Assembly (NCBI RefSeq): GCF_008727875.1
Contig: NZ_VTWS01000001.1
Span: forward strand, 1,674,001-1,738,000
Direction: 5' to 3'
From: Larkinella humicola
Lineage (GTDB): Bacteria; Bacteroidota; Bacteroidia; Cytophagales; Spirosomataceae
DNA: 64,000 bases
Positions 1 through 64,000 of this stretch are shown in pieces; the stretch's first letter is position 1; every line of letters starts with the position of its first letter. Both the position numbers and the translations under genes were made by a program. The notes beneath the pieces were generated by a model. It did no database searches and was not told where the DNA came from. It saw only the letters and a list, made by a program, of their open reading frames with translations.

Positions 1-2
1 AA

Positions 3-272
3 CGGTTTCCGATGGAAGTCGTGATCATACTGCCTGAAATTTACCAGCTACCGTCCACCCTGATAGCGAATAATCCCGAATTTGAATTTATCTTCAACCC
101 GCACGGAAACAGCCTGGAAACCCTGGAACAATGGGCGCTTTCAAAAGAGTTGAGCGCGTATACCTCGGTATATCTGGCAGGCCATACGCCCCTGGTGAAA
201 AGCTTGCGAAAAAAGCTGAAGGCAATACCGGACGTACCGGCGACATTCCAGGCCCACGGGTTCTGGTCATAA
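3..272 (+). CDS. C-terminal part of a probable siderophore-interacting FAD/NAD(P)H reductase (partial)
   Basis: The frame is open to the left window edge, so the true start lies outside and only about 90 C-terminal residues are visible. The segment YLAGHTPLVKSLRKKL followed by an aromatic ending (HGFWS) resembles the C-terminal lobe of siderophore-interacting proteins, where a V-A-G-x-x-x-x-V-R-x-L-R-like stretch closes the NAD(P)H-binding domain and the chain ends in YW or similar. Such enzymes reduce ferric siderophores in the cytoplasm. An AraC regulator follows 9 bp downstream on the same strand, an arrangement common for iron-uptake reductases in this phylum (family knowledge). The assignment rests on a short tail and could be another flavin reductase. 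Confidence 0.5.
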   Translation, partial: RFPMEVVIILPEIYQLPSTLIANNPEFEFIFNPHGNSLETLEQWALSKELSAYTSVYLAGHTPLVKSLRKKLKAIPDVPATFQAHGFWS

Positions 273-281
273 AAAAGCAGC

Positions 282-1145
282 ATGGCGACCCACGATATTC
301 CCCTCTTTCATTTGGAAAAAAATCCGTTCGAAATGGGAATTTTATCCCTTTCGGATCAAACCACCCTGGAACTTGTCAATGAAAAAGTCAGGATTCCCCA
401 CCGCCACGACCATTATTGCTTCTTTTTTATGGAAAGTGGTTGCCTGAATTTTAGTGTCGATTTCCAGAATATAGACATCCAGCCTTCCTCCCTTTTAATA
501 ACCCGTCCCGGACAAATTCACGAACTCGGTTTTGCCAAAGATCCTGCCGGGTGGCTACTGGCTTTTGATGCACACTTTATCGACGAAAAGGCCCGCAGCG
601 TGATCGACCAATCCTTTGTGAAAGTCATTTTACTCCAGTTGGACGAGGCCGAAAAAACAGAGGTATGCACCCTTTTCAATCTGATCTATTCAACCGAATG
701 CGAGAAATCACCGGCAAACTTTCATCAGCGGCTTCTCCAAACGTTGATCAATGCCCTATTTTACAAAATCGTACTGATTTTTCAAGCGCAGGAAGACAAA
801 CGCATTCAAAGCTATTCATCCCGGAGCATGGAAATTACCAGGCGGTTTCATCAGTTGGTGAAAGCCCATTTTCTCCTCCTGAAAAAAACCGCTGATTATG
901 CGTCAAAACTCAATATAACCGTCAGTTACCTGAACGATACCGTCAAGGCGGTCACCGGGTTTTCCTCAACCTACCTCATCCAGCTTGAAATTTTTCGGGA
1001 AGCCCAGCGATTCCTGGTGTATACCACCAACAGCGTTAAGGAAATTGCGTTTCAGTTGGGCTACGACGACGAGAAATACTTCATCCGGTTGTTCAGTAAA
1101 ACGATTGGGACATCGCCGGCCAGTTTTAGAAAAAAGTATCGATGA
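282..1145 (+). CDS. AraC family transcriptional regulator
   Basis: A 287-residue two-domain regulator. The N-terminal part (about 30-150) has a cupin-like effector fold signature, including HRHDHYCFFFMESG and the RPGQIHEL turn typical of AraC sensor domains. The last ~90 residues form the double helix-turn-helix, ending with the classic second-helix pattern VKEIAFQLGYDDEKYFIRLFSK and GTSPASFRKKYR. It probably controls the preceding reductase gene, from which it is separated by 9 bp. The ligand cannot be read from the sequence. Confidence 0.93.
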   Translation: MATHDIPLFHLEKNPFEMGILSLSDQTTLELVNEKVRIPHRHDHYCFFFMESGCLNFSVDFQNIDIQPSSLLITRPGQIHELGFAKDPAGWLLAFDAHFIDEKARSVIDQSFVKVILLQLDEAEKTEVCTLFNLIYSTECEKSPANFHQRLLQTLINALFYKIVLIFQAQEDKRIQSYSSRSMEITRRFHQLVKAHFLLLKKTADYASKLNITVSYLNDTVKAVTGFSSTYLIQLEIFREAQRFLVYTTNSVKEIAFQLGYDDEKYFIRLFSKTIGTSPASFRKKYR

Positions 1146-1270
1146 CGGTTACGTTCTTTTTTTTTCAGATAAGGCAACGGGGAATCGAAGCCTATGCAAA
1201 AGATGGGTATCTTGAACGCCTGTTTCTCCCATAAACCGTAAGCACAAACCGCCTTTTATTACCCCTAATC

Positions 1271-1639
1271 ATGGAAGCTCCTTTCGATACGCACTGGGCC
1301 GAAGAGGCCCGGTTTACGTTCAATCAACTCCCCACGGAGGTACAGAATGCGTTTTTGCGGCAACTGCCGAATCTGGTGGTTAGTTATGCCGGCCTCTACG
1401 CCCAACGCCCGGAAGACTCAAAAGTAGTCGGCACGGTTTCCCATATGCAGGCACCGGACTGGAATTTATGGCTGCGAATGGGTACGGAATATGCGGAAGG
1501 CGAAACCGGCCCGATCCTGTTTGTCAACGAGTTTTCGTCATTGTCTCCTGACGACTTTGAACAATCGGTAGCCACAGCCCGGCAATCGCCCGACCGGGTC
1601 AATGAAGACGGGAACGCGGCCGGGTCGCCGATGCGATGA
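1271..1639 (+). CDS. Hypothetical protein whose 3' end is built from an intergenic palindrome arm
   Basis: A 122-residue protein of unknown function with an ATG start and no signal peptide or membrane segment. The beginning (residues 1-35) faintly recalls RelE/ParE-type small proteins, but no catalytic residue can be matched. The last nine codons (GNAAGSPMR) are encoded by the half-palindrome at 1610-1634, which matches 24 of 25 bases of the arm at 3546-3570. The natural C terminus was therefore probably replaced when the repeat inserted, or the frame ran into it. No close partner gene lies downstream; the next gene is convergent. Confidence 0.55.
   Translation: MEAPFDTHWAEEARFTFNQLPTEVQNAFLRQLPNLVVSYAGLYAQRPEDSKVVGTVSHMQAPDWNLWLRMGTEYAEGETGPILFVNEFSSLSPDDFEQSVATARQSPDRVNEDGNAAGSPMR
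1610..1634 (+). repeat. Half copy of the class E palindrome arm
   Basis: These 25 bases equal the left arm of the palindrome at 3546-3603 except for one base (G instead of T at 1618). Only one arm is present here and it is read through by the 1271-1639 coding frame, which ends five bases later. Seen directly in the sequence. Confidence 0.85.
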
Positions 1640-1704
1640 AGTGAATTGAACAGATTTTTATCTGCATCAATCCGCCCCATTCGTGTGCTCATTTTTGATT
1701 TCAA

Positions 1705-2445
1705 TCATCCTTTTTTAGGCCGTGGCAAAACCCTTTTTAAGGCATCGAACCAGGTCTGGGCTATTTTTTCGGCCCCCTGTGCATTCGGGTGGACTTTATC
1801 GGCGATTGCATCGGTTTGCCAGTCCCAGCCTTTCTCCTGATTAACCAGCATTACATGCCTGCTGTTCACCTCTTTGACCATCACTCCGATTTGCTCGTTG
1901 AGGGCTGGAATGTAGCTGTACTTCGGGAGTTTGCCACTGGAAATAACCTGCGCCACCAGGATGACAACCCGCGGATTGATGGCGGTCAGTTGGGCAATGA
2001 TTGATTTCTGAGCTGTAATAATACCGGCTACCGGATTTTCAGTATCAAAATGGTTGTGACCGGTGTGCAGCAAAACGATGTCCGCAGGAAACCGGCTGTA
2101 AAGGCTATCCGCACTGGCTGCCAGAAACTCAGCATTTTTGCCCCCGTAACCGGCGTTATAAACCGTATCCGTCGGGGTGGTACTGGCCTTTGGGCCAATA
2201 AATTGGACGGAATACCCCGCCTTCCCTAGTTTTTTCTGAAGCGGAAAAAGGTAGGAAACAAAATCAGCGCCACCCTGAGTAATCGAATCACCAAAACCCA
2301 GGATCGTGATCACTTTCGCGGTCGTGTCCTGCTGGCTTTGCGGTGAATGGCTTTGAAAAGCAGGGTGATCGGTCAACCGGGCCGACACGGGAGTTGAAAG
2401 GAACAAAACGAGAGAAATCAAACAAGCCTCAACGGATCGCATCAT
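1705..2445 (-). CDS. Exported SGNH/GDSL-type hydrolase
   Basis: About 246 residues. A signal peptide is evident at the N terminus (positive start, then LISLVLFLSTPVSA). SGNH signatures follow: the nucleophile block GFGDSITQGG (Ser near residue 54), a TGHNH segment matching the Asn block, and DKVHPNAQG near residue 216, carrying the Asp-His pair. The family hydrolyses esters such as O-acetyl groups on sugars. The frame extends upstream into the DapA-like gene, so the ATG at 2445 (or 2442), directly before the signal peptide, is preferred. It lies 19 bp after the DapA-like gene and is probably cotranscribed; both products look exported, suggesting removal or processing of acylated sugar derivatives (inference). 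Confidence 0.88.
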   Translation of the reverse strand: MMRSVEACLISLVLFLSTPVSARLTDHPAFQSHSPQSQQDTTAKVITILGFGDSITQGGADFVSYLFPLQKKLGKAGYSVQFIGPKASTTPTDTVYNAGYGGKNAEFLAASADSLYSRFPADIVLLHTGHNHFDTENPVAGIITAQKSIIAQLTAINPRVVILVAQVISSGKLPKYSYIPALNEQIGVMVKEVNSRHVMLVNQEKGWDWQTDAIADKVHPNAQGAEKIAQTWFDALKRVLPRPKKG

Positions 2446-2464
2446 AACTTTTGAGTAACGTCCC

Positions 2465-3520
2465 CTACCCTTTGATGTCCAGCCGGTCGCACCAGCCGAG
2501 AAACGTCGTGTAGGTATCATCCAGAATTTTTAGCTGCTCCGCCGGGATTGCCTGGGCCTTCGCCCGGCTGACCAGTTCCAAAGGTACTCCTCTTTTCTTC
2601 AAAAAGTATTTGGCGCTAAGCGGATAAAATTTCGAGATAATGGGTTCGGTTCGGGTAATTTCGGACTGAATCCAGTCGAGATCCGCCTTTTTTGAGGGAT
2701 CGTTGGCATTCCGGCACAACCAGCTATGGATTTCGGGGTAAAAATTACCGGAGATCGGCGACATACCCCGCGCTCCTTTTTGCAGCGATGCCACGGCGGT
2801 AGCAGTATGCGCATTGTAAAATTCGAGTTGGGAACCGCGGGCGATTTCCAGTTTGGTCTCGATGTTTTTCAGGTCTTCAGAGGTGTCTTTGTGGTAGATC
2901 ATCCGCTTGTTGGCAACCAGCGATTTGAACACACCGGGCGATAGCAGCCGCTTGTAGGGATTCGGACATTCATACGTTCCGACCTTCATAGAACCAGTTT
3001 GCGAAAGAAACTTTTCAACATTTTCCGTCAAAACCGCATCGCTTTCTTCTTTCCCCGCAAAATGACTCGAAATCAGAATGACCCCATCCACACCGGTATC
3101 GTGAATTTTTCGGGCAAAATCGGCTTTTGCGTTCAGCGTATCCCCGAATGAACCCGTCGAAACCACCGGGACCTTTCCGTTGACCCGCTTCACCACATGC
3201 CGGGTCAGCGCAATCCGCTCCTGATCGGTCAGAAAGTACATTTCACTGCTCAGGCAATTGGCAAAAAAACCTTTGGCTCCGGCGTTCAGGTAAAAATCGA
3301 TCAACCGGGAAAGCCGGTCGTAATCAATGGCGGAATTGGAATCGAACGGGGTGATCATCACCGGAACGAACTTTTTTTCGTCCCGCCCGTATCCGCTGGC
3401 TACGGTTTTTGCCTGCGTCGTTGCGGGCAGAAACGTCTGGGCACCGGCGAGAACGGCCACAGCGGCCGGGGTGATTTTTTCCAGAAATTCCCGCCGGGTT
3501 AAGGAGGTAAGCGATTTCAT
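2465..3520 (-). CDS. Tat-exported dihydrodipicolinate synthase/N-acetylneuraminate lyase family protein
   Basis: A 351-residue DapA/NanA-family class I aldolase. The N terminus carries a twin-arginine pattern (TRREFLEK) and a hydrophobic stretch to about residue 38, so export by Tat is likely, which is unusual for this normally cytoplasmic fold. Catalytic features remain: Tyr183 in GTYECP and the Schiff-base lysine K211 in YHKDTSED. The family cleaves or condenses pyruvate-containing substrates such as sialic acids and 2-keto-3-deoxy sugar acids. It is followed by an SGNH hydrolase, with a divergent SusC/SusD pair nearby, suggesting a role in periplasmic handling of an acylated keto-sugar (inference). 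The substrate cannot be told from sequence. Confidence 0.85.
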   Translation of the reverse strand: MKSLTSLTRREFLEKITPAAVAVLAGAQTFLPATTQAKTVASGYGRDEKKFVPVMITPFDSNSAIDYDRLSRLIDFYLNAGAKGFFANCLSSEMYFLTDQERIALTRHVVKRVNGKVPVVSTGSFGDTLNAKADFARKIHDTGVDGVILISSHFAGKEESDAVLTENVEKFLSQTGSMKVGTYECPNPYKRLLSPGVFKSLVANKRMIYHKDTSEDLKNIETKLEIARGSQLEFYNAHTATAVASLQKGARGMSPISGNFYPEIHSWLCRNANDPSKKADLDWIQSEITRTEPIISKFYPLSAKYFLKKRGVPLELVSRAKAQAIPAEQLKILDDTYTTFLGWCDRLDIKG

Positions 3521-3545
3521 TGATCATCAGGGTTTAGAGTTGGAT

Positions 3546-3603
3546 GGGAACGCTGCCGGGTCGCCGATGCCATTGGACGCATCGGCGACCCGGCAGCGTT
3601 CCC
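3546..3603. repeat. Class E palindrome, perfect 25-bp arms
   Basis: Arms 3546-3570 and 3579-3603 are exact reverse complements, separated by an 8-nt loop (CATTGGAC). It lies 26 bp upstream of the DapA-like start. A second, single arm occurs at 1610-1634. This has the look of a REP-type extragenic palindrome. No U-tract follows either arm, so it is not a standard terminator. The remaining 3604-3892, up to SusC, shows no gene or clear promoter. Confidence 0.92.
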
Positions 3604-3892
3604 TGGCCTAACCAGTAATACTTCAAATTATCGCAATCGGTACTCCCGGTTCGCCATCTTTTTTTTCAAACCTTTCCAGAACCGCCTTCCGGGCCGGAAA
3701 TAGACGGATTTTGAGAGTAAGTATCCCTTAAAAAAGTCCTTGCATAGCCATTTTGTAATTTATTTTTTAAAAATAGAAATAATCGTAGTACACTATTGCA
3801 CTGCCAGCGTATATGTAATGGTTAAACAGCCGCATCCCATCTCTATGACGTCCCTGTAACGATTCCTGATTATTCCAAACCCAATTTATTGC

Positions 3893-6800
3893 ATGAAAGG
3901 ATTAGTTTTACCAGACACTGGTACACCCTTCGCATGGTTCAGCAAGCGGTGTACCCTGCTCACCGCTATGGCCATTGTGGCGACCACGGCCCATTCGGCG
4001 CCGGTTTTGCGGCCGGCAACACCGGAACGAAAAACCGCAATGATCGAGCGGACCCGGTCACTGCCCAAACCGGTTGAACTCATTAAAGGAAAGGTCACCG
4101 ACGAAAAGGGCGATGCACTGCCCGGCGTCAGCATTTTACTGAAAGGCACCCAAAAAGGAACCACCACCGACGCGGGCGGCAACTTTTCGATCGAGGTGCC
4201 TTCGATGAATTCGGTGCTTGTATTTTCGTTCGTCGGATATACCGCGCAGGAAGTCCCCCTCGCGAACCGCACAACCTTGGAAATCAGATTACTGGCCGAA
4301 AGCAAGGCACTGGACGAAGTGGTAGTGACCGCCCTCGGGATTCGCAAGGAGACGAAATCCCTCGGCTACTCGGTTACGAAGGTAGACGGCGAGAGTTTTA
4401 CCAAAACCCGCGAAACCAACTTTGCCAATTCGCTGAACGGCAAGGTGGCGGGGGTCAACATCAGTCCGGCAGCAACGGGGCCAGCCGGTTCCAGCCGTGT
4501 GACCATTCGCGGAAATACCTCGATTTCGGGCAACAACCAGCCCTTGTACATCATCAACGGGCTGCCGATGGACAACACCCAGTTCGGAGGACCGAAAAAT
4601 GACAACCCGGACTTTGGCGACAACATTTCCAGCATCAACCCCGACGACGTCGAGGACATCACGGTTTTGAAAGGCGCTACGGCTGCGGCTTTGTACGGTT
4701 CCAGGGCCAAGAACGGCGCCATTGTGATCACCACCAAGTCGGGCAAGGGCAACAAAGGGCTGGGCGTTGAATTCAATACCAACAATACCTTTGAGGTGCC
4801 CTTTTTTCTCTGGGAGTTACAAAAAGAGTACGGCCAGGGCTACGGCGGTGTAAAACCGGCCAGCCAGCAGGATGCCGCCAACCACGGGCAAAACCACTGG
4901 GGGGCGTTGTATGACGGCTCCGAAACGATTCAACTGGATGGCGTGAAGCGGCCCTATTCGTACGTGAAAGACCAGGTGTTGGAGGACTTTTACGGCGTAG
5001 GGCACACCAACACCAACAACATTTCATTTTCGGGCGGTGGCGACAAAGGCAGTTTCCGGCTGGGAATCACCGATATGCGGAACAAAGGTATCATTCCCAA
5101 TGCCAGCATGCGACGGAACAACATTAGCCTGGGACTCAACCAGAACATTTCCAAAAATCTGAACCTGGCGGCCAATGTCGATTACATCAACGAGCGCGTC
5201 GACAACCGCTACGTGTTTACGGGCAACTCGGGGAACAGTGCCGGAACGATCCTGTATGTCAACAGCAACATGCCGACCAGCGCCCTCTCGCCGGGCTACG
5301 ATGAGAATTACAAGGAAAAGGTTCTGGGGACGGATTTGAACGCGACCAACCCGTATTACACCCTCAACCGGATTAAAAACCAGACCAACAAAGACCGGTT
5401 TATTTCGACCGTGAATCTGCGATACAACCTCTTCGACTGGCTTTTTATTCAGGGAAAAGTCGGACAGGATTACTACGGTTTTATGACCAACAAAATTGTT
5501 CCCGAAGGAACGGGCTACCGGCCGGGTGGTCAGATCGATCAGTCGCAGCAGACGTTCTGGGAGCGAAACTTTGAAGGGCTGATCGGTTTGAACCGGAGCC
5601 TGAACAAGGATTTCGACCTGTCGGTGAATCTGGGCGGCAACCTGATGGCGCAGCACCGGTATACAACGACGATTGTCGGTTCCGGTTTTGTGGTTCCCCA
5701 GTTGCACGTGATCAACAATACCGCCAACCGCAACACCACCACGGCCACGTACGACAAAAAGATCAACTCGGTTTTTGCCACGGCGGAACTCAGCTACCGC
5801 AACTACCTGTATCTCAACCTCACGGGCCGCAATGACTGGTTTTCGACCCTGAACCCCAAGTCGAACAACTTCTTTTACCCGTCGGCGGGGGTGAGTTTCG
5901 TGTTTTCGCAGGCGTTTGACATGCCAAGAGCTATTAGCTTCGGCAAGCTCCGGGTTGCCTATGCGGCCGTGGGCGGTGATACCGACCCCTATCTGCTCAA
6001 CTTGACGTATGGTCTGCTGCCCTACAACTACGACGGTCGCTCGCTCGGAACCATCAATCAGTTTACCGTACCCAACAGCAGCCTGCGGCCGCTGAGTGTC
6101 AACGAGTTTGAAGTGGGCCTGGATTTGCGGTTATTTAACAACAAGCTCGGCTTCGACCTGGCCGTTTACAACAAGCTGACCACCAACGACATCGCCGTCG
6201 AAAGTATTTCCTCCACCACCGGGTATTCGGGGGTGTCGGTCAACGTCGGCGAAATCCGCAACCGGGGGGTTGAATTGCTGGTTACAGCCAAACCGGTCAC
6301 GACCAGCAACTTCCGGTGGGACGTGTCATTCAACCTGGCGTATAATAAAAGCAAGGTGCTGAAGATCTCGAACACGTCCAAAGAACTCATTCTGGCAACA
6401 TCCACGAAAGCGTTCATCAAACACGTCGAGGGCGAGGAATATTCGCAGATTGTCGGTCGAACGATCAAACGGGATGCCCAGGGTCGGGATGTGATCGATG
6501 CCACCGGACTGCCGATCGTTCCCACCAATGTGGTTTCCTTCGGATCCGGGATCAACAAATACACGACCGGGATCATCAACAATTTTGCGTACAAAAACTT
6601 CACGCTGTCGGCGCAGGTGGATGGCAAATTTGGCGGCAAGATTTACTCGGAAACCAACTACAGCCTCGACCACCGGGGTATGTCACCGCACTCGCTGCTG
6701 GGACGGGCAGCGGGTGCCGTGCTGCCGGGCGTGACCGAAAGTGGTGAAGAGAACAAGGTTCTGGTGACGGCGGATCGGGTCAACAATCGGGCCATCATCG

Positions 6801-7084
6801 TTCGGCGACGGGATGCACTGGACGACTACATCTACGACGCCAGTTTTATCAAGCTGCGGTATGTATCGCTCACCTACGCCTTGCCGAAGTCCCTCTACGA
6901 AAAAATCGGGTTTGTCAAGGGTGCCAGTGTCTCGCTGGTGGGCCGGAACCTGAGCATCCTGATGAAACACACCCCCGGTCTGGACCCTGAAACCAATCTA
7001 TCCGCCGGGAACGATCAGGGGATCGAATCCACGCCTTTGCCGCCAACCCGGAGCTACGGGTTCAATGTGAATTTGAAATTCTAG
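3893..7084 (+). CDS. SusC/RagA family TonB-linked outer membrane transporter
   Basis: A 1063-residue TonB-dependent transporter. After a signal peptide (to about residue 36) comes a carboxypeptidase-regulatory-like domain (about 62-135, starting IKGKVTDEKGDALPGVSI), the SusC-type box DEVVVTALGI (141-150), a plug domain containing the YIINGLPMDN and GSRAKNGAIVITTKSG motifs (to about 290), then a long beta-barrel ending in the aromatic-rich RSYGFNVNLKF. It imports oligosaccharides or similar large nutrients across the outer membrane together with the SusD-like lipoprotein that begins 26 bp downstream. No sigma/anti-sigma pair or SusR-type regulator lies beside it, so its control is not visible. 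The substrate is unknown. Confidence 0.97.
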   Translation: MKGLVLPDTGTPFAWFSKRCTLLTAMAIVATTAHSAPVLRPATPERKTAMIERTRSLPKPVELIKGKVTDEKGDALPGVSILLKGTQKGTTTDAGGNFSIEVPSMNSVLVFSFVGYTAQEVPLANRTTLEIRLLAESKALDEVVVTALGIRKETKSLGYSVTKVDGESFTKTRETNFANSLNGKVAGVNISPAATGPAGSSRVTIRGNTSISGNNQPLYIINGLPMDNTQFGGPKNDNPDFGDNISSINPDDVEDITVLKGATAAALYGSRAKNGAIVITTKSGKGNKGLGVEFNTNNTFEVPFFLWELQKEYGQGYGGVKPASQQDAANHGQNHWGALYDGSETIQLDGVKRPYSYVKDQVLEDFYGVGHTNTNNISFSGGGDKGSFRLGITDMRNKGIIPNASMRRNNISLGLNQNISKNLNLAANVDYINERVDNRYVFTGNSGNSAGTILYVNSNMPTSALSPGYDENYKEKVLGTDLNATNPYYTLNRIKNQTNKDRFISTVNLRYNLFDWLFIQGKVGQDYYGFMTNKIVPEGTGYRPGGQIDQSQQTFWERNFEGLIGLNRSLNKDFDLSVNLGGNLMAQHRYTTTIVGSGFVVPQLHVINNTANRNTTTATYDKKINSVFATAELSYRNYLYLNLTGRNDWFSTLNPKSNNFFYPSAGVSFVFSQAFDMPRAISFGKLRVAYAAVGGDTDPYLLNLTYGLLPYNYDGRSLGTINQFTVPNSSLRPLSVNEFEVGLDLRLFNNKLGFDLAVYNKLTTNDIAVESISSTTGYSGVSVNVGEIRNRGVELLVTAKPVTTSNFRWDVSFNLAYNKSKVLKISNTSKELILATSTKAFIKHVEGEEYSQIVGRTIKRDAQGRDVIDATGLPIVPTNVVSFGSGINKYTTGIINNFAYKNFTLSAQVDGKFGGKIYSETNYSLDHRGMSPHSLLGRAAGAVLPGVTESGEENKVLVTADRVNNRAIIVRRRDALDDYIYDASFIKLRYVSLTYALPKSLYEKIGFVKGASVSLVGRNLSILMKHTPGLDPETNLSAGNDQGIESTPLPPTRSYGFNVNLKF

Positions 7085-7110
7085 TTTCATACCGGTTATC
7101 CTAAATTGAC

Positions 7111-8682
7111 ATGAAAAAGAGCATTTATATAGTTTTCACCGGCTGCCTGTTTTTCCTTTCGGCCTGTGACAATGGGTTTGAAGACCTGAACAAAGACCCC
7201 AACGCCGTTACTGCCGACCGGTTCAACCCCGCGTATCTGTTTACGACCGGGCAGTACAATACCGCCAAGGGCGATGAAACCACCAGCCTGAATTATGCCG
7301 AACCGTTTGTTCAGCACATGGCGACGCTGAGCAACGTAGGGATTTTTGATTTTCAGGGTGATAAGTACGTGTACCACAAGGGCAATAACGAAGCCATGTG
7401 GAAAGGGACGTACAACGCCATTGCCGGTTCGTCCAAACTGATTGAGGACGTGATTACGTTGTCGAAGGACAAACCGCAATACCACAACCTCTACCACATG
7501 GCCCGCATCTGGAAAACGGTGATTTACCACCGGCTGACGGATATGTACGGCGATCTGCCGTATTTTGAAGCCAATCAGGGCTATTACCAGCAGATTTACA
7601 AACCCAAATACGACGCGCAGAAGGACATTTATGCCCACATGCTGAGCGAACTGGAAGACGCCACTGCCAAACTCGACGCCAGCAAGACGCTCTACACCTC
7701 ATCCGACATCGTCTACGCGGGGAACATTGCCAAATGGAAACGGTTTGGCTATTCCATGATGCTTCGTCTCGGCATGCGGATGTCCAAAGTAGACCCGGCG
7801 GCTGCCGAATCCTGGGTCAAAAAAGCGTTTGCGGGGGGCGTTTTTACGGCCATCGACGACAACCTGTTTATCAAGGGAACCGACAAGGCCGGGACGCAGG
7901 AAGTGCTGACCAACGGTCAGAGCTGGACCTTGAGCGTGTCGGGCCGAAGTCCGGGTAAAATTGCCAAGACGTTTTTCGACTACATGAAAAGCCACAACGA
8001 TCCCCGGCTGAAATACACGGTGGCGGTCTACACCGATCCGACCAATGTGGCGACCAAAAACACCGATCCGGCGGTTCAGAAAGGCATGCCCAACGGTCTG
8101 GACCGGATTACGCTGCCCAAAGATCCCAGTTACAACCCGACGGCTCCGGGCCAGGAACACCAGTTTTCGGGCGTCAATCGGGACGTATTTGCCAAGCTCG
8201 ACGGTCCGCGGATGCTGCTGACGTATGGCGAAGTTCAGTTGCTGCTGGCGGAAGCCGCCGTCCGGGGCTGGATTCCCGGCGATGCCGCCCAGTTCTACCG
8301 GAACGGGGTGACGGGCGCGATGAAAATGCTCCAGCAATACGACGGGTCGGCCACGATCCCGGATGCCGATATAACGGCCTACTTAACCGCCAATCCGTTT
8401 GTGGGCGTTGCCGACAAGGAAAAAGCGTTCGAGCAGATCAACTCCGAATATTGGGTGGCAACCTTTCTGAACGGCTACGAGTCGTATGCCAATGTCCGGC
8501 GTTCCGGCTATCCGAAACTAACCCCGGTCAACTACCCCGACAATGAAACCGGTGGCACCTACCCCCGTCGACTGCGCTACCCGGACGACGAACCGGTTTT
8601 GAATGCCGCCAACTACAATGCCGCCGTGGCCCGTCAGGGAGCGGATACTTACAAAACCCGGGTGTGGTGGGATAAGCAATAG
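7111..8682 (+). CDS. SusD/RagB family nutrient-binding outer membrane lipoprotein
   Basis: A 523-residue SusD-like protein of the shorter SusD-like_2 type. The signal peptide ends in a lipobox (FLSAC, lipidated Cys19) followed by DNGFEDLNKDPN, the typical opening of this subfamily. The all-helical TPR-like body includes MARIWKTVIYHRLTDMYGDLPY and a C-terminal region (GYPRRLRYP-like: TYPRRLRYPDDE) that is diagnostic of the family. It binds substrate at the cell surface as the lid of the SusC transporter encoded just upstream. The two are surely one operon. Confidence 0.96.
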   Translation: MKKSIYIVFTGCLFFLSACDNGFEDLNKDPNAVTADRFNPAYLFTTGQYNTAKGDETTSLNYAEPFVQHMATLSNVGIFDFQGDKYVYHKGNNEAMWKGTYNAIAGSSKLIEDVITLSKDKPQYHNLYHMARIWKTVIYHRLTDMYGDLPYFEANQGYYQQIYKPKYDAQKDIYAHMLSELEDATAKLDASKTLYTSSDIVYAGNIAKWKRFGYSMMLRLGMRMSKVDPAAAESWVKKAFAGGVFTAIDDNLFIKGTDKAGTQEVLTNGQSWTLSVSGRSPGKIAKTFFDYMKSHNDPRLKYTVAVYTDPTNVATKNTDPAVQKGMPNGLDRITLPKDPSYNPTAPGQEHQFSGVNRDVFAKLDGPRMLLTYGEVQLLLAEAAVRGWIPGDAAQFYRNGVTGAMKMLQQYDGSATIPDADITAYLTANPFVGVADKEKAFEQINSEYWVATFLNGYESYANVRRSGYPKLTPVNYPDNETGGTYPRRLRYPDDEPVLNAANYNAAVARQGADTYKTRVWWDKQ

Positions 8683-8704
8683 TTGAATTCCAATTAAGCC
8701 GCTT

Positions 8705-8775
8705 TTGCCCCCCAGCCCCCTAAAGGGGGAGCTTGGAGCGCGAGAAAACTCCCCCTTTAGGGGGCTGGGGGGCAA
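8705..8775. repeat. Class B palindrome (CCCCCTAAAGGGGG type), copy 1
   Basis: Arms 8705-8731 and 8749-8775 (27 bp each) are perfect reverse complements around a 17-nt loop. Each arm itself contains the small palindrome CCCCCTAAAGGGGG, so cruciform and nested hairpins are possible. It sits between the convergent SusD and DUF2306 genes. Related copies occur at 10401-10469 and 29350-29428. It may serve as a bidirectional transcript end, but it lacks a U-tract. Confidence 0.92.
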
Positions 8776-8816
8776 TTTGCAAGCACATCACACGGATCAG
8801 AGGGTCTACATTTCCT

Positions 8817-9653
8817 TCAAATTCGGGGCAGCCACATCCCCACCGTGGCCCCAAAAATCCCGATGGCCATGATAACGGTACACAGAAAAATAAAGGCTGC
8901 GGTGATGAAACGGAAGGTATTATCCGGTTTTTTCTGCGCATGAAAATACATCTCCAGTACCAGCAATGAAACCGGAAGGGCATAGGTAAAAACGGCCAGC
9001 GCCGTGAGAAAAGGGCCGGTGAACGTTTTGGGATCAAAACCGACCGGGCCGCCGTTGATCAGCAACCAGCCCATCAGCCCCACCCGGAAAAACCAGACGC
9101 CATTGGTCACCATGAACAGCCGCAGCGCCCAGGCCCGGTGCTGGTCGAACCGGCGGGCTCTGGCGGCTCGAATGGCGAGTAAGGCAAACGAAATGATGTA
9201 AATCGCCTGGAGGCTGATGCTGATTTTCTGGGTTAAATCGCCGATGGTACCGCGCGTCCAGACCATAATTAGCCCCGCCAAACTGACCAGGATGGCCGTC
9301 GTGACGTAGGTCCGCCCGAGCCAGCGATGAAACCGGAGGAAGTTCTGACGAATCGGCGACATAAGTTGAAGCGGTCCGCCAATCACCAGAACAGCGGCCA
9401 GCAGAACATGACTGCCAACGATGAGATTGCCTTTCCAGTCGCCTTCGACATAACCGTGTGGCAAAACCCGGTTCCACCGCGCAAAATCGCCCGTCAGAGT
9501 GGTTTTTCCGTAAAACAGAAGGATATAGATCCCGAAAAGCCACTGCCCCACTGTTGCCACGACCAGACAGGCGGTGGCCGCGAAAGTCAGCATTCGGGTT
9601 GCCGTCGAAGCGGTTGCTTCTCCGGATGAAGAGATGGTAGTTGGTGTCGTCAT
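8817..9653 (-). CDS. DUF2306 family membrane protein
   Basis: A 278-residue integral membrane protein with about seven hydrophobic segments. The conserved blocks of DUF2306 are visible: RFHRWLGRTYV near residue 120 and RRFDQHRAWALRLF near residue 195, with a His-Arg set that resembles haem-binding membrane proteins. The biochemical role of the family is unknown. The Crp-type regulator lies 103 bp upstream on the same strand and may control it (inference). A short inverted repeat with CCGG arms lies around 9698-9712 in its leader. Confidence 0.85.
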   Translation of the reverse strand: MTTPTTISSSGEATASTATRMLTFAATACLVVATVGQWLFGIYILLFYGKTTLTGDFARWNRVLPHGYVEGDWKGNLIVGSHVLLAAVLVIGGPLQLMSPIRQNFLRFHRWLGRTYVTTAILVSLAGLIMVWTRGTIGDLTQKISISLQAIYIISFALLAIRAARARRFDQHRAWALRLFMVTNGVWFFRVGLMGWLLINGGPVGFDPKTFTGPFLTALAVFTYALPVSLLVLEMYFHAQKKPDNTFRFITAAFIFLCTVIMAIGIFGATVGMWLPRI

Positions 9654-9756
9654 AGAGGAAAAGCTGTTCAGTTTTCCCTAAACCTAAGACGACCCGGTTT
9701 TTCGCCGGGTAGACAAATGTCCTCTTCGGATGAGCGGTTTAATTGGGGTATGAATG

Positions 9757-10341
9757 TCAGGAAGCCAAACCGCTCCGGAGTCGGCTCAGGTGCCGCTGCG
9801 TAATCCCCAGATACGACGCCACATACCGCAACGGCACGTGCTGGATGATGGTGGGTTTCTGCCGGAGAAATTTCCGATACCGGTCTTCGGCCGTCAGGCT
9901 GGTCATGTCGTTGATCCGGCTCTTTTCTTCTTCGAGGTGTTTTTGCAGGATCTGAATCGTGTAATCTTTCTGCGTACGGCTGCGCTCCGCCCCGACGTCC
10001 ACATCATCCCGACTGATGCGAAGCAGTTCGCAATCGGTAATGCAGTGCAGGTTTTCGTTGGAAACCGTGCGGTTCATAAAATGGAAATACGACGTAAAAA
10101 ACCGGGAGCCCTCGTTGAGGTCAGTCGTGATTTCGTTGGCGTCCCGGTCTACGTAAAAGTTGCGCATGTACCCCGAAACGATAAAATTATGGTATTGGGG
10201 CACTTGGCCGGCCGGTTCGATGATCGTGTCTCTCGGTACAAAAACCGGCTGGAACATTCGGCGAATGGACGCCTTGTCTTCGTCGGGTAAACTCAAAATC
10301 TCCCCGACATAACTGAAAAACCGCTGGTAGTAATGTTCCAT
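9757..10341 (-). CDS. Crp/Fnr family transcriptional regulator
   Basis: About 194 residues from the ATG at 10341 (MEHYYQRFFSYV). A longer frame starts at 10383, but its extra 14 residues are not typical. The N-terminal cyclic-nucleotide-binding fold is visible (FVPRDTIIEPAGQVPQYHNFIVSGYMRNFY), followed by the long dimer helix and a C-terminal helix-turn-helix (PLRYVASYLGITQRHLSRLRSG). No Fe-S cysteines are present at the N terminus, so an Fnr-like oxygen sensor is unlikely. It resembles the numerous single-gene Crp-like regulators of Bacteroidota, often placed next to the membrane protein or oxidoreductase they control; here that is the DUF2306 gene. Confidence 0.92.
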   Translation of the reverse strand: MEHYYQRFFSYVGEILSLPDEDKASIRRMFQPVFVPRDTIIEPAGQVPQYHNFIVSGYMRNFYVDRDANEITTDLNEGSRFFTSYFHFMNRTVSNENLHCITDCELLRISRDDVDVGAERSRTQKDYTIQILQKHLEEEKSRINDMTSLTAEDRYRKFLRQKPTIIQHVPLRYVASYLGITQRHLSRLRSGLAS

Positions 10342-10400
10342 CGTGAAAGTGAGTAAGGTGAGCAATGTACCGGTTTTAAGCAACTAAAGGATTTGCGTTT

Positions 10401-10469
10401 TGCCCCCAACCCCCTAAAGGGAGCTTTGAAATCCGGATATTTTAGCCCTCTTTAGGGGGCTGGGGGCAA
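10401..10469. repeat. Class B palindrome, copy 2
   Basis: Imperfect arms of about 21-22 bp (10401-10422 and 10447-10469) carrying CCCCCTAAAGGG-type sequence with an AT-richer loop. It fills the space between the Crp gene start and the stop of the haem/FG-GAP lipoprotein. Similar in sequence to 8705-8775. Confidence 0.85.
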
Positions 10470-10470
10470 C

Positions 10471-12045
10471 CTACCGAATCGTATTTTCCAGCACCACAAC
10501 CGAAGGCCCGGTGGTCAGCCATTTTTTACCCAGCCCGGTGGTGTCGCCCTGTGGGATAAAATACACGAACGAACCCAGCACCAGATCGATGTCACCATCG
10601 GCATCCATGTCGCCGGCATCCATTACCACCCAGCGTCCTTTCGGGGCTTCGGGAAACGAGTAATCGTCAAACTTTAACTTGCCCTTGTTTTCCAGATAGA
10701 CAAAGCTCTCTTCCGGATAGCGGGCATAATCCGGGAAAAACGAAATGGCGGCCATATCCAGGTCACCGTCCCGGTCAAAATCCCGGATCAGCGCCTTGTA
10801 CGCGCCATTCAGCTGGTAGAAATACGCCTGTTTGAAGTTGGATTTTCCATCATTCAGAAAGATATAAATTCCGTGGTACTTCTTCAGGATCGGCGTTTTA
10901 TCGGCATTGTCGCCACTCACATACACGATGTCATCAAAACCGTCCTGGTTGAAATCGACCAGTTCCATGTGCTGCGACCCGTTGAGGGGCAAAAAAGTCA
11001 GTAACCGCTTCTCCCTGAACGTGCCCGATCCCTGGTTTTCATACAGAAAAACACCCTCATCGCCCTGCGCCATGAGCACATAAATGTCCGGCAACCCGTC
11101 GTGGTTGGCATCCCGGATGATGGCTGTGATGGCACCGGGTCTGTTCCGCAAAACCCGCCGGTCGTAGCCCCCGCGCCCATTGCTGACATACCAGGCTAAC
11201 TGCCCGGTCTGGTTGCCAAATTCACAAGCCACGACGTCTTCAAAACCGTCTTTGTTCAAATCGCCGTAGGCCATGCAAACGGGTCGGCGCAAACCGGAAA
11301 GGGCGATGTTGCCCAGTTTATAGCCCGGTTCGGTGCCATTTTTCACCCAGCGCAGCAGGGCACCGTCGGGCGCATCGTTCGGGAAAATGCCCTTCCCCAC
11401 CGTCGTGATATACAGATCGTTGCCTTTTTCATCAAACTGAATCGGCGTGGCACCCAGCCCCAGGCTAAACTTCTCGTTCAGGTCGGCGGTGAGAAAGGTC
11501 AACGTATTGCGGGTTCCTTTGCCATCGTTAAAGACAATGCCGCGCTTGTCGGGTAAAATCTTGACCAGCGTCGTCAGGGCGGGGCGATGCGCCAGGGACG
11601 GTTCCCGGAGCTTAAAATGCCGGAGTCCCATCCGGATTCTGCTGTTGCGGATGGGCGGCTGGATCGTGTCCGGGGCATTTTCGAGGTAATAGGCTTCGAT
11701 TTTGCGCCAGTCCTCCAGCGCCAGAACCGGTTTTTCCGGATAGATCCGGGCATTCCGCACAAGGGTGCCGCTGAGGCCGGGTTCAAACAGACTGTCGGGC
11801 CGGACGCCCCCGCTGTAGATGCCCATCCGATGCCCCATGGCGGGCAGCACATCCCGCCAGTTTGTTTTCGACAGCAAGTCGGGGCTCACGTAGGTATGGC
11901 ACCCGCTGCAATGCGCCATCGCCAGTTCTTTGCCGGAGAGGCCCGAAACCGGGATGTCGCTCAACGCTTGTTGGTCATTCTGCTTTTTCGCCGTACAGGA
12001 AAGGAAGAGGTAGAATAGAATACAAAAGGGTAGCCGTCGTCTCAT
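10471..12045 (-). CDS. FG-GAP/VCBS repeat lipoprotein with an N-terminal cytochrome c-type haem motif
   Basis: About 524 residues from the ATG at 12045; a TTG two codons earlier is less likely. A short signal sequence ends in FLSC (Cys17), suggesting a lipoprotein. A single haem-binding motif CSGCH (46-50) lies in a small cytochrome-like region with distal methionines (PAMGHRMG). The rest is a beta-propeller of FG-GAP repeats containing calcium-binding-like loops such as DLNKDGFEDV, DANHDGLPDI, DFNQDGFDDI, DRDGDLDM and DMDADGDIDL. The combination suggests a periplasmic or surface electron-transfer or oxidoreductase-associated protein; no catalytic activity can be assigned. It stands alone between two repeats and a beta-barrel gene. 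Confidence 0.85.
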   Translation of the reverse strand: MRRRLPFCILFYLFLSCTAKKQNDQQALSDIPVSGLSGKELAMAHCSGCHTYVSPDLLSKTNWRDVLPAMGHRMGIYSGGVRPDSLFEPGLSGTLVRNARIYPEKPVLALEDWRKIEAYYLENAPDTIQPPIRNSRIRMGLRHFKLREPSLAHRPALTTLVKILPDKRGIVFNDGKGTRNTLTFLTADLNEKFSLGLGATPIQFDEKGNDLYITTVGKGIFPNDAPDGALLRWVKNGTEPGYKLGNIALSGLRRPVCMAYGDLNKDGFEDVVACEFGNQTGQLAWYVSNGRGGYDRRVLRNRPGAITAIIRDANHDGLPDIYVLMAQGDEGVFLYENQGSGTFREKRLLTFLPLNGSQHMELVDFNQDGFDDIVYVSGDNADKTPILKKYHGIYIFLNDGKSNFKQAYFYQLNGAYKALIRDFDRDGDLDMAAISFFPDYARYPEESFVYLENKGKLKFDDYSFPEAPKGRWVVMDAGDMDADGDIDLVLGSFVYFIPQGDTTGLGKKWLTTGPSVVVLENTIR

Positions 12046-12154
12046 ACACAAAGAAACCGAATTCGGGCGATTGGCGGCACATCCGCGCGCAATCTTTTGT
12101 CCTTTTGCCTACCCATCTAACGCCCCCTTCCTTCTCCCATCCCATCGTTCAGGT

Positions 12155-12778
12155 TTACTTTCCAAACAGCAAGGCAAAACCGACATCGAACGATAGTTTC
12201 TGGTATTTTTCCTTAATCGGAACAATCGTAATGGTGTTAGGATTGAACGTTTGCATAAAACCTTCGTTATCGGAACGGTAAAACGAATACCCGAATCCGG
12301 CGGATAAAAGCACGTTGCGGTTGATAAACCAGGCTGCACCAACCGCCGGAACCAGGTTGGTAGAACTCCCTTTCAGATTTACATTATTCAGATTTAAAAC
12401 ATTTCCGTGGTGGGTGGCGGTGGAGTTGTAGGTAAAGCCAATCGCGGCAAAGGGTTTAATGCTCGAGTTTCCCACGTAATAGCGGATGAAGGGTCCGATG
12501 CCGATGGATCGATTGTTGTAATCCGAAGGGCCAGGCTGAAAGCTATTGCTGGTATTTGAAAAGGGTATAGAAACGCCAGCCAGCAGGTTTTTAGCGACAA
12601 AATAGCCCACTGAAGGCGTCAGGTTCACCGTCAGCATATGGCCCTTAGACACTTTGTAACGTTGGTACGTCAGATTGCCCACCTGAGCGCCCACCTGCCA
12701 GCGTCCTTTTTCAGTTTGTGCCAAAGCCACTGAAACGAGTGTCATCAGCAGCAACCCCGTAAAACCGGTCGTTTTCAT
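12155..12778 (-). CDS. Small outer membrane beta-barrel protein
   Basis: A 207-residue protein with a clear signal peptide (cleavage after VSVALA). The mature part is made of alternating short amphipathic strands with aromatic ends, for example VGAQVGNLTYQRYKV, GPFIRYYVG and GFGYSFYRS, and ends SFDVGFALLFGK, the pattern of OmpW/OmpX-like eight-stranded barrels in Bacteroidota. No specific function can be given. The 120 bp before the lipoprotein gene and the long gap upstream suggest it is transcribed on its own. Confidence 0.85.
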   Translation of the reverse strand: MKTTGFTGLLLMTLVSVALAQTEKGRWQVGAQVGNLTYQRYKVSKGHMLTVNLTPSVGYFVAKNLLAGVSIPFSNTSNSFQPGPSDYNNRSIGIGPFIRYYVGNSSIKPFAAIGFTYNSTATHHGNVLNLNNVNLKGSSTNLVPAVGAAWFINRNVLLSAGFGYSFYRSDNEGFMQTFNPNTITIVPIKEKYQKLSFDVGFALLFGK

Positions 12779-12897
12779 ATCGATTGGTTTGGGAAAGTAT
12801 ATTAAGATTCCAATAGTACAAAATCTTATGAAATAATTATAATACGATCCAGTGATTTGTAAATAATGTAGAATAAGATTTTGTTAGCCAAGCTTAA

Positions 12898-13073
12898 CAA
12901 GTTGTTTAAGTTAACCGGGGAGAGCCCTGGAAGGGCGATCTGTCACTAGCCAATAGCCGATAGCAACTCGTGGTAGCTCCGGAGGAGCGGCCTGAAGATG
13001 TTTTTAGACCGCTCCTCCGGAGCTACCACGAGTTGCTATCGGCTGTGGACTAGTGACAGGACAGGCCTCCGGC
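12898..13073. repeat. Class C long palindromic element, copy 1
   Basis: Arms 12942-12990 and 13009-13057 match over 46 of 49 bases around an 18-nt loop. Outer ends carry their own small palindromes (CCCTGGAAGGG near 12925 and GGCCTCCGGCC near 13064). The core GGTAGCTCCGGAGGAGCGG and both ends recur, in opposite orientation, at 27083-27250. The outer part of the stem differs completely between the two copies but is complementary within each. This element occupies most of the 12779-13251 gap; nothing else convincing is seen in that gap. Confidence 0.92.
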
Positions 13074-13251
13074 CATACCTTAATTCAAATAACTTCTAAG
13101 ACATTCGCCAGAATCGTTAGCGGGGTTGAGGTCGAGCGAAAACCATGAAAAACGAACCCAGATGAACGTATTAAAAAAACTCCGGCATCAGGAGCAGAAC
13201 GGCGACGGTATGAGTGCCGATGAATGGGAATGGTATAAACGCAAGCAAAGG

Positions 13252-13286
13252 AAAAAGCCCCAAAACAGCGTGTTTTGAGGCTTTTT
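13252..13286. terminator. Rho-independent terminator after tRNA-Ser
   Basis: Read on the minus strand, a stem AAAGCCTCAAAAC / GTTTTGGGGCTTT (one G-U pair) with a five-base loop is followed by a T-run, directly after the tRNA 3' end. The plus strand also ends in CTTTTT, so it can work in both directions. Confidence 0.85.
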
Positions 13287-13287
13287 G

Positions 13288-13372
13288 CAGAGGGAGAGGG
13301 ATTCGAACCCCCGGACCTGTTACAGTCAACAGTTTTCAAGACTGCCGCGATCGACCACTCCGCCATCCCTCT
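13288..13372 (-). tRNA. tRNA-Ser (anticodon UGA)
   Basis: The minus strand folds as a class II tRNA: acceptor arm AGAGGGA paired with TCCCTCT, D-arm region GGCGGAGTGG, anticodon stem GCAGT/ACTGT closing the loop CTTGAAA (anticodon TGA), a long variable arm (GACTGTAACAGGTC region) and a T arm GGGGG-TTCGAAT-CCCTC. No CCA is encoded, as is common in this phylum. A canonical promoter lies just upstream at 13392-13422. Confidence 0.96.
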
Positions 13373-13391
13373 GGGTCACTTATTGTGGGTG

Positions 13392-13422
13392 CAAAAGTAA
13401 GACGGTTTTTTTATTTTCCCAA
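13392..13422 (-). promoter_or_regulatory. Bacteroidota-type promoter of tRNA-Ser
   Basis: On the minus strand, TTG (13420-13422), a 20-nt spacer, then TACTTTTG (13392-13399), an exact match to the TTG-N(19-21)-TAnnTTTG consensus known for this phylum. The tRNA begins 19 nt after the -7 box. Confidence 0.8.
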
Positions 13423-13507
13423 TACCCTCCGCCAAAATCCGTATTTTTTCCTTCCGATCCCCTAACTTGCCTTCCAAACCATCCGGGTGAACACCCGGTC
13501 GACGGCT

Positions 13508-13741
13508 ATGTGGCAGGAAGAAAACAACCAACTTACCCGAACCTTCACGTTCCGGGATTTTAGCGAAGCCTTCGCGTTTATGACCCGCGTGGCCCTCATC
13601 GCCGAAAAAATGGACCACCACCCCACGTGGACCAACACCTACAACCAGGTCTCGTTCCAACTTAGCACCCATGACGCGGGCAACACCGTTACGGAGAAAG
13701 ACCGCAAACTGGCGGAAGCAATCGATAAACTTATTGAGTGA
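13508..13741 (+). CDS. phhB: 4a-hydroxytetrahydrobiopterin dehydratase (pterin-4a-carbinolamine dehydratase)
   Basis: A 77-residue cytoplasmic enzyme that dehydrates 4a-hydroxy-tetrahydropterin during phenylalanine hydroxylation, or acts as a DCoH-like protein. The active-site signature MDHHPTW (36-41, with His37 and His38) is present, followed by the typical [22 protein letters not shown] ending, in the usual small-family length. The frame extends to a GTG at 13487, but the ATG at 13508 (MWQEENNQL) fits the family better. Its last codons form the first bases of the palindrome that separates it from rsmI. No phenylalanine hydroxylase gene is in the window. Confidence 0.93.
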
Positions 13742-13832
13742 TTGAGCAAATGAGTGATTGAGTGAAGGACTGCGTCATCGCGCCTAGTCTGACTCTTTTC
13801 GCTCAATCGCTCAATCACTCATTCACTCAATA
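13732..13832. repeat. Class A palindrome, copy 1 (GAGTGATTGAG words)
   Basis: Arms of about 33 bases (from 13732 and 13800-13832) pair over 27 of 33 positions. Both are built from the words GAGTGATTGAG and AATGAGTGA. The left arm starts inside the last codons of phhB; the right arm ends a few bases before the rsmI ATG. The loop holds CTGCGTCATCGCG, whose reverse strand contains TGACGCA, as in copies 2, 4 and 8. Confidence 0.88.
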
Positions 13833-13834
13833 AA

Positions 13835-14500
13835 ATGAAACTCTACCTCGTCCCCACCCCCATTGGTAATCTGGATGACATTACGCTGCGGGCGGTGAAT
13901 GTGCTGAAGTCGGTGGATGCCATTCTGGCGGAAGACACGCGCACCTCGGGTTTTCTGCTGAAACACCTCCAGATCAGCAAACCGCTCCACAGCTACCATA
14001 TTTTTAATGAACACCAGACCGTGCAGCGCGTCATTGCCCAACTCAAAGCGGGCAAAACCCTGGCGCTGGTGTCGGACGCCGGAACGCCCGCCATCTCGGA
14101 CCCCGGTTTTCTGCTCGTGCGCGAGTGCATCAAACACGAGATTCCGGTCGAGTGCCTGCCTGGCCCCACGGCCTTTGTCCCGGCGCTGGTCAACTCAGGG
14201 TTGCCCGCCGACCGGTTTACGTTCGAGGGATTTCTGCCCCACAAAAAAGGCCGCCAGACCCGGCTCGGAGAGTTGGCCGAAGAAACCCGAACGATGGTTT
14301 TCTACGAATCGCCCCACCGGCTGGTCAAATCGCTGACCCAGTTTGCCGAGGTTTTCGGCCCCGACCGACAAGCCAGCGTATCGCGCGAGCTGACAAAACT
14401 GTTTGAAGAAACCGTTCGCGGTTCGTTACAGGAAATAATTACGTACTTTGCCGAAAAAACGATAAAAGGTGAACTTGTCATTGTTGTCCAGGGAAAATAG
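13835..14500 (+). CDS. rsmI: 16S rRNA (cytidine(1402)-2'-O)-methyltransferase
   Basis: A 221-residue member of the tetrapyrrole-methylase (SAM) fold that 2'-O-methylates C1402 of 16S rRNA in the ribosomal P site. It begins with YLVPTPIGNLDDITLRA and contains DAGTPAISDPG near residue 81 and SPHRLVKSL near 165, all diagnostic of RsmI. The length is normal for Bacteroidota, which often lack the extra C-terminal domain. The next coding frame overlaps its 3' end by 32 bp if the GTG at 14469 is used. Confidence 0.96.
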   Translation: MKLYLVPTPIGNLDDITLRAVNVLKSVDAILAEDTRTSGFLLKHLQISKPLHSYHIFNEHQTVQRVIAQLKAGKTLALVSDAGTPAISDPGFLLVRECIKHEIPVECLPGPTAFVPALVNSGLPADRFTFEGFLPHKKGRQTRLGELAEETRTMVFYESPHRLVKSLTQFAEVFGPDRQASVSRELTKLFEETVRGSLQEIITYFAEKTIKGELVIVVQGK

Positions 14501-15713
14501 CCACCGACTCCTGAAAGCTGTTTTCGTTATTCTATATTCGTTATTCAGTATTCATTATTCATCCGCCCAGACCCTTTCCCCCCAGGCCAAAGTCAGCCTG
14601 ATCACGGTGGCGCCAGGGTCCGAATTGTATTCGTCGTTTGGCCATACCGCCCTGTGGATCAGCGACCCCATGTACGGCGTCGACCGGGTCTATAACTACG
14701 GCACCTTTGCGTCCTACGCTGACAATTTTTACGTCAAATTCCTGAAAGGCACCCTGCCCTACTACGTGTCGGTGTATCCCATGCCGAACATGATTTACGG
14801 GTCGCAGTTGGAAAACCGCACGCTCAAGGAGCAAATCCTGAACCTGTCGGACGCCCAGAAACAGCGGCTTTTTCAGCTCCTGGAAACCAACGCCCTGCCC
14901 GAAAACCGCGAATACAGCTACCGGTTTTATTACGACAATTGCGCCACCCGCCCGCGCGACATGCTCGTCAAAGCCTGTGGCGACAGCCTGCGGTTTGCCA
15001 ACGTGGTCGATTCCACCAAGTCGTACCGCGACTGGATGAACGAATACATTGCCAACCAGGCCTGGGCGCGGATGGGCATGAACCTCGGCATCGGGTATCC
15101 GGCCGACATCAAGGCTACGCCCTGGCAGGCCATGTATTTGCCCGACAATGTGTATACGGAGGTCGACCACGCCCGGCTGATCACCACCAACGGACAGGAA
15201 ACGCCACTGGTGGCCAACAGCCTGATGCTGTTCCGGGCCGTCACGGCGGAAGAAACCAACGCCTTTCTGACGTACCTGCTTTCGCCGGATTTCTTCTTTG
15301 CGGTGCTGCTGGTGGTGGTTTTTCTGGTTACGCGCCGTCAGCAACGGGCCAAAAAAGCCGGTTTCTGGCTCGACCGGCTGTTGTTTGGCTTCACCGGTTT
15401 CTGGGGCTGGTTTCTGGTTTTTCTGTGGTTCGGCACCGACCACGGCGTCACGACCTGGAACCCCGCGTTGCTGTTCATAATGCCGCTCCATGTGCCGCTG
15501 ATTTTCTGGGTGACGCGCCGGGGCAATCCACAAACAATCCGAACCTATTTCCTGTTGACGATGGTATGCCTGATTCTGTTCTTTTTGTATGCGTTTTTTC
15601 AGGATTACCTCTACGGGTTTACGTTCTTTTTACTAACCTTGTTGTTTCGCGCGTTTTACCAATTCCGCACGGCATCCACCCAAACCGCACCGTCCACTTA
15701 TGCCAGGTCCTGA
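14469..15713 (+). CDS. DUF4105 (Lnb N-terminal periplasmic-like) membrane protein
   Basis: About 414 residues. No ATG precedes the signal peptide, so a GTG at 14469 (or one of the TTG codons just after it) must start it. The signal peptide ends with HYSSAQ. The periplasmic part (about 40-240) has DUF4105 features: SELYSSFGHTALWI, YNYGTFAS and FYYDNCATRPRDML, with a Cys and His set as in the Lnb family of lipoprotein N-acyl-transferring enzymes. Four or five membrane segments follow (about 275-400). Odd point: codons 20-31, the signal-peptide core, are encoded by TTATTC and ATTCATTATTCA words identical in style to the class A repeats. It overlaps the next gene by 14 bp. Confidence 0.85.
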   Translation: MNLSLLSRENSHRLLKAVFVILYSLFSIHYSSAQTLSPQAKVSLITVAPGSELYSSFGHTALWISDPMYGVDRVYNYGTFASYADNFYVKFLKGTLPYYVSVYPMPNMIYGSQLENRTLKEQILNLSDAQKQRLFQLLETNALPENREYSYRFYYDNCATRPRDMLVKACGDSLRFANVVDSTKSYRDWMNEYIANQAWARMGMNLGIGYPADIKATPWQAMYLPDNVYTEVDHARLITTNGQETPLVANSLMLFRAVTAEETNAFLTYLLSPDFFFAVLLVVVFLVTRRQQRAKKAGFWLDRLLFGFTGFWGWFLVFLWFGTDHGVTTWNPALLFIMPLHVPLIFWVTRRGNPQTIRTYFLLTMVCLILFFLYAFFQDYLYGFTFFLLTLLFRAFYQFRTASTQTAPSTYARS

Positions 15714-16548
15714 TATCCAATTGGCGGGTTTAACCCAGCAGATCACTGAAATTGCCCGGCAGGCCGGGGCATTCATCCGGCAGGAAAGGCTTTCGTTTTC
15801 CAGTGAACACATTGAATACAAAGACGTTAACAATCTGGTTTCGTACGTTGACAAAGAAGCCGAGAAACAGATTGTCGAAGCCCTGCACACACTGTTGCCC
15901 GAAGCCGGTTTTATCACGGAAGAAGGAACTACCGGACAGAACGCCGACCGCACCGGGCTGAACTGGATCATCGATCCGCTCGACGGCACAGCGAATTTTA
16001 TCCACAATCTGCCGGTTTTTTCGGTCAGCATCGGGCTGGCCGATGGCAAAACACCGATTGCGGGGGTGGTTTACGACATCAACCGCGACGAGTGTTACCA
16101 CGCCTTCACGGGCGGAGGAGCCTGGTGTCTGCGCAACGGCGCGGTCGATGAGCGCATCGCCGTGTCGCCCGCAACCCGACTGCATGAAAGCATGATTGCC
16201 ACCGGTTTTCCATATTCCAGCATGGACCGCATCGAGCGGTATCTGGCCATTCTGGCATCGCTCATGAAGCGCACCCACGGCCTGCGCCGAATGGGCTCGG
16301 CTGCCATCGACCTGGCCTACGTCGCCTGCGGGCGGTTTGAAGCCTATTACGAATTCAACCTCAATTCGTGGGACATGGCCGCGGGCGTGTTGCTGGTGCG
16401 CGAAGCGGGTGGCATCGTTACCGACTTCAACGGGGGCGACGAGTTTCTGTTCCGGGGCGACGTGCTCGCCGGTTGCGCCATGCAGCCCGAATTGCTGGCC
16501 GTCATCGAGGAATACTGGAACAACGAAGGAGCGCTGCCGATTCTTTAA
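15700..16548 (+). CDS. Inositol monophosphatase family protein
   Basis: A 282-residue SuhB/IMPase-type Mg-dependent phosphatase. Metal-binding motifs are present: TEEG near residue 73, WIIDPLDGTANF (89-100, Asp92 and Asp95) and SWDMAAGVLLVREAGG near 223. The family dephosphorylates inositol-1-phosphate, PAP or related sugar phosphates; which one cannot be told here. The start overlaps the end of the DUF4105 gene by 14 bp, so the two are translationally coupled. Confidence 0.93.
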   Translation: MPGPDIQLAGLTQQITEIARQAGAFIRQERLSFSSEHIEYKDVNNLVSYVDKEAEKQIVEALHTLLPEAGFITEEGTTGQNADRTGLNWIIDPLDGTANFIHNLPVFSVSIGLADGKTPIAGVVYDINRDECYHAFTGGGAWCLRNGAVDERIAVSPATRLHESMIATGFPYSSMDRIERYLAILASLMKRTHGLRRMGSAAIDLAYVACGRFEAYYEFNLNSWDMAAGVLLVREAGGIVTDFNGGDEFLFRGDVLAGCAMQPELLAVIEEYWNNEGALPIL

Positions 16549-16553
16549 TCAGG

Positions 16554-16655
16554 AAACGGTATTCGGTTTACAGTTTACGGTGGCTACCGCATTAAACGTT
16601 GGGTATAATTAAGCATGCGTCAGCCACCGTAAACAGAATACGGTAAACCGTAAAC
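16554..16655. repeat. Class A palindrome, copy 2 (GTTTACGG/GTATTC words)
   Basis: A perfect 13-bp inner stem (GTTTACGGTGGCT at 16573-16585 with its complement from 16622) flanked on both sides by the same words (GGTTTAC and GGTATTC) in a different order, so the outer stem is scrambled rather than paired throughout. The loop side contains CATGCGTCAGCC, which is GGCTGACGCATG on the other strand, as in copies 4, 5 and 8. It sits between the phosphatase and glycosyltransferase-like genes. Confidence 0.8.
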
Positions 16656-16674
16656 ATCTTTAGGTTGACTCCAC

Positions 16675-17658
16675 ATGATTCCCATCATCTTCGTTCATTC
16701 CGGTTACCAGTCCTATCTGGAGTATAGCCTGCGGCAGTGTCGGCTGGCGAATCCGGCGTCGGCGGTGTATTTACTGGGTGATGAGGACAACAAAAACCGC
16801 TTTCCATTTGTCACGCACGTGCCGATTGCATCGCTGAATCCGGAAAAATCCGATTGGTTTACCAAACGCTACGTTCACCGGTCCTACAATCCCGAATGGT
16901 ATGAACGGCTCTGTTTTGTCCGCTGGTTCTACGTGCTGGCGTTTATGGAGGAGCGAAAGCTGGACGAGGTTTTCGTGGCGGATTCCGATGTGATGCTCTA
17001 TAAAAACCTGGATCACTATGCCGCCTGGACATCCCGAAAACCGGGTCAACAGTCGGCTTATTGCCTGACCGACCACCAGTCCATCGGTTCGTATAGCTGG
17101 GTAGCCTCGGCCCACTCCTCCTTCTGGACCCGCAAAGGCATTGCCGATTTTTGCGCCTATCTTCTGAAAACCTACCAGACCACGGCCAATCAGGCCCGTC
17201 TGGAAGAGAAATGGCAGTATCACCAGCAAAACGGGCTGGCGGGTGGCGTGTCCGATATGGCTTTGCTGTACCTCTACGAAACCGACCATCCGGGTCAGGT
17301 GGTCAATCTGTTGCAGCCGTCGGCGGGGCCGAACCAGCCGCTGCGGGAGGTGTTCGACGTTAATGTCAGCATTCCGCACAACCAGGTAGACAACGAGTTC
17401 GAGATGGACGAGCGTTCGCTTAAAAAAGTCCGGTGGGAACACCAAGAGTTTGTCGGCTACAACCGGATTTTGAAAGAAACCTGTATCTTTAATTCCCTCC
17501 ATTTTCAGGGATTGAGCAAACGCTGCATTCACCAGTATTACCAGGGTACCGATCTGAAGCTGCATCAGCTGATGGAGGAAGTAAAACACCGGTTTGACCC
17601 GGTTTTGCAGCCGGTTCGCCAACTCAAAAAAGGTTTGAAACGGATTTTAAAACGCTGA
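16675..17658 (+). CDS. Putative glycosyltransferase-like protein
   Basis: A 327-residue soluble protein without signal peptide or membrane span. It begins with a beta-strand-like IPIIFVHSGYQSYLEYSL and carries a candidate DxD metal/nucleotide-sugar motif (VADSDVMLY, DSD at 103-105), in the position expected for GT-A-fold transferases. The C terminus is basic (QLKKGLKRILKR). No named family is recognised with certainty. A DinB-like gene follows after 3 bp, so both are cotranscribed. Confidence 0.6.
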   Translation: MIPIIFVHSGYQSYLEYSLRQCRLANPASAVYLLGDEDNKNRFPFVTHVPIASLNPEKSDWFTKRYVHRSYNPEWYERLCFVRWFYVLAFMEERKLDEVFVADSDVMLYKNLDHYAAWTSRKPGQQSAYCLTDHQSIGSYSWVASAHSSFWTRKGIADFCAYLLKTYQTTANQARLEEKWQYHQQNGLAGGVSDMALLYLYETDHPGQVVNLLQPSAGPNQPLREVFDVNVSIPHNQVDNEFEMDERSLKKVRWEHQEFVGYNRILKETCIFNSLHFQGLSKRCIHQYYQGTDLKLHQLMEEVKHRFDPVLQPVRQLKKGLKRILKR

Positions 17659-17661
17659 CGT

Positions 17662-18198
17662 ATGTCCGACACCAACGATCTCCGCTATCCCATTGGCCCG
17701 TTTACGTTCGGCCATTCTTATTCGTTCGATCAATCGCAGGAGCACATTGCCGCCATTGCGGTTTTTCCCCACAACCTCACCGAACTGGTGGGCCGCTGGG
17801 GCGACAGCCGGCTCGACACGCCCTACCGCCCCGGTGGCTGGACCGTCCGGCAGGTGGTTCACCACGTCGCCGACAGCCACATGAATGCCTACGTCCGCAC
17901 CAAACTGGCGTTGACCGAGGCCATTCCGACCATTAAACCGTACGACGAAAACGCGTGGGCGACCCTCCCCGACTACCGGCTTTCCATCGCGCCGTCGCTG
18001 GTCATTCTGAGCAACTTACACCAGCGTTGGGTAGCGGTTTTGAACGCCCTGACTGAAGCACAGCTCCAGCGGCTGTATTTCCATCCCGAAAGCAAAAAGC
18101 AGTTTTCGCTCGCCGAAGCCCTTGCCAACTATGCCTGGCACGGCGAACACCACTACCAACACGCCTACCAGCTTGCCCTCCGGAACCATTGGGTTTAG
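17662..18198 (+). CDS. YfiT/BstA-type DinB-superfamily metal-dependent enzyme
   Basis: A 178-residue four-helix DinB-fold protein. It opens with the YfiT signature RYPIGPF and contains the metal-ligand histidines in VRQVVHHVADSHMNAY and in the C-terminal YAWHGEHHYQHAYQL. Related proteins are bacillithiol S-transferases or uncharacterised thiol-dependent hydrolases. The gene starts 3 bp after the glycosyltransferase-like gene. Its stop codon opens class A copy 3. Confidence 0.9.
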   Translation: MSDTNDLRYPIGPFTFGHSYSFDQSQEHIAAIAVFPHNLTELVGRWGDSRLDTPYRPGGWTVRQVVHHVADSHMNAYVRTKLALTEAIPTIKPYDENAWATLPDYRLSIAPSLVILSNLHQRWVAVLNALTEAQLQRLYFHPESKKQFSLAEALANYAWHGEHHYQHAYQLALRNHWV

Positions 18199-18270
18199 TT
18201 AAGAGTTAAGAATTAAAAGTTTAAAGTTGCGACACCGCCTATTTTTAACTTTTAATTCTTAACTCTTAAC
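18198..18270. repeat. Class A palindrome, copy 3 (GTTAAGAGTTAAG words)
   Basis: Perfect 24-bp arms, 18198-18221 and 18247-18270, separated by 25 nt. The left arm begins at the last base of the upstream stop codon; the right arm ends 5 bp before the next start. The loop contains GTTGCGACACCGCC, a diverged form of the motif seen in other copies. No U-tract follows. Confidence 0.93.
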
Positions 18271-18275
18271 TCAAA

Positions 18276-18449
18276 GTGTTTGAACATCTCCTCATCGGTC
18301 TGATTTTTCTGAGTGCGGTGGCCTACCTCGGTCGTCGGGCGTGGAAGAGTCTGTTCCGGAAAGAGGCCGGCTGTGGCAAGGGATGCGGGTGCAGTGCCGA
18401 CGCAAAAGTCACGTCAGTTAACAAATCAGGGCGGTTACCAGTTAACTAA
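18276..18449 (+). CDS. FeoB-associated Cys-rich small membrane protein
   Basis: A 57-residue protein starting with GTG. One membrane helix (HLLIGLIFLSAVAYLGRRAW) is followed by a cysteine-rich cytoplasmic tail (CGKGCGCSA), the layout of the FeoB-associated Cys-rich family, which is thought to accompany ferrous-iron transport. No feoA or feoB lies within the window, so here the gene is separated from its usual partner. It sits between class A copy 3 and the DUF4403 gene, 25 bp upstream of the latter. Confidence 0.75.
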   Translation: MFEHLLIGLIFLSAVAYLGRRAWKSLFRKEAGCGKGCGCSADAKVTSVNKSGRLPVN

Positions 18450-18474
18450 GTGGTAGTACGTATTCCGACCCAAC

Positions 18475-19899
18475 ATGACGAGTGACGAAAGCGGGGGAAG
18501 CCGATTCCCTTCTTATATTCCCATAACCGTAATCCTCGCTTTGTTGATGGCGGGTATCTTTTCCTGCAAAAAAGTCAACCCCGAGCCCCCCGCTGCCCGC
18601 AATTTCGATGATTCTCTGACGGCCGACAGTTCCTACGTGACGGCTCCGATTCTGTTTGAAATTTCTGAACTCGAAGAAAAAATCAACAAGGCGCTCGGCG
18701 TGGTGCTGGTCGAAAAGGCCGAGATCAAGAGCGGCAAATCCCGGTCTTTAAACCTGCGCATCGAACGAAACGGGCCCATCAAGCTGGCTTTTGACGGCAC
18801 CCGGCTGACGTTCAGTGCCTCCCTGAAAATCTGGCTCAGCAACCCCATGAATTTGCTGACCAACTCAAAAGACACCAGCAACTGGGTGTATAGCGCCATC
18901 GACGTGCGGTTTCGCAGCCCGCTGACGGTACAGGACAACTGGCGCGTGCAAACCCGTGTCGAGTTGGAAACGTATCACTGGATTACCAAACCCCGGATTC
19001 GGGTGCTGGGTATAGACATCCCCGTTACCCGGCTGGCCGACCGCATTCTCGCCAAACGGGAAGACGGCATCGAGAATGCCATCGACAACGCGGTTTTTAA
19101 CGAACTCCGGCTGGACCGCGAACTGCAAACCGTCTGGAAAGATATTCAGAAACCATTGCTCATCAACCGGCAGTATCAGCAGGTCTGGCTCCTTCCCCGC
19201 CCCTATGCCGTTTTGGTCGGGCCGATTCGCGGCAATCCGAAAACGATTGTAATTCCGATGCGGCTCAAACTGGGCGTCGATACGAAATTTGGTCCCCGCC
19301 CGGTCTACACGCCCTCGGCTCAACTTCCGCGTTTGCAGAAAGTGGCCTCGCTGCCCATGATGTCGCGCATCAATTTGCTGAGTCGTATTCCCTACACGCA
19401 ACTAACGGCGGTGCTGAACACCTTCATTCGGGGTAAAAAACTCAACGTAATCAATCACCTGATAGACATCGAAAAAGCGGATATTTACGGCGGTGAACAC
19501 GCCCTGATCGTTCGGACAGACATCCGAGGAGCCATCCGGGGAAGCCTCTATTTCCGGGGGCGACCGGCATTTGACACCATTCGTAACGAACTGATGATGA
19601 AGAACATCGACTACGACATCCACACCGAGCAATCCCTGGCCCGGGTTGCCGACTGGCTCCTCCACGACACGCTCAAAGACACCTTGCAGGCCACCCTGAA
19701 AATACCGCTTCAGGAACATTTCACCCTGCTTCCCCACAAAATCGAAACGGCCTTTTCGCGGGCTAAAGTGGGACGAAAAGCCCGCATCGACATCCCGAAA
19801 TTTCAGTTAATTCCCAAAGCCATTGCCGTCCGCCCCGACGGTTTGTACATTCTTCTCCACGCCGATGCCGCGATGCGGCTTGAAGTTGTAGATTTGTAA
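18475..19899 (+). CDS. DUF4403 family lipoprotein
   Basis: A 474-residue exported protein with an N-terminal hydrophobic segment ending in GIFSCKK (probable lipidated Cys). The body has the duplicated beta-rich layout of DUF4403, including ISELEEKINKALG near residue 62 and a second module near 290-470 with IPYTQLTAVLNTFIRGKKL. The fold is related to lipid-binding tubular domains, but the function is unknown. Residue counts and the opening are normal for the family. Confidence 0.85.
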   Translation: MTSDESGGSRFPSYIPITVILALLMAGIFSCKKVNPEPPAARNFDDSLTADSSYVTAPILFEISELEEKINKALGVVLVEKAEIKSGKSRSLNLRIERNGPIKLAFDGTRLTFSASLKIWLSNPMNLLTNSKDTSNWVYSAIDVRFRSPLTVQDNWRVQTRVELETYHWITKPRIRVLGIDIPVTRLADRILAKREDGIENAIDNAVFNELRLDRELQTVWKDIQKPLLINRQYQQVWLLPRPYAVLVGPIRGNPKTIVIPMRLKLGVDTKFGPRPVYTPSAQLPRLQKVASLPMMSRINLLSRIPYTQLTAVLNTFIRGKKLNVINHLIDIEKADIYGGEHALIVRTDIRGAIRGSLYFRGRPAFDTIRNELMMKNIDYDIHTEQSLARVADWLLHDTLKDTLQATLKIPLQEHFTLLPHKIETAFSRAKVGRKARIDIPKFQLIPKAIAVRPDGLYILLHADAAMRLEVVDL

Positions 19900-19995
19900 G
19901 CTGTAGAGTATCCATTTCACCCCAACCCCGAAAGCGAGCCAGCCGTTCGTCCTTTCGAATCACACGCCAGGGAGTTGGAGGCAATCGTTTTACCA

Positions 19996-21207
19996 ATGAG
20001 TTCAGAAAAAAGAGATCCGGAGCAATACGTCGATTTAGGGCATAGCGATGTAGAAAACCACCTCAAAACGCAGGTGGCTTTGTACGAAAAACGATTGAAA
20101 GAAGGTGGTTCGGCCAATAAAGTGGCCGCTTTTTTTGCTACCAATCTGTTTGGATTCGCCTACCACTACCTCAAAAGCCGCTTTGGCCCCAAAGCCGCCT
20201 ACCAATTTTACCCCAGCAACGGCGACGATGGCATTTATCCGCTGCATACCTATTCCGAAACCGTAACGCTGGCGCTGGTGTCGGACTGGGCCACCGACAC
20301 GCCCGAATCGGATTTAATCGGCCACCTGATTCGCGATCATGACCCGGACTACACCCTTCACCTCGGTGATATTTACTTTGTTGGTACCCCGCAGGAAGTG
20401 GCCACCAATTTTACGGACCCCGACGCGTCGTGGCATTTTGGCAAACACGGCAGTCTGGCGCTGTCGGGCAACCACGAAATGTATTCCAACGGAACGGCCT
20501 ATTTCAAACACCTGCTGCCGGCCATGAAAATCCGCAAAGGCAGCCAGATTGCTACCCAGCAAGCCGGTTTTTTCTGTCTGGAAAACGAACACTGGCGGAT
20601 CATCGGACTCGATACGGGCTACAACTCGACCAACCGCCCGTTGCTGGAAGTGCTGTTCAAACCCGACTGCAACCTGCGGAACGAACAGGTTCAGTGGCTG
20701 ACCGAGACCGTGAAGCTGGGCAACCCGGACGACAAACGGGGCATCATTTTCCTGAGTCACCACCCGTATTTCTCCTCGTTCCGCGACGATCATCCGGTGG
20801 TGGGCCGCCAACTCAAAACCATCTTCGGAGCCGCCGAACGGCCGGTTCTGTGGTTTTGGGGCCACGAACACCGCCTTTCCTTTTACAATCAATATGGTTT
20901 TCCGGACGGCATTAAAGCCTGGGGGCGTTGCGTCGGCCATGGTGGCATGCCCGTCGAAACCGATCCGCCGGATCAGGGCCACCTGGGCCAGCTTCTGTTC
21001 TACGACCAGCGCGTTCGGGAACGCATCCGTCGTCGCGATGTCGGCTTTAACGGTTTCGCCCTGCTGTCCATCAACGGTCCGGCCATCGACATCAACTACA
21101 TCGACCAAACCAACAAAACCGTCATCGCCGAACGCTGGACCGTCGACCCCGCCGGCGGTTTATCCTCCGAAATCATCGAAATCCATCCAGAAGTGACGAA
21201 ATACTGA
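19996..21207 (+). CDS. Metallophosphoesterase (calcineurin-like)
   Basis: About 403 residues from the ATG at 19996; a TTG seven codons earlier is less likely. Metallophosphoesterase motifs appear in order: SDWA near residue 96, LHLGDIYFVG near 120, LSGNHEMY near 158, SHHPYF near 256 and GHEHRLSFY near 292. There is no signal peptide, so it acts in the cytoplasm on an unknown phosphoester. It ends just before class A copy 4 and is convergent with the AlkA gene. Confidence 0.9.
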   Translation: MSSEKRDPEQYVDLGHSDVENHLKTQVALYEKRLKEGGSANKVAAFFATNLFGFAYHYLKSRFGPKAAYQFYPSNGDDGIYPLHTYSETVTLALVSDWATDTPESDLIGHLIRDHDPDYTLHLGDIYFVGTPQEVATNFTDPDASWHFGKHGSLALSGNHEMYSNGTAYFKHLLPAMKIRKGSQIATQQAGFFCLENEHWRIIGLDTGYNSTNRPLLEVLFKPDCNLRNEQVQWLTETVKLGNPDDKRGIIFLSHHPYFSSFRDDHPVVGRQLKTIFGAAERPVLWFWGHEHRLSFYNQYGFPDGIKAWGRCVGHGGMPVETDPPDQGHLGQLLFYDQRVRERIRRRDVGFNGFALLSINGPAIDINYIDQTNKTVIAERWTVDPAGGLSSEIIEIHPEVTKY

Positions 21208-21208
21208 A

Positions 21209-21277
21209 GGATGAATGATGAGTGATGAACGGGCTGACGCATACATTCATCGTTCATCATTCATCACTCATCATTCC
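21209..21277. repeat. Class A palindrome, copy 4 (GAATGATGAGTGATGAA words)
   Basis: A 17-bp perfect pair (21213-21229 with 21260-21276) within longer arms built of ATGAATGATG and TTCATCATTC words. The loop reads GGGCTGACGCATAC, the clearest form of the shared loop motif. It separates convergent genes with about 70 bp between their stop codons. Confidence 0.9.
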
Positions 21278-21888
21278 TATTCTGCCTTCCATCGCCACAG
21301 ATACCGGGATGCCAGCGTGCGGTGGGGGCGCCAGGGCTCGGCGATTTCGTGCAGGCGTTTGTAGAGTGCCCGGCCGGTTTCGGTTAGGCCATAGGCTTTT
21401 ACCATCTTCTGCCGAATCACCAGATCATCGACCGGGAACACGTCGGGGCGATCCAGCACGAACATCAGCAGCATCTCCACGGTCCAGCGGCCCACGCCCT
21501 TGATGGGCAGCAGGTATTGCACCACTTCTTCGTCGGTCAGTGGCCCGAGGTGGTCGCTGGACATGGGGTTTTTCAGGGCAAATTCGGCCACACTTTGCAG
21601 ATAGACGGATTTCTGACCCGACAACCCCGCACTCCGCAATTCCTCCGGCAACTTGGCCACCAACTGTTCCGGGTGCGGATAGCCATCGGGGAACAGAGCC
21701 AGAAACCGGGTAAAAATGGAATCGGCCGCTTTGACAGAAATCTGCTGGGAGACGATGCTTTCCAGCAACGCCAGGTAAATCGGGTTCTTGTCCGGGTCTT
21801 CGTCATACGCAAATGCTACTTTCGGCAAGGGCGTCGACGCAATAATTTGCTTCAGAATGGCATCTTTGGCGAGATGGTCAAGTGGCAT
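21277..21888 (-). CDS. DNA-3-methyladenine glycosylase, AlkA/HhH-GPD type
   Basis: About 203 residues from the ATG at 21888 (MPLDHLAKD); a GTG 22 codons upstream would add a non-typical stretch. The HhH-GPD base-excision fold is evident: SIVSQQISVKAADSIF near 48, the helix-hairpin-helix LLPIKGVGRWTVEMLL near 128, and the catalytic aspartate in DVFPVDDLVIR. It removes alkylated bases from DNA. Its stop codon lies at the edge of class A copy 4. Confidence 0.93.
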   Translation of the reverse strand: MPLDHLAKDAILKQIIASTPLPKVAFAYDEDPDKNPIYLALLESIVSQQISVKAADSIFTRFLALFPDGYPHPEQLVAKLPEELRSAGLSGQKSVYLQSVAEFALKNPMSSDHLGPLTDEEVVQYLLPIKGVGRWTVEMLLMFVLDRPDVFPVDDLVIRQKMVKAYGLTETGRALYKRLHEIAEPWRPHRTLASRYLWRWKAE

Positions 21889-22138
21889 GGGAAAGGTATT
21901 TTCAGGTCCATGAATGGAAAGAATAAAGATCGGAAGGAATGCCCAGACCGACACGGTTTCTCACCGGTTTTCCGCTCCCCGACCGACCCGTATGATGGGC
22001 TTCTTTTGACACTTCATCCGGAAGTTGTTACGGTTCAGCAGGTTGAGAATTGGGATGCGAGGGTAAGTGGGGCAATTTTGTGCTGTTCAAATTGAAAAAA
22101 GCCTATCCACACCACTTTTTGTTCATCCACTCACTCTC

Positions 22139-23119
22139 ATGAAAAAAGTCTTTAAAATCATTGGTTACGGCTTCGGTGGCCTTGTTTTGCTGATCGCCGG
22201 TTATTGCACGTATGTAGCCGTTGTGGGCGTTCCGAGCTACGATCCACCCACGATCCCGGAAATCACCGTCGAAAGCACCCCCGCCCGCGTAGCCCGTGGG
22301 GAGGTAATCGGCCAGATCCAGTGCCTCGCCTGCCACGCCAACAACGAAAACCGCCTGACCGGCAAATACCTGGGGGAAGTACCGGCCCTCTTTGGCAAGC
22401 TGTACTCTAAAAACATCACCCAGGACCTGGAAAAAGGCATTGGCAACTGGACCGACGGGGAATTGATCTACTTCCTGCGAACCGGCCTCCGGCGCGACGG
22501 CACCTACGCTCCCATCATGCCCCAGTATCCCAATATGGCCGACGAAGACCTGAAATCGGTGGTGGCCTGGCTGCGCTCCGACCGCTTCCCGGTTCAGGCC
22601 ACCAAAGAAGAAGCCCCGGAGTCGGAACTGAGTTTTGTATCGAAACTCCTGACGCATACCCTTATGAAGCCCCTCGCCTATTCGCCGGCACTCGTTTCGC
22701 TGCCCGACAGCACGGATCCGGTTGCGTTGGGCAAGTACACTGCCGACGCCATCGGCGACTGCTATAGCTGCCACTCCGGCGACCTAATCGACCAGAGCAA
22801 AGAACAACCTGAAAAGAGCAAGGGCTATTACGGCGGTGGAATTGAAATGAAAGGCGAAGGCGGAAAACCGGTTATTACGGCCAATCTGACGTTCGACGAG
22901 CAAACGGGAATTGCCAAAAAATACACCAAAGAGCAGTTCATCCGCGTGGTAAAACTCGGTGTTCGACCCGACGGTTCGGTTCTCAAACAACCCATGTTCC
23001 CGCGTCCGATGTTGTCGGACAACGAAGTGGGCGCGATTTATGAATTCCTGAAAACCGTACCGAAAATTCAGAACGACATCGCCAAGAAGAACGCGGAATT
23101 GCAACTGGCGGAGAAATAA
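22139..23119 (+). CDS. Dihaem cytochrome c family protein
   Basis: 326 residues from the ATG at 22139. An N-terminal membrane anchor (about 7-30) is followed by two cytochrome c domains with CLACH (62-66) and CYSCH (208-212); later methionines, as in PIMPQYPNM and KQPMFPRPM, are suitable sixth ligands. It is an anchored periplasmic electron carrier, related in layout to the cytochrome subunits that accompany dehydrogenases. No dehydrogenase gene is adjacent. Confidence 0.92.
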   Translation: MKKVFKIIGYGFGGLVLLIAGYCTYVAVVGVPSYDPPTIPEITVESTPARVARGEVIGQIQCLACHANNENRLTGKYLGEVPALFGKLYSKNITQDLEKGIGNWTDGELIYFLRTGLRRDGTYAPIMPQYPNMADEDLKSVVAWLRSDRFPVQATKEEAPESELSFVSKLLTHTLMKPLAYSPALVSLPDSTDPVALGKYTADAIGDCYSCHSGDLIDQSKEQPEKSKGYYGGGIEMKGEGGKPVITANLTFDEQTGIAKKYTKEQFIRVVKLGVRPDGSVLKQPMFPRPMLSDNEVGAIYEFLKTVPKIQNDIAKKNAELQLAEK

Positions 23120-23137
23120 GATACCGGAGGCCGGTAG

Positions 23138-24166
23138 TCAGACCAGCGGCAATGTTACCCGAAACTCCTGACCGGTTTCTTCTATTCTCGGAACCGGCTG
23201 GCCCAGCATCTGGTATTTGGTCAGGATGTTGCTCAGGCCCACCCCGTTGGAAAGAATCCGACTGGCTTTGCGCTGGAGGTTGTTGCTCACGATCAGGTGC
23301 TGTTGTTCATCGGTCGTGAGCACAATCGTGAGTGGCTGTTCGGGCAGAATGATGTTGTGTTTGACGGCATTCTCAATCAGCAGTTGCAGCGTCAGGGGCG
23401 GCAGATGCATCGTTTCCGTACCGGGATAAATCCGGGTCACCAGCGTCAGGGCTTCGCCGTGGCGGGTTTTCAGCAAGTGGTAATACGATTGAATGAATTC
23501 CAATTCATTGGCTAAAGGCGTCAGCGCGCTCTCGTTGCTGCGGAGCAAATACCGGTAGACCGAGCTGAGTTCTTCGGCAAATACTTCGGCCTGCTGCGGG
23601 TTTTCGCTAATGAGTGCCGTCAGCGAGTTGAGGCTATTGAACAGAAAATGCGGGTTGACCTGCTGCCGCAGGGTGTCGAGCTGGGCCTGAAGCTGAGCTT
23701 TGCTCAGCGTATCGACTTCCTTGCGCGACTGCTGCCAGTGTCCGAAACTATCCATGCTTTCGTAAGTGATGACCACAATCGCCACGATGAGGGTGGTAAA
23801 TACCAGACCCAGCAACAACCGGCTTACTTCCGGTTCGAAACCCGGCATCGCGATGAACCAGTACACGAAAAAGAGGACCGCAACGTGTAACCCGGAACTG
23901 AGGGAGCAAAACAAAAAGCGTCGGAAGGCGCGGCCTACGTATTGCTCAGGGTCCGGATACAACTGGTTGATGCGAATGGCAATGCCGTTGTTGACATACC
24001 AGGCCGTAAATGACTCCAGAAAGGCTAAACCAGTCGCCAGGCCGAGGGTTGTCCAGTTTCGCCAGTAGTCGTCGCCCAGCAGTAACCAGTTCAAAATACT
24101 GATATACAGTGGAACAACGATGATTTGTAAAAGCCAGTCGTATCGGGAATAGGCCAGAAGTTTCAT
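23138..24166 (-). CDS. Sensor histidine kinase, LytS/YehU type
   Basis: 342 residues from the ATG at 24166; the longer frame to 24325 runs through a clear promoter and is rejected. Four membrane helices (about 10-135) are followed by a His_kinase domain with QVNPHFLFNSLNSL (phospho-acceptor His173) and an ATPase part with LIENAVKHN near 262 and NGVGLSNI near 313. Such kinases normally pair with a LytTR response regulator, usually in the next gene; none is present on either side, so the partner lies elsewhere. Confidence 0.93.
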   Translation of the reverse strand: MKLLAYSRYDWLLQIIVVPLYISILNWLLLGDDYWRNWTTLGLATGLAFLESFTAWYVNNGIAIRINQLYPDPEQYVGRAFRRFLFCSLSSGLHVAVLFFVYWFIAMPGFEPEVSRLLLGLVFTTLIVAIVVITYESMDSFGHWQQSRKEVDTLSKAQLQAQLDTLRQQVNPHFLFNSLNSLTALISENPQQAEVFAEELSSVYRYLLRSNESALTPLANELEFIQSYYHLLKTRHGEALTLVTRIYPGTETMHLPPLTLQLLIENAVKHNIILPEQPLTIVLTTDEQQHLIVSNNLQRKASRILSNGVGLSNILTKYQMLGQPVPRIEETGQEFRVTLPLV

Positions 24167-24192
24167 AGGAAGCAGAAAGCAGAGCCGCTTTT

Positions 24193-24222
24193 CAAATCTA
24201 CGAAATTCTCCAGACAGGTCAA
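24193..24222 (-). promoter_or_regulatory. Promoter of the LytS-type kinase
   Basis: Minus strand: TTG (24220-24222), a 19-nt spacer, TAGATTTG (24193-24200). This is an exact consensus match. The ATG at 24166 lies 26 nt downstream of the -7 box, which also supports that start. Confidence 0.8.
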
Positions 24223-24327
24223 GTCGGTTTTCCCAAACCATCCGAAACCGGTTTAGGTATATGCTCGTCAAGGCGGCCAAATTAAAGAACCGCTGCCATT
24301 GGTCAAATTTGATTGTTAACCGCAAAC

Positions 24328-24533
24328 AAGACCCTGAAAGGGTCCAATCATTAGCCCCGGATGCAATCCGGGGAATGGAGAATAGATGTAGCGGAGTAAC
24401 AACCCTGAAAGGGTTGAATAGATAAAATCCGTTATTGATATGACCCTTTCAGGGTCTTGTCCGTTCGTTGGCGGTCTCGATTCCATTCCCCGGATTGCAC
24501 CCGGGGCTAATGAGATGACCCTTTCAGGGTCTT
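24328..24533. repeat. Class D nested palindrome with four ACCCTGAAAGGGT motifs
   Basis: Outer arms of 52 bases (24328-24379 and 24482-24533) pair over roughly 47 positions. The 13-base palindrome ACCCTGAAAGGGT occurs at about 24331, 24402, 24442 and 24518 (the last two as ACCCTTTCAGGGT), and CCCCGGATGCAATCCGGGG forms another hairpin in each arm. It fills the space between the kinase promoter and the oxygenase stop codon. No gene is seen inside it. Confidence 0.9.
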
Positions 24534-24555
24534 GTCCGTTGGTCAGAGAATGGGA

Positions 24556-25251
24556 TCATTTCGCATCATGGAAAATGATTCCTAATGTATACCGGTTTCC
24601 GGAATGAACCGCGCTGACGCCGTGCCTCATCGTGACCCGGGAATACCCTCTTGTTCCCTTTTTCGGACGGAATTGCGTGGTAAACAGCAGGACATCGCCC
24701 TGCTTTGGAGTCAAAACCGTTGCTTTGGACTGCGCCCGGGGAACCTGCTCGGTCAAGACAAATTCCCCTCCGGTATAATCCTGAGCCGGTTCACTCAAAA
24801 AAACGACGGCCTGCAAAGGGAAATAGACATCTCCATACAAATCCTGATGCATCGCATTATAACCACCAGGACCGTATTTCAGCAGCAACGGAGTGGCCCG
24901 GCGCTGCTCATTCCGGTGGCATTCATCCAGAAAACCGGCGTGTTCTTCGGGGTAGTGAATCCCGAGTTTTAACAAACTTGCCCATTGATTCGCCACCGGA
25001 GCAATAGCTGCATAAATAGCCGTTCGCATCGTCTGAATGGGTTCAGGAAGCGGATACTGGAAATATTTGTACTCCCCCTGCCCGTAGCCGTGCCGTTCCA
25101 TCACGACCGTTTTCCGAAAATGCCCCGGTTCATCGTACAACGCCCTGAGCGGCTGGCATTCTTCCGGATGAAGCACCTGGCGGAGGAGCGCAAAACCGTT
25201 CGCATGGAGCGATTCGCGCGCATCATCCCAGTTCAGTTGATCGATTCTCAT
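24556..25251 (-). CDS. 2OG-Fe(II) oxygenase of the Oxygenase-NA (PF09859-like) family
   Basis: A 231-residue non-haem iron dioxygenase. It shows RHGYGQGEYKYF near residue 53, TPLLLKYGPGGYNAMHQDLYG (iron ligands His135 and Asp137), GGEFVLTEQVPRAQSK, and the distal block RHGVSAVHSGNRYTLGIIF, with a third His at about 210 and the 2-oxoglutarate-binding Arg. This matches the family named for oxidative repair of alkylated DNA. It lies 58 bp downstream of the Ada-like gene on the same strand, so an alkylation-response operon is likely. Confidence 0.88.
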   Translation of the reverse strand: MRIDQLNWDDARESLHANGFALLRQVLHPEECQPLRALYDEPGHFRKTVVMERHGYGQGEYKYFQYPLPEPIQTMRTAIYAAIAPVANQWASLLKLGIHYPEEHAGFLDECHRNEQRRATPLLLKYGPGGYNAMHQDLYGDVYFPLQAVVFLSEPAQDYTGGEFVLTEQVPRAQSKATVLTPKQGDVLLFTTQFRPKKGTRGYSRVTMRHGVSAVHSGNRYTLGIIFHDAK

Positions 25252-25309
25252 GCTACGGTCTATTTTATGAGAAATTGTTTTCTCTTATCTAACTGCTAAC
25301 GTCTACCGT

Positions 25310-26179
25310 TTATTTCCCTGCATAAGCGGCTTCCCAACCCAGCAAGGCCGTTTTGCGGGTGGCTCCCCAGCGGTAATTCCCAAACAAACCGGTTTTTCGG
25401 ATGACGCGGTGGCAGGGAATCAGGTAGCCCACCGGGTTGGAGCCGATGGCCGTTCCGACCGCCCGCGAAGCTGTCGGCATGCCGATGGCTGCTGCAATCT
25501 GGTCATAACTCACCACTTGCCCTTCCGGGATGCGCAGCAGAGCTTCCCACACTTTCAGTTGAAACGACGATGCCTTGACCAAAACCCGCAACGGTTTCCG
25601 GGCAGCATCGGTAAAAATCGCATCAGCCAGAGGGCGAAGAGCCGCGGAATCGGGGATGACCGTGGCTTCAGGCCAGTCGGTGGCAAATCGGTGGGCGATA
25701 CTGATGGCGTCAGTTGGCTCGGCTTCTTCCAGAAACTCCAGCCGACAGATTCGATCACCAATCGTTCCCAGCAGATACGGTCCAAAGGGGCTTTCAAAAA
25801 CCGCATACCGGATCGTCAGGCCCTCGCCGGCCAGTTTGAACTGACCGGGCGTAACGCCTTCCAGCACCACAAACAGGTCGTGCAACCGCCCCGTACCCGA
25901 CAGCCCGGCTTCGTCGGCGGCTTCCGCCAGGGTGAGCCCACTCCGCAACCGTTCTTTGGCGAAATCGAGGGTTAAATACTGTAGAAATTTCTTGGGACTC
26001 ACGCCCGCCCAATCCGAAAATAACCGCTGAAAATGGTAGTCGCTCAGGTTAGCCTGGTTAGCCACCTCGGCCAGCGAAGGTTGCTGACGAAAGTTCTCGG
26101 TCAAAAACTCAATCGACCGGGCAATCTGCTGGTAGGTAGGATTGGCTTCTGTTTCGTACATGAGTGTTGTCGTTTGCAT
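25310..26179 (-). CDS. Ada-like AraC regulator fused to methylated-DNA-[protein]-cysteine methyltransferase
   Basis: 289 residues from the ATG at 26179; the frame runs further into the next gene but that part is not family-like. Residues 10-105 are an AraC helix-turn-helix, and 120-289 a methyltransferase ending with the suicide-cysteine motif IPCHRVIRKTG (Cys256) plus the SRAVGTAIGSNP helix. The N-terminal zinc/phosphotriester domain of Escherichia coli Ada is missing, so the protein probably repairs O6-methylguanine and regulates transcription without the phosphotriester sensor. It is followed by the PF09859-type oxygenase. Confidence 0.92.
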   Translation of the reverse strand: MQTTTLMYETEANPTYQQIARSIEFLTENFRQQPSLAEVANQANLSDYHFQRLFSDWAGVSPKKFLQYLTLDFAKERLRSGLTLAEAADEAGLSGTGRLHDLFVVLEGVTPGQFKLAGEGLTIRYAVFESPFGPYLLGTIGDRICRLEFLEEAEPTDAISIAHRFATDWPEATVIPDSAALRPLADAIFTDAARKPLRVLVKASSFQLKVWEALLRIPEGQVVSYDQIAAAIGMPTASRAVGTAIGSNPVGYLIPCHRVIRKTGLFGNYRWGATRKTALLGWEAAYAGK

Positions 26180-26183
26180 GAAA

Positions 26184-26191
26184 CAAAAGTA
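26184..26191 (-). promoter_or_regulatory. -7 box of the Ada-like gene, 4 nt before its ATG
   Basis: TACTTTTG on the minus strand matches TAnnTTTG exactly. The ATG follows after only four bases, so transcription would start at or within a base or two of the start codon, giving a leaderless or near-leaderless mRNA (inference). No clear TTG element is seen at the usual distance. Confidence 0.5.
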
Positions 26192-26240
26192 GGCCACAAA
26201 CCCCGTCGGAGAAACCCGATTCTTGCGGACTTTTCCGAAC

Positions 26241-26975
26241 TTATTGCTTGATAAACCGGCGGGTATAAAACTGGTGTCCTGTACTAAACAGGATGATATA
26301 CACGCCTTTCGCCAGGGTCGAAACGTCGATCTGGTGCTGCTTTCCCACTTCCAGTTGCCGGGTTTGCAGCGGCTGGCCTGCCAGGGTGATGATTCGGGCT
26401 GAAAGGGTTGAATATGGCAGATCGGGAACATTGATGGTCAGCAGCTTGTCGGTCGGAACGGGAAAAATCTTTGCCAGATCCGGCTGGTGCTTACCCATGA
26501 GCTGTTCCAGTTCCTTGAAGAATTTCGTTTTGGACATCTCTTTATCAGACGACGTGATCCGGCCACTGATCCGTTGATCCTCCCGAACGACGTAGGTACC
26601 GCAGCCCCCCAGTTCATAATCACCGTTTCGCTCATTCTGATAATACGCGTTTTCGATTCGGTTGAGAATGAGGACGAGTCTATCGCCTTTCTTAAAGCCA
26701 TTCGTATAAAGTCGGCACATAAACCCGGGATCGCCCCACACCCGAACCACGGATTTTTCTTCACTCCCGTTCAACACCTCCAGGATTTTTACGTCCATGC
26801 CGTGTGCCTCGTGGTCCCGAACTTCCGCCCGGACAATCAACACACCGGGTTGCCAGGCCGCTTTCTCAGCGATGGTCAAAAAAGAGCCGGCATCGATGCA
26901 GCTACACGCCTGCACGTCGGTTATTCCACCCAACCCCGCTCCCACCATCATCACAAACAGTAGTATTCGTTTCAT
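26241..26975 (-). CDS. Secreted TIMP/NTR-like protein with a T9SS C-terminal sorting domain
   Basis: 244 residues from the second of two adjacent ATGs, which has GGAG at suitable spacing. The signal peptide is predicted to be cut at VQA|CSC, leaving a mature N terminus CSCIDAGSFLTIAEKA, followed by VLIVRAEVRDH. This opening copies the Cys-x-Cys start and the VIRA strand of tissue-inhibitor-of-metalloproteinase (netrin-like) domains. Further cysteines occur at about 89 and 127. Residues 170-244 are a type A T9SS sorting domain (IFPVPTDKLLTI ... KGVYIILFSTG ... RRFIKQ). The product is therefore exported through T9SS; inhibitor function is unproven. Confidence 0.8.
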   Translation of the reverse strand: MKRILLFVMMVGAGLGGITDVQACSCIDAGSFLTIAEKAAWQPGVLIVRAEVRDHEAHGMDVKILEVLNGSEEKSVVRVWGDPGFMCRLYTNGFKKGDRLVLILNRIENAYYQNERNGDYELGGCGTYVVREDQRISGRITSSDKEMSKTKFFKELEQLMGKHQPDLAKIFPVPTDKLLTINVPDLPYSTLSARIITLAGQPLQTRQLEVGKQHQIDVSTLAKGVYIILFSTGHQFYTRRFIKQ

Positions 26976-27082
26976 CATCTCTCCGTTTTTTAAGAGAGAC
27001 TCCAATTCGACCGGATTGGTTGGAAGTCCATAAGCGGTTCCATGCATATAGTTTCATAATTTTAGCAGTTGCTTGAATGAAA

Positions 27083-27250
27083 GCCGGAGGCCTGTCCTGT
27101 CAATAGCAAAGAGGGTTCAGGAGTCGGTAGCTCCGGAGGAGCGGCCTGAACGAATTCATGGATCGCTCCTCCAGAGCTACCGACTCCTGAACCCTCTTTG
27201 CTACTGACAGACCGCCCTTCCAGGGCTTTCCGATTAACTCAAACAGCTTG
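27083..27250. repeat. Class C long palindromic element, copy 2 (opposite orientation)
   Basis: Arms 27097-27143 and 27164-27210 pair over 45 of 47 bases with a 20-nt loop. Its reverse complement shares both ends with 12898-13073 (CAAGCTGTTTGAGTTAA, AGCCCTGGAAGGGC, GACAGGACAGGCCTCCGGC) and the core GGTAGCTCCGGAGGAGCG, while the intervening arm block (here AGCAAAGAGGGTTCAGGAG) is unrelated to copy 1. It lies between the T9SS gene and acs; nothing else is seen in 26976-27348. Confidence 0.92.
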
Positions 27251-27348
27251 TAAAATACAACCACTAAATATGCATAATACATAAATAACCGGTATCCCAG
27301 GCAAATGAGTCATTTCCCGAAATACCGGTTATTTAGCAGCAAAAATGA

Positions 27349-29262
27349 TTACTTCACTCCAATCAGCGCGCCCGCTTTGATTTCATCGACCACGGCCGGG
27401 TCCAGCAAGGTCGAGGTATCGCCCAGACTTCCGGTTTCGCCTTCAGCAATTTTCCGCAGAATCCGGCGCATGATTTTTCCGGAACGGGTTTTGGGTAATC
27501 CGCTGACAAACTGAATCTTGTCGGGTTTGGCAATCGGCCCGATTACGCGGCTCACCGTTGCCAGAATATCCCGTTTCATCAGTTCCGCATCGCTGTGTGA
27601 TACCTGACTTTCAGCGATGACATACGCGTAAATGCCTTGTCCTTTGATGTCGTGCGGATACCCGACCACGGCACTTTCCACCACGCCGGTGTGCATGTTG
27701 ATGGCATTTTCTACCTCAGCGGTTCCAATGCGGTGGCCCGACACGTTCAGCACGTCATCGACCCGGCCCGTAATCCGGTAATACCCGTCTTCGTCGCGCA
27801 AACAGCCATCGCCGGTGAAATACAGTCCTTTGTAGGTGCTGAAATACGTTTGCTTGCACCGTTCGTGATCCCCGTAGGTCGTGCGGATGATGCCCGGCCA
27901 GGGAAACTTGATGCACAGATTCCCGCTCACGCCGTTGCCTTCGATTTCCTGCCCGTTTTCGTCCACCAGCAGGGGCTGAACACCCGGCAGCGGCAGGGTG
28001 GCATAGGTCGGCTTGGTTTTCGTCAGTCCGGCAATGGGCGAAATCAGAATACCGGCGGTTTCGGTTTGCCACCATGTATCGACAATCGGGCAGCGGTTTT
28101 TACCAATGTGGTCGTCGTACCAGTGCCAGGCTTCTTCGTTGATCGGTTCGCCTACCGATCCCAGCACTTTCAGCGAACTCAGGTCGTGATTGTCCACTTT
28201 TTCCAGCCCAAAACTCATCAGCGAGCGAATGGCCGTTGGGGCGGTATAGAGAATATCGACCTTGTATTTATCGACAATGTCCCAGAAACGACCGTTGTCC
28301 GGCCAGGTCGGAACGCCCTCGAACAGCAGCGACGTGGCCCCACAGGCCAGCGGACCGTAAACGATGTAACTATGTCCGGTAATCCAGCCGATGTCTGCCG
28401 TACAGAAATGCACCTGACCGGGTTCATACTGGAACACATTCTGGAAAGTATAGGCCGTGTAGATCATATAGCCCCCGCAGGTGTGCACAACGCCTTTGGG
28501 TTTGCCCGTCGATCCGGATGTGTAGAGGATGAAAAGCATGTCTTCAGCGTCCATTTCTTCGGCGGGGCATTCGGCCGTGACCTGCTTCAGTTCCTGCTCC
28601 ATCCAGACATCCCGGCCCTTGATCATCGAAACCGGGGTGCGGGTGCGGGTCAGCACAATGACCCGTTTAACGCTGGGGCATTGCACCAACGCATCGTCGA
28701 CGGTTTCCTTCATCGGAATTTCCTTATTCCCGCGATAGGCTCCATCGGACGTAATGACCAGACGGCACTGCGCATCGTTGATCCGGTCGGCAATGGACTG
28801 GGCCGAAAAACCGCCAAACACCACGGAATGAATGGCTCCGATGCGGGCGCAGGCCAGCACCGCAATCGCCAGTTCCGGCACCATCGGCATATAAATACAC
28901 ACGCGGTCGCCTTTGCCAACGCCGTTGCGTTTCAATACGTTAGCCATTCGGCATACCTGGTCGTGCAGCATCCGGTACGTCAGCGTAACGCCCGCTTCGT
29001 TCGGGTCGTTGGGCTCCCAGATAATGGCAGGCTGATCTCCGCGCTCGGCCAGATGCCGGTCCAGACAGTTTTCGGTAATATTGAGTTTACCCCCCACAAA
29101 CCACTGCACATTCGGTTCTTCAAAATTCCATTGAAGCGTTTTTTTCCACGGCTTTCTCCACTGAAAATTCTGAGCGATTTCAGCCCAAAAGCCCTCGGGG
29201 TCCTCGACGCTGTAGCGATACGCTTCCTGGTACTCGTCAAAGGTTCGGATTTGAAAATTCAT
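27349..29262 (-). CDS. acs: Acetyl-CoA synthetase (acetate-CoA ligase)
   Basis: A 637-residue AMP-forming acetate-CoA ligase. Core motifs are [18 protein letters not shown] near 253 (P-loop), [11 protein letters not shown] near 400 (acetate pocket with the characteristic Trp), [33 protein letters not shown], and the C-terminal [18 protein letters not shown] with the catalytic, acetylatable lysine. Length and order are full. It converts acetate to acetyl-CoA in the cytoplasm. An MHS-type transporter and DUF6814 gene lie just upstream on the same strand, separated by a class B repeat, which suggests coupled uptake of a carboxylate (inference). Confidence 0.97.
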
Positions 29263-29349
29263 ATGCTTGAAATACTAAAGTTCAGGCCGCTAAACTACAA
29301 TTATTTGCTTTCAATCTGACATTTTTGGCGTTGTCAACTCTCTTCACTT

Positions 29350-29428
29350 TGCCCCTAAATCCCCTGAAGGGAACTTGGACACGGACTTATCCGGATGCAA
29401 ATAGTCCCCTTCAGGGGATTTAGAGGCA
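29350..29428. repeat. Class B palindrome, copy 3
   Basis: Arms of about 23-24 bases (29350-29372 and 29405-29428) carrying CCCCTAAATCCCCTGAAGGG; one or two mismatches, loop about 32 nt. It is a diverged relative of 8705-8775 and lies between the DUF6814 stop codon and acs. Confidence 0.85.
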
Positions 29429-29437
29429 GAAACATCC

Positions 29438-29659
29438 TCAGGTTTTATCGTATTCGCCCTGCCAGGCATACCGCCCGAACAGCGCCAGACCGGCGGTGAT
29501 GGGAAAAAAAATGACGACAATCACCAGCCAGAACACGTAGTCTTCCGCACTGGCGGTATCGGAGGTTAGTTTTCGGATGGTTTGATACGGTAACCCGATC
29601 ATCAGGGCGATTCCGGCCAGCATACAGATCAGGCCGAGTATTTTTTTTATGGCGTTCAT
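29438..29659 (-). CDS. DUF6814-type small membrane protein
   Basis: A 73-residue protein with two membrane helices (about 5-25 and 43-63). Proteins of this kind occur next to MFS transporters in Bacteroidota, exactly as here, where the start lies 12 bp after the transporter stop. It may be an accessory subunit of that transporter. Function is unknown. Confidence 0.75.
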   Translation of the reverse strand: MNAIKKILGLICMLAGIALMIGLPYQTIRKLTSDTASAEDYVFWLVIVVIFFPITAGLALFGRYAWQGEYDKT

Positions 29660-29671
29660 TGTGGGAAGGGG

Positions 29672-31201
29672 TTAGTCGTCAGCGGTTTTGTATTGTTTTT
29701 TGTCGATGTATAAGGCTCCGATCACGAAGCAAACGGCGGCAATTCCGATGGGGTACCACAAGCCTTGCAAATACGCTTCCAACGTGTGCGTTTTTTTCGC
29801 GGTTTCAACGAGGCTCGTTGCGATAAATGGCGTTAAACCGCCAAAAACACCGTTTCCAATGTGGTAGGGCAACGACATGGAGGTATACCGGATTCGGGTC
29901 GGAAACAGCTCGACCAGGAAAGCCGCAATGGGGCCGTAGACCATCGTCACGTAGAGCACCTGGATAAACACCAGAACCGTCATGAGCCAGAACGACTCAT
30001 CCCCCAAGGTCACTTCTTTCACCACCGCTGTGCCGGGTACAGCACCGGTTTTGGGCTGAGTTTCGCGGTACACCGTGCCATCGTCAAAATAAGAAACTGA
30101 CGAAACCGTAGCCTTGAATTCTTTCGTATCCCCGATGCGTTCCTGTTTGGTTTCGATGCTTCGCCGGAAGGTTTGCTCGGTTTTCTGTGTCAGGTCGGCC
30201 AGGTTGTACATGGCCCGGTAAATAGGCCGATAGGTCAACACGCCCAACAACATCCCGGCCAGCATGATGTTCCGGCGGCCGATGCGGTCGGACAAACCGC
30301 CAAAAATGACGAAGAAAGGCGTCGCCACCATCAGCGCAATCGCAATAATGTAATTCGATTGCGCAAATTCGACGTTGCAAACTTTCTGAATGAACGACAG
30401 GGCGTAAAACTGCCCGGTATACCAGATGACGCCTTGCCCCGCCGTGGCCCCGAACAAGGCCAGCAACACCATTTTCAGGTTGGCTTTTTTGCCAAAACTC
30501 TCTTTCAGCGGATTGGTCGAGACTTTTCCTTCACTTTTCAGTTTCTGGAAAATAGGCGATTCCGACATCTTTAGCCGGATGTAAATCGAAACGCCAACCA
30601 GAATGGATGACAACAGAAACGGCACCCGCCAGCCCCAGCTCGTGAAGGCGTCGGTGCCCATCGCCTGCCGGGTGAGCAGAATGACTCCCAGCGAAACGAA
30701 CAGCCCGAGCGTGGCCGTTGTCTGGATAAAACTGGTGAAATATCCCCGCTTTCCATCGGGCGAATGCTCGGCCACGTAAGTAGCCGCCCCACCGTATTCA
30801 CCGCCTAACGCCAACCCCTGAACGAGCCGTAGCAGCAACACGAGGGCCGGTGCCAACATGCCGATGGTTTCGTAATCCGGCACGCAGCCAATCAAAAACG
30901 TCGACCCGCCCATCAGCACGAGCGTCAGCAGAAAGGTGTATTTTCGACCCACCAGATCGCCCAGCCGACCGAATACCAGGGCACCAAACGGACGCACGAT
31001 GAAACCGGCGGCAAAAGTCGCCAGCGTTGATAGAAAACCGGCAGTAGGATTGTCTTTCGGAAAAAATTGGGCGGAGAGAATCGTAGCCAGACTGCCGAAA
31101 ATGTAGAAGTCATACCACTCGATGAGAGTGCCGACCGAGGAGGCCGTTATGACCCGCCAGACTCCGGTTGCTTCGGAGGGTGCGGATTGTTTGATACGCA
31201 T
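29672..31201 (-). CDS. MFS transporter, metabolite:H+ symporter (MHS) type
   Basis: About 509 residues from the ATG at 31201; the frame also reaches a TTG at 31240. Twelve hydrophobic segments are expected. Signature loops are GALVFGRLGDLVGRKYTF between helices 2 and 3 and GGLSDRIGRRNIML between 8 and 9, plus GTLIEWYDFYIFG at the first helix, typical of the MHS branch (proline/betaine, alpha-ketoglutarate and similar carboxylates). A hydrophilic stretch of about 75 residues (rich in Thr, Lys and Glu) is inserted between helices 9 and 10. The gene is in one unit with DUF6814 and probably acs. Confidence 0.9.
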   Translation of the reverse strand: MRIKQSAPSEATGVWRVITASSVGTLIEWYDFYIFGSLATILSAQFFPKDNPTAGFLSTLATFAAGFIVRPFGALVFGRLGDLVGRKYTFLLTLVLMGGSTFLIGCVPDYETIGMLAPALVLLLRLVQGLALGGEYGGAATYVAEHSPDGKRGYFTSFIQTTATLGLFVSLGVILLTRQAMGTDAFTSWGWRVPFLLSSILVGVSIYIRLKMSESPIFQKLKSEGKVSTNPLKESFGKKANLKMVLLALFGATAGQGVIWYTGQFYALSFIQKVCNVEFAQSNYIIAIALMVATPFFVIFGGLSDRIGRRNIMLAGMLLGVLTYRPIYRAMYNLADLTQKTEQTFRRSIETKQERIGDTKEFKATVSSVSYFDDGTVYRETQPKTGAVPGTAVVKEVTLGDESFWLMTVLVFIQVLYVTMVYGPIAAFLVELFPTRIRYTSMSLPYHIGNGVFGGLTPFIATSLVETAKKTHTLEAYLQGLWYPIGIAAVCFVIGALYIDKKQYKTADD

Positions 31202-31279
31202 GTACTGTGTAGGGTTTTGGAATGCGGCATAAAAAAGCAACTAAAACCGCTTTTTTCCTACTATTGCGCGAAAATGATA

Positions 31280-31349
31280 CGTTAAGAGTGATGAATTAAG
31301 CGTTGGCTGACGCGTTCTACTTTTAATTCGTAACTCATCACTCTTAACG
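31280..31349. repeat. Class A palindrome, copy 5 (GTTAAGAGTGATGA words)
   Basis: A 15-bp perfect outer pair (31280-31294 with 31335-31349), then partly paired AATTAAG words. The loop reads TTGGCTGACGCGTTC, sharing GGCTGACGC with copies 2 and 4. It is in the intergenic space between the divergent-side MFS start and the CusB stop. Confidence 0.88.
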
Positions 31350-31430
31350 CTTTTAAACCGGTTCGATATGAATCTGTTCATGATCAACCGCCGGTTTTTC
31401 TCCCCGAATGAGTGCTTCTGCCAAAAGCAC

Positions 31431-32594
31431 TCAACTGGCCCGCTTAGCCCGTTCGGCACTGATAAAATACGCGCCCTGCCGAACGATCGACGCCGGGTTT
31501 ACGACCGGAGGCAACGTCACTTCCGTCTGGTTATTTTGGGTAATACCGGCCTGAATTTCAACCCGTTCAAATCGGTACTTACCTGCCGGACTGTCGGGCT
31601 GCCGGACATACAAAAACGTTCGTTTCCCTTCTTTCACCAGCGCATCCGATGGCAGGGCCACCACGCGCCGGGGTGCGGCCAGAATCGTTGCCCGAACGTA
31701 CGATCCGGCAAAAAGCCGGCCGGATTGTCCGGGTAGCAGATTGGCGTGTACCAACACGGTTTTCGTGTGTGCATCAAACGCTTGTCCCACCCGGTAGACT
31801 TTGGCCAGCATCTCGCCGGTAGATTGCTGGGAGGCTACAAAACGAACCAGTTGGCCCTCGTGAATGTGCCGGATGTCGTTCTCGAAAACCCGCAATTCAA
31901 GATACAGGTGGTCTTTATTCACGATTTCGACCAACGCATCGGTAGTCCCCACAAATTGCCCTAGCCGCAGATTCACCTTATCGACATACCCGCTAATGGG
32001 AGCCAGCAACGGAATCGTCCGGCTGATCGTCCCCTGGCGCAGCGTTTCCAGCGGAATATGCAATTGAGCAAGTTGAGCCTCCAGCGAAGCCAGCAGGGCT
32101 TTGGTCGTTTCAAACTCAGCCGTCGATTGCTGGAGCTTTCGCCGGGCACCTACTTCTTCACGGCTTAATTCCGTTTGCCGATCCAGTTCCTGGCGTTCAA
32201 ACCGGCTCCGGGCGATGGCTTGCAGGTATTCCTGCTGGAGTTTGATGTAGTCCGGATGTTCCAAAACCGCCAGCGATTGCCCTTTACGAACAAAATCGCC
32301 CTCCACCAACCGGGCCGAGCGCACAAAACCTCCCATCGGAGCGCTCACCGTCGCCCATTGGTCCGGTGGCGCTTCGAGTTTGCCCGTAGCCTGAATGGTT
32401 TCCCCCAGCGTCAGTGTATCCGGCCCACCCAGTTGGATTCCGGTTTCGCGAAACTGGGCTTCGCTGATGGTAACGGTGTTGGCCGACGAATCTGGTGCCA
32501 CACGCGGGGTTTCCTGATCCGAAGCCGAGGGCGACGAACAGGCTGCCAGAACGCTCAACATGGGAATAGCAAATGATTTTAATGTGATTTTCAT
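31431..32594 (-). CDS. Efflux RND periplasmic adaptor, CusB/CzcB type
   Basis: A 387-residue lipoprotein (lipobox VLAACSS). The membrane-fusion layout is clear: a barrel-sandwich half ATVSAPMGGFVRSARLVEGDFVRKGQSLAVLEHPDY near 80-115, a coiled hairpin about 116-185, the second lipoyl half PISGYVDKVNLRLGQFVG, then beta-barrel and membrane-proximal domains. It would link an inner-membrane CusA pump to an outer-membrane channel for heavy-metal export. However, the pump and channel genes upstream in this same operon are truncated, so the adaptor may now have no partner encoded here. Confidence 0.93.
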   Translation of the reverse strand: MKITLKSFAIPMLSVLAACSSPSASDQETPRVAPDSSANTVTISEAQFRETGIQLGGPDTLTLGETIQATGKLEAPPDQWATVSAPMGGFVRSARLVEGDFVRKGQSLAVLEHPDYIKLQQEYLQAIARSRFERQELDRQTELSREEVGARRKLQQSTAEFETTKALLASLEAQLAQLHIPLETLRQGTISRTIPLLAPISGYVDKVNLRLGQFVGTTDALVEIVNKDHLYLELRVFENDIRHIHEGQLVRFVASQQSTGEMLAKVYRVGQAFDAHTKTVLVHANLLPGQSGRLFAGSYVRATILAAPRRVVALPSDALVKEGKRTFLYVRQPDSPAGKYRFERVEIQAGITQNNQTEVTLPPVVNPASIVRQGAYFISAERAKRAS

Positions 32595-32610
32595 GGGGTA
32601 TAGAATTTTG

Positions 32611-33261
32611 TCAGGGAGCCGTGGGCACGTACCCCGCCAGCGCTTCCTGTTCGATAAAGGATTGATTATACTGAGCCACCGCGTTCAGGTACTGTTCCCG
32701 AATCTGCCACGCCTGAGTCGTACTCTGCACAAACTCAAGGTATTCGATATCCCCAGTCAGGTAGCTTTGTTCGGCGGTTCTCAGAATCAGGTCAGCCTGG
32801 GGTAGCGCCGACGCTTCGTAGTAGGCCAGGGTGTTCCGTGACTGGCGGAATTGTTGTTCACGAATCGTCAACTCGCCCCGGAGCCGGTGTTGCTGGTAGC
32901 TCAACTGCCGGTCGGCCACCTGGCTCTGGAGTCGGGCCGCTTCCAGTCTTCCCCGCAGAGGAGCCAGAAACAGCGGCAGCGAAACCCCTACTTGGTAAAT
33001 ACCGAATCCTGCCTGTTTTTCAATGGATTGTGAGAGATAACCCACACGCAGGTCGGGCCAGAACCGCTGTTTTTCCAGATCGGCCTGCCGACGGGTCAGT
33101 TCGACCTGCTGCCGCTGAAAGGCCAGCAAGGGGTTTTCAGCGAGCGATGGCGCAGGCCCGGGCATTCCGGCTTTTAACCCTCCCGTCGTGTCGATGCTCA
33201 CCGGCTCAGTTTCCTGCAGCAAAATGGCCAGTTGCTGCCGCCCGATGTCGCCGTGGGCCAC
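32611..33261 (-). pseudogene. TolC-type outer membrane efflux remnant (C-terminal part)
   Basis: This frame encodes about 213 residues of a TolC/CusC-like channel: QRQQVELTRRQADLEKQRFWPDLRVGY, VSLPLFLAPLRGRLEAAR and a C-terminal helix to YVPTAP. There is no signal peptide and the N-terminal half is missing. In Bacteroidota the channel is often fused to CusA as one chain. Here the upstream CusA frame (frame offset by one) meets this one at about 33248-33260, so the fusion has been cut by an internal deletion with frameshift. The GTG at 33261 is an unlikely true start. Confidence 0.8.
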
Positions 33262-35153
33262 TCGCCGGGCTCTTTTAGCAACACCATCACGTCGGCGGCT
33301 TCGATCGGCATGGGGTCGGTAGGAATTTCGGCAGTTCCGATTTTGGAAATAACTTCCTTTACTTCCGGAAAACCGTTTTTAAGAATGGTTTCCATGCGCC
33401 GGGCGGTTTCTACGGTTTGCGTCAGCGACGAACCCGGTTTGAGCGTCAGACTAATGGCAATATCACCCTCGTCGAGGTTGGGGATAAATTCGCCCCCCAT
33501 CGAACCAAACAGAAGAACCGCTCCGACCAGCAAAAGGGCCGACAATGACAGCACGGTTTTTTGCCAGCGTAAGGCTCCGACCAACAACGGTTTATACAAC
33601 CGGTAGAGGGCTTTCATAAGCCGGTCGGCCAGCGTTCCCTCCTCCCGTATGTCTTTGCGAAGCAAGGTAGCCGCCATCATCGGCACATAGGTGACACACA
33701 GAATCATCGCGCCAATAATGGCAAACCCGACCGTCAGAGCCATGGGGCGGAACATCTTGCCTTCGATGCCGGTCAGCGACAGAATAGGCACATACACGAT
33801 CAAAATAATCAATTGACCAAACAGGGCGGAGCGCATCAGGCGGCTGGACGAATCCAGCGAAATGTCGTTCATCGACTGCGAACGGGCCGCCTGGGTGTGT
33901 ACGATCTGGAAAATCATGCTTTCGACAATGATAACGGCCCCATCAACCAGCAGTCCGAAATCGATGGCTCCCAGGCTCATCAAATTGACCGAAACCCCAA
34001 AGACGTGCATCATGCCCAGCGCAAACAAGAGGCAAAGCGGAATGACGGAGGCCACCACCAGCCCCGCCCGCCAGTTGCCCAACAGGAGCAGCAACACACT
34101 CATGACAATCAATCCACCCTCCAGCAAGTTTTTACTGACGGTATGGATAGCTTTGTCGATGAGCACCTTCCGATCCAGAAACGGTTCGATGATCAAACCG
34201 GGCGGCAAACTTTTCTGAATCTCGGCCATGCGGATTTTGACGCCTTCGATGGTTTTTTCGGAAGATGCCCCCTTGAGCATCAGCACAATACCGCCCACCA
34301 CTTCGCCCCGCCCATTCCGGGTCATGGCGCCGTAGCGGACCGCATGACCCACGCCCACCTGCGCGACATCCCGAACCAAAATGGGCGTTGGGCCAACATT
34401 TTTGACGACAATCTGGCTGATTTCATCCGGGTTTTTCACCATGCCTTCGCCCCGGATGAAGAAGGCTTCCGGCCCTTTTTCGATGTAACTACCGCCCGTG
34501 TTGGCATTGTTGGCCGTCAGGGCCTCGACCACTTCGGTCAGCGTCGTGTTCATGCCCCGCAGCCGTTCGGGGTCGATCCGAACTTCGTATTCTTTCAAAT
34601 AACCGCCCAGGCTGCTGATGTCCACCACGCCCGGCACGCCCGCCAGTTGGCGTTTGATGAGCCAGTCCTGCACGGTGCGCAGGTCGGTTGCCGTGTAGCG
34701 GTTTTCAAAACCGTCTTTGGGTCGGACCACGTACTGATAAATTTCGCCCAGACCCGTTGTCACCGGAGCCAGTTGAGGAGTGCCCTCCGTCAGTTCTCCT
34801 TCGGCGGTTTTAAGTTGCTCGGCCACTAACTGGCGGGCCAGAAACGTCGGTGTCGATTCTTCAAAAACCACCGTGATAACGGACAAGCCGAACCGGGAAA
34901 TCGACCGAATTTCCGTAACACCCGGCACATTTCGCAGGGTGGTTTCGAGCGGAAACGTGATGAACTGTTCGGTTTCCTGAGCCGCCAGTGATGGAACCTG
35001 GGTGATCACCTGAACCTGATTGTTGGTAATATCGGGAATGGCGTCAATGGGCAGTTGCCGGAGGGCGTAGGTACCCCAGGCAATCAATGCCACGACGCCC
35101 AGCACCACCATCAATTTTTGATGGATGCTGAACTGAATGATTTTTTGCAGCAT
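33198..35153 (-). pseudogene. Truncated CusA/CzcA heavy-metal efflux RND pump
   Basis: From the ATG at 35153 about 635 residues are normal CusA: first helix and LPIDAIPDITNNQVQVITQ, the porter region, helices 2-6 with GAIDFGLLVDGAVIIVESM, and GGEFIPNLDEGDIAISL near 555. After VMVLLKEPGEWPTA the frame changes into about 14 unrelated residues and stops. A full CusA has about 1030 residues, so the second porter half and helices 8-12 are absent. The lost stretch, with the start of TolC, is estimated at about 1.7 kb. A microhomology GCCCACGGCGA fits both sides of the junction. An assembly error is an alternative. Confidence 0.85.
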
Positions 35154-35243
35154 AATACAGATAACTCGTTGAAAATGAATAGCAGGCAGACTAACCCCGT
35201 GCGGATGACACGGGCTCAGACGCCAAACGATCAATGCCGGGAG

Positions 35244-35636
35244 TTACCCGAAACGGGGCGGTTGAAACAGCAGCGTGGTTCGCTGGAAGGAATAGCGGTT
35301 TTCGTAGGAGAAGCGAACCGAGGGGAAAGGGGTAAAAATCGCGGGTTCGATCGGTTGCCATTGCGGCTCGGTCAACACAAAAACAAAACCCGACGAGAGG
35401 TGATTGTACATGGGCAGTTTGACGCCCTTGTGCGGTGTTTTGGCGTGTTCCGATCCGGCAGCGTAATGGAGGGAAAGAAATTGCCAGAAATCAAACGTGT
35501 TTTTGGCGGCTTGCCGATGCAACTGGTAATGAGCCAGCAAACCGGGAAGTTTATACACTTTCTCCACGTCAGTCTGAGGGAATAGACTGCCCGCCAACAT
35601 CAGGATGCCCAGAAAAAGAGCCAGCGTGGATTTCAT
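35244..35636 (-). CDS. Exported small protein of the CusA-associated type
   Basis: A 130-residue protein with a signal peptide (ALFLGILMLAGSLFPQ). The mature part includes LPGLLAHYQLHRQAAKNTFDFWQFLSLHYAAGSEHAKTPH and LPMYNHLS. Small exported proteins with a His-rich HY-x-SEHA pattern stand before CusA-type pumps in several Bacteroidota (family knowledge, not named). Histidines could bind metal. It lies about 90 bp upstream of CusA on the same strand, so probably opens the operon. Confidence 0.65.
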   Translation of the reverse strand: MKSTLALFLGILMLAGSLFPQTDVEKVYKLPGLLAHYQLHRQAAKNTFDFWQFLSLHYAAGSEHAKTPHKGVKLPMYNHLSSGFVFVLTEPQWQPIEPAIFTPFPSVRFSYENRYSFQRTTLLFQPPRFG

Positions 35637-35640
35637 CGGT

Positions 35641-35648
35641 CAAAGGTA
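35641..35648 (-). promoter_or_regulatory. -7 box of the efflux operon, 4 nt before the first ATG
   Basis: TACCTTTG on the minus strand is an exact TAnnTTTG match. The ATG of the 130-residue protein (35636) follows after four bases, the same spacing as at the Ada-like gene. The expected TTG element is not clear. A leaderless transcript is possible. Confidence 0.45.
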
Positions 35649-35753
35649 CGGCTCAATCCGGCAAGTTCCGAGTTGATAGCCCTTGTTTTCTCATTTTCGG
35701 GCAGTTCTGCCTCGAAACCGCAGTCTACACTAAATTTTCAGGAATTTTCGAGT

Positions 35754-35804
35754 CGTTATTTTCATTTGAACATAACGACTCGTTATCTTTCACTGAAAAT
35801 AACG
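35754..35804. promoter_or_regulatory. Tandem 24-bp palindromic operator candidate before the TonB receptor
   Basis: Two consecutive boxes each read CGTTAT-N12-ATAACG: box 1 at 35754-35777 and box 2 at 35781-35804, a 27-bp pitch, ending 6 bp before the ATG at 35811. Box 1 arms extend to 11 bp (CGAGTCGTTAT with ATAACGACTCG, 35749-35782). Spacing by about 2.6 helical turns and the position next to the start point to binding of a dimeric regulator, possibly a metal-responsive one given the neighbouring metal-efflux operon (inference). Confidence 0.75.
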
Positions 35805-35810
35805 CTTTCG

Positions 35811-38375
35811 ATGAAATACCTCTCCGTTCTGTTTCTGCTGTCAACGCGGCTGGCACTGGCAAACACCCTGCCGGACAGCACGATTGCCCGCCGGGATTCG
35901 CTCCGAAAAATTCAACTGAACGAAATTGTGGTGACGGCTTCGCGGGTGCCGGAATCCATCCTGAAATCGCCCGTCAGCATCGAACTCCTCGATGCGCGGC
36001 AAATCCGGCTGTCGGCTCAGCCGTCGTATTTTGACGCCATTGAAAACCTCAAGGGTGTTCAGTTGCTGACCTCCAGTCTGGGCTTCAAAGTGTACAACAC
36101 GCGCGGCTTCGCCAATCCAACCAACGTCCGGTTTGTGCAGCTCGTGGATGGCATGGACAACCAGGCCCCGCACATCGGTGCCCCCATCGCTAATGCCCTC
36201 GCCCCCTCGGATCTGGACATCCAGCAGGTCGAAATTGTGCCGGGAGCGGCTTCGGCACTGTATGGCATGAATGCCCTCAACGGGTTAGCACAACTGATTA
36301 CCAAAGATCCTTTTACGTCGCAGGGGCTGAGTGTCAGTCAGAAAACCGGGATGAATCACGTCAACGATCCGCTTGTTTCGGCGAAATTGTACAATGAGAC
36401 CAGTCTGCGGTATGCCCGGACGCTCGGTTCCCGGTTGGCGGTCAAACTGAACCTGACGTACCAACGTGGTTACGACTGGATTGCCCGAAATCCGGATGAC
36501 CTCAACCCCGGAGCCAATGCGTCGCTGGGATTGGTCGGTGCCGAAAACCCCGGTCGGGATCGGATCAACGTCTACGGCGATGAATCGGCCAACCGCCGGA
36601 CGCTGACGCTCGATGGCAAGAAATACGTCGTTTCCCGAACCGGTTATTTCGAAAATGAAACGGCTGATTTACGGCTCCACAATCTGCGGGGCGATGTGGC
36701 GGTTTTCTGGCGTATCCATCCCGGGTTAACGGTTTCGTACCGGTATAAAGCCGCAACGCTCGCTACGGTTTATCAGCGCACCAACCGGTTCCGGCTAGAC
36801 GATTACCGGCTCGACCAGCACGGCCTGACGCTTGAATCGCCGTCGGTCCACCTCCGCGCCTACCGAACGCACGAAACGACCGGCGACTCCTACAACATTC
36901 GCTCGATGGCAGAGAACATCGATCGGTCGTTCAAATCCGACAACCAGTGGTTTACCGACTTTTCCATCCAGTTTCTGGCCGCTACGAAAACCGGGCAACC
37001 CACCTCCCAGGCTCTTCAAACCGCCCGCACCACCGCCGACCAGGGACGCCCCCAGCCCGGTTCGGCCACGTTCAATACGCAGGTTGACAAGCTTCGCCAA
37101 ATCAACAATTGGGACATCGGGGCAGCTTTGCAGGTGCAGTCGTGGCTGTATCACGCAGAGGGTCAGGCCGAACCAACGAAAGTGCTCTGGTCGGGTTTCC
37201 GCGAAAAAACCGGCCTCAACCTGCTGGTGGGTTTCGACTACCGGCAGTACGTCGTTTTTCCGGATGGCAACTATTTCATCAACCCCGAAGAGTCGGGACA
37301 GAACCTGATTTACTACAAAACCGGCGGTTTTCTCCAGGCATCGCGGTCGTTTTTTCAGGAGCGGTTGAAACTGACCGGTTCCGTCCGGGTCGACAAAAAC
37401 CGCTATTTCGACGCCCGGCTGAACCCGCGGGTGTCGGCGGTTTTTTCGCCCGGCGAGCATCACCATTTCCGGACGTCTTACCAGACCGGCTACCGGTTTC
37501 CGTCGCTCTTCGAAGCGTTTTCCAACGTTAATTCGGGGGGTGTGAAACGGGTCGGAGGCTTGAAGATCATGTCGCAGGGCATTTTTGAGCGTTCCTATTT
37601 CCGGACATCGATCGACGCTTTTCAGGCCGCCATCAACACCGACGTCAACACGAACGGGTTGACGACCGACCAGGCCATTCAAAAGAATAAAGGCTTGATT
37701 CGGGCCAATACCTATACGTACCTCAAACCCGAGCAGGTCAGCAGCCTGGAGTTGGGTTACAAGGGCTTGTTCCTCGAAAACCGCCTGTCTGTAGATGTCG
37801 ATTTCTACTACAACGTGTACCGAAATTTCATCGCCCAGGTCGAAGCGAATGTTCCCAAAAGCCGCAATCCGGATTCGCTGGCCTATGCCCTGGCCGACCG
37901 CACCAAACAGGACCGCTACCGGCTCTGGACCAACTCCAAAACGAAGGTCTTCAATTCCGGTTCGAGTCTGGGCGTTCGGTATTCGGCGGGTCGCAACTGG
38001 GTCCTGTCGGGGAATGCGTCGTTGGCCCAACTCGACCGCACCGACCGGGGTGATGGACTGGAAGAAGCGTTCAACACCCCGAAATGGATCACCAACGTGG
38101 GAATCGGCAACCCGACCCTCTGGAAGAACCTCGGCTTTTCGGTGCATTTTAAATACCAGAGTTCGTTTCTCTGGCAATCGTCACTGGCAACCGGCCGGGT
38201 TCCCGCCATCCATACCGTCGACGCCCAGCTTCGCTACGGGTTACCAAAACCCGGTTTGTCGTTGAAAATTGGTGGCACCAATCTGCTAAACCACCCCTAT
38301 ACCACTTTCGCGGCCGGGCCGAGCGTAGGCGGATTGTATTATGCGACGGTGGTGGTGAGGGTTTTAAATGAATGA
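35811..38375 (+). CDS. TonB-dependent receptor
   Basis: 854 residues from the ATG at 35811, which directly precedes the signal peptide (YLSVLFLLSTRLALA). A TonB box NEIVVTASR (37-45), a plug domain with IENLKGVQLLTSS and PGAASALYGMNALNGLAQLITK, and a long barrel ending TTFAAGPSVGGLYYATVVVRV follow. No carboxypeptidase-regulatory domain is present, unlike SusC, so it is closer to siderophore, cobalamin or metal receptors. It is divergent from the metal-efflux operon and has a tandem operator-like palindrome at its start. Its stop codon lies within class A copy 6. Confidence 0.94.
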   Translation: MKYLSVLFLLSTRLALANTLPDSTIARRDSLRKIQLNEIVVTASRVPESILKSPVSIELLDARQIRLSAQPSYFDAIENLKGVQLLTSSLGFKVYNTRGFANPTNVRFVQLVDGMDNQAPHIGAPIANALAPSDLDIQQVEIVPGAASALYGMNALNGLAQLITKDPFTSQGLSVSQKTGMNHVNDPLVSAKLYNETSLRYARTLGSRLAVKLNLTYQRGYDWIARNPDDLNPGANASLGLVGAENPGRDRINVYGDESANRRTLTLDGKKYVVSRTGYFENETADLRLHNLRGDVAVFWRIHPGLTVSYRYKAATLATVYQRTNRFRLDDYRLDQHGLTLESPSVHLRAYRTHETTGDSYNIRSMAENIDRSFKSDNQWFTDFSIQFLAATKTGQPTSQALQTARTTADQGRPQPGSATFNTQVDKLRQINNWDIGAALQVQSWLYHAEGQAEPTKVLWSGFREKTGLNLLVGFDYRQYVVFPDGNYFINPEESGQNLIYYKTGGFLQASRSFFQERLKLTGSVRVDKNRYFDARLNPRVSAVFSPGEHHHFRTSYQTGYRFPSLFEAFSNVNSGGVKRVGGLKIMSQGIFERSYFRTSIDAFQAAINTDVNTNGLTTDQAIQKNKGLIRANTYTYLKPEQVSSLELGYKGLFLENRLSVDVDFYYNVYRNFIAQVEANVPKSRNPDSLAYALADRTKQDRYRLWTNSKTKVFNSGSSLGVRYSAGRNWVLSGNASLAQLDRTDRGDGLEEAFNTPKWITNVGIGNPTLWKNLGFSVHFKYQSSFLWQSSLATGRVPAIHTVDAQLRYGLPKPGLSLKIGGTNLLNHPYTTFAAGPSVGGLYYATVVVRVLNE

Positions 38376-38449
38376 TGAATTATGGATGATGAACGATGAA
38401 TGTTTGCCTGCGGAGCTAATTCATCGTTCATCATCCATAATTCATCATT
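38371..38449. repeat. Class A palindrome, copy 6 (ATGATGAATTATGGATG words)
   Basis: Perfect 31-bp arms at 38371-38401 and 38419-38449 with a 17-nt loop (GTTTGCCTGCGGAGCTA). The left arm begins in the last codons of the TonB receptor; the right arm touches the carbonic-anhydrase stop codon. The loop does not carry the CTGACGC motif. Confidence 0.95.
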
Positions 38450-39132
38450 TACTTCAACAGCCGAATATCCGTCGTCAGGGCTTTCGCCAAACCGTCTTCG
38501 TCGCCCAGATCACGAACGAACTGAACGTCGGCCTTATCTTCCGGCGACAAATTGACGATTTCTTTCAACTGCCCGTTGTGAATGTCAAACACCCAGCCGT
38601 GCAGCCAGAGCGGTTGTTTCTGATTCCAGGCATTCTGGACAATGGCCGTGTGGCCCAGGTTGTATACCTGCTCTCGCGTGCTGAGTTCGACCAGGCGATT
38701 GAACCGGCTGGGTTCGTCGGGCATGTTTTTCAGTTCATCGAAGTATTTCTCCTTCACGTTCTGAATATTTTGCAACCAGTTGTCAATCAAGCCATAGCGC
38801 CTGTTGTGCAAGGCTGCTTTTACCCCGCCACATTCGTAATGACCACAGACAATTACGTGCCGGACTTTCAGCACCTCGACGGCGTATTGCAAAACACTGA
38901 GCAGATTCAGATCCGACGAAATGACCTGATTGGCGATGTTCCGGTGAACGAACATCTCGCCCGGAAGGGTGCCGGTGATTTCTTCGGCAGAAACCCGGCT
39001 GTCGGAACAGCCAATCCACAGAAAGTCAGGCTTTTGGTCGGCTGCCAGTGCTTCAAAATAGAACTCATCGAGTTCCAGTTTGTCCAGTGCCCAGGCCTTA
39101 TTCGCTAATAGTAACTTCTCGTGTCTTTGCAT
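38449..39132 (-). CDS. can: Beta-class carbonic anhydrase
   Basis: A 227-residue zinc enzyme interconverting CO2 and bicarbonate. Zinc ligands and catalytic dyad are visible: GCSDSRV (Cys42, Asp44, Arg46), HRNIAN at 63, and CGHYECGG (His98, Cys101). It starts 35 bp inside the end of the SulP gene, so the two are translationally coupled. Together they would take up bicarbonate or another anion and equilibrate it with CO2 in the cytoplasm. Confidence 0.96.
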   Translation of the reverse strand: MQRHEKLLLANKAWALDKLELDEFYFEALAADQKPDFLWIGCSDSRVSAEEITGTLPGEMFVHRNIANQVISSDLNLLSVLQYAVEVLKVRHVIVCGHYECGGVKAALHNRRYGLIDNWLQNIQNVKEKYFDELKNMPDEPSRFNRLVELSTREQVYNLGHTAIVQNAWNQKQPLWLHGWVFDIHNGQLKEIVNLSPEDKADVQFVRDLGDEDGLAKALTTDIRLLK

Positions 39133-40714
39133 GGGTACGTAAGCTACGTTTTTTTAATGAAACATTTTTCAGTTCATACTTGATGTCCAGCGTATGTGCC
39201 GTTTCCTTGAAATCCTGCAGGATGTTGTAAATATCGTGGTCGATAAAGGAAGCGTGCGTGCCATCCACCAACACTTCATCACCCGTCTGCAACTCGCGCA
39301 GGGTTTCTTTCAACTGGGGTTTCACCAGAAAATACATGTCTTTCTGGATCTTGATCAGCACCCGGTTTCCATCGCGCACCACCCGGAAGGCCGCCTGAAA
39401 GTTGGTCAGCAGAACAAACACGATGCCAACCACCAGACCAATCCCGATGCCTATGAGCAAATCCGTAAATACGATACCCAATACCGTGACAATGAACGGA
39501 ATAAACTGATAAATCCCTTCCCGGTACGTCTTTTTGAAAACGTCCGGTTTGGCCAGTTTATACCCTACGGTGATCAGCAAAGCCGCCAGACAGGACAACG
39601 GGATCAGGTTCAGGAACGGGGCTCCCAGAAAAACCGCCAGCATCAAAAACAAGCCGTGAACAATGCTCGAAACCCGGGTTTTACCACCACCGTACACGTT
39701 AGCCGAAGTCCGGACAATCACGGATGTCAACGGCAAACCACCAACCAATCCCGAAACTATGTTGCCAATGCCCTGCGCCACCATTTCCTGATCGGGCGAC
39801 GACACCCGTTTTTCCGTGTCAAGCTTATCGGCGGCCTCCAGATTCAGAAGCGTTTCCAAACTCGCTACAATGGCGATCGTAACCGCCGTGACATAAACCT
39901 TGGGATTGGTCAGGGCGCCAAAATCCGGAAAATAGAAAATAGAAAACACGCTCTTACCGGCTTCAATTTCCGGAATTTGCACCATGTGCTGGTGTTTGGA
40001 AGTTCCCAGATACCACTCGGGCATCATAACCCGAAACAGTTCATTCAGACCGACTCCCAGCACTACCACCGCCAACGCGCCGGGGAAATTCCTGAAAAAA
40101 CCGATGCCTTTTTGGGCGCCTTTTCCCCAGAAATAAAGCAGGATAAAGGAAGCAACGCTGATAATGACCGCACCGGTACTGGCTGTTTCAACGGCCCGGT
40201 AAATTTCGGAAATCGTGTTTTCACCGTCGGCCAGTTGTTGAAACGCAAACTCACCCTCAAAATCATTATCCCGACCCAGGGCGTGGGGAATCTGTTTCAG
40301 AATAATCACCAGTCCAATGGCAACCAGCAGGCCCCGAATAACACTATCCGGAAAATAACCGCTAAATTTCCCGGCTTTTAGAATGCCTAATCCCAGTTGA
40401 ACAATACCGGCCAGAACCACCGCCGTTAGAAACACTTCGAACGCACCCAATCCGGCGATGCTGTCGGCTACAATAACGGCCAAACCGGCCGCAGGACCAC
40501 TGACGCTGACTTCTGAACCCGACAGAAAGCCAATGACCAGACCACCGACCATGCCGGCGACCAAACCCGAAAACAAAGGCGCACCCGACGCCAGCGCAAT
40601 TCCCAGACACAGGGGCAATGCCACTAAAAAAACCGATAAACCAGCCGGTAAGTCCGAGCGAAACGTAGAGAGGGAATAATGCGATAAGGTCTTTAGGGGT
40701 CTAAAGAATTTCAT
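39098..40714 (-). CDS. SulP family anion (bicarbonate/sulfate) transporter
   Basis: A 538-residue membrane protein with the SulP fold: SDLPAGLSVFLVALPLCLGIALASG, the FLSGSEVSVSGPAAGL motif, GLPLTSVIVRTSANVYGGGKT near 310-330, and a cytoplasmic STAS domain (about 430-535). The tight link to a carbonic anhydrase suggests bicarbonate transport, as in cyanobacterial BicA-like systems (established family role, inferred for this gene). Sulfate cannot be excluded. Confidence 0.9.
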   Translation of the reverse strand: MKFFRPLKTLSHYSLSTFRSDLPAGLSVFLVALPLCLGIALASGAPLFSGLVAGMVGGLVIGFLSGSEVSVSGPAAGLAVIVADSIAGLGAFEVFLTAVVLAGIVQLGLGILKAGKFSGYFPDSVIRGLLVAIGLVIILKQIPHALGRDNDFEGEFAFQQLADGENTISEIYRAVETASTGAVIISVASFILLYFWGKGAQKGIGFFRNFPGALAVVVLGVGLNELFRVMMPEWYLGTSKHQHMVQIPEIEAGKSVFSIFYFPDFGALTNPKVYVTAVTIAIVASLETLLNLEAADKLDTEKRVSSPDQEMVAQGIGNIVSGLVGGLPLTSVIVRTSANVYGGGKTRVSSIVHGLFLMLAVFLGAPFLNLIPLSCLAALLITVGYKLAKPDVFKKTYREGIYQFIPFIVTVLGIVFTDLLIGIGIGLVVGIVFVLLTNFQAAFRVVRDGNRVLIKIQKDMYFLVKPQLKETLRELQTGDEVLVDGTHASFIDHDIYNILQDFKETAHTLDIKYELKNVSLKKRSLRTHAKTREVTISE

Positions 40715-40872
40715 ATTATCTTCAATTATGATGAAAAATTAGCGTAGCATAGTTCTGTCTTGCAGGCAAATAATACTGCATGCCTATAAGAGCAGTTCTA
40801 TAACCACAAAACTCGCAATAAAATTTTAATCTGTTTTTAATCTTTTCACGGTTTTCACTATTTCTTTAATTA

Positions 40873-42117
40873 ATGCTACTTTTCAATTCCAGCGAACGGG
40901 CTTTTCTGCAGGAACACCTGCACGATGATCCCCATACGTTAGTGCTGCGTCATTCGTCGCCGGACGGAATTCGGGTTAAAGCCGTAGCAGATCAGTTGAT
41001 CGCCCGACAGAAAGCGCGAACCAAGTTGCCGGGCTGGTATGAAAATGCGGAACTGGTGTTTCCCCCCGCCCTGTCGGTCGAACAGGCCTCCTCGGAGCGG
41101 ACAGCGGACTACAAAGCTTCCATCATTTCCCGAAACGGTGGCAAATCCGGGCTGCTTCTGGATCTAACCGGCGGCATGGGCGTCGATTCACTCGCCTTTT
41201 CCCGGCAGGCCGACCGGGTGATTTACATCGAACAACAGCCTAATCTGGCCGAACTGGCCGCGTATAACCTGCCGAAACTGGGGGGGGGCAACATTGAATT
41301 TCCGCATGAAGAGGGCCAGAATACCACCGCAGCCGCTTTTTTGACGGCGTTTACGGAAACCGCCGACTGGATGTATCTGGACCCGGCCCGGCGCGATCGG
41401 CAAGGCGGCAAGGTCGTCCGGCTGGAGGATTGCGAACCCAATATCCTGGACTGGTACCGCCCTGCTGACCCAACCGGTTTTCGCCACAAAACGAAAGCGG
41501 TTTTGCTGAAAACGTCACCCCTGATCGACATCGAACTGGTGATCCGGCAGCTCCCCGATGTATCGGCGGTGCATGTCGTTTCGGTCGACAACGACTGCAA
41601 GGAAGTGCTGTTTGTTCTGGCAGGCCGTGAAAATCCGGAAATTGAGGTGACGGCGGTCAACCTGCGCTCGTCGGCACCGGACGAGGTGTTTATTTACCGC
41701 CGAAACGATGAACGAACCGCTGATGTTCAATTTAGCGATCCGTTGCGTTACTTATACGAACCCAACGCGTCTTTATTAAAAGCAGGCGCCTTTCGGATCG
41801 TTGCCGAGCGGTTTGGTTTGTTCAAACTGGCACCCAACAGTCACTTGTATACGAGTGATCGACTGGTTGCAGACTTTCCCGGCCGGTCTTTTGAAATACT
41901 GGAAAATTGTAAACCGGATCGCAAAGCGGTTCACTTTTTTTTACCAGACGGAAAAGCCAACCTGAGTGTCCGGAATTTTCCGGAATCCACTGAGACTCTG
42001 CGGAAAAAGCTTAGCTTAACCGCCGGGGGCGCCGTTTACCTGTTTGCCACCACCCTGTCGGACAGGAAGAAACGAATTTTAATTACACGAAAACCAGTTT
42101 ATCCATCGTTACACTAA
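40873..42117 (+). CDS. THUMP-like domain class I SAM methyltransferase
   Basis: A 414-residue protein. The Rossmann motif LLDLTGGMGVDSLAFS (95-110) binds SAM and DPARRDRQGGKVVRLEDCEP near 171 resembles the catalytic region of N6-adenine or guanine RNA methyltransferases. The C-terminal ~75 residues (LSVRNFPESTETLRKKL ... YLFATTL) form the THUMP-like module seen in this group. The RNA target is unknown. A run of nine G (41280-41288) codes for LGGGN and is a possible slippage site. The stop overlaps the next ATG (TAATG). Confidence 0.85.
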   Translation: MLLFNSSERAFLQEHLHDDPHTLVLRHSSPDGIRVKAVADQLIARQKARTKLPGWYENAELVFPPALSVEQASSERTADYKASIISRNGGKSGLLLDLTGGMGVDSLAFSRQADRVIYIEQQPNLAELAAYNLPKLGGGNIEFPHEEGQNTTAAAFLTAFTETADWMYLDPARRDRQGGKVVRLEDCEPNILDWYRPADPTGFRHKTKAVLLKTSPLIDIELVIRQLPDVSAVHVVSVDNDCKEVLFVLAGRENPEIEVTAVNLRSSAPDEVFIYRRNDERTADVQFSDPLRYLYEPNASLLKAGAFRIVAERFGLFKLAPNSHLYTSDRLVADFPGRSFEILENCKPDRKAVHFFLPDGKANLSVRNFPESTETLRKKLSLTAGGAVYLFATTLSDRKKRILITRKPVYPSLH

Positions 42118-42827
42118 TGAAAACACATTCGTTGAAATCGTTCTTACCCGTATTGATTTTCTCAGGCCTGATCGGTTTTCTGCTGATTTCGCCGTCCGTT
42201 CGGGCCCAAACCGTGTCGTCGGCTACTGAAAAAGTAGACCAGATTTCGCTGGTGGGTCTTTCCCTCAATCTACCGATCGAAGGAAAATTTGTTGAAAAAG
42301 AATGGGAGACGCTGCTGAAATCGTATGGCAAAGTGACCACGGGTCGCAGTGGCGTTTATAAGGTGCCAGCCGCTAACATTCCGGCGCTCTCCAACGAGCC
42401 TCTGAACGTGGCCAGCAAGGTGACCGCCGATAAGGCAAAGGCCACGGTTTTTCTGGCCGTCGACAAAGGCAACGCCGATTATGTAAAACCCGGCAGCACG
42501 ATGTACGACCAGGTAGAAACCCTTTTGAAAGAGTTTGCGGAGCGCACACGCATCAATTACGACATTAAACTCGCGGATGATACGTTTAACGAAGCCCAGA
42601 AAAAGCAGGAAAAACTGGTCAAACAAGGCGAAAAGCTGATTCGTGATCTGGATCGCAATAAAAAGGAGAAAGATAATCTGGTGAAAAAGATGGACGAGAA
42701 CGTCCGCGAACTGGAGCAGTTGACCCGCGATACGGAGACCAACAAAAACGACCAGGTCAATTCGGCCAAGGAACTTGAAGTGAAAAAACAGGCCCTGGAA
42801 GCAGCCCGAGCCAAATTACCGAAATAG
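42117..42827 (+). CDS. Exported coiled-coil protein of unknown function
   Basis: A 236-residue protein with a signal peptide (LIGFLLISPSVRAQ). The middle (about 35-140) is a compact region of unknown fold; residues 155-236 are a charged coiled coil rich in Lys, Glu, Asp and Gln with heptads. The ATG overlaps the previous stop codon, so it is coupled to the THUMP-like methyltransferase although the two products act in different compartments. A rightward terminator lies at 42995-43030. Function not recognised. Confidence 0.8.
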   Translation: MKTHSLKSFLPVLIFSGLIGFLLISPSVRAQTVSSATEKVDQISLVGLSLNLPIEGKFVEKEWETLLKSYGKVTTGRSGVYKVPAANIPALSNEPLNVASKVTADKAKATVFLAVDKGNADYVKPGSTMYDQVETLLKEFAERTRINYDIKLADDTFNEAQKKQEKLVKQGEKLIRDLDRNKKEKDNLVKKMDENVRELEQLTRDTETNKNDQVNSAKELEVKKQALEAARAKLPK

Positions 42828-42842
42828 ATTTTCCGAGAGGAA

Positions 42843-42912
42843 AGAAGCTAGACAAGAGAGCAAAGAAAAAGTAAGCCAGTTGAGTTGGTCTCTACTCTCT
42901 TGTCAAGCTTCT
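42843..42912. repeat. Class A palindrome, copy 7 (AGAAGCT/GACAAGAGAG words)
   Basis: An 18-bp pair with one mismatch (42843-42860 with 42895-42912), with outer purine-rich words GAGGAAAG on one side and CTCTACTCT on the other. The loop does not hold the CTGACGC motif. It sits between the coiled-coil gene and the terminator. Confidence 0.8.
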
Positions 42913-42994
42913 CTACTCTGGAAAAAAAGTTGGGCAGACACTGATCTACCAACTTGGAAGAACCCTGTGAGAGCGGTTTGTGGGGACAGATGAG

Positions 42995-43030
42995 GCCCGT
43001 CAGTCGGATTCCGACTGGCGGGCTTTTTTA
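42995..43030 (+). terminator. Rho-independent terminator of the coiled-coil gene
   Basis: Stem GCCCGTCAGTCGG / CCGACTGGCGGGC (one G-U pair) with a four-base loop, followed by TTTTTT on the plus strand. It ends against the stop codon of the convergent murF-alr gene. Confidence 0.9.
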
Positions 43031-45529
43031 TTATTCCCGGTAGAACACGCGCTTGACCCGCTCGCTCACCCCCGTCAGAATTTCGTAGGGAATGGTCCCG
43101 ATGCGTTCCGCCAGATCCGCAATCGAAACCGACTGACCAAACAAAATTACTTCGTCTCCTTCCTCTGCCTGCGTTTCGGAGATATCGATCATCGTCATGT
43201 CCATGCAGACACTGCCCACGGTGGGGCACAAAACGCCATGGACCCAAACCTGTCCGACCCCGTTTCCCAACCGACGGTCGTAGCCATCGGCGTAGCCGAC
43301 CGCCAGCGTGGCAATGCGGGCGTCGCGGGTCAATACACCCCGGCGGCTGTAGCCCACGGTTTCTCCGGCTTTGAGGTCCTTGATCTGGCTGATGATGGTT
43401 TTCAACGTGCCCACCGCCTGGACCTGTTGCGGTTCGAGTTTGCTAACTTCAACGCCATACAGTCCGATTCCGAGCCGAACCATGTCCAGTTTGTAGTCGG
43501 GCAACCGCACGATGCCCGCCGAGTTGAGCAAATGCCGCAACGGGCGATACCCCAGCATTTGTTCCAGTTGCGTCGCTCCTTCGATCAGATGCCGGTATTG
43601 TTTCTGCGAAAAAGCCGTGTGTTCCGCGTCGTCGGAGCCCGCCAGATGACTGAATACCGAAGCTACCCGAAGATCCGGATTGGCCGTCAATACCGCACCC
43701 AAATCGGCGATTTCGCCGGGCAAAAATCCCAGTCGGTGCATACCCGTATCGAGTTTGATATGAATGGTCGGGTATTTTACAACCGGTTTTTCAGCACCCG
43801 GTTGCGGACATTCTTCGTTCAGAAACTGCCTCCATTCATCCAGAATCCGAAAGCTGAAAATCTCCGGTTCCAGGTTATAGTCAAGCAGTTGCCGAAACGA
43901 CTCCGGTGCCGGATTCATCACCAGAATAGGCAACGTAATTCCATTCTGACGAAGCCCCACGCCCTCGTCGGCATAGGCCACGGCCAAGTAATCGACGCGG
44001 TGGTATTGCAGCAGACTGGCCACCTCGGCACTACCGCTGCCGTAGGCAAAGGCCTTCACCATCACCATGATTTTGGTCTGAGAGCCGACTTTACTCCGGT
44101 AAAAATTCAGGTTGTGGGTGAGGGCGTCGAGGTTTATTTCCAATACCGTCCGGTGCGATTTCTGCACAAAGCGGCTGACCACGCTCTCAAACGAAAACCG
44201 CCTTGCGCCCTTCACCAGAATCACCGAATCCGTCAGTTCATTCAGGTAACCCGATTGCAACAGCGCGTTGGTAGTTGGGTAAAACCGGTTTGGAACCGTA
44301 AAAATTGATTGATACCGCCCCATTTCCGGCCCAACGCCAACCAGTTGGCTGATGTTTTTTTCGGCCACCATCCGCGCAATGGCCGGATAGAGTTCATCCG
44401 GTTTCATGCCGGTTTCGAGCAGATCCGACAAAACCAGCACTTTTGGGCGGGATGCATCCTGCTGATTCAAAAAATCAAGCGCAATCGATAAACCGGCGAG
44501 ATCATTGTTGTAGGTATCGTCGATCAGCAGATTGCGGTGAATGCCTTCTTTCAATTCCAGTCGCATCGACACCGGCCGCAATCGGGCAAATCGTTCCCGC
44601 AGAAGGTTCACGTCCATAACGCCCAAAACCAGTGTTGCCAGCAGGACGTGCGTTGCATTTTCAAGCGATGCAAGATCGGAAAACGGCACCTCAACCCCGT
44701 AATCCCGTCCCTCCCATCGCACACTGATTTGGGTGCCGATAGTCTGGGGAATATAGGAAACCGGAACGGCTGCGGTTGGATCCGTCGACCAACTAATCAA
44801 CCGAATGGTCGGGTTGACGGCTTTGAGCAACAAATGAATCTCTTCGTCAATTTCAGAATACGATTTCCGGTAAATCAGCGTCTCCGCTTTACGAAACAGC
44901 CGGAGTTTTTCGGCCACTTTCTGTTTCTGGCTTCGAAAGCCTTCGTCGTGAGCCGGACCGATGTTCGTAAAAATGCCAATCGTGGGGTTGATAATGGATT
45001 GAAGCGCCTGCATTTCAGCCGGTTTCGAAATCCCGGCTTCAAAAATCCCCAGCGTATGGTTTTCGTTCAGCGGCCACACCGAAAGCGGAACCCCCAATTG
45101 GGAGTTGTAGCTTTTCGGACTTTTCTGGATCCGGAAATCGGGCGACAGCACCTGCGCCAGCCATTCTTTAACGATGGTTTTCCCGTTGCTCCCCGTGATG
45201 CCGACTACCGGAATCATAAACCGGCTGCGGTGTTCGGCGGCAAATTCCTGTAAGGTTTTCAGGCTGCTGCCCACCTCATGGATGCGGGCGTCGGGCAACT
45301 GCGCCAGTTCGTGCCGCAGGTCGGGCGTCAAAGCGGCCGTTTCGACGACAAACTGCCGGACGTTTTTTTTGTATAATTCCGTAATAAACCGATGCCCGTC
45401 GTGGTGTTCGCCCTGAATGGCAAAAAAAACCGGTTCTGCCGCCCCGTTCTGCGTCGGCGACAACACCTGACGGCTGTCCGTCACCGGATACACCTCAGCT
45501 GTATTGATCCCAAAATCCTGAATTGTCAT
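43031..45529 (-). CDS. Bifunctional UDP-MurNAc-tripeptide:D-Ala-D-Ala ligase / alanine racemase
   Basis: An 832-residue fusion. Residues 1-455 are MurF, with the ATP loop GSNGKT (113-118) and DTYNNDLAGL near 337. Residues 460-832 are alanine racemase, with the PLP-binding lysine in MVMVKAFAYGSG near 490 and KLDTGMHRLGF, HLAGSDD, YGV and YSRRG blocks. MurF adds D-Ala-D-Ala to the peptidoglycan precursor and the racemase supplies D-Ala, so the fusion makes two consecutive needs in one chain. This fusion is characteristic of Bacteroidota. The upstream side is class A copy 8. Confidence 0.97.
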   Translation of the reverse strand: MTIQDFGINTAEVYPVTDSRQVLSPTQNGAAEPVFFAIQGEHHDGHRFITELYKKNVRQFVVETAALTPDLRHELAQLPDARIHEVGSSLKTLQEFAAEHRSRFMIPVVGITGSNGKTIVKEWLAQVLSPDFRIQKSPKSYNSQLGVPLSVWPLNENHTLGIFEAGISKPAEMQALQSIINPTIGIFTNIGPAHDEGFRSQKQKVAEKLRLFRKAETLIYRKSYSEIDEEIHLLLKAVNPTIRLISWSTDPTAAVPVSYIPQTIGTQISVRWEGRDYGVEVPFSDLASLENATHVLLATLVLGVMDVNLLRERFARLRPVSMRLELKEGIHRNLLIDDTYNNDLAGLSIALDFLNQQDASRPKVLVLSDLLETGMKPDELYPAIARMVAEKNISQLVGVGPEMGRYQSIFTVPNRFYPTTNALLQSGYLNELTDSVILVKGARRFSFESVVSRFVQKSHRTVLEINLDALTHNLNFYRSKVGSQTKIMVMVKAFAYGSGSAEVASLLQYHRVDYLAVAYADEGVGLRQNGITLPILVMNPAPESFRQLLDYNLEPEIFSFRILDEWRQFLNEECPQPGAEKPVVKYPTIHIKLDTGMHRLGFLPGEIADLGAVLTANPDLRVASVFSHLAGSDDAEHTAFSQKQYRHLIEGATQLEQMLGYRPLRHLLNSAGIVRLPDYKLDMVRLGIGLYGVEVSKLEPQQVQAVGTLKTIISQIKDLKAGETVGYSRRGVLTRDARIATLAVGYADGYDRRLGNGVGQVWVHGVLCPTVGSVCMDMTMIDISETQAEEGDEVILFGQSVSIADLAERIGTIPYEILTGVSERVKRVFYRE

Positions 45530-45539
45530 AAAAAATCGG

Positions 45540-45657
45540 TTTTCGGTTTACAGTATTCGGTATTCGGTGCGGTTCCCCACCGGGACTGACGCATTCTGAT
45601 GCACGCATCAGTCCCGGCGGGGAACCGCACCGAATACCGAATACTGTAAACCGAAAA
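45540..45657. repeat. Class A palindrome, copy 8, 50-bp arms
   Basis: Arms 45540-45589 and 45608-45657 are complementary over 49 of 50 bases with an 18-nt loop. The stem uses GGTTTAC and GTATTC words (as copy 2) plus a GC-rich inner part. The loop region GGACTGACGCATTCTGATGCACGCATCAGTCC carries the shared motif and forms a further mini-hairpin GCAT-TCTG-ATGC. It lies between the CorA stop codon and the MurF-Alr start on the minus strand. Confidence 0.97.
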
Positions 45658-45665
45658 TGTTAAAA

Positions 45666-46745
45666 CTAAAACCACCGCCTTCGGCGGAAATAAATAACCA
45701 TTAAAACCGTCAGAACGACCATGATGCCCATGACGACAAAGTAGCCGTTTTGGGTGCGGAGTTCCGGCATGTTGTCAAAATTCATTCCATAAACCCCTAC
45801 AATAAACGTCAGCGGCATAAAAATAGCCGAAAAAATCGTCAGCGTTTTCATGACGGCATTCATGCGGTTGCTGAGCGTCGACAAATACACATCCAGCAAA
45901 CCGGTGGCCAGTTCGCGGTAGGAATCGATGCTGTCGAGCACTTGAATCACGTGGTCGTACAGATCACGGAGGAAAGGCATAGTGGCCGGACGAATCAGCT
46001 CGCTGTCTTCCAGAATCAGCCGGTTGATCATCTCGCGAACGGGCCAAACCACTTTCCGCATCAACGTCAGTTCGCGTTTCAGGGTATACAGCCGCGTCAG
46101 GGTTTGCTGCCCGGCTACCTGCTGAATGATGCTGTTTTCCAGAATTTCGAGCTTTTCGCCGATGCTGTCCAGCACCACAAAATAGTGATCGACCACCAGA
46201 TCCATCAAAGCATAGAGCAGGTAATCGGGGCCGTTGCGCCGGGTTTTGCCCGCTGATGCCTCAATGCGGTCGAGAACCGGCTGAAACAAATCGATTTTTC
46301 GTTCTTCCTGAAACGAAATGAGGTAATTTTTGCCCAGCACAAAACTCAGGTGTTCATTTTCCAACTCCTGCGTAACAGAATTGAAATGCAGCATTTTAAG
46401 CGTCGAAAACACGTAAGCACCGTCGTATTCCTCCACTTTGGGCTTTTGCTGGGAATTCATGACGTCCTCGAGCAGCAACGGATGCAAGTGGTATTGCTGA
46501 CCGATGCGCTCCACCACGGCGGGTTCGTGAATGCCATCGACATTGAGCCAGGAGACGAACGGTGAACCGTCAGTCGGTCGCCCACAGGAATCCAGCCGCT
46601 TCACGGTTTCAACGGTGTAACTGGCTTCGTTGTAGAGAATCCGCCGAATGGTGGTTTTGTAGTCGATCTCCTGACCAACGTAAATGAGGGAACCCGGCGA
46701 GGTCCCCACTTTTTTTTCAGAATGCTTGTACCGGCGTCTGCCCAT
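45666..46745 (-). CDS. corA: Magnesium/cobalt transporter CorA
   Basis: A 359-residue CorA-family protein: a cytoplasmic domain of about 290 residues, then two C-terminal helices with the invariant YGMNFDNMPE loop near residue 320 and the positively charged tail RRRRWF. It takes up Mg2+ (Co2+, Ni2+) across the inner membrane. It begins 54 bp after the universal stress protein gene on the same strand and is probably expressed with it. Confidence 0.96.
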   Translation of the reverse strand: MGRRRYKHSEKKVGTSPGSLIYVGQEIDYKTTIRRILYNEASYTVETVKRLDSCGRPTDGSPFVSWLNVDGIHEPAVVERIGQQYHLHPLLLEDVMNSQQKPKVEEYDGAYVFSTLKMLHFNSVTQELENEHLSFVLGKNYLISFQEERKIDLFQPVLDRIEASAGKTRRNGPDYLLYALMDLVVDHYFVVLDSIGEKLEILENSIIQQVAGQQTLTRLYTLKRELTLMRKVVWPVREMINRLILEDSELIRPATMPFLRDLYDHVIQVLDSIDSYRELATGLLDVYLSTLSNRMNAVMKTLTIFSAIFMPLTFIVGVYGMNFDNMPELRTQNGYFVVMGIMVVLTVLMVIYFRRRRWF

Positions 46746-46799
46746 CGTTTTCAGGCACTCGCGAACCAGACGGAATCTCCGTTCCGATTGGCGTGCGCA

Positions 46800-47666
46800 C
46801 TAGTAGTTTTCTTTCGCGTGATAGACCAAAACCGGGATATCGGAACTCAGCACCATGCGTTTAGTCAGGCTGGGATTCAGCAATTTGCTTAGAAAATCCC
46901 GTTCCCGGGTAGCCATGATCAGCAAATCGACCTGGTGGGTTTTGTTGTATTTCGTCAATCCTTCTTTTACATTATTGGCATCGACGGTGTCTTCCACAAA
47001 CCGCTCCCGGCCAAATTCAGCTTCGATCTGATCCAGAAACTGGCGATCATCATACACATCAGGCTGGTTGAGAGCCTTGATTTTTACGAGCCTCAGTTTG
47101 GATTGGAACGTTCGGGCAAGCTGAACGACAGGCCGCAGAATGTGGTTTTCGTCAAACTCCAGTTGGGTTGCATAGACGATATTCTCCAGGCGAACCGGCT
47201 GGTTTTCACCATGTTCCAGCGTTGGCACCACCAAAACCGGGCAGTGGGCCGTCATGGCCACATCGGCCGCCGAACTCCCCGCAAGCCAGTCAAAAAACGA
47301 ATCAACATGGCTGCGGCCCATCACAATCAGGTCCGGCTGCAATTCATCGGCCACCTCCACGATTTCGTCGTCGATAGAACCAAAGCGGTTTTCAATCCGG
47401 GTGCTAAATCCCTCCCGTTCAAGTTGTTCAGCCAATTCCTGCAGGTTTAACTCCCCAACGTCTTCCATTTCCTGAGCCGCCAGAATGCCCGCCCCTACCT
47501 CGCCCGTCGGCAGTGTAGTGTCCGGAATGATGGGCTGCGTGACGTGTGCCAGCACGAGTGTCGTTTCATGCCCCTCATTGATATAGTGTTTGGCAATAAA
47601 TTTGGCCCAGGCCAGGGCCAAATTGGAGGTGCCGGTAAAATCAGTGGGAACCAGTATATGTTTCAT
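46800..47666 (-). CDS. Tandem-domain universal stress protein
   Basis: 288 residues from the ATG at 47666; the frame continues upstream without family-like sequence. Two UspA domains are joined: residues 1-150 (MKHILVPTDFTGTSNLALAWAKFI ... LIVMGRSHVDSF) and 155-288 (KTHQVDLLIMATRERDF ending in SSDIPVLVYH). The role in stress survival is general. It leads a two-gene unit with corA. Confidence 0.93.
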   Translation of the reverse strand: MKHILVPTDFTGTSNLALAWAKFIAKHYINEGHETTLVLAHVTQPIIPDTTLPTGEVGAGILAAQEMEDVGELNLQELAEQLEREGFSTRIENRFGSIDDEIVEVADELQPDLIVMGRSHVDSFFDWLAGSSAADVAMTAHCPVLVVPTLEHGENQPVRLENIVYATQLEFDENHILRPVVQLARTFQSKLRLVKIKALNQPDVYDDRQFLDQIEAEFGRERFVEDTVDANNVKEGLTKYNKTHQVDLLIMATRERDFLSKLLNPSLTKRMVLSSDIPVLVYHAKENY

Positions 47667-47814
47667 GCTTCGAGGGATTAGTGATTCAATACTAACAAAA
47701 AAAGAAGGCATCCGTCCCGGTAACCTCATTAATTCTTTATGAACCCGGATTCAACCACTTCGCTGTTCGGTATTCAATATTCATTTTTTGATTTTAAAGC
47801 AAACCGTGAGATTA

Positions 47815-47990
47815 CTGACCCCGGAGGGGTCCGATGTTAATAGCAAATGGGTTTTTAAGAGCTCCAGGCGTGCCGGAGGTACGCAACCAAGCCTATATCG
47901 CGTACCTCCGGCACGCCGGAAGTGCTCAGAATACGCATGTGCTATTAACATTACGTGCCGCTGGCACTTAAACACCTGTTAGGTAAGGGC
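47815..47990. repeat. Class C-like long palindrome, copy 3
   Basis: Arms 47836-47884 and 47900-47949 pair over most of 49 bases, with an inner perfect core GGCGTGCCGGAGGTACGC and a 15-nt loop. Outer ends carry ACCCCGGAGGGGT (near 47818) and GTGCCGCTGGCAC (near 47956). It shares architecture with class C copies 1 and 2 (outer mini-palindrome, long variable arm, conserved-looking CCGGAG core) and the word TAATAGCAAA with copy 2, but the core sequence differs. It fills the usp-polA gap; no gene is seen there. Confidence 0.85.
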
Positions 47991-48079
47991 ATCATCTCAT
48001 CGTTGGCGTTGATTTAAATAAATATTGACTACTGAACATCGAATAACGAAGTGGTATCTTCTCATCGGAGCAGGTTGCG

Positions 48080-51052
48080 TCAATGCGCCACCAGCCAGTT
48101 TTCGCCAATTCCAATACCGGTTTCCATTTTCACCGCCAGCGGTATCGCCGTTCGCATCAGTTCCCCGACGTTTTCCTTCAACAATTCCAGTTCATCCTTG
48201 TGGGCATCGAAGACCAGTTCGTCATGAACCGTCAGAATCATGCGCGACTTCAGCCGGTTTTCCCGGATAAATTTGTCGATGTTGATCATCGCAATCTTGA
48301 TCATATCGGCCGCCGATCCCTGGATAGGCGCGTTGATGGCGTTGCGCTCGGCAAAACTCCGGTCGGTCATGTTCCGGGAATTGATGTCGCGCAAATACCG
48401 GCGTCGGCCCAGAATCGTTTCGGCGTATTCGCATTCGCGGGCTTTTTCAATCGCTCCATCCATGTATTCCTTGATGGCCGGAAATCCTGCAAAATACTCC
48501 TGAATAATTTCGGCCGCTTCCCGGCGCGGAATTCGCAACCGGCGGGAAAGCCCGAACGCTGAAATCCCGTAAATGATCCCAAAATTGACCATTTTAGCCT
48601 TCCGGCGCATGTCCGAATCGACCTCCGCCAGCGGTACTTTAAACACCTTGCTGGCGGTTTGGGTGTGTATATCGATGCCGTTGTTGAACGCGTCCAGCAT
48701 GGTTTGATCCCCGCTGAAAGCCGCCATGATGCGCAGTTCGATTTGCGAATAATCCGCCGACATGATCAGAAAATCGTCGCTGTGAGGAACAAACGCCTTC
48801 CGGATTTCGCGGCCCCGGGGTGTCCGGATCGGAATGTTCTGCAGATTTGGATTGGTCGAACTCAAACGGCCGGTTGCGGCCACGGCCTGGTTGAAGGAGG
48901 TGTGAATCCGGCCGTCGTGCTTGCTCATCATGAGCGGAAGCGCATCGACGTAGGTGTTTTTCAATTTGACCAACTCGCGGTAATCCAGAATCTTGCGGGC
49001 AATTTCGTGGTCGGCTTCCAGATCGGTCAGAATCTCCTCGCCGGTGGCATACTGCCCGGTTTTGGTCTTTTTCGCTTTGCTATCCAGCTTCAGTTTGTCA
49101 AACAGAACTTCGCCCAGTTGTTTGGGCGATCCCACATTGAAGGGGCCACCCGCCAGTTCATAAATTTCGCCCTGCACCTGCCGGATGTCGGTTTCCAGCG
49201 TTGCCGAAAGCTCGGCCAGGGCGTTCATATCCACTTTCACGCCCCCGAGTTCCATGTCGCCAAGGACGCGAACCAACGGCATTTCGACTTCGTAGAACAG
49301 TTTGGTGAGCTGATTTTTCTCCAGCAGCGGCAAAAAGGTATCTTTCAGTTGCAGGGTTATATCGGCATCTTCTCCGGCGTATTCGACCACTTTCTGAATT
49401 TCGACATCGCGCATCGACAACTGCTTCGGCCCTTTCTTGCCAATCAGCGTTTCGATGGAAACCGGTTCGTAATTCAGATGCGTCATCGCCATCATGTCCA
49501 TGTTGTGCCGCTGCTCCGGTTCGATCAGGTAATGCGCCACCATTGTATCGAACAGCTTGCCCTGCACTTCGATGCCATATTTTTTCAGCATCAGCATGTC
49601 GTATTTCAGGTTCTGGCCAACCTTGAGGATCTCCGCATTTTCAAAAACCGACCGAAACTCTTCGACAATGGCCTGGGCTTCTTCCCGATCAGCCGGAACC
49701 GGCACGTAAAACGCTTCGCCCTTGCGGTACGCAAACGACAAACCCACCAGATCGGCCTCGACGGGATCGGTTGAGGTCGTTTCCGAATCGAAACACAAGG
49801 TATCCTGCTGATTCAAATAATAGACGAGACTTTTCCGCAGCGCGGGGGTGTCGACCAGCCGGTAATCGTGAACAACCGAATCAATCGTGCGCCGGGGTTC
49901 AGGCTGTCTGTCATCCGGTTCCACTTCCGTCCAGTCAGCCTGCATATCGTCCGTATTGGCAATTGCCTGCGGCCGGGCTCCTTTTTCAAAAGCCGAAATG
50001 TCGGCCCCAACACCCGGTTTTTTATCGAATGTAAACGGCAATCCCTCCGTCCCGGACGCGTTTGCTGCCGGGGTTGCTGCGGGGGCCAAAACCGCTTCAT
50101 CGAACAGGCCCATCTGTCCTTTGGCACTCGGTTTGGCCGAAGCCACCGGGAACGGACTGGGGTCAGAGTCCTCCTCGCCCACCAGCCGCCGACGCAGTTG
50201 CCGGAACTCGAGTTCGTCCAGCAAGGCCGACAGTTTGGGTTTGTCAGGTTCGGTATGGAGCAGGGCTTCTTCGTTAAAATCGAGCGGAACGTCGAGGTGA
50301 ATGGTCGCCAGATGTTTCGACAGAAGGCCCTGCTGGGCAAACTGCACCACGTTCTCTTTCAGCTTGCCTTTCAGTTTGTCGGCGTTGGCAATCAGGTTTT
50401 CGACGCTGCCAAATTCGGCCACGAGTTTCTGAGCGGTTTTCTCGCCGACGCCCGGAATCCCCGGAATGTTATCGACCGAATCGCCCATGAGCCCCAGCAT
50501 GTCGGTCACCTGACTGATTTCCTGAATCTGCCAGCGATCGAGTACTTCTTTCACGCCCAGTTTTTCGGCTCCTTTTCCCATGAACGCCGGGCGGTAAATG
50601 TGGATATGTTCTTCAACGAGCTGCCCGTAATCCTTGTCGGGGGTCATCATAAACACCTCGAAACCAGCCTTCGACGCCCGTTTGGCGAGCGTTCCGATGA
50701 TGTCATCCGCTTCGTAGCCATCCAGAATCAGAATCGGAATATTCATGGCTTCCACCAGCTTTTTCACGTACGGAATGGCGATGCTGATGTCTTCGGGCAT
50801 GGCCTGACGGTTAGCCTTGTATTCCACAAAAGCCTCGTGCCGGAAGGTCTTTTTGCTGCTATCGAACGCAACGCCGATGTGGGTCGGTTTTTCCTTTTGC
50901 AGAATCTCCAGCATGGCGTTCGTAAATCCGAATACGCAACTGGTATTCAGGCCCCTGGAGGTGATGCGGGGGGCTTTGCTGAAGGCAAAATGGGCGCGGT
51001 AAATCAACGCCAGTGCATCCAGCAAAAACAGTTTCTTTTCTGGTTTATTCAT
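48080..51052 (-). CDS. polA: DNA polymerase I
   Basis: 990 residues from the ATG at 51052. The 5'-3' exonuclease domain occupies about 1-290 (LFLLDALALIYRAHF, GDSVDNIPGIPGVGEKTA). A linker of about 90 low-complexity residues (310-400) precedes the 3'-5' exonuclease with the DxE motif FDSETTSTD intact, so proofreading should work. The polymerase domain has motif A DYSQIELRIMAAFSGD, motif B RRKAKMVNFGIIYGISAFG and motif C VHDELVFD. It fills gaps and removes RNA primers. The longer linker is a lineage feature of unknown importance. Confidence 0.97.
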   Translation of the reverse strand: MNKPEKKLFLLDALALIYRAHFAFSKAPRITSRGLNTSCVFGFTNAMLEILQKEKPTHIGVAFDSSKKTFRHEAFVEYKANRQAMPEDISIAIPYVKKLVEAMNIPILILDGYEADDIIGTLAKRASKAGFEVFMMTPDKDYGQLVEEHIHIYRPAFMGKGAEKLGVKEVLDRWQIQEISQVTDMLGLMGDSVDNIPGIPGVGEKTAQKLVAEFGSVENLIANADKLKGKLKENVVQFAQQGLLSKHLATIHLDVPLDFNEEALLHTEPDKPKLSALLDELEFRQLRRRLVGEEDSDPSPFPVASAKPSAKGQMGLFDEAVLAPAATPAANASGTEGLPFTFDKKPGVGADISAFEKGARPQAIANTDDMQADWTEVEPDDRQPEPRRTIDSVVHDYRLVDTPALRKSLVYYLNQQDTLCFDSETTSTDPVEADLVGLSFAYRKGEAFYVPVPADREEAQAIVEEFRSVFENAEILKVGQNLKYDMLMLKKYGIEVQGKLFDTMVAHYLIEPEQRHNMDMMAMTHLNYEPVSIETLIGKKGPKQLSMRDVEIQKVVEYAGEDADITLQLKDTFLPLLEKNQLTKLFYEVEMPLVRVLGDMELGGVKVDMNALAELSATLETDIRQVQGEIYELAGGPFNVGSPKQLGEVLFDKLKLDSKAKKTKTGQYATGEEILTDLEADHEIARKILDYRELVKLKNTYVDALPLMMSKHDGRIHTSFNQAVAATGRLSSTNPNLQNIPIRTPRGREIRKAFVPHSDDFLIMSADYSQIELRIMAAFSGDQTMLDAFNNGIDIHTQTASKVFKVPLAEVDSDMRRKAKMVNFGIIYGISAFGLSRRLRIPRREAAEIIQEYFAGFPAIKEYMDGAIEKARECEYAETILGRRRYLRDINSRNMTDRSFAERNAINAPIQGSAADMIKIAMINIDKFIRENRLKSRMILTVHDELVFDAHKDELELLKENVGELMRTAIPLAVKMETGIGIGENWLVAH

Positions 51053-51168
51053 TGGTAAGTTGCCGGAAAACGGTCTGCACAATGGGCAGAAAACGACCCT
51101 CGCAAATAACGAAATATCGTCTCCGTATCAAAATCATAACGACAGAGCCGGGGGATTGATTCCGGTCG

Positions 51169-51663
51169 CTACTGATCCCGAATCGCGTTCAAGTACACCT
51201 GTTGCAGGGATTTATAAGAGGCTGTCGTGACCGAAATTATATCCTGAACCGGTCCCGGCTTGTCATTAGAAAAAAAACGTTTCCTTGTATGAAGGTCTAT
51301 TTCGTACGGGCCGTAATTCCACGAAAAAATATCAAAATCGCTGGCGGCTTCATCATCCAGACCCCATCCGGCAGCCATAGCATACTTCCCGATATCCCCT
51401 TCGATGGATTTCAACAGGGAATCATCGGTATGAAAAAAGAGATGAAACCCCGATAAAAAACCGGAATCCGGTAAAACGTACACCCTGATCGTTTCAATTT
51501 TCAATCCATAGAGAAAGAGATTGTTTTCTGCCAGTTCTTTATTCGATAGGTATAGCAACCTGTACAAGCCATCAATAGACACAGGACGCACGCTTGAGTC
51601 AGTTTGAAAGTTTATCTTTTCAAGGTATGCAATGCTTTCGCTCAGGTTTTTAAAGTCTGCCAT
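51169..51663 (-). CDS. Hypothetical protein
   Basis: A 164-residue soluble protein without signal peptide or membrane segment. It opens MADFKNLSESIAYLEKINF and has an aromatic and Asp/Glu-rich second half (SWNYGPYEIDLHTRKRF). The composition and length recall small contact-dependent immunity-like or SMI1-like proteins, but no motif can be confirmed. It stands alone between polA and DUF1080, with no toxin gene next to it. Confidence 0.65.
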   Translation of the reverse strand: MADFKNLSESIAYLEKINFQTDSSVRPVSIDGLYRLLYLSNKELAENNLFLYGLKIETIRVYVLPDSGFLSGFHLFFHTDDSLLKSIEGDIGKYAMAAGWGLDDEAASDFDIFSWNYGPYEIDLHTRKRFFSNDKPGPVQDIISVTTASYKSLQQVYLNAIRDQ

Positions 51664-51784
51664 CCTGCCGCTTGATTAGGTTGAACCTGACTATTGACCA
51701 CCGGAGGTTACAGGGCGGTTTTTAAAAGAAAAAGAGCGACCAAAGCCGCCCTTTTTCAAAATATTCGTTGTCAGATGCAGCCCT

Positions 51785-52861
51785 CTACAACTCCCGCACC
51801 CAGATATTCCGGAAGCTGATCGGTTCGCTTTTGTCACCGTGAGCCTGCAATTTGATCGGTGCCGATTCGTATTTTTTGTACTGGGGCTGACCAATGTAGG
51901 TCGTTTCGCCTTTCAGTTCGTAGTTGTTCTGTACCACGACGCCGTTGTGAATGACCGTCACGTGGGCCGGGGTCTGCACCGAGCCATCGGCGTTGAATTT
52001 CGGGGCATTCCAGATCACGTCGTACACCTGCCATTCGCCCGGTTTTTTGCTGGCGTTGGCCAGCGGAATCGCCTGTTTGTAGATGCTTCCCGCCTGCCCG
52101 TTCGAGTAGGTTTTGTTTTCGTACGAATCCAGCACCTGAAGTTCATAGCCCGCGTCGCCGGGGCCGGTAGACGCCAGGAAGATACCGCTGTTGCCCCGAC
52201 TCTGGCCGGTCAATGAGATTTTCTCGGGAATCTTCCATTCGATGTGAAGCTGGTAGTTCGTAAACGACCGCTTGGTTTCGATGTTACCGGCGGCCTTGTT
52301 GACGGTCAGAACGCCTTTGGAAACCGTCCAGTTGGCGGGCGATTTGTCTTTTACCGTCACCCACTGATCCAGGTTTTTGCCGTCGAACAGAATTACCGCG
52401 TCGGAAGGGGCATCAAGGGGCGTTTTGCCCGCCGTAATCACCTTCGGAACCGGGTCCCATACTTCAGTTTCTTCGGGTTTTGCCCGCGGCCGAGTGGCGG
52501 TTGCCGTGCTGGAGGAGCCGCCCTGACGCATCAGCGTTCCGGGAACCTCGCTGCCGTTGTAATTGACGGACAGAATCATTTTATCACCCTCAACGGTCCC
52601 TTTGACAGGAATCACATTGCCATCGTATTCCGTTTTGAACGAAAAACTGACTCCATCAACCTTTCCCTCCTTGATCGGTAGGGCACCATTCGCATTGCCG
52701 ATGGTTCCGGTCAGTTGGTTGCCGTCGGTTTTCAGGTCCAGGGTCAATGCGTAATCGTCGCCTATTTTTCCGGCCCATTTCCCGTCAATCGGACCAGCAG
52801 CCAGCGCCATGGTTAGTCCGAAAAAAGCACTTAAAATCGAGGTAAAAAAACGTTTCTTCAT
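51785..52861 (-). CDS. DUF1080 (3-keto-disaccharide hydrolase-like) exported protein
   Basis: A 358-residue protein with a signal peptide (ILSAFFGLTMALAA). Residues 25-115 are a small beta-rich module (IDGKWAGKIGDDYALTLDL). Residues 155-358 form the DUF1080 jelly-roll: ILFDGKNLDQWVT, SFTNYQLHIEWKIPE, SRGNSGIFL, GYELQVLDSYEN and SFRNIWVREL. The fold resembles concanavalin-type lectins; members of the family act on 3-keto-glycosides. It lies 35 bp downstream of the M1 peptidase on the same strand. Confidence 0.9.
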   Translation of the reverse strand: MKKRFFTSILSAFFGLTMALAAGPIDGKWAGKIGDDYALTLDLKTDGNQLTGTIGNANGALPIKEGKVDGVSFSFKTEYDGNVIPVKGTVEGDKMILSVNYNGSEVPGTLMRQGGSSSTATATRPRAKPEETEVWDPVPKVITAGKTPLDAPSDAVILFDGKNLDQWVTVKDKSPANWTVSKGVLTVNKAAGNIETKRSFTNYQLHIEWKIPEKISLTGQSRGNSGIFLASTGPGDAGYELQVLDSYENKTYSNGQAGSIYKQAIPLANASKKPGEWQVYDVIWNAPKFNADGSVQTPAHVTVIHNGVVVQNNYELKGETTYIGQPQYKKYESAPIKLQAHGDKSEPISFRNIWVREL

Positions 52862-52896
52862 AGGGGTTTTTCTGGGTTTTGTTGACTGATACGGTT

Positions 52897-55452
52897 TTAA
52901 AAATCCTTAAACTGCTCATACATTTCCTTTAATTTTGGGTCGCGCTCACTCAGACGAATGTCTTTCCGCATGGATTTGACGCCTTCGATGTCCTGCAACA
53001 AGCCCAGCACCTGATAGGCCCCAAACCGCACAAAATACGCCGGACTCGTGCGCGCCATCACTTCCAGCATCGGAATGGCCTGCCGCTGGGTGTCGGCTCC
53101 CGACCGGATCAGGTATTTTCCGAAGACCTGCAAAAAGTTGTAGAGATCCTGCGATTTCATGGTGTTCATCTTGTTGATGAACCAGGTATAGCGGCTGGTA
53201 TCGGTCGAATTGGCGTAATAATTGGCCACCGCCGTCACAATATCGCCATTGGGGACATTCTCAAAACGGGCCGCAATTTCATTGGCGTCACCCGGTTTTG
53301 ACAACAAATAGGAATCCAACGCCGACGACACGACGGCATACGATGTATCATTGAGTGCTTCCCGGAACAGCGGGTCGTTGACGTTATCGGCATACGAAGC
53401 CAGCGTGTTGATGCCTTCCTGCCGCACCAGCGAGCGCTCGTCGTTGCGGGCTTTGCTCTGTACAATCCGCTCCACTTCCGCAAATTCCTGGCCGTCGTAT
53501 TCCGCAAAATTTCCAACGGCCACCTGACGGATTTTCCAGAATTTATCCTGCATGGCGTCCATCATCATGTGCCGAACCGTCGAATCGATCAGGTTACTTT
53601 TGTCTTCCAGTCGGGTAATCGACTCGTATTTGTCCCGGTAATTGTCGGTATGATAAAATTGAAACATCAGTTCCGCCTTATTTTTTTCCTGCTCAACGGT
53701 TCCGACAATCCGGTGGTCCGCGTCGAACACGATCAAATCCGGGCGTTGTTCCACCGTAAAATTCAGCACCTGTTTGGCTTTATCGACGACCACATCGTAG
53801 CTCTTTTTCTGCCCTTTTACCCACAGATCCACTGTCACGGGCAGGCGATAAATCGGGGTTTTGGTCGAATCCTGTTGCTGAATAACCGTCAACTGCACGC
53901 CCCCCTGCCGGTATTCTTTCTCGATCTTGATCACCGGATGTCCCGGTTTCAGGAACCATTGGTCAAAAAACCAGTTCAGGTCTTCGCCGGTCACCTCTTC
54001 AAAAGCTTCGCGCAGGTCACTCAATTCGGCGGTTTTGAACCGGTGGCGTTTCAGATACAGCGTCAGGGATTCAAAAAAAGCATCGTCACCAATAGTCCGG
54101 CGGAGCAGGTGCAACACCCGGCCCCCTTTGGCGTACGAATGGCTGTCGAACATCTGCTCGCGGTCGGTATAGCGGTACCGGATCAATGGTTCCTGCTTGG
54201 TTTCCGATTCGGCAATGTACTGATTCAGGTCATCCAGTCCGTGCATATCGGCCGAATACGTGCCTTCGTTGTGTTCCCGCCAGAGGTATTCGGCGTAGGT
54301 GGCAAAGGCTTCGTTCAGCGGCAGGTTGGCCCACGACTCGGCGGTGGCCAGGTTTCCGAACCAATGGTGCGACAGTTCGTGCGAAATCACATCGTCGGAA
54401 TTGCCATCCACCAGTTGCCGCCCGTCCATCTGAACGGTTTCGCCATGAACCGTCGCCGTGGTGTTTTCCATCGCGCCGGTAACAAAATCACGCACGGCAA
54501 TTTGGCTGTATTTCTCCCAAACGTACGGCACCCCGAATTTCTTTTCAAAAAACTCAACCATTGCGGGCGTCCGGCCAAAAATGGCGCGGGCGTCTTTCTC
54601 GTAGGCGGGTTCCACATAATAGCTGACTTCCAGCGGCCCTCGCTCGGTTGTTGCCGCCAGCGAATCCCTGACGTAGGCAAAATCGCCCACGGCAATCATC
54701 GCCAGATACGGCGAATGGGGCAAGGTTTGTCGCCAGTAATCGGTGCGCGAACTGTCCTGATTGACCGTTGACGAAATGAGTTTTCCGTTGGAAAGCGTCC
54801 GGTATTTATTTTCGACGGTCAGGTAGATTTCCTGCGTCATTTTCTCATTGGGCGTGTCGATGGTCGGAAACCAGCACGAATTGGCTTCGGTTTCGCCCTG
54901 CGTCCAAATCTGGCGGGGTTTGTTCGGTTCAGCGCCGTCGTGGTTGATGAAATACAGTCCTTTATCCTGCGAAATGGCCGCACTGCCTCCCAGAGGACGT
55001 TCGTTCGGCTTGGCGGTATAAACGATCTGGATGTCGAAGGTATCCGCGCGGGTGTAGGTCCGGGGCAGCAGAACGTGAATCTTTTGACGGTCTTTGTAGG
55101 TGTAGTTGAGCGTATCGAAAACCGTTTCACCGGTTTTTAAGGTATCGAGCAGAAAAACGCCTTTGATTTCAAAGCCTTTCGCATCGACGTCCAGCGTATT
55201 CTGGGGGTAAAAATGCGGTTTAAACCGCAACCGGGCAATGCCATGAACCCACTGGCGCACCCAGTCGAAGCTCAGATCGAGCCGGGTGTGTAACAGATCG
55301 TGGGGCAGTGTTCGGGTTGCGTTATAGGGTCCGTTGACCGTGAGCGGAGCGTTTTTTTTGTCGGCATCGCCCGCACGATTCTGCCCCAGTGCCCACGGGC
55401 TGCAGATGAAAATAAGAAGGACGAACCCGATGTGTCGGATAATTTTAAGCAT
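52897..55452 (-). CDS. M1 family metallopeptidase (aminopeptidase N-like)
   Basis: About 851 residues from the ATG at 55452; a second ATG three codons earlier is equally possible. The signal peptide ends SPWALGQ. The GAMENTT exopeptidase motif and the zinc site VISHELSHHWFGN with the third ligand Glu in LNEAFATYAEY place the catalytic domain at about 340-400. A C-terminal HEAT-like helical region (about 590-850) follows. It trims N-terminal residues from peptides in the periplasm. It may be cotranscribed with lolE-like and rbfA upstream and DUF1080 downstream. Confidence 0.95.
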   Translation of the reverse strand: MLKIIRHIGFVLLIFICSPWALGQNRAGDADKKNAPLTVNGPYNATRTLPHDLLHTRLDLSFDWVRQWVHGIARLRFKPHFYPQNTLDVDAKGFEIKGVFLLDTLKTGETVFDTLNYTYKDRQKIHVLLPRTYTRADTFDIQIVYTAKPNERPLGGSAAISQDKGLYFINHDGAEPNKPRQIWTQGETEANSCWFPTIDTPNEKMTQEIYLTVENKYRTLSNGKLISSTVNQDSSRTDYWRQTLPHSPYLAMIAVGDFAYVRDSLAATTERGPLEVSYYVEPAYEKDARAIFGRTPAMVEFFEKKFGVPYVWEKYSQIAVRDFVTGAMENTTATVHGETVQMDGRQLVDGNSDDVISHELSHHWFGNLATAESWANLPLNEAFATYAEYLWREHNEGTYSADMHGLDDLNQYIAESETKQEPLIRYRYTDREQMFDSHSYAKGGRVLHLLRRTIGDDAFFESLTLYLKRHRFKTAELSDLREAFEEVTGEDLNWFFDQWFLKPGHPVIKIEKEYRQGGVQLTVIQQQDSTKTPIYRLPVTVDLWVKGQKKSYDVVVDKAKQVLNFTVEQRPDLIVFDADHRIVGTVEQEKNKAELMFQFYHTDNYRDKYESITRLEDKSNLIDSTVRHMMMDAMQDKFWKIRQVAVGNFAEYDGQEFAEVERIVQSKARNDERSLVRQEGINTLASYADNVNDPLFREALNDTSYAVVSSALDSYLLSKPGDANEIAARFENVPNGDIVTAVANYYANSTDTSRYTWFINKMNTMKSQDLYNFLQVFGKYLIRSGADTQRQAIPMLEVMARTSPAYFVRFGAYQVLGLLQDIEGVKSMRKDIRLSERDPKLKEMYEQFKDF

Positions 55453-55519
55453 ACAGATCATTCACTTAGCCTTATCAAAACGGGGAAATTCGTTTTTTAG
55501 TAAATACTTTTCCATTCCT

Positions 55520-56749
55520 TTACTGCACGCTGTCAACGGCTTTGGAAACCGCAGCCGCTTTTTGAGCCGGAAACCAGGATACCACCATGGTTACAACAAT
55601 CACGATCAGGGTGGTCAGAATCAGGTCGTTCGCTTGAAGTTTCACCGGGTAGGCGTCGATGAGCGAACTCTCGATGCCCATCGATACGAAGCCAAACCGC
55701 TGCTGTAATAAACACAACACAATCCCGAGCACCAGGCCCACCACACCGCCAATACAGGCAACAATGGACCCTTCGAACAGAAAAATCCGCCGAACCAGCG
55801 AAGGCGACGCCCCCATCGCGTACAGAATGGCCACATCGTCTTTCTTTTCAATGGCCAGCATTGACAAAGAGAAAAAGATGTTGATCGATGCAATCAGCAC
55901 CAGAAAACCCAGCGTTACGGTTACAAACAACTTCTCGACCCGAATGGCCCGAAACAGATCGGGGTTCAGATCATCCCGGTCTTTGATCACCACTGTTGAT
56001 CCTAACTGCTGTTGTAAAGTCTTTTTCAACGACGCAATATCGGTTTCCGGCTTCACCTGCACTTCCAGCGAAGAGATCTGATTGGGCTGATAGCCAACCA
56101 GTTCCCGAACCACACTGAGTGGTGCCAACACGTAATCGTTAAAATTATCTTCAATAAAAAATACGCCCGAAATCGCAAAATCCGCCCGGTTAAAGGCATC
56201 GGCCGACAAAACCGTGTAAGTCTTGCGGTTTTGTGGATACCAGAGTTCGAGGGGCGTCAGGATGTCTTCGGGAGAAATCAGCAGTGCGTTTCGTACGCCT
56301 TCGGCAACCAGCGCGTAATTGATGCCATTTTCCTGCAACCGCAGTTTTCCTTCCACCAAAGCCGTGTCCAGTTGCCGACGTTGCAAATACGAATTGTCGA
56401 TTCCTTTCAGCTTGACCACTGTCTGCCCCTCGCGGTACCGCGCCAGTGCATTGTCTTCAATCACCTGTGTGATGAGCAGGACCTCCCCGCTTTTCCGGAT
56501 GTTCTGCAACTGACCGGGCGAAACCGTCAGGCGTTTTCCCTGCGCCGGAGCCACCGTCAGGTCTGCTTCGAACGTCTTGAAAATCATCCGGTTTAACTCC
56601 TCCATGCCGTTGAAAACCGACAGCACGACCACGAGTGCCATCGTGCCTACCCCCACGCCCAGCATCGATACCAGCGAAATCAAATTGATGAAACTACGCT
56701 TGCGTTTCGAGAAAAAATACCGGCGGGCAATCCAGAGGGGGAGGTTCAT
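55520..56749 (-). CDS. LolE/FtsX-type ABC transporter permease
   Basis: 409 residues from the ATG at 56749, with a TTG four codons earlier rejected. The first helix (SFINLISLVSMLGVGVGTMALVVVLSVFNGM) and a large periplasmic domain (about 55-280) precede three C-terminal helices with the EKKDDVAILYAMGASPSLVRRIFLFEG coupling motif. It matches LolC/LolE-like permeases, which extract lipoproteins, together with an ABC ATPase not seen nearby. It starts 15 bp after rbfA. Confidence 0.88.
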   Translation of the reverse strand: MNLPLWIARRYFFSKRKRSFINLISLVSMLGVGVGTMALVVVLSVFNGMEELNRMIFKTFEADLTVAPAQGKRLTVSPGQLQNIRKSGEVLLITQVIEDNALARYREGQTVVKLKGIDNSYLQRRQLDTALVEGKLRLQENGINYALVAEGVRNALLISPEDILTPLELWYPQNRKTYTVLSADAFNRADFAISGVFFIEDNFNDYVLAPLSVVRELVGYQPNQISSLEVQVKPETDIASLKKTLQQQLGSTVVIKDRDDLNPDLFRAIRVEKLFVTVTLGFLVLIASINIFFSLSMLAIEKKDDVAILYAMGASPSLVRRIFLFEGSIVACIGGVVGLVLGIVLCLLQQRFGFVSMGIESSLIDAYPVKLQANDLILTTLIVIVVTMVVSWFPAQKAAAVSKAVDSVQ

Positions 56750-56764
56750 GGTGTGGTCCAAACG

Positions 56765-57142
56765 TTACTCTTCGTCTTCTTCCTCCGGTGCGGGCGGGAT
56801 GTCGAGATTCGCGAAAATCGCGTCCATTTTGGCCGCGTATTCGGCGGTATCGTCCAGGTAAAAATGCAGTTCCGGCATGATCCGAAGCTGGTGGCGCACC
56901 CGGTCGGCGAGTTGCTGGCGAATGGCCTTGCCTTTTTCCTTGATCGATTCCAGCAGCAATTCTTTATTCGGTGTTACCAGAAAGCTCAGATACACCCGGG
57001 CAATGCTAAAATCGGGTGACACCCGCACGTTCGTCACGGTGATAAAGGCCCCGTTGAACAGGTGTCGGCTATCGCGCTGAAAGATTTCACTCAGGTCTTT
57101 CTGCAACAGCCTCGATACTTTCTGTTGTCGTTTCGATTCCAT
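56765..57142 (-). CDS. rbfA: Ribosome-binding factor A
   Basis: A 125-residue KH-domain protein with the RbfA opening KRQQKVSRLLQKDLSEIFQR, a central VTNVRVSPDFSIARVYLSFL and an RIMPELHFYLDDTAEYAAK block; the acidic tail PEEEDEE is common in this phylum. It binds 16S rRNA in late 30S maturation. It opens a minus-strand unit with the LolE-like gene. Confidence 0.96.
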   Translation of the reverse strand: MESKRQQKVSRLLQKDLSEIFQRDSRHLFNGAFITVTNVRVSPDFSIARVYLSFLVTPNKELLLESIKEKGKAIRQQLADRVRHQLRIMPELHFYLDDTAEYAAKMDAIFANLDIPPAPEEEDEE

Positions 57143-57150
57143 ACTCTTTT

Positions 57151-57240
57151 AAAATTAATGAATAATGAGGGGACCGCTCAACAGGAATCAGAAATCCTGT
57201 TTCGTTATTCACTATTCATTCTTCAGTGTTCATTATTCAC
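57151..57240. repeat. Class A palindrome, copy 9 (AATGAATAATGA words, partial pairing)
   Basis: The left side AATGAATAATGA and the right side TTATTCACTATTCATTCTTCAGTGTTCATTATTCA share words with other copies; a short ACAGGAAT/ATCCTGT hairpin lies in the centre. Pairing is weaker than in other copies. It lies in the gap between rbfA and the divergent DUF6427 gene. Confidence 0.6.
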
Positions 57241-57329
57241 GCAATACCCCGCAAATATCCGCCTTTTATTCGACTTCTTTCACCTGAAAGGTTTAATTTC
57301 GGGTTCCATACGGTAAACCAACTAGTCGC

Positions 57330-58757
57330 TTGTTAAGTTTTTTTCGGGTTAACGCTACCCTTCAAATTGTCAGTCTGCTGCTTTTGCTGGTTCTGATTCG
57401 CCTGCCGTTTCTGCTGTCGGCTCCTCCGCTGCTCATTCCGGAACTGAACTGGATGCTGGTGGGGGAACAGATGAACAACGGCAATCTGCTGTACCGCGAC
57501 ATCTGGGACAGCCTTAGTCCGCTATCGGCGCTGGTCTACTGGCTGCTGGACCTCACCTTCGGGCGGTCGCTCCTGGCCTATCACGTTGCCGGGACGGCGG
57601 TGGCGGCTTTTCAGGTTTTCTATTTTAACTGGATGATGAACGCCCGGGATATCTACCCGGATCGCAACTGGATTCCCGGCCTAATCTACGCCCTGTTCCT
57701 GAACATGTCGTTCGATTGCAGCACCCTGTCGCCGGTTTTGCTTTCCACCACCTTTCTGCTGCTGGCTTTCGGAACCATTATTAAACAGATGGACCGGCGG
57801 GGGGCCACCGATGAAGTGTTTGAAGTCGGTTTTTACATCAGTCTGGCCGCCCTGTTTTACCTGCCTTCTGCCCTGTTCATTCTCTGGGCGCTGATGGCGT
57901 TGTTGCTGTTTACCGGGGCCAGTTTCCGGCAACATTCGCTGCTGATTTTCGGTTTTGCCTTCCCGATTTTGCTGACGGTTCTGTACTATTACCTGGCCGA
58001 CAGCCTCGCCGACCTGAACCGCAATCTGTTGTCGTCGGTTTTTCGGGTCCGGCAATACGACCTGACCGACTTCCAGACCTTGCTGGCATCGATGTTTCTG
58101 CCCTTTGCGATGGGGACGCTGGGGTTGTTGAGTCTGTTCCGCCAAACGACCCGGTATGTCAACTTCCAGCAACGGTGTCAGCAAATTATGATGATCTGGG
58201 CGGTTACTGCCGTGGTTTCGGTGGCGCTGATGCCCTTTCTGGCACCGATGCTGTTCATCAGTTTCGTACCGGCCCTGGCTTTTTTTGCTTCCTATTACTT
58301 TCAGGGCATCCGCCGGGAGTGGATGGCTGAACTGATTTTTCTGGGCGTCTTTGTCTTTACGCTGCTCATTCTCTATCAGGGTGCCCTGGGGCTGGTTCCG
58401 AATTGGGAATTAGGTCGACTCAGTGCGTTACAGGTCAAAACCTCGCCCATCGACCGGCACATTCAGCAGCAGCGGATTCTGGTCATTGGCGAAGACATCA
58501 GTGCCTACCGCAACAACCAGGCTGCCACGCCGTATCTCAACTGGGATCTGGCCAAATACGACCTTCGCAATCTGGACAATTACGAAAGCGTGATCAGCGT
58601 TTACGACCACTTCCGCAAAGACCCGCCGGGTTACATCATCGACAAAGAAAGTGTCATCAAAAAACTCTTTCAGCGCGCACCTTCTCTGTCCACAATGTAT
58701 GAAAAAACCGATCTGGAAGGGGTTTACCGACGAAAAGAAGAAGCCATCAGCAACTGA
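57330..58757 (+). CDS. DUF6427 family membrane protein
   Basis: A 475-residue protein with about ten hydrophobic segments. A TTG at 57330 starts it; the opening MLSFFRVN matches the usual MxSFFR start of the family, and no ATG lies close. The role is unknown, though members are found in all T9SS-possessing Bacteroidota (recollection, unverified). It ends 11 bp inside the convergent rpiB gene. Confidence 0.8.
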   Translation: MLSFFRVNATLQIVSLLLLLVLIRLPFLLSAPPLLIPELNWMLVGEQMNNGNLLYRDIWDSLSPLSALVYWLLDLTFGRSLLAYHVAGTAVAAFQVFYFNWMMNARDIYPDRNWIPGLIYALFLNMSFDCSTLSPVLLSTTFLLLAFGTIIKQMDRRGATDEVFEVGFYISLAALFYLPSALFILWALMALLLFTGASFRQHSLLIFGFAFPILLTVLYYYLADSLADLNRNLLSSVFRVRQYDLTDFQTLLASMFLPFAMGTLGLLSLFRQTTRYVNFQQRCQQIMMIWAVTAVVSVALMPFLAPMLFISFVPALAFFASYYFQGIRREWMAELIFLGVFVFTLLILYQGALGLVPNWELGRLSALQVKTSPIDRHIQQQRILVIGEDISAYRNNQAATPYLNWDLAKYDLRNLDNYESVISVYDHFRKDPPGYIIDKESVIKKLFQRAPSLSTMYEKTDLEGVYRRKEEAISN

Positions 58758-59181
58758 TTTTGCCCACACGCGTCTGGTGACGCCCGCCTTCAAATTCCGT
58801 TTTCAGAAACACTTTCACGCATTCCAGGGCGTCTTCGGGTGAAATGTATCGCTCCGGCAAGCACAGAATGTTGGCGTTGTTATGCTGACGGGCCAGTGCC
58901 GCCAGTTCGGGTTTCCAGCACAAAGCCGCCCGAATACCCTGGTGTTTGTTGGCCGTAATGGCCACTCCGTTGCCGCTACCACAGACCAGAATTCCCCAGT
59001 CAAATTGATGGGCTTCAACCGCCGACGCCACGGGATGCGCAAAATCCGGATAATCGGCAGAAGATTCCGTGTAGGTACCAAAATCTTTCGTCGGATAGCC
59101 TTCTTTTTCCAGCCAGGCTACGATTTCCTGTTTATAGGCGAAGCCGGCATGATCGGCACCAACAGCAATGGAGGGTTTCAT
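58747..59181 (-). CDS. rpiB: Ribose-5-phosphate isomerase B
   Basis: A 144-residue RpiB-type enzyme: Asp10-His11 in GADHAGF and the phosphate-binding CGSGNGVAITANK (Cys67 onward) are diagnostic. It interconverts ribose 5-phosphate and ribulose 5-phosphate in the cytoplasm. The 3' ends of rpiB and the DUF6427 gene overlap by 11 bp. Confidence 0.96.
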   Translation of the reverse strand: MKPSIAVGADHAGFAYKQEIVAWLEKEGYPTKDFGTYTESSADYPDFAHPVASAVEAHQFDWGILVCGSGNGVAITANKHQGIRAALCWKPELAALARQHNNANILCLPERYISPEDALECVKVFLKTEFEGGRHQTRVGKISC

Positions 59182-59529
59182 GGGATTTTCTTGAACAAAT
59201 GAAACTAAAAATACGATATTACGTTATTATGTTCCGGTTCTGCGCTGAGAGGCTGCGAACCGGCATGGCAGCCGGATTTAAAACCCCGGTTCTGTCTAAA
59301 TTTTGGACAAAGTAAGCGATCAAAAACGCATCATCAACGCAATTCACACTGGAAATTTTACAAACGCTGGCAAAAATAACTCCGGTTATTCCGCTCAGTT
59401 GGTTTGTGAAGAGACCCACCACCGGAGAAACAGGCGCTTGAACGACTCAGGAATGAAGACCGGTTTTGCCGACTGGCCCTTTCTCAAACCTGGATTCACG
59501 GCCTTCCCTCTCCTAAATCCTGGAAGCAC
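59182..59529. other. Intergenic stretch without a recognised gene
   Basis: About 350 bp between divergent rpiB and the LOG-like gene. An open frame from 59303 runs into the LOG-like gene out of phase and shows no family resemblance. A near-palindrome GTCTAAATTTTGGAC lies at about 59295. It probably holds the two divergent promoters, but no clear TAnnTTTG box was found. Confidence 0.6.
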
Positions 59530-60327
59530 ATGGACGCAGAAAAAACAGTACAGCGATCAGAAACTCAGAACGTTTCCCAAATACAGAAAGACCTTAACAA
59601 GCGCGACGAGTTACTGCTCACCCCCGACGAGCAACGGATCAAAGAAGCCTTTCAGGATCGGAACTGGAACGAAATAAAAATTGCCGACTCCTGGGTCATT
59701 TTCAAAGTTATGGCGGAGTTCGTGGAAGGCTTCGACAAATTGGCCAAGATTGGGCCGTGTGTGTCCATTTTCGGATCGGCGCGGACCAAACCGGACAATC
59801 CGTATTACCAGATGGCCGAAGAGATTGCGGCCAAACTCGTGAAGCACGGCTACGGAGTCATCACCGGCGGTGGCCCCGGGATCATGGAAGCCGGGAACAA
59901 AGGTGCCTTCGAGCAAGGCGGGAAATCGGTCGGTCTGAACATTCAGCTCCCGTTCGAACAGGAAAGCAACATCTACATCGACCCCGACAAAAACATCAAT
60001 TTCGACTTCTTCTTTGTTCGGAAAGTCATGTTCGTCAAATACGCCCAGGGATTTATTGCCCTGCCGGGCGGTTTTGGTACGCTGGACGAACTGTTCGAAT
60101 CGCTGACGCTGATTCAGACGAAAAAAATTGCGCGCTTCCCAATCGTTCTGGTTGGCCGGACGTTCTGGCAGGGGCTGGTCGACTGGATTGAAGAAACGAT
60201 GCTGGAGAAAGAAAACAACATCAGTCCCGGCGATATGAAACTGATTTCGCTGGTCGATACGCCGGAAGAAGCCGTCAAAGCCATCGATGATTTCTACATG
60301 AAGTATCTGCTGAAACCGAACTTTTAA
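59530..60327 (+). CDS. LOG/TIGR00730-like Rossmann-fold nucleotide hydrolase
   Basis: A 265-residue protein with the LOG-family signature: GSARTKPDNPYYQMA, ITGGGPGIMEAGNKGA near 117 and the phosphate-binding PGGFGTLDELFE near 178. LOG-type enzymes remove ribose 5-phosphate from nucleotides such as cytokinin precursors; in bacteria the substrate is often AMP-like. The first 60 residues are family-untypical. A terminator follows at 60350. Confidence 0.92.
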   Translation: MDAEKTVQRSETQNVSQIQKDLNKRDELLLTPDEQRIKEAFQDRNWNEIKIADSWVIFKVMAEFVEGFDKLAKIGPCVSIFGSARTKPDNPYYQMAEEIAAKLVKHGYGVITGGGPGIMEAGNKGAFEQGGKSVGLNIQLPFEQESNIYIDPDKNINFDFFFVRKVMFVKYAQGFIALPGGFGTLDELFESLTLIQTKKIARFPIVLVGRTFWQGLVDWIEETMLEKENNISPGDMKLISLVDTPEEAVKAIDDFYMKYLLKPNF

Positions 60328-60349
60328 GGGTTTCCTGCTGATGCTACTG

Positions 60350-60384
60350 AACCCGTAAGGTCTTCAAAACCTTACGGGTTTTGG
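60350..60384. terminator. Bidirectional terminator between LOG-like and HhH genes
   Basis: A perfect 12-bp stem AACCCGTAAGGT / ACCTTACGGGTT with a seven-base loop, followed by TTTTGG on the plus strand. The genes on both sides are convergent. Confidence 0.85.
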
Positions 60385-61380
60385 TCAAAACGCCAGATAT
60401 GGTGTCAGTTTTTCAATCGTTTTGGCGTCGAGAATCCGGATGTTGCGGAGGGATTCGGGCGAGGTGTACGGCCCGTGTTGCGTGCGGTAATTGACAATGA
60501 TTTCAGCTTGCCGTTTCGAGAGATAAACGTGTCGATCCAGTTCTTCGGCGGTGGCGGTATTGATCGCCAGCTTTTTAACCGGCGTTTGAACCTGACCGTA
60601 TTTATTTAATTCTTCGAGGGCCAGCGAGTCCAACCCAAACACCTCCGCATATTGCTCCGGTGAAATAAAACCGCCCAGTGCATCCCGAAATTTTATGATC
60701 CTACCCGCCAGTTTGGAGCCAATGCCCCGGAGTTTTTTCAGTTCGGTCGTGTCGGCGGTGTTGATGTCGAAGGGTTGCACCACGGGTTTGCTGTAGCGTT
60801 CGGCAGCATACACCGGTTTATGGGGCGTGTACGGTTTCTCTGCATTCAGGTCGTTATTGGCAAACTGTTCCCGGTATTTCTGCGACGGTTTTTCATTCTC
60901 TTTTACTGCATTCAGCCGGATATATGGTTCCAGTTCTCCATAGAGTTCCGGGGGGAAATCGTAAATTTTCAGCAAGTCTTCCTTTTTCCGAAACTGACCG
61001 CCTTTGGAACGGTAGCGAACGATGCGGTCGGCCAGCCAGCGCGGAGCCCCCAAGCGTTGCCAGCTTTCGACATCGACGGTGTTGGGGTCGAACGCAAACC
61101 GTTCGGCTTTTGTGGTTTTTACGTCGGGCTCGTAGCGCCCCGGCCTCGTTTCGCGTCGTTCATCAACTTCACGGTTATCAACTTCCAGCAAAGCCACCAG
61201 ACTGTCGAGCTGTCGTTTATCAGACGCGGATGTGTCGGGAATCGAATCGGGAACCCACAAGCGGTAGGCGAGCGGCAGCAGCAACAGAAAGCCGGTGAGT
61301 GTCAGCAAGGCTAACATACCCCGCGCTTCCTGCTGGGATACTCCAAAATAGTCGCGGAGTATGGCTACTGCCCTCTTCAT
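60385..61380 (-). CDS. Helix-hairpin-helix (ComEA-like) membrane-anchored protein
   Basis: A 331-residue protein with one N-terminal membrane helix (GMLALLTLTGFLLLLPLAY). It contains three HhH repeats: LGAPRWLADRIVRYRSKGG near 110, INTADTTELKKLRGIGSKLAGRIIKFRD near 204, and INTATAEELDRHVYLSKRQAEIIVNYR near 272. HhH modules of this kind bind double-stranded DNA in ComEA-type competence receptors, but the three-repeat layout is more typical of uncharacterised Bacteroidota proteins. A 12-bp inverted repeat (61382-61440) lies in its leader. Confidence 0.88.
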   Translation of the reverse strand: MKRAVAILRDYFGVSQQEARGMLALLTLTGFLLLLPLAYRLWVPDSIPDTSASDKRQLDSLVALLEVDNREVDERRETRPGRYEPDVKTTKAERFAFDPNTVDVESWQRLGAPRWLADRIVRYRSKGGQFRKKEDLLKIYDFPPELYGELEPYIRLNAVKENEKPSQKYREQFANNDLNAEKPYTPHKPVYAAERYSKPVVQPFDINTADTTELKKLRGIGSKLAGRIIKFRDALGGFISPEQYAEVFGLDSLALEELNKYGQVQTPVKKLAINTATAEELDRHVYLSKRQAEIIVNYRTQHGPYTSPESLRNIRILDAKTIEKLTPYLAF

Positions 61381-61381
61381 G

Positions 61382-61440
61382 AACAGGTTCCGGGATGGGT
61401 GGATGACTTGGTGTCACGGAGGATATTTCCGGAACCTGTT
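61382..61440. promoter_or_regulatory. 12-bp inverted repeat in the leader of the HhH gene
   Basis: AACAGGTTCCGG (61382-61393) and CCGGAACCTGTT (61429-61440) are exact reverse complements with 35 nt between. The proximal arm lies one base before the ATG, so a hairpin would occlude the start, or the site could bind a regulator. Confidence 0.6.
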
Positions 61441-61556
61441 TATTAGACGGCGGGAAATTGAAAAGTAACGGAATCCTTCAAAAAAGAAATTGCTTTTCAG
61501 GACAGATCCTTCGTACATTCAACGACTAATTCTTTCAAAGAATGGTTCTCAGGGAG

Positions 61557-61564
61557 TACGTTTG
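61557..61564 (+). promoter_or_regulatory. -7 box of the cbpA-cbpM operon
   Basis: TACGTTTG, an exact TAnnTTTG match, lies 11 nt before the cbpA ATG. A TTC about 20 nt upstream would be a weak distal element. Confidence 0.55.
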
Positions 61565-61575
61565 TTTACACCGCT

Positions 61576-62457
61576 ATGGCATTTATTGATTATTACAAAA
61601 CACTCGGCATCGAGAAGGGCGCATCGGAGGAAGCGATTAAGAAGGCTTACCGGAAACTGGCCCGAAAATACCATCCGGATCTCAACCCCAACGACAAGGA
61701 AGCCAACACCAAATTCCAGCAAATCAACGAAGCCAATGAGGTGTTGAGTGATCCGGAGAAACGGAAGAAATACGATCAATACGGGGAAGACTGGAAGCAT
61801 GCCGAGCAGTTTGAACAGGCCCGGCAGTCGCAGCAACGGAGCACTCCGGGTGGGCAGCGGACTTCCGGTGAATCCTTTTCCGGGGGCGATTTCTCCGAGT
61901 TTTTCGAATCGTTTTTTGGCGAACAGCCCCGCAGCGGTCGGCAGGCCCAGTTTCGGGGGCAGGACTATACCGCCGAGCTGCACGTCAGTTTGCGGGAAGC
62001 CTACCAGACCCACCAGCACACGCTCACGGTGAACGGAAAAAACATCCGCATCACCGTTCCGGCCGGTATTGCCAACGGACAGGTTATCAAGCTCAAAGGC
62101 CAGGGCGGGCCGGGGGCCAACGGCGGCCCGGCGGGAGATCTCTACATTACGTTCGTCATCGCCGACGATCCGGTTTTCAAACGCCTGAACGATGACCTGT
62201 ATATGACCGTTGACCTGGACTTGTATACGGCGGTTTTGGGCGGTGAACTCACCATCGAGACGCTGAGCGGCAAAGTAAAACTGAAAGTGAGTCCCGAAAC
62301 GCAGAACGGAACGAAAGTGCGGCTGAAAGGCAAAGGCTTCCCGGTGTATAAACACGACGGCCAGTTTGGCGATTTATACGTTACGTATTCCGTCAAAATT
62401 CCGACCGGTTTAACGGACAAACAAAAAGAATTATTCAAGGAAATTTCTCAATTGTAA
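61576..62457 (+). CDS. DnaJ-family co-chaperone, CbpA type
   Basis: A 293-residue J-domain protein. The J domain (1-70) has the HPD motif (33-35), and a short Gly/Ser/Gln linker leads to two DnaJ C-terminal domains (about 125-290) with no zinc-finger cysteines, which defines the CbpA branch. It would stimulate DnaK. The companion CbpM modulator gene starts 11 bp downstream. Confidence 0.94.
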
Positions 62458-62468
62458 TTGCTTGTGTT

Positions 62469-62768
62469 ATGCAACCGGAAGATGTGATTCTTGTTGAAGA
62501 CTACTGTCTGAACTACGCGATTGAAGAAACGTTTGTGTTCTCGCTGGAAGAATACGGACTAGTTGAGCTGGTCGTAGCAAACGACCGGAAGTGGATTCCC
62601 CTCCACCAATTGCAGGTGATCGAAAAATTCAGCCACTTGTATTACGAGTTGGACATCAATGTCGACGGAATCGATGCGATCAGTCATCTGCTCCGAAAAG
62701 TAGAAATGATGCAGGAAGAGATTCGGTTGCTGAAAAGCCGGTTGAATGTATATGAAGGAAGGTCGTAA
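62469..62768 (+). CDS. Chaperone modulator CbpM
   Basis: A 99-residue MerR-like helical protein, similar to CbpM, which inhibits CbpA. It has an N-terminal VEDYCLNYAIEETFVFSLEEYGLVEL and a C-terminal coiled coil (LLRKVEMMQEEIRLLKSRLN). Its position behind the CbpA-type gene supports the call. Confidence 0.88.
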   Translation: MQPEDVILVEDYCLNYAIEETFVFSLEEYGLVELVVANDRKWIPLHQLQVIEKFSHLYYELDINVDGIDAISHLLRKVEMMQEEIRLLKSRLNVYEGRS

Positions 62769-62855
62769 GGTTTGTTCATTTTTCGAAACCGTCTCTGCGC
62801 CAACTGCCCTTCTATCGGATACGGTTTTGGTGTTCTACTCAAAAGTATAAAATTT

Positions 62856-62888
62856 TTGTCAGGCGACTGGTCTAAATCCGTATTTTTG
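62856..62888 (+). promoter_or_regulatory. Promoter of glycyl-tRNA synthetase
   Basis: TTG (62856-62858), a 22-nt spacer, then TATTTTTG (62881-62888), an exact -7 match. The ATG is 7 nt further on, so the leader is expected to be extremely short or absent. Confidence 0.65.
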
Positions 62889-62895
62889 CGCCATC

Positions 62896-64000
62896 ATGGA
62901 AGACGCAAAACCGAAACAGGCACCCGCCACCTCTCTGCAAGACATTATCTCCCACGCCAAAGAATACGGCTTCGTGTTCCCGTCCAGCGAAATTTACGAC
63001 GGGTTACAGGCGGTTTATGACTACGGTCAGAACGGCGTTGAACTGAAAAATAACCTCAAATCGGTGTGGTGGAAGGCCATGACGCAACTCAACGACAACG
63101 TCGTGGGCATCGATGCGTCCATTTTCATGCACCCACTGACGTGGAAAGCGTCGGGCCACGTGGACTCCTTCAACGACCCGATGATCGACAACAAGGATTC
63201 CAAAAAACGCTACCGCGCCGATCAGTTGCTCGAACTGAAAGCTGAGGAATATGCCGCCAACGGCCAGCCCGAAAAAGGCCACGCCCTGCTGATGGAAATG
63301 GGTCGGTTACTGGGTGAAAACGACCTCGACGCCGTCCGCGAGCTGATCATCAGCGAAGGCATCGTCGATCCGATTTCCAAAACCGCCAACTGGACCGAAG
63401 TGCGGCAATTTAACCTGATGTTCTCGACGCAGGTGGGCTCCGTAGCCGAAGATTCCAGCCTGATTTACCTCCGTCCCGAAACCGCCCAGGGTATTTTTGT
63501 CAACTTCCTGAACGTGCAGAAAACCGGTCGGATGAAGATTCCGTTTGGGATTGCCCAAATCGGCAAGGCGTTTCGGAACGAGATCGTGGCCCGGCAGTTT
63601 ACGTTCCGGATGCGCGAGTTCGAGCAAATGGAAATGCAGTTTTTCGTGCGGCCCGGCACCGAAATGGAATGGTACGAAAAATGGAAAGCCGCCCGGCTGA
63701 ACTTCCACAAAGCCGTCGGTTTGCCCGCCGAAAAACTCAAATTTCACGTTCACGAGAAGCTGGCCCACTACGCCAACGCTGCGGTGGACATCGAATACCA
63801 GTTCCCGTTTGGCTTCCGCGAAATGGAAGGCATTCACTCCCGGACTGATTTTGATCTGAAAAGCCACCAGGAACTGAGCAGGAAAAAGCAGCAGTATTTC
63901 GACAACGACCTCGACGAAAACGGCAAACCGTTCGGTAATTACATTCCGTATGTAGTTGAAACGTCCGTCGGCGCCGACCGCCTGTTTCTGGCGGTTTTCT
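62896..64000 (+). CDS. glyS: Glycyl-tRNA synthetase (partial, cut at right edge)
   Basis: About 368 residues of a class II synthetase of the alpha2, eukaryote-like type are visible: the N-terminal KEYGFVFPSSEIYDGLQAVYDYG, motif 1 region, and motif 2 FRNEIVARQFTFRMREFEQME near 230. It charges tRNA-Gly. The reading frame is still open at the window end; family members have about 490-500 residues, so roughly a quarter lies outside. Confidence 0.96.
   Translation, partial: MEDAKPKQAPATSLQDIISHAKEYGFVFPSSEIYDGLQAVYDYGQNGVELKNNLKSVWWKAMTQLNDNVVGIDASIFMHPLTWKASGHVDSFNDPMIDNKDSKKRYRADQLLELKAEEYAANGQPEKGHALLMEMGRLLGENDLDAVRELIISEGIVDPISKTANWTEVRQFNLMFSTQVGSVAEDSSLIYLRPETAQGIFVNFLNVQKTGRMKIPFGIAQIGKAFRNEIVARQFTFRMREFEQMEMQFFVRPGTEMEWYEKWKAARLNFHKAVGLPAEKLKFHVHEKLAHYANAAVDIEYQFPFGFREMEGIHSRTDFDLKSHQELSRKKQQYFDNDLDENGKPFGNYIPYVVETSVGADRLFLAVF

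Follow-up and report, generated by a model that had tools for sequence, protein, structure and literature searches.

The two elements studied here, from a 64,000-nucleotide stretch of Larkinella humicola DNA (the window), represent a composite REP-type element of Larkinella that measures about 190-200 bp. We consider it probable, taking the two statements together, that these class C elements are mobile hairpins of a composite REP type, non-autonomous and linked to a single clade of Y1 (HUH) transposases, and that occasional template switching during DNA synthesis keeps their arms complementary, with flipping of the loop. Template switching between inverted repeats is already known; what looks new is its density here, in a family of mobile hairpins in a bacterium.

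Each element consists of an outer mini-hairpin, a CTGTYAATAG tag, an arm of ~25 nt, a core hairpin and a spacer of ~20 nt, followed by the same parts in inverse order. Both copies lie in the window with their outer ends oppositely oriented, as the original prediction held. Copy 1 occupies about 12896..13097, limits placed by eye from the empty orthologous sites of two relatives (G002 and G006), and is on the - strand under the convention that the L-type end comes first, its R-type end being on the left and its L-type end on the right. Its R-type outer mini-hairpin GCCCTGGAAGGGC (12924..12936, found by exact match search) is followed by a 35-nt left arm running from CTGTCACTAG to GGT (12940..12974), the core hairpin AGCTCCGGAGGAGCG (12975..12989, + strand), a spacer, or loop, reading GCCTGAAGATGTTTTTAGAC on the + strand (12990..13009), the inverted core hairpin (13010..13024, - strand), a right arm with three differences from the complement of the left one (13025..13059) and an L-type outer mini-hairpin GGCCTCCGGCC (13064..13074), recognized in the sequence by comparison with other copies. 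Copy 2 (27061..27251, + strand, limits from other copies) has its L-type end on the left and its R-type end on the right: an L-type outer mini-hairpin (AGCCGGAGGCC, 27082..27092, read from the sequence), a 32-nt left arm (27097..27128), the core hairpin (27129..27143, + strand), a spacer starting GCCTGAACG on the + strand (27144..27163), the inverted core hairpin with one mismatch (27164..27178, - strand), a right arm with one difference from the left-arm complement (27179..27210) and the R-type outer mini-hairpin (27214..27226, exact match search). Cores were placed by core search, arms by arm comparison and spacers by comparison of copies. Taken as simple palindromes, copy 1 has 57-nt arms (12940-12996/13003-13059) with 91% complementarity, and copy 2 has 47-nt arms (27097-27143/27164-27210) with 96%.

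The shared features first described for the two copies are borne out. The common core has four matches in the window at up to three mismatches, against 0.03 expected, and exact copies of the mini-palindrome GCCCTGGAAGGGC occur twice, at 12924 (+) and 27214 (-), its looser matches being at chance level (27 against 22.7 expected). The arms are complementary inside each copy (distance 3/35 in copy 1 and 1/32 in copy 2), and the arm middles are unrelated between copies: they show 13 differences (22 against 19 nt), as many as letter-shuffled versions do (13.0±1.45). The unrelated block, put at about 25 bp in the original prediction, is however shorter, about 19-22 nt, because CTGTCAxTAG on the outer side and GGT on the core side are common to both copies. 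The spacer starts GGCCTGAA on the + strand in both, and since the ends are opposite, it is inverted relative to the ends between the two copies, an inversion that had gone unmentioned. Both copies are absent at the orthologous sites of G002 and G006; as separate insertions, they differ in a way that cannot be read as replacement in place.

In the genome as a whole, the core has 54 matches at up to three mismatches, against 4 in a read-backwards control, and core hairpins occur as inversely oriented pairs, as in REP/REPIN elements. By eye, we saw no GTAG (or CGTC) tag at the hairpin end; the CTGTYAATAG tag follows the outer hairpin on its 3' side after a few bases, and GTAG precedes the core in the majority of class C copies, whereas the other subfamilies lack it there. 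Compared with the terminal inverted repeats of DDE-type MITEs, element ends, such as AAGAAGTTGTTTGAATGAA and AACAAGCTGTTTGAGTTAA, are alike by eye and non-identical. The elements match no Rfam family, the sole window match at gathering score being a tRNA (13288-13372). Contigs C3, C13 and C16 of this genome start within such an element.

A search for a REP-associated transposase elsewhere in the genome, suggested at the outset, was half rewarded: a Y1 gene flanked by the same units is present, truncated in this genome, but the linked Y1 protein scores below the cut-off of the REP-associated family (30.4 bits against 80 for profile NF047646). Against the IS200/IS605 profile NF033573 it scores 72.1 bits, over the cut-off of 55, and the closest chains of known structure carry transposase annotations (best E 8.8e-08). 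Its Y motif is YILNQEEHH, and hairpin arrays flank the gene. Open genes of the same clade occur in two relatives, that of G002 being at C1:715300. Among 24 Y1 genes placed in a tree (of 28; the four weak Y1 fragments L006, L007, L119 and L125 were excluded), the tag flanks four, three of which are also flanked by the exact core, and these four form one clade with support 100/99. A Larkinella protein profile found no Y1 gene at E 1e-5 in 53 named core loci, so the core-Y1 linkage is claimed for Larkinella only.

Could the transposase itself account for the matched arms? If a Y1 enzyme acted on the folded single strand, new copies might be born matched, or have their interior rejoined either way. 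The flanking of a single Y1 clade by tag and core units speaks for this, as does the lack of any target-site duplication, a mark of DDE-type MITEs, seen by eye at two empty sites (those of copy 1 and C13:66437). However, the gene is truncated here, and loop inversion and matched arm changes are also found at hairpins without core or tag and where the element stayed in place. We hold this explanation to be quite unlikely. The hairpin-based transposition at first proposed is unsupported as the arm copier; loops invert also at hairpins that lack these units.

To compare arms within the genome, we used 13 of 15 class C loci, excluding half elements at contig starts as well as C1:49810, where one end is swapped for another palindrome, and C16:620903, which has two L ends. 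Arms of different copies grade into one another by small symmetric steps, with copy 2 standing apart. The claim that a full block must have been replaced in one event is thus unsupported as it was worded. Stepwise intermediates, named in advance as evidence against block replacement, do exist in part, in the graded series and at the orthologous site L013/L181, where one class C copy shows four two-arm differences by eye; at another orthologous site, L034/L151, the arms are identical across two species, with no turnover. Arm blocks conserved in other copies, named likewise, were found for copy 1, whose nearest copy is 3.5 differences away, but not for copy 2: the middle of its left arm is unique save for its own partner, and no source for it was found at up to three mismatches in this genome or the three relatives G002, G005 and G006.

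Arm length ranges from 32 to 35 nt, varying between copies; it is equal within 10 of the 13 copies and unequal in three. Two of the 13, C3:139287 and C11:1091383, have unmatched arms, so complementarity is not always restored. The latter is a hybrid copy with two different arms, and L165:1053 has a hybrid outer hairpin. C13:1009165 and C13:1034645 have in common their arms, a deletion confined to one arm and a variant of the spacer, but the interior is inverted relative to the ends. By eye, spacer orientation relative to the L and R ends divides 6 to 6 (12 readable of 13 L/R-ended copies); a scripted classifier run on the same 13 gave 4 '+', 6 '-' and 3 unassigned, copy 2 being among the unassigned and one of them palindromic. 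The scripted ratio in L. knui is 7 to 2, which departs from half and half, and in G002 it is 3 to 1.

Two Larkinella genomes of ~93% identity share dozens of hairpins with orthologous flanks, so that arm copying and loop inversion can be tested directly. In 800 kb of this genome compared with the sister species G002, we identified 51 non-overlapping shared hairpins. Arm substitutions were counted at 34 of them, 17 having been set aside because an arm was not more than 70% alike. Identical two-arm substitutions numbered 32, against 90 one-sided ones; independence, with an author-chosen factor of 1.3, predicts 4.4, and slid controls gave 1, 4 and 0. Over all 51 loci there were 47 two-arm and 229 one-sided changes, with 9.5 expected (a slightly different count gave 47 and 259). 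At C13:718651 of G000, eight positions differ in both arms and two in one, and the 22-nt loop is identical and inverted. We found no significant link between stem length and two-arm change (p 0.15). Since one-sided changes outnumber two-arm ones, arm copying is not constant.

These matched changes might instead reflect compensatory evolution, in which selection acts on the hairpin, in its RNA or single-stranded DNA form, and an arm mutation is followed by a matching one, inversions being a separate matter. The small steps of the arm series, the predominance of one-sided changes and the presence of the exact core pair in other genera all agree with this; in other REP families, stems are often G-T paired according to an excerpt of PMC3733652, consistent with selection at the RNA level in those families. 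A compensatory route by way of G-U pairs is nevertheless disfavoured: two-arm changes are not enriched in transitions (13/32, against 55/90 of the one-sided), and transversions make up 19/32 of them against 35/90 (p 0.06, short of significance at 0.05), the opposite direction to that of a wobble route. Moreover, arm lengths change in both arms, selection for pairing would not flip loops, and at C13:718651 the unpaired loop is unchanged in spite of eight matched arm differences. We judge compensatory evolution unlikely.

Loop orientation in the same 51 hairpins was inverted in 7, forward in 29 and uncallable in 15, so that 7 of 36 callable loops are inverted (loops of 13-40 nt, on stems of up to 42 bp). 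One of the seven calls, C13:286594, is doubtful by eye, and two uncallable loci, 84652 and 657701, look inverted by eye. Stems of at least 30 bp account for 6 inversions in 12 hairpins and shorter ones for 1 in 24 (Fisher p 0.003, or 0.007 without the doubtful call), with a 30 bp cut picked after inspection of the data. This stricter test replaces a first scoring of 131 inverted repeats (20 inverted, 89 forward), in which repeats overlapped and the species carried different hairpins at some sites, for example C13:25906, 592358 and 744293. Among REP-type elements orthologous between this genome and G002, 3 of 8 callable pairs (10 in all) are inverted inside, two by script and one, L184/L150, by eye, the script having failed to locate it. 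Against G005, 3 of 4 callable loci (6 in all) are inverted, the uncallable ones being L181, with a partly deleted core, and L200, where arms and spacer are not alike.

Inversion by itself could also result if the repeats recombine: acting on the inverted arms, RecA or a site-specific invertase would flip the interior, and copies would exchange interiors and inherit arms from a donor. At C13:786425, inner arm asymmetries are swapped rather than erased. Whole-interior inversions, with the arms trading places, are seen at L196 and L175 and probably, by eye, at L150; the hybrid copy C11:1091383 and the hybrid outer hairpin of L165:1053 point to exchange as well. RecA recombination needs a length greater than a stem of about 12 bp, which is all that L193 offers by eye, and recombination leaves identical two-arm substitutions unexplained at a site with an otherwise unchanged loop. 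We give this account a low probability.

The main caveats are the single species pair and the draft assemblies (about 310 contigs for G002 and about 20 for G005), long hairpins being where assemblers fail. Draft assemblies may misorient hairpins or collapse arms; contigs do start at these elements, and most inversions of the survey are at long stems, an effect of stem length that an artefact would produce as well. However, misjoining does not generate substitutions that match in both arms when measured against a sister species. By eye, some inversions lie on short stems of about 12-20 bp (L193/L148, L158/L194), and in two trios, L193/L148/L168 and L189/L152/L196, one assembly is contradicted by the other two. 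An assembly artefact is thus a very unlikely source of the pattern.

Copying of one arm onto the other, the core of the original prediction, remains the best explanation: it accounts for spacer inversion and for the excess of same-base two-arm changes at orthologous hairpins, and it fits the equal arm lengths within most copies and the lack of any sign of a wobble route. DNA synthesis through a hairpin would occasionally switch template between the arms, so that one arm is copied onto the other and the two are homogenized; a switch across to the opposite strand would invert the spacer or even the entire interior. Base changes and small indels of one arm would be either erased or spread to the partner, and the arms would thus drift as a pair. 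We infer that the agent is a polymerase that switches template and not some other form of non-reciprocal copying, and the same process presumably lies behind the unique arm of copy 2.

More tentatively, arm copying may be so frequent in the long hairpins of Larkinella that mutation, not selection, upholds complementarity. Arms would then be nearly unconstrained and drift in pairs, loops of long hairpins would tend to random orientation, and an element could gain a private arm pair, as in copy 2, with its structure kept; this threefold proposal is a possibility to which we give less than even weight. Its interest lies in the fact that covarying base pairs normally count as strong support for selection on an RNA stem. 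Should DNA synthesis copy arm onto arm, covariation arises without selection, and if mutation does uphold complementarity, compensatory change proves no functional stem in such genomes. Arm copying is, in addition, a way for a mobile hairpin family to alter its sequence almost freely, and the Larkinella system allows one to test how hairpins remain perfect during sequence drift.

Hairpin loops are known to invert in chloroplast genomes. Small inversions associated with hairpins in plastid genomes are treated in excerpts of, for example, PMC6005162, PMC6824564 and PMC9653739. In Saccharomyces cerevisiae coding genes, template switching in short inverted repeats homogenizes arms and inverts spacers, according to the relevant sections of PMC8604942. 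Arms made alike and spacers inverted, recurrently, are common to both cases. The excerpt of PMC8604942 gives, however, 10 spacer inversions with 2-5 substituted bases and arms of 10-16 bp, all in coding genes, whereas the Larkinella hairpins are bacterial, intergenic and members of a mobile family, with loops of 13-40 nt, stems of up to 42 bp and whole-arm drift. Template switching has also been proposed to create and maintain RNA hairpins (PMC8794818, in excerpt), and we share with that work the explanation of compensatory changes by copying from the opposite arm. Its authors term their evidence that short stems are kept up in this way circumstantial and complete loop inversions very rare, as far as the excerpt goes; here, 7 of 36 hairpins have inverted loops between two sister species.

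Class C elements resemble the REP, REPIN and BIME elements associated with RAYT (PMC3733652, PMC3116915 and PMC2817692, each in excerpt) in their short hairpins, conserved tag, inverse pairs and adjoining Y1 genes, and in some REP dimers the spacer is variable or its ends are complementary (the same part of PMC3733652). Class C elements differ in that the foot of the outer hairpin lacks GTAG and CTGTYAATAG follows a few bases 3', in the second hairpin pair inside, and in a linked Y1 protein that passes the NCBIfam cut-off for IS200/IS605 and fails that for REP-associated transposases. The Y1 motif YILNQEEHH fits the signature Y---Q--HH of TnpA-Y1 subclass 1.2, which an excerpt of PMC6006769 places in Cyanobacteria and Bacteroidetes with a mean of 148 aa; this assignment is made from the motif alone. 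The same excerpt lists subclass 1.2 as 'no' for REP or hairpin structures, whereas in Larkinella hairpin arrays flank the gene.

Both class C elements of the window, one at 12896..13097 on the minus strand (copy 1) and one at 27061..27251 on the plus strand (copy 2), were confirmed as real long hairpins. The two arms of copy 1 differ at three positions and those of copy 2 at one; between copies, the arm middles are at a distance of 13, the value expected from shuffled sequence (13.0±1.45). Copies 1 and 2 have their outer ends in opposite orientation. Their inter-core spacers nevertheless both start with GGCCTGAA on the plus strand, which means that spacer and ends are inverted with respect to each other. 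Copies 1 and 2 are both absent from the orthologous places in Larkinella sp. C7 and in a further relative (G006), both of which carry a different hairpin at the copy 2 site, and the class C copy at C13:66437 (contig:position in L. humicola) is absent from Larkinella sp. C7. Inspection by eye of the sites lacking copy 1 and C13:66437 showed no target duplication. The window copies are insertions rather than changes made in place.

Aligning L. humicola C13:1-800000 with Larkinella sp. C7 C1:180001-980000, we found 44 gaps of 60-420 nucleotides with extra sequence in one species, and 24 of these inserts contain an ungapped hairpin with a stem score of at least 14. By eye the insert hairpins belong to several families, including CCCCTAAAGGGG, GGTTTACGG and AATGTAAAATG types. 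The window itself also holds another palindromic family, of type CCCCCTAAAGGGGG (8705-8775, 10400-10469 and 29350-29428), and four long hairpins whose arms consist of short repeated words such as GGTATTC, ATGATGA, AGTTAAG and TGAGTGAT (45540-45657, 38363-38457, 18194-18274 and 13731-13833).

From 15 core-bearing L. humicola loci and 51 rows from four genomes we derived a common plan: an outer mini-hairpin, a CTGTYAATAG tag, an arm, the core hairpin AGCTCCGGAGGAGCG and a spacer of about 20 nucleotides, followed by all of these in inverse order. Class C elements have one L-type (GGCCGGAGGCC) and one R-type (GCCCTGGAAGGGC) outer mini-hairpin; other subfamilies share the plan with non-complementary arms. 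A subfamily with two L ends has arms recognisably alike across three species (L. humicola C16:620903, or L036; Larkinella sp. C7 L149; Larkinella knui L175). Its outer sequence is symmetric across about 30 nucleotides, its shared arms are not complementary, and the three species display three states of arm and spacer orientation. The exact core pair turned up in 53 segments from named genomes, most of them of Larkinella, Flavobacterium, Hymenobacter or Pontibacter, and also in a metagenome bin of Verrucomicrobia and another of Acidobacteriota; many carry an outer hairpin and, after it, a tag of which AAATATTTATAG is an example. Among 39 relatives searched, it was present in three, all within the genus. 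A class C covariance model (E 0.01) has matches in six of nine genomes of the genus: 63 in L. humicola, 82 in L. knui, 42 in Larkinella sp. C7 and two in each of three others, counting both strands.

Are the arms replaced as whole blocks? The original prediction of arms unrelated between copies and complementary within them holds for the window pair; single replacement of a whole arm, which it also proposed, is not demanded by the other copies, which form a graded series. Across 13 two-armed class C copies, five of which have identical arms, the median arm distance is 2 within copies and 10.9 between them. C11:536868 and C17:542283 are separated by four steps, every one in both arms, and C13:1009165 lies at 4.5 and 5.5 from them, respectively. 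Copy 1 lies at 3.5 from C11:107192; copy 2 is isolated, the nearest other copy being at 9.5, and its arm middle had no match elsewhere in the 7.86-Mb L. humicola genome that contains the window, nor in three relatives. There are two exceptions to the matching of arms within copies: the arms of C3:139287 are unlike (17 differences), and C11:1091383 combines two different arms (13 differences), by eye one near the C1:49810 type and the other near the C15:415458 type. An L. knui element (L165:1053) has a hybrid outer hairpin, R type in one half and L type in the other; it and C11:1091383 each look like the joined halves of two elements. Contigs C3, C13 and C16 of L. humicola start inside class C elements, and the starts of C3 and C13 resemble two halves of one element.

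Matched changes also appear at orthologous hairpins. Our survey of arm changes and inversions covers one species pair, L. humicola and Larkinella sp. C7, over 800 kb with 212 inverted repeats (stems of at least 13 bp), from which we retained 51 non-overlapping shared hairpins with at least 16 matched pairs. Among the 34 of these in which each arm is more than 70% alike between species, 32 substitutions occur identically in the two arms and 90 affect one arm, where independence predicts 4.4 two-arm changes; when one arm is shifted by 1, 2 or 3 columns, the two-arm counts are 1, 4 and 0. If the hairpin at C13:718651 is excluded, 24 two-arm and 88 one-sided changes remain, with 3.6 expected. In that hairpin, arm differences occupy eight positions in both arms and two in one, the flanks match, and the 22-nucleotide loop is identical yet inverted. 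Transversions make up 19 of the 32 two-arm and 35 of the 90 one-sided changes (p 0.06), and thus give no sign of pair change through G-U intermediates. At the orthologous site of the class C pair L013/L181, four differences affecting both arms were read by eye. The two core arms of L158/L194 also differ at the same core base. Against joint arm change, one-sided substitutions are the commoner, and at L034/L151 the arms are the same in the two species. Selection could yield matched substitutions, but would not account for the inversions described below.

In the survey, 36 of the 51 shared hairpins had a callable loop orientation, forward in 29 and inverted in seven. Inversions concern six of 12 hairpins with stems of at least 30 bp and one of 24 shorter ones (p 0.003, with a cut chosen after seeing the data). 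Neither core nor tag was found in the nine inverted or possibly inverted survey hairpins examined. Ten REP-type pairs between the two species were identified among the loci compared, partly by eye. Five are unchanged (L162/L153, L188/L156, L189/L152, L185/L159, L190/L157), two have lost the core in Larkinella sp. C7 (L034/L151, L026/L160), and in two the spacer is inverted with the arms in place (L193/L148, L036/L149). In L184/L150, core and spacer are inverted, and by eye the inversion probably takes in the arms too. In L. knui, leaving L181 and L200 out of the orientation calls, spacer and arms are exchanged relative to L. humicola at L196 and L175, the spacer is inverted relative to Larkinella sp. 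C7 at L194, and L168 agrees with L. humicola. Scripted spacer orientations (7 to 2 in L. knui, 3 to 1 in Larkinella sp. C7) are less even than in L. humicola.

Recombination between arms could produce such inversions, but leaves the matched substitutions unexplained. All comparisons involve draft assemblies, a caveat for the inversions, and three L. humicola contigs start inside such elements. Joining errors do not produce matched substitutions, and they would hardly account for inversions whose stems measure about 12-20 bp or for those in which two assemblies agree against the third. A single process, template switching between arms, would yield both matched arms and inverted spacers, and for this reason we prefer it to recombination alone or selection alone, inferring that polymerase template switching lies behind the pattern. 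Homogenised arms and inverted spacers are the two outcomes reported for template switching between inverted repeats in PMC8604942, and the L. humicola hairpins resemble those repeats in presenting both. PMC8604942 also cites its authors' earlier work on inverted repeats in proteobacteria; among the best-ranked literature, a scope mostly outside subscription journals, no title or opening of an abstract dealt with inverted loops or copied arms in REP elements of bacteria.

L. humicola has seven Y1 transposase matches. Examining 24 Y1 genes from nine genomes, we found the tag in the fetched flanks of four, which form one clade (support 100/99): L005, L122 and L126 with cores, and L112, from a further relative (G004), with a single tag and no exact core. 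The genes of Larkinella sp. C7 (L126, C1:715300) and L. knui (L122, C12:565123) are open. The search for a REP-type transposase, suggested by the original prediction, led to a Y1 gene adjoining core and tag units in L. humicola (L005, C13:524608), but this gene is truncated, and its Larkinella sp. C7 relative fails the NCBIfam cut-off for REP-associated transposases while passing that for IS200/IS605. Other Y1 genes (L114 and L124, and by tag count L004 and L109) have in their flanks repeats of a different but similarly organised hairpin, in which GTCGCGTAGCGAC or ATCCCGTAGGGAT precedes a tag ending in TTTGTAG and then about 24-30 nucleotides. This suggests that every Y1 clade has its own hairpin unit. 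The elements work like REPs, and are not filed here as classical RAYT REPs. The motif YILNQEEHH of the Larkinella sp. C7 protein fits Y---Q--HH, the signature of Y1 subclass 1.2, for which the table in PMC6006769 gives 'no' under REP or hairpin structures; the tag-flanked Larkinella clade differs from that entry in having hairpin units of the family in its flanks.
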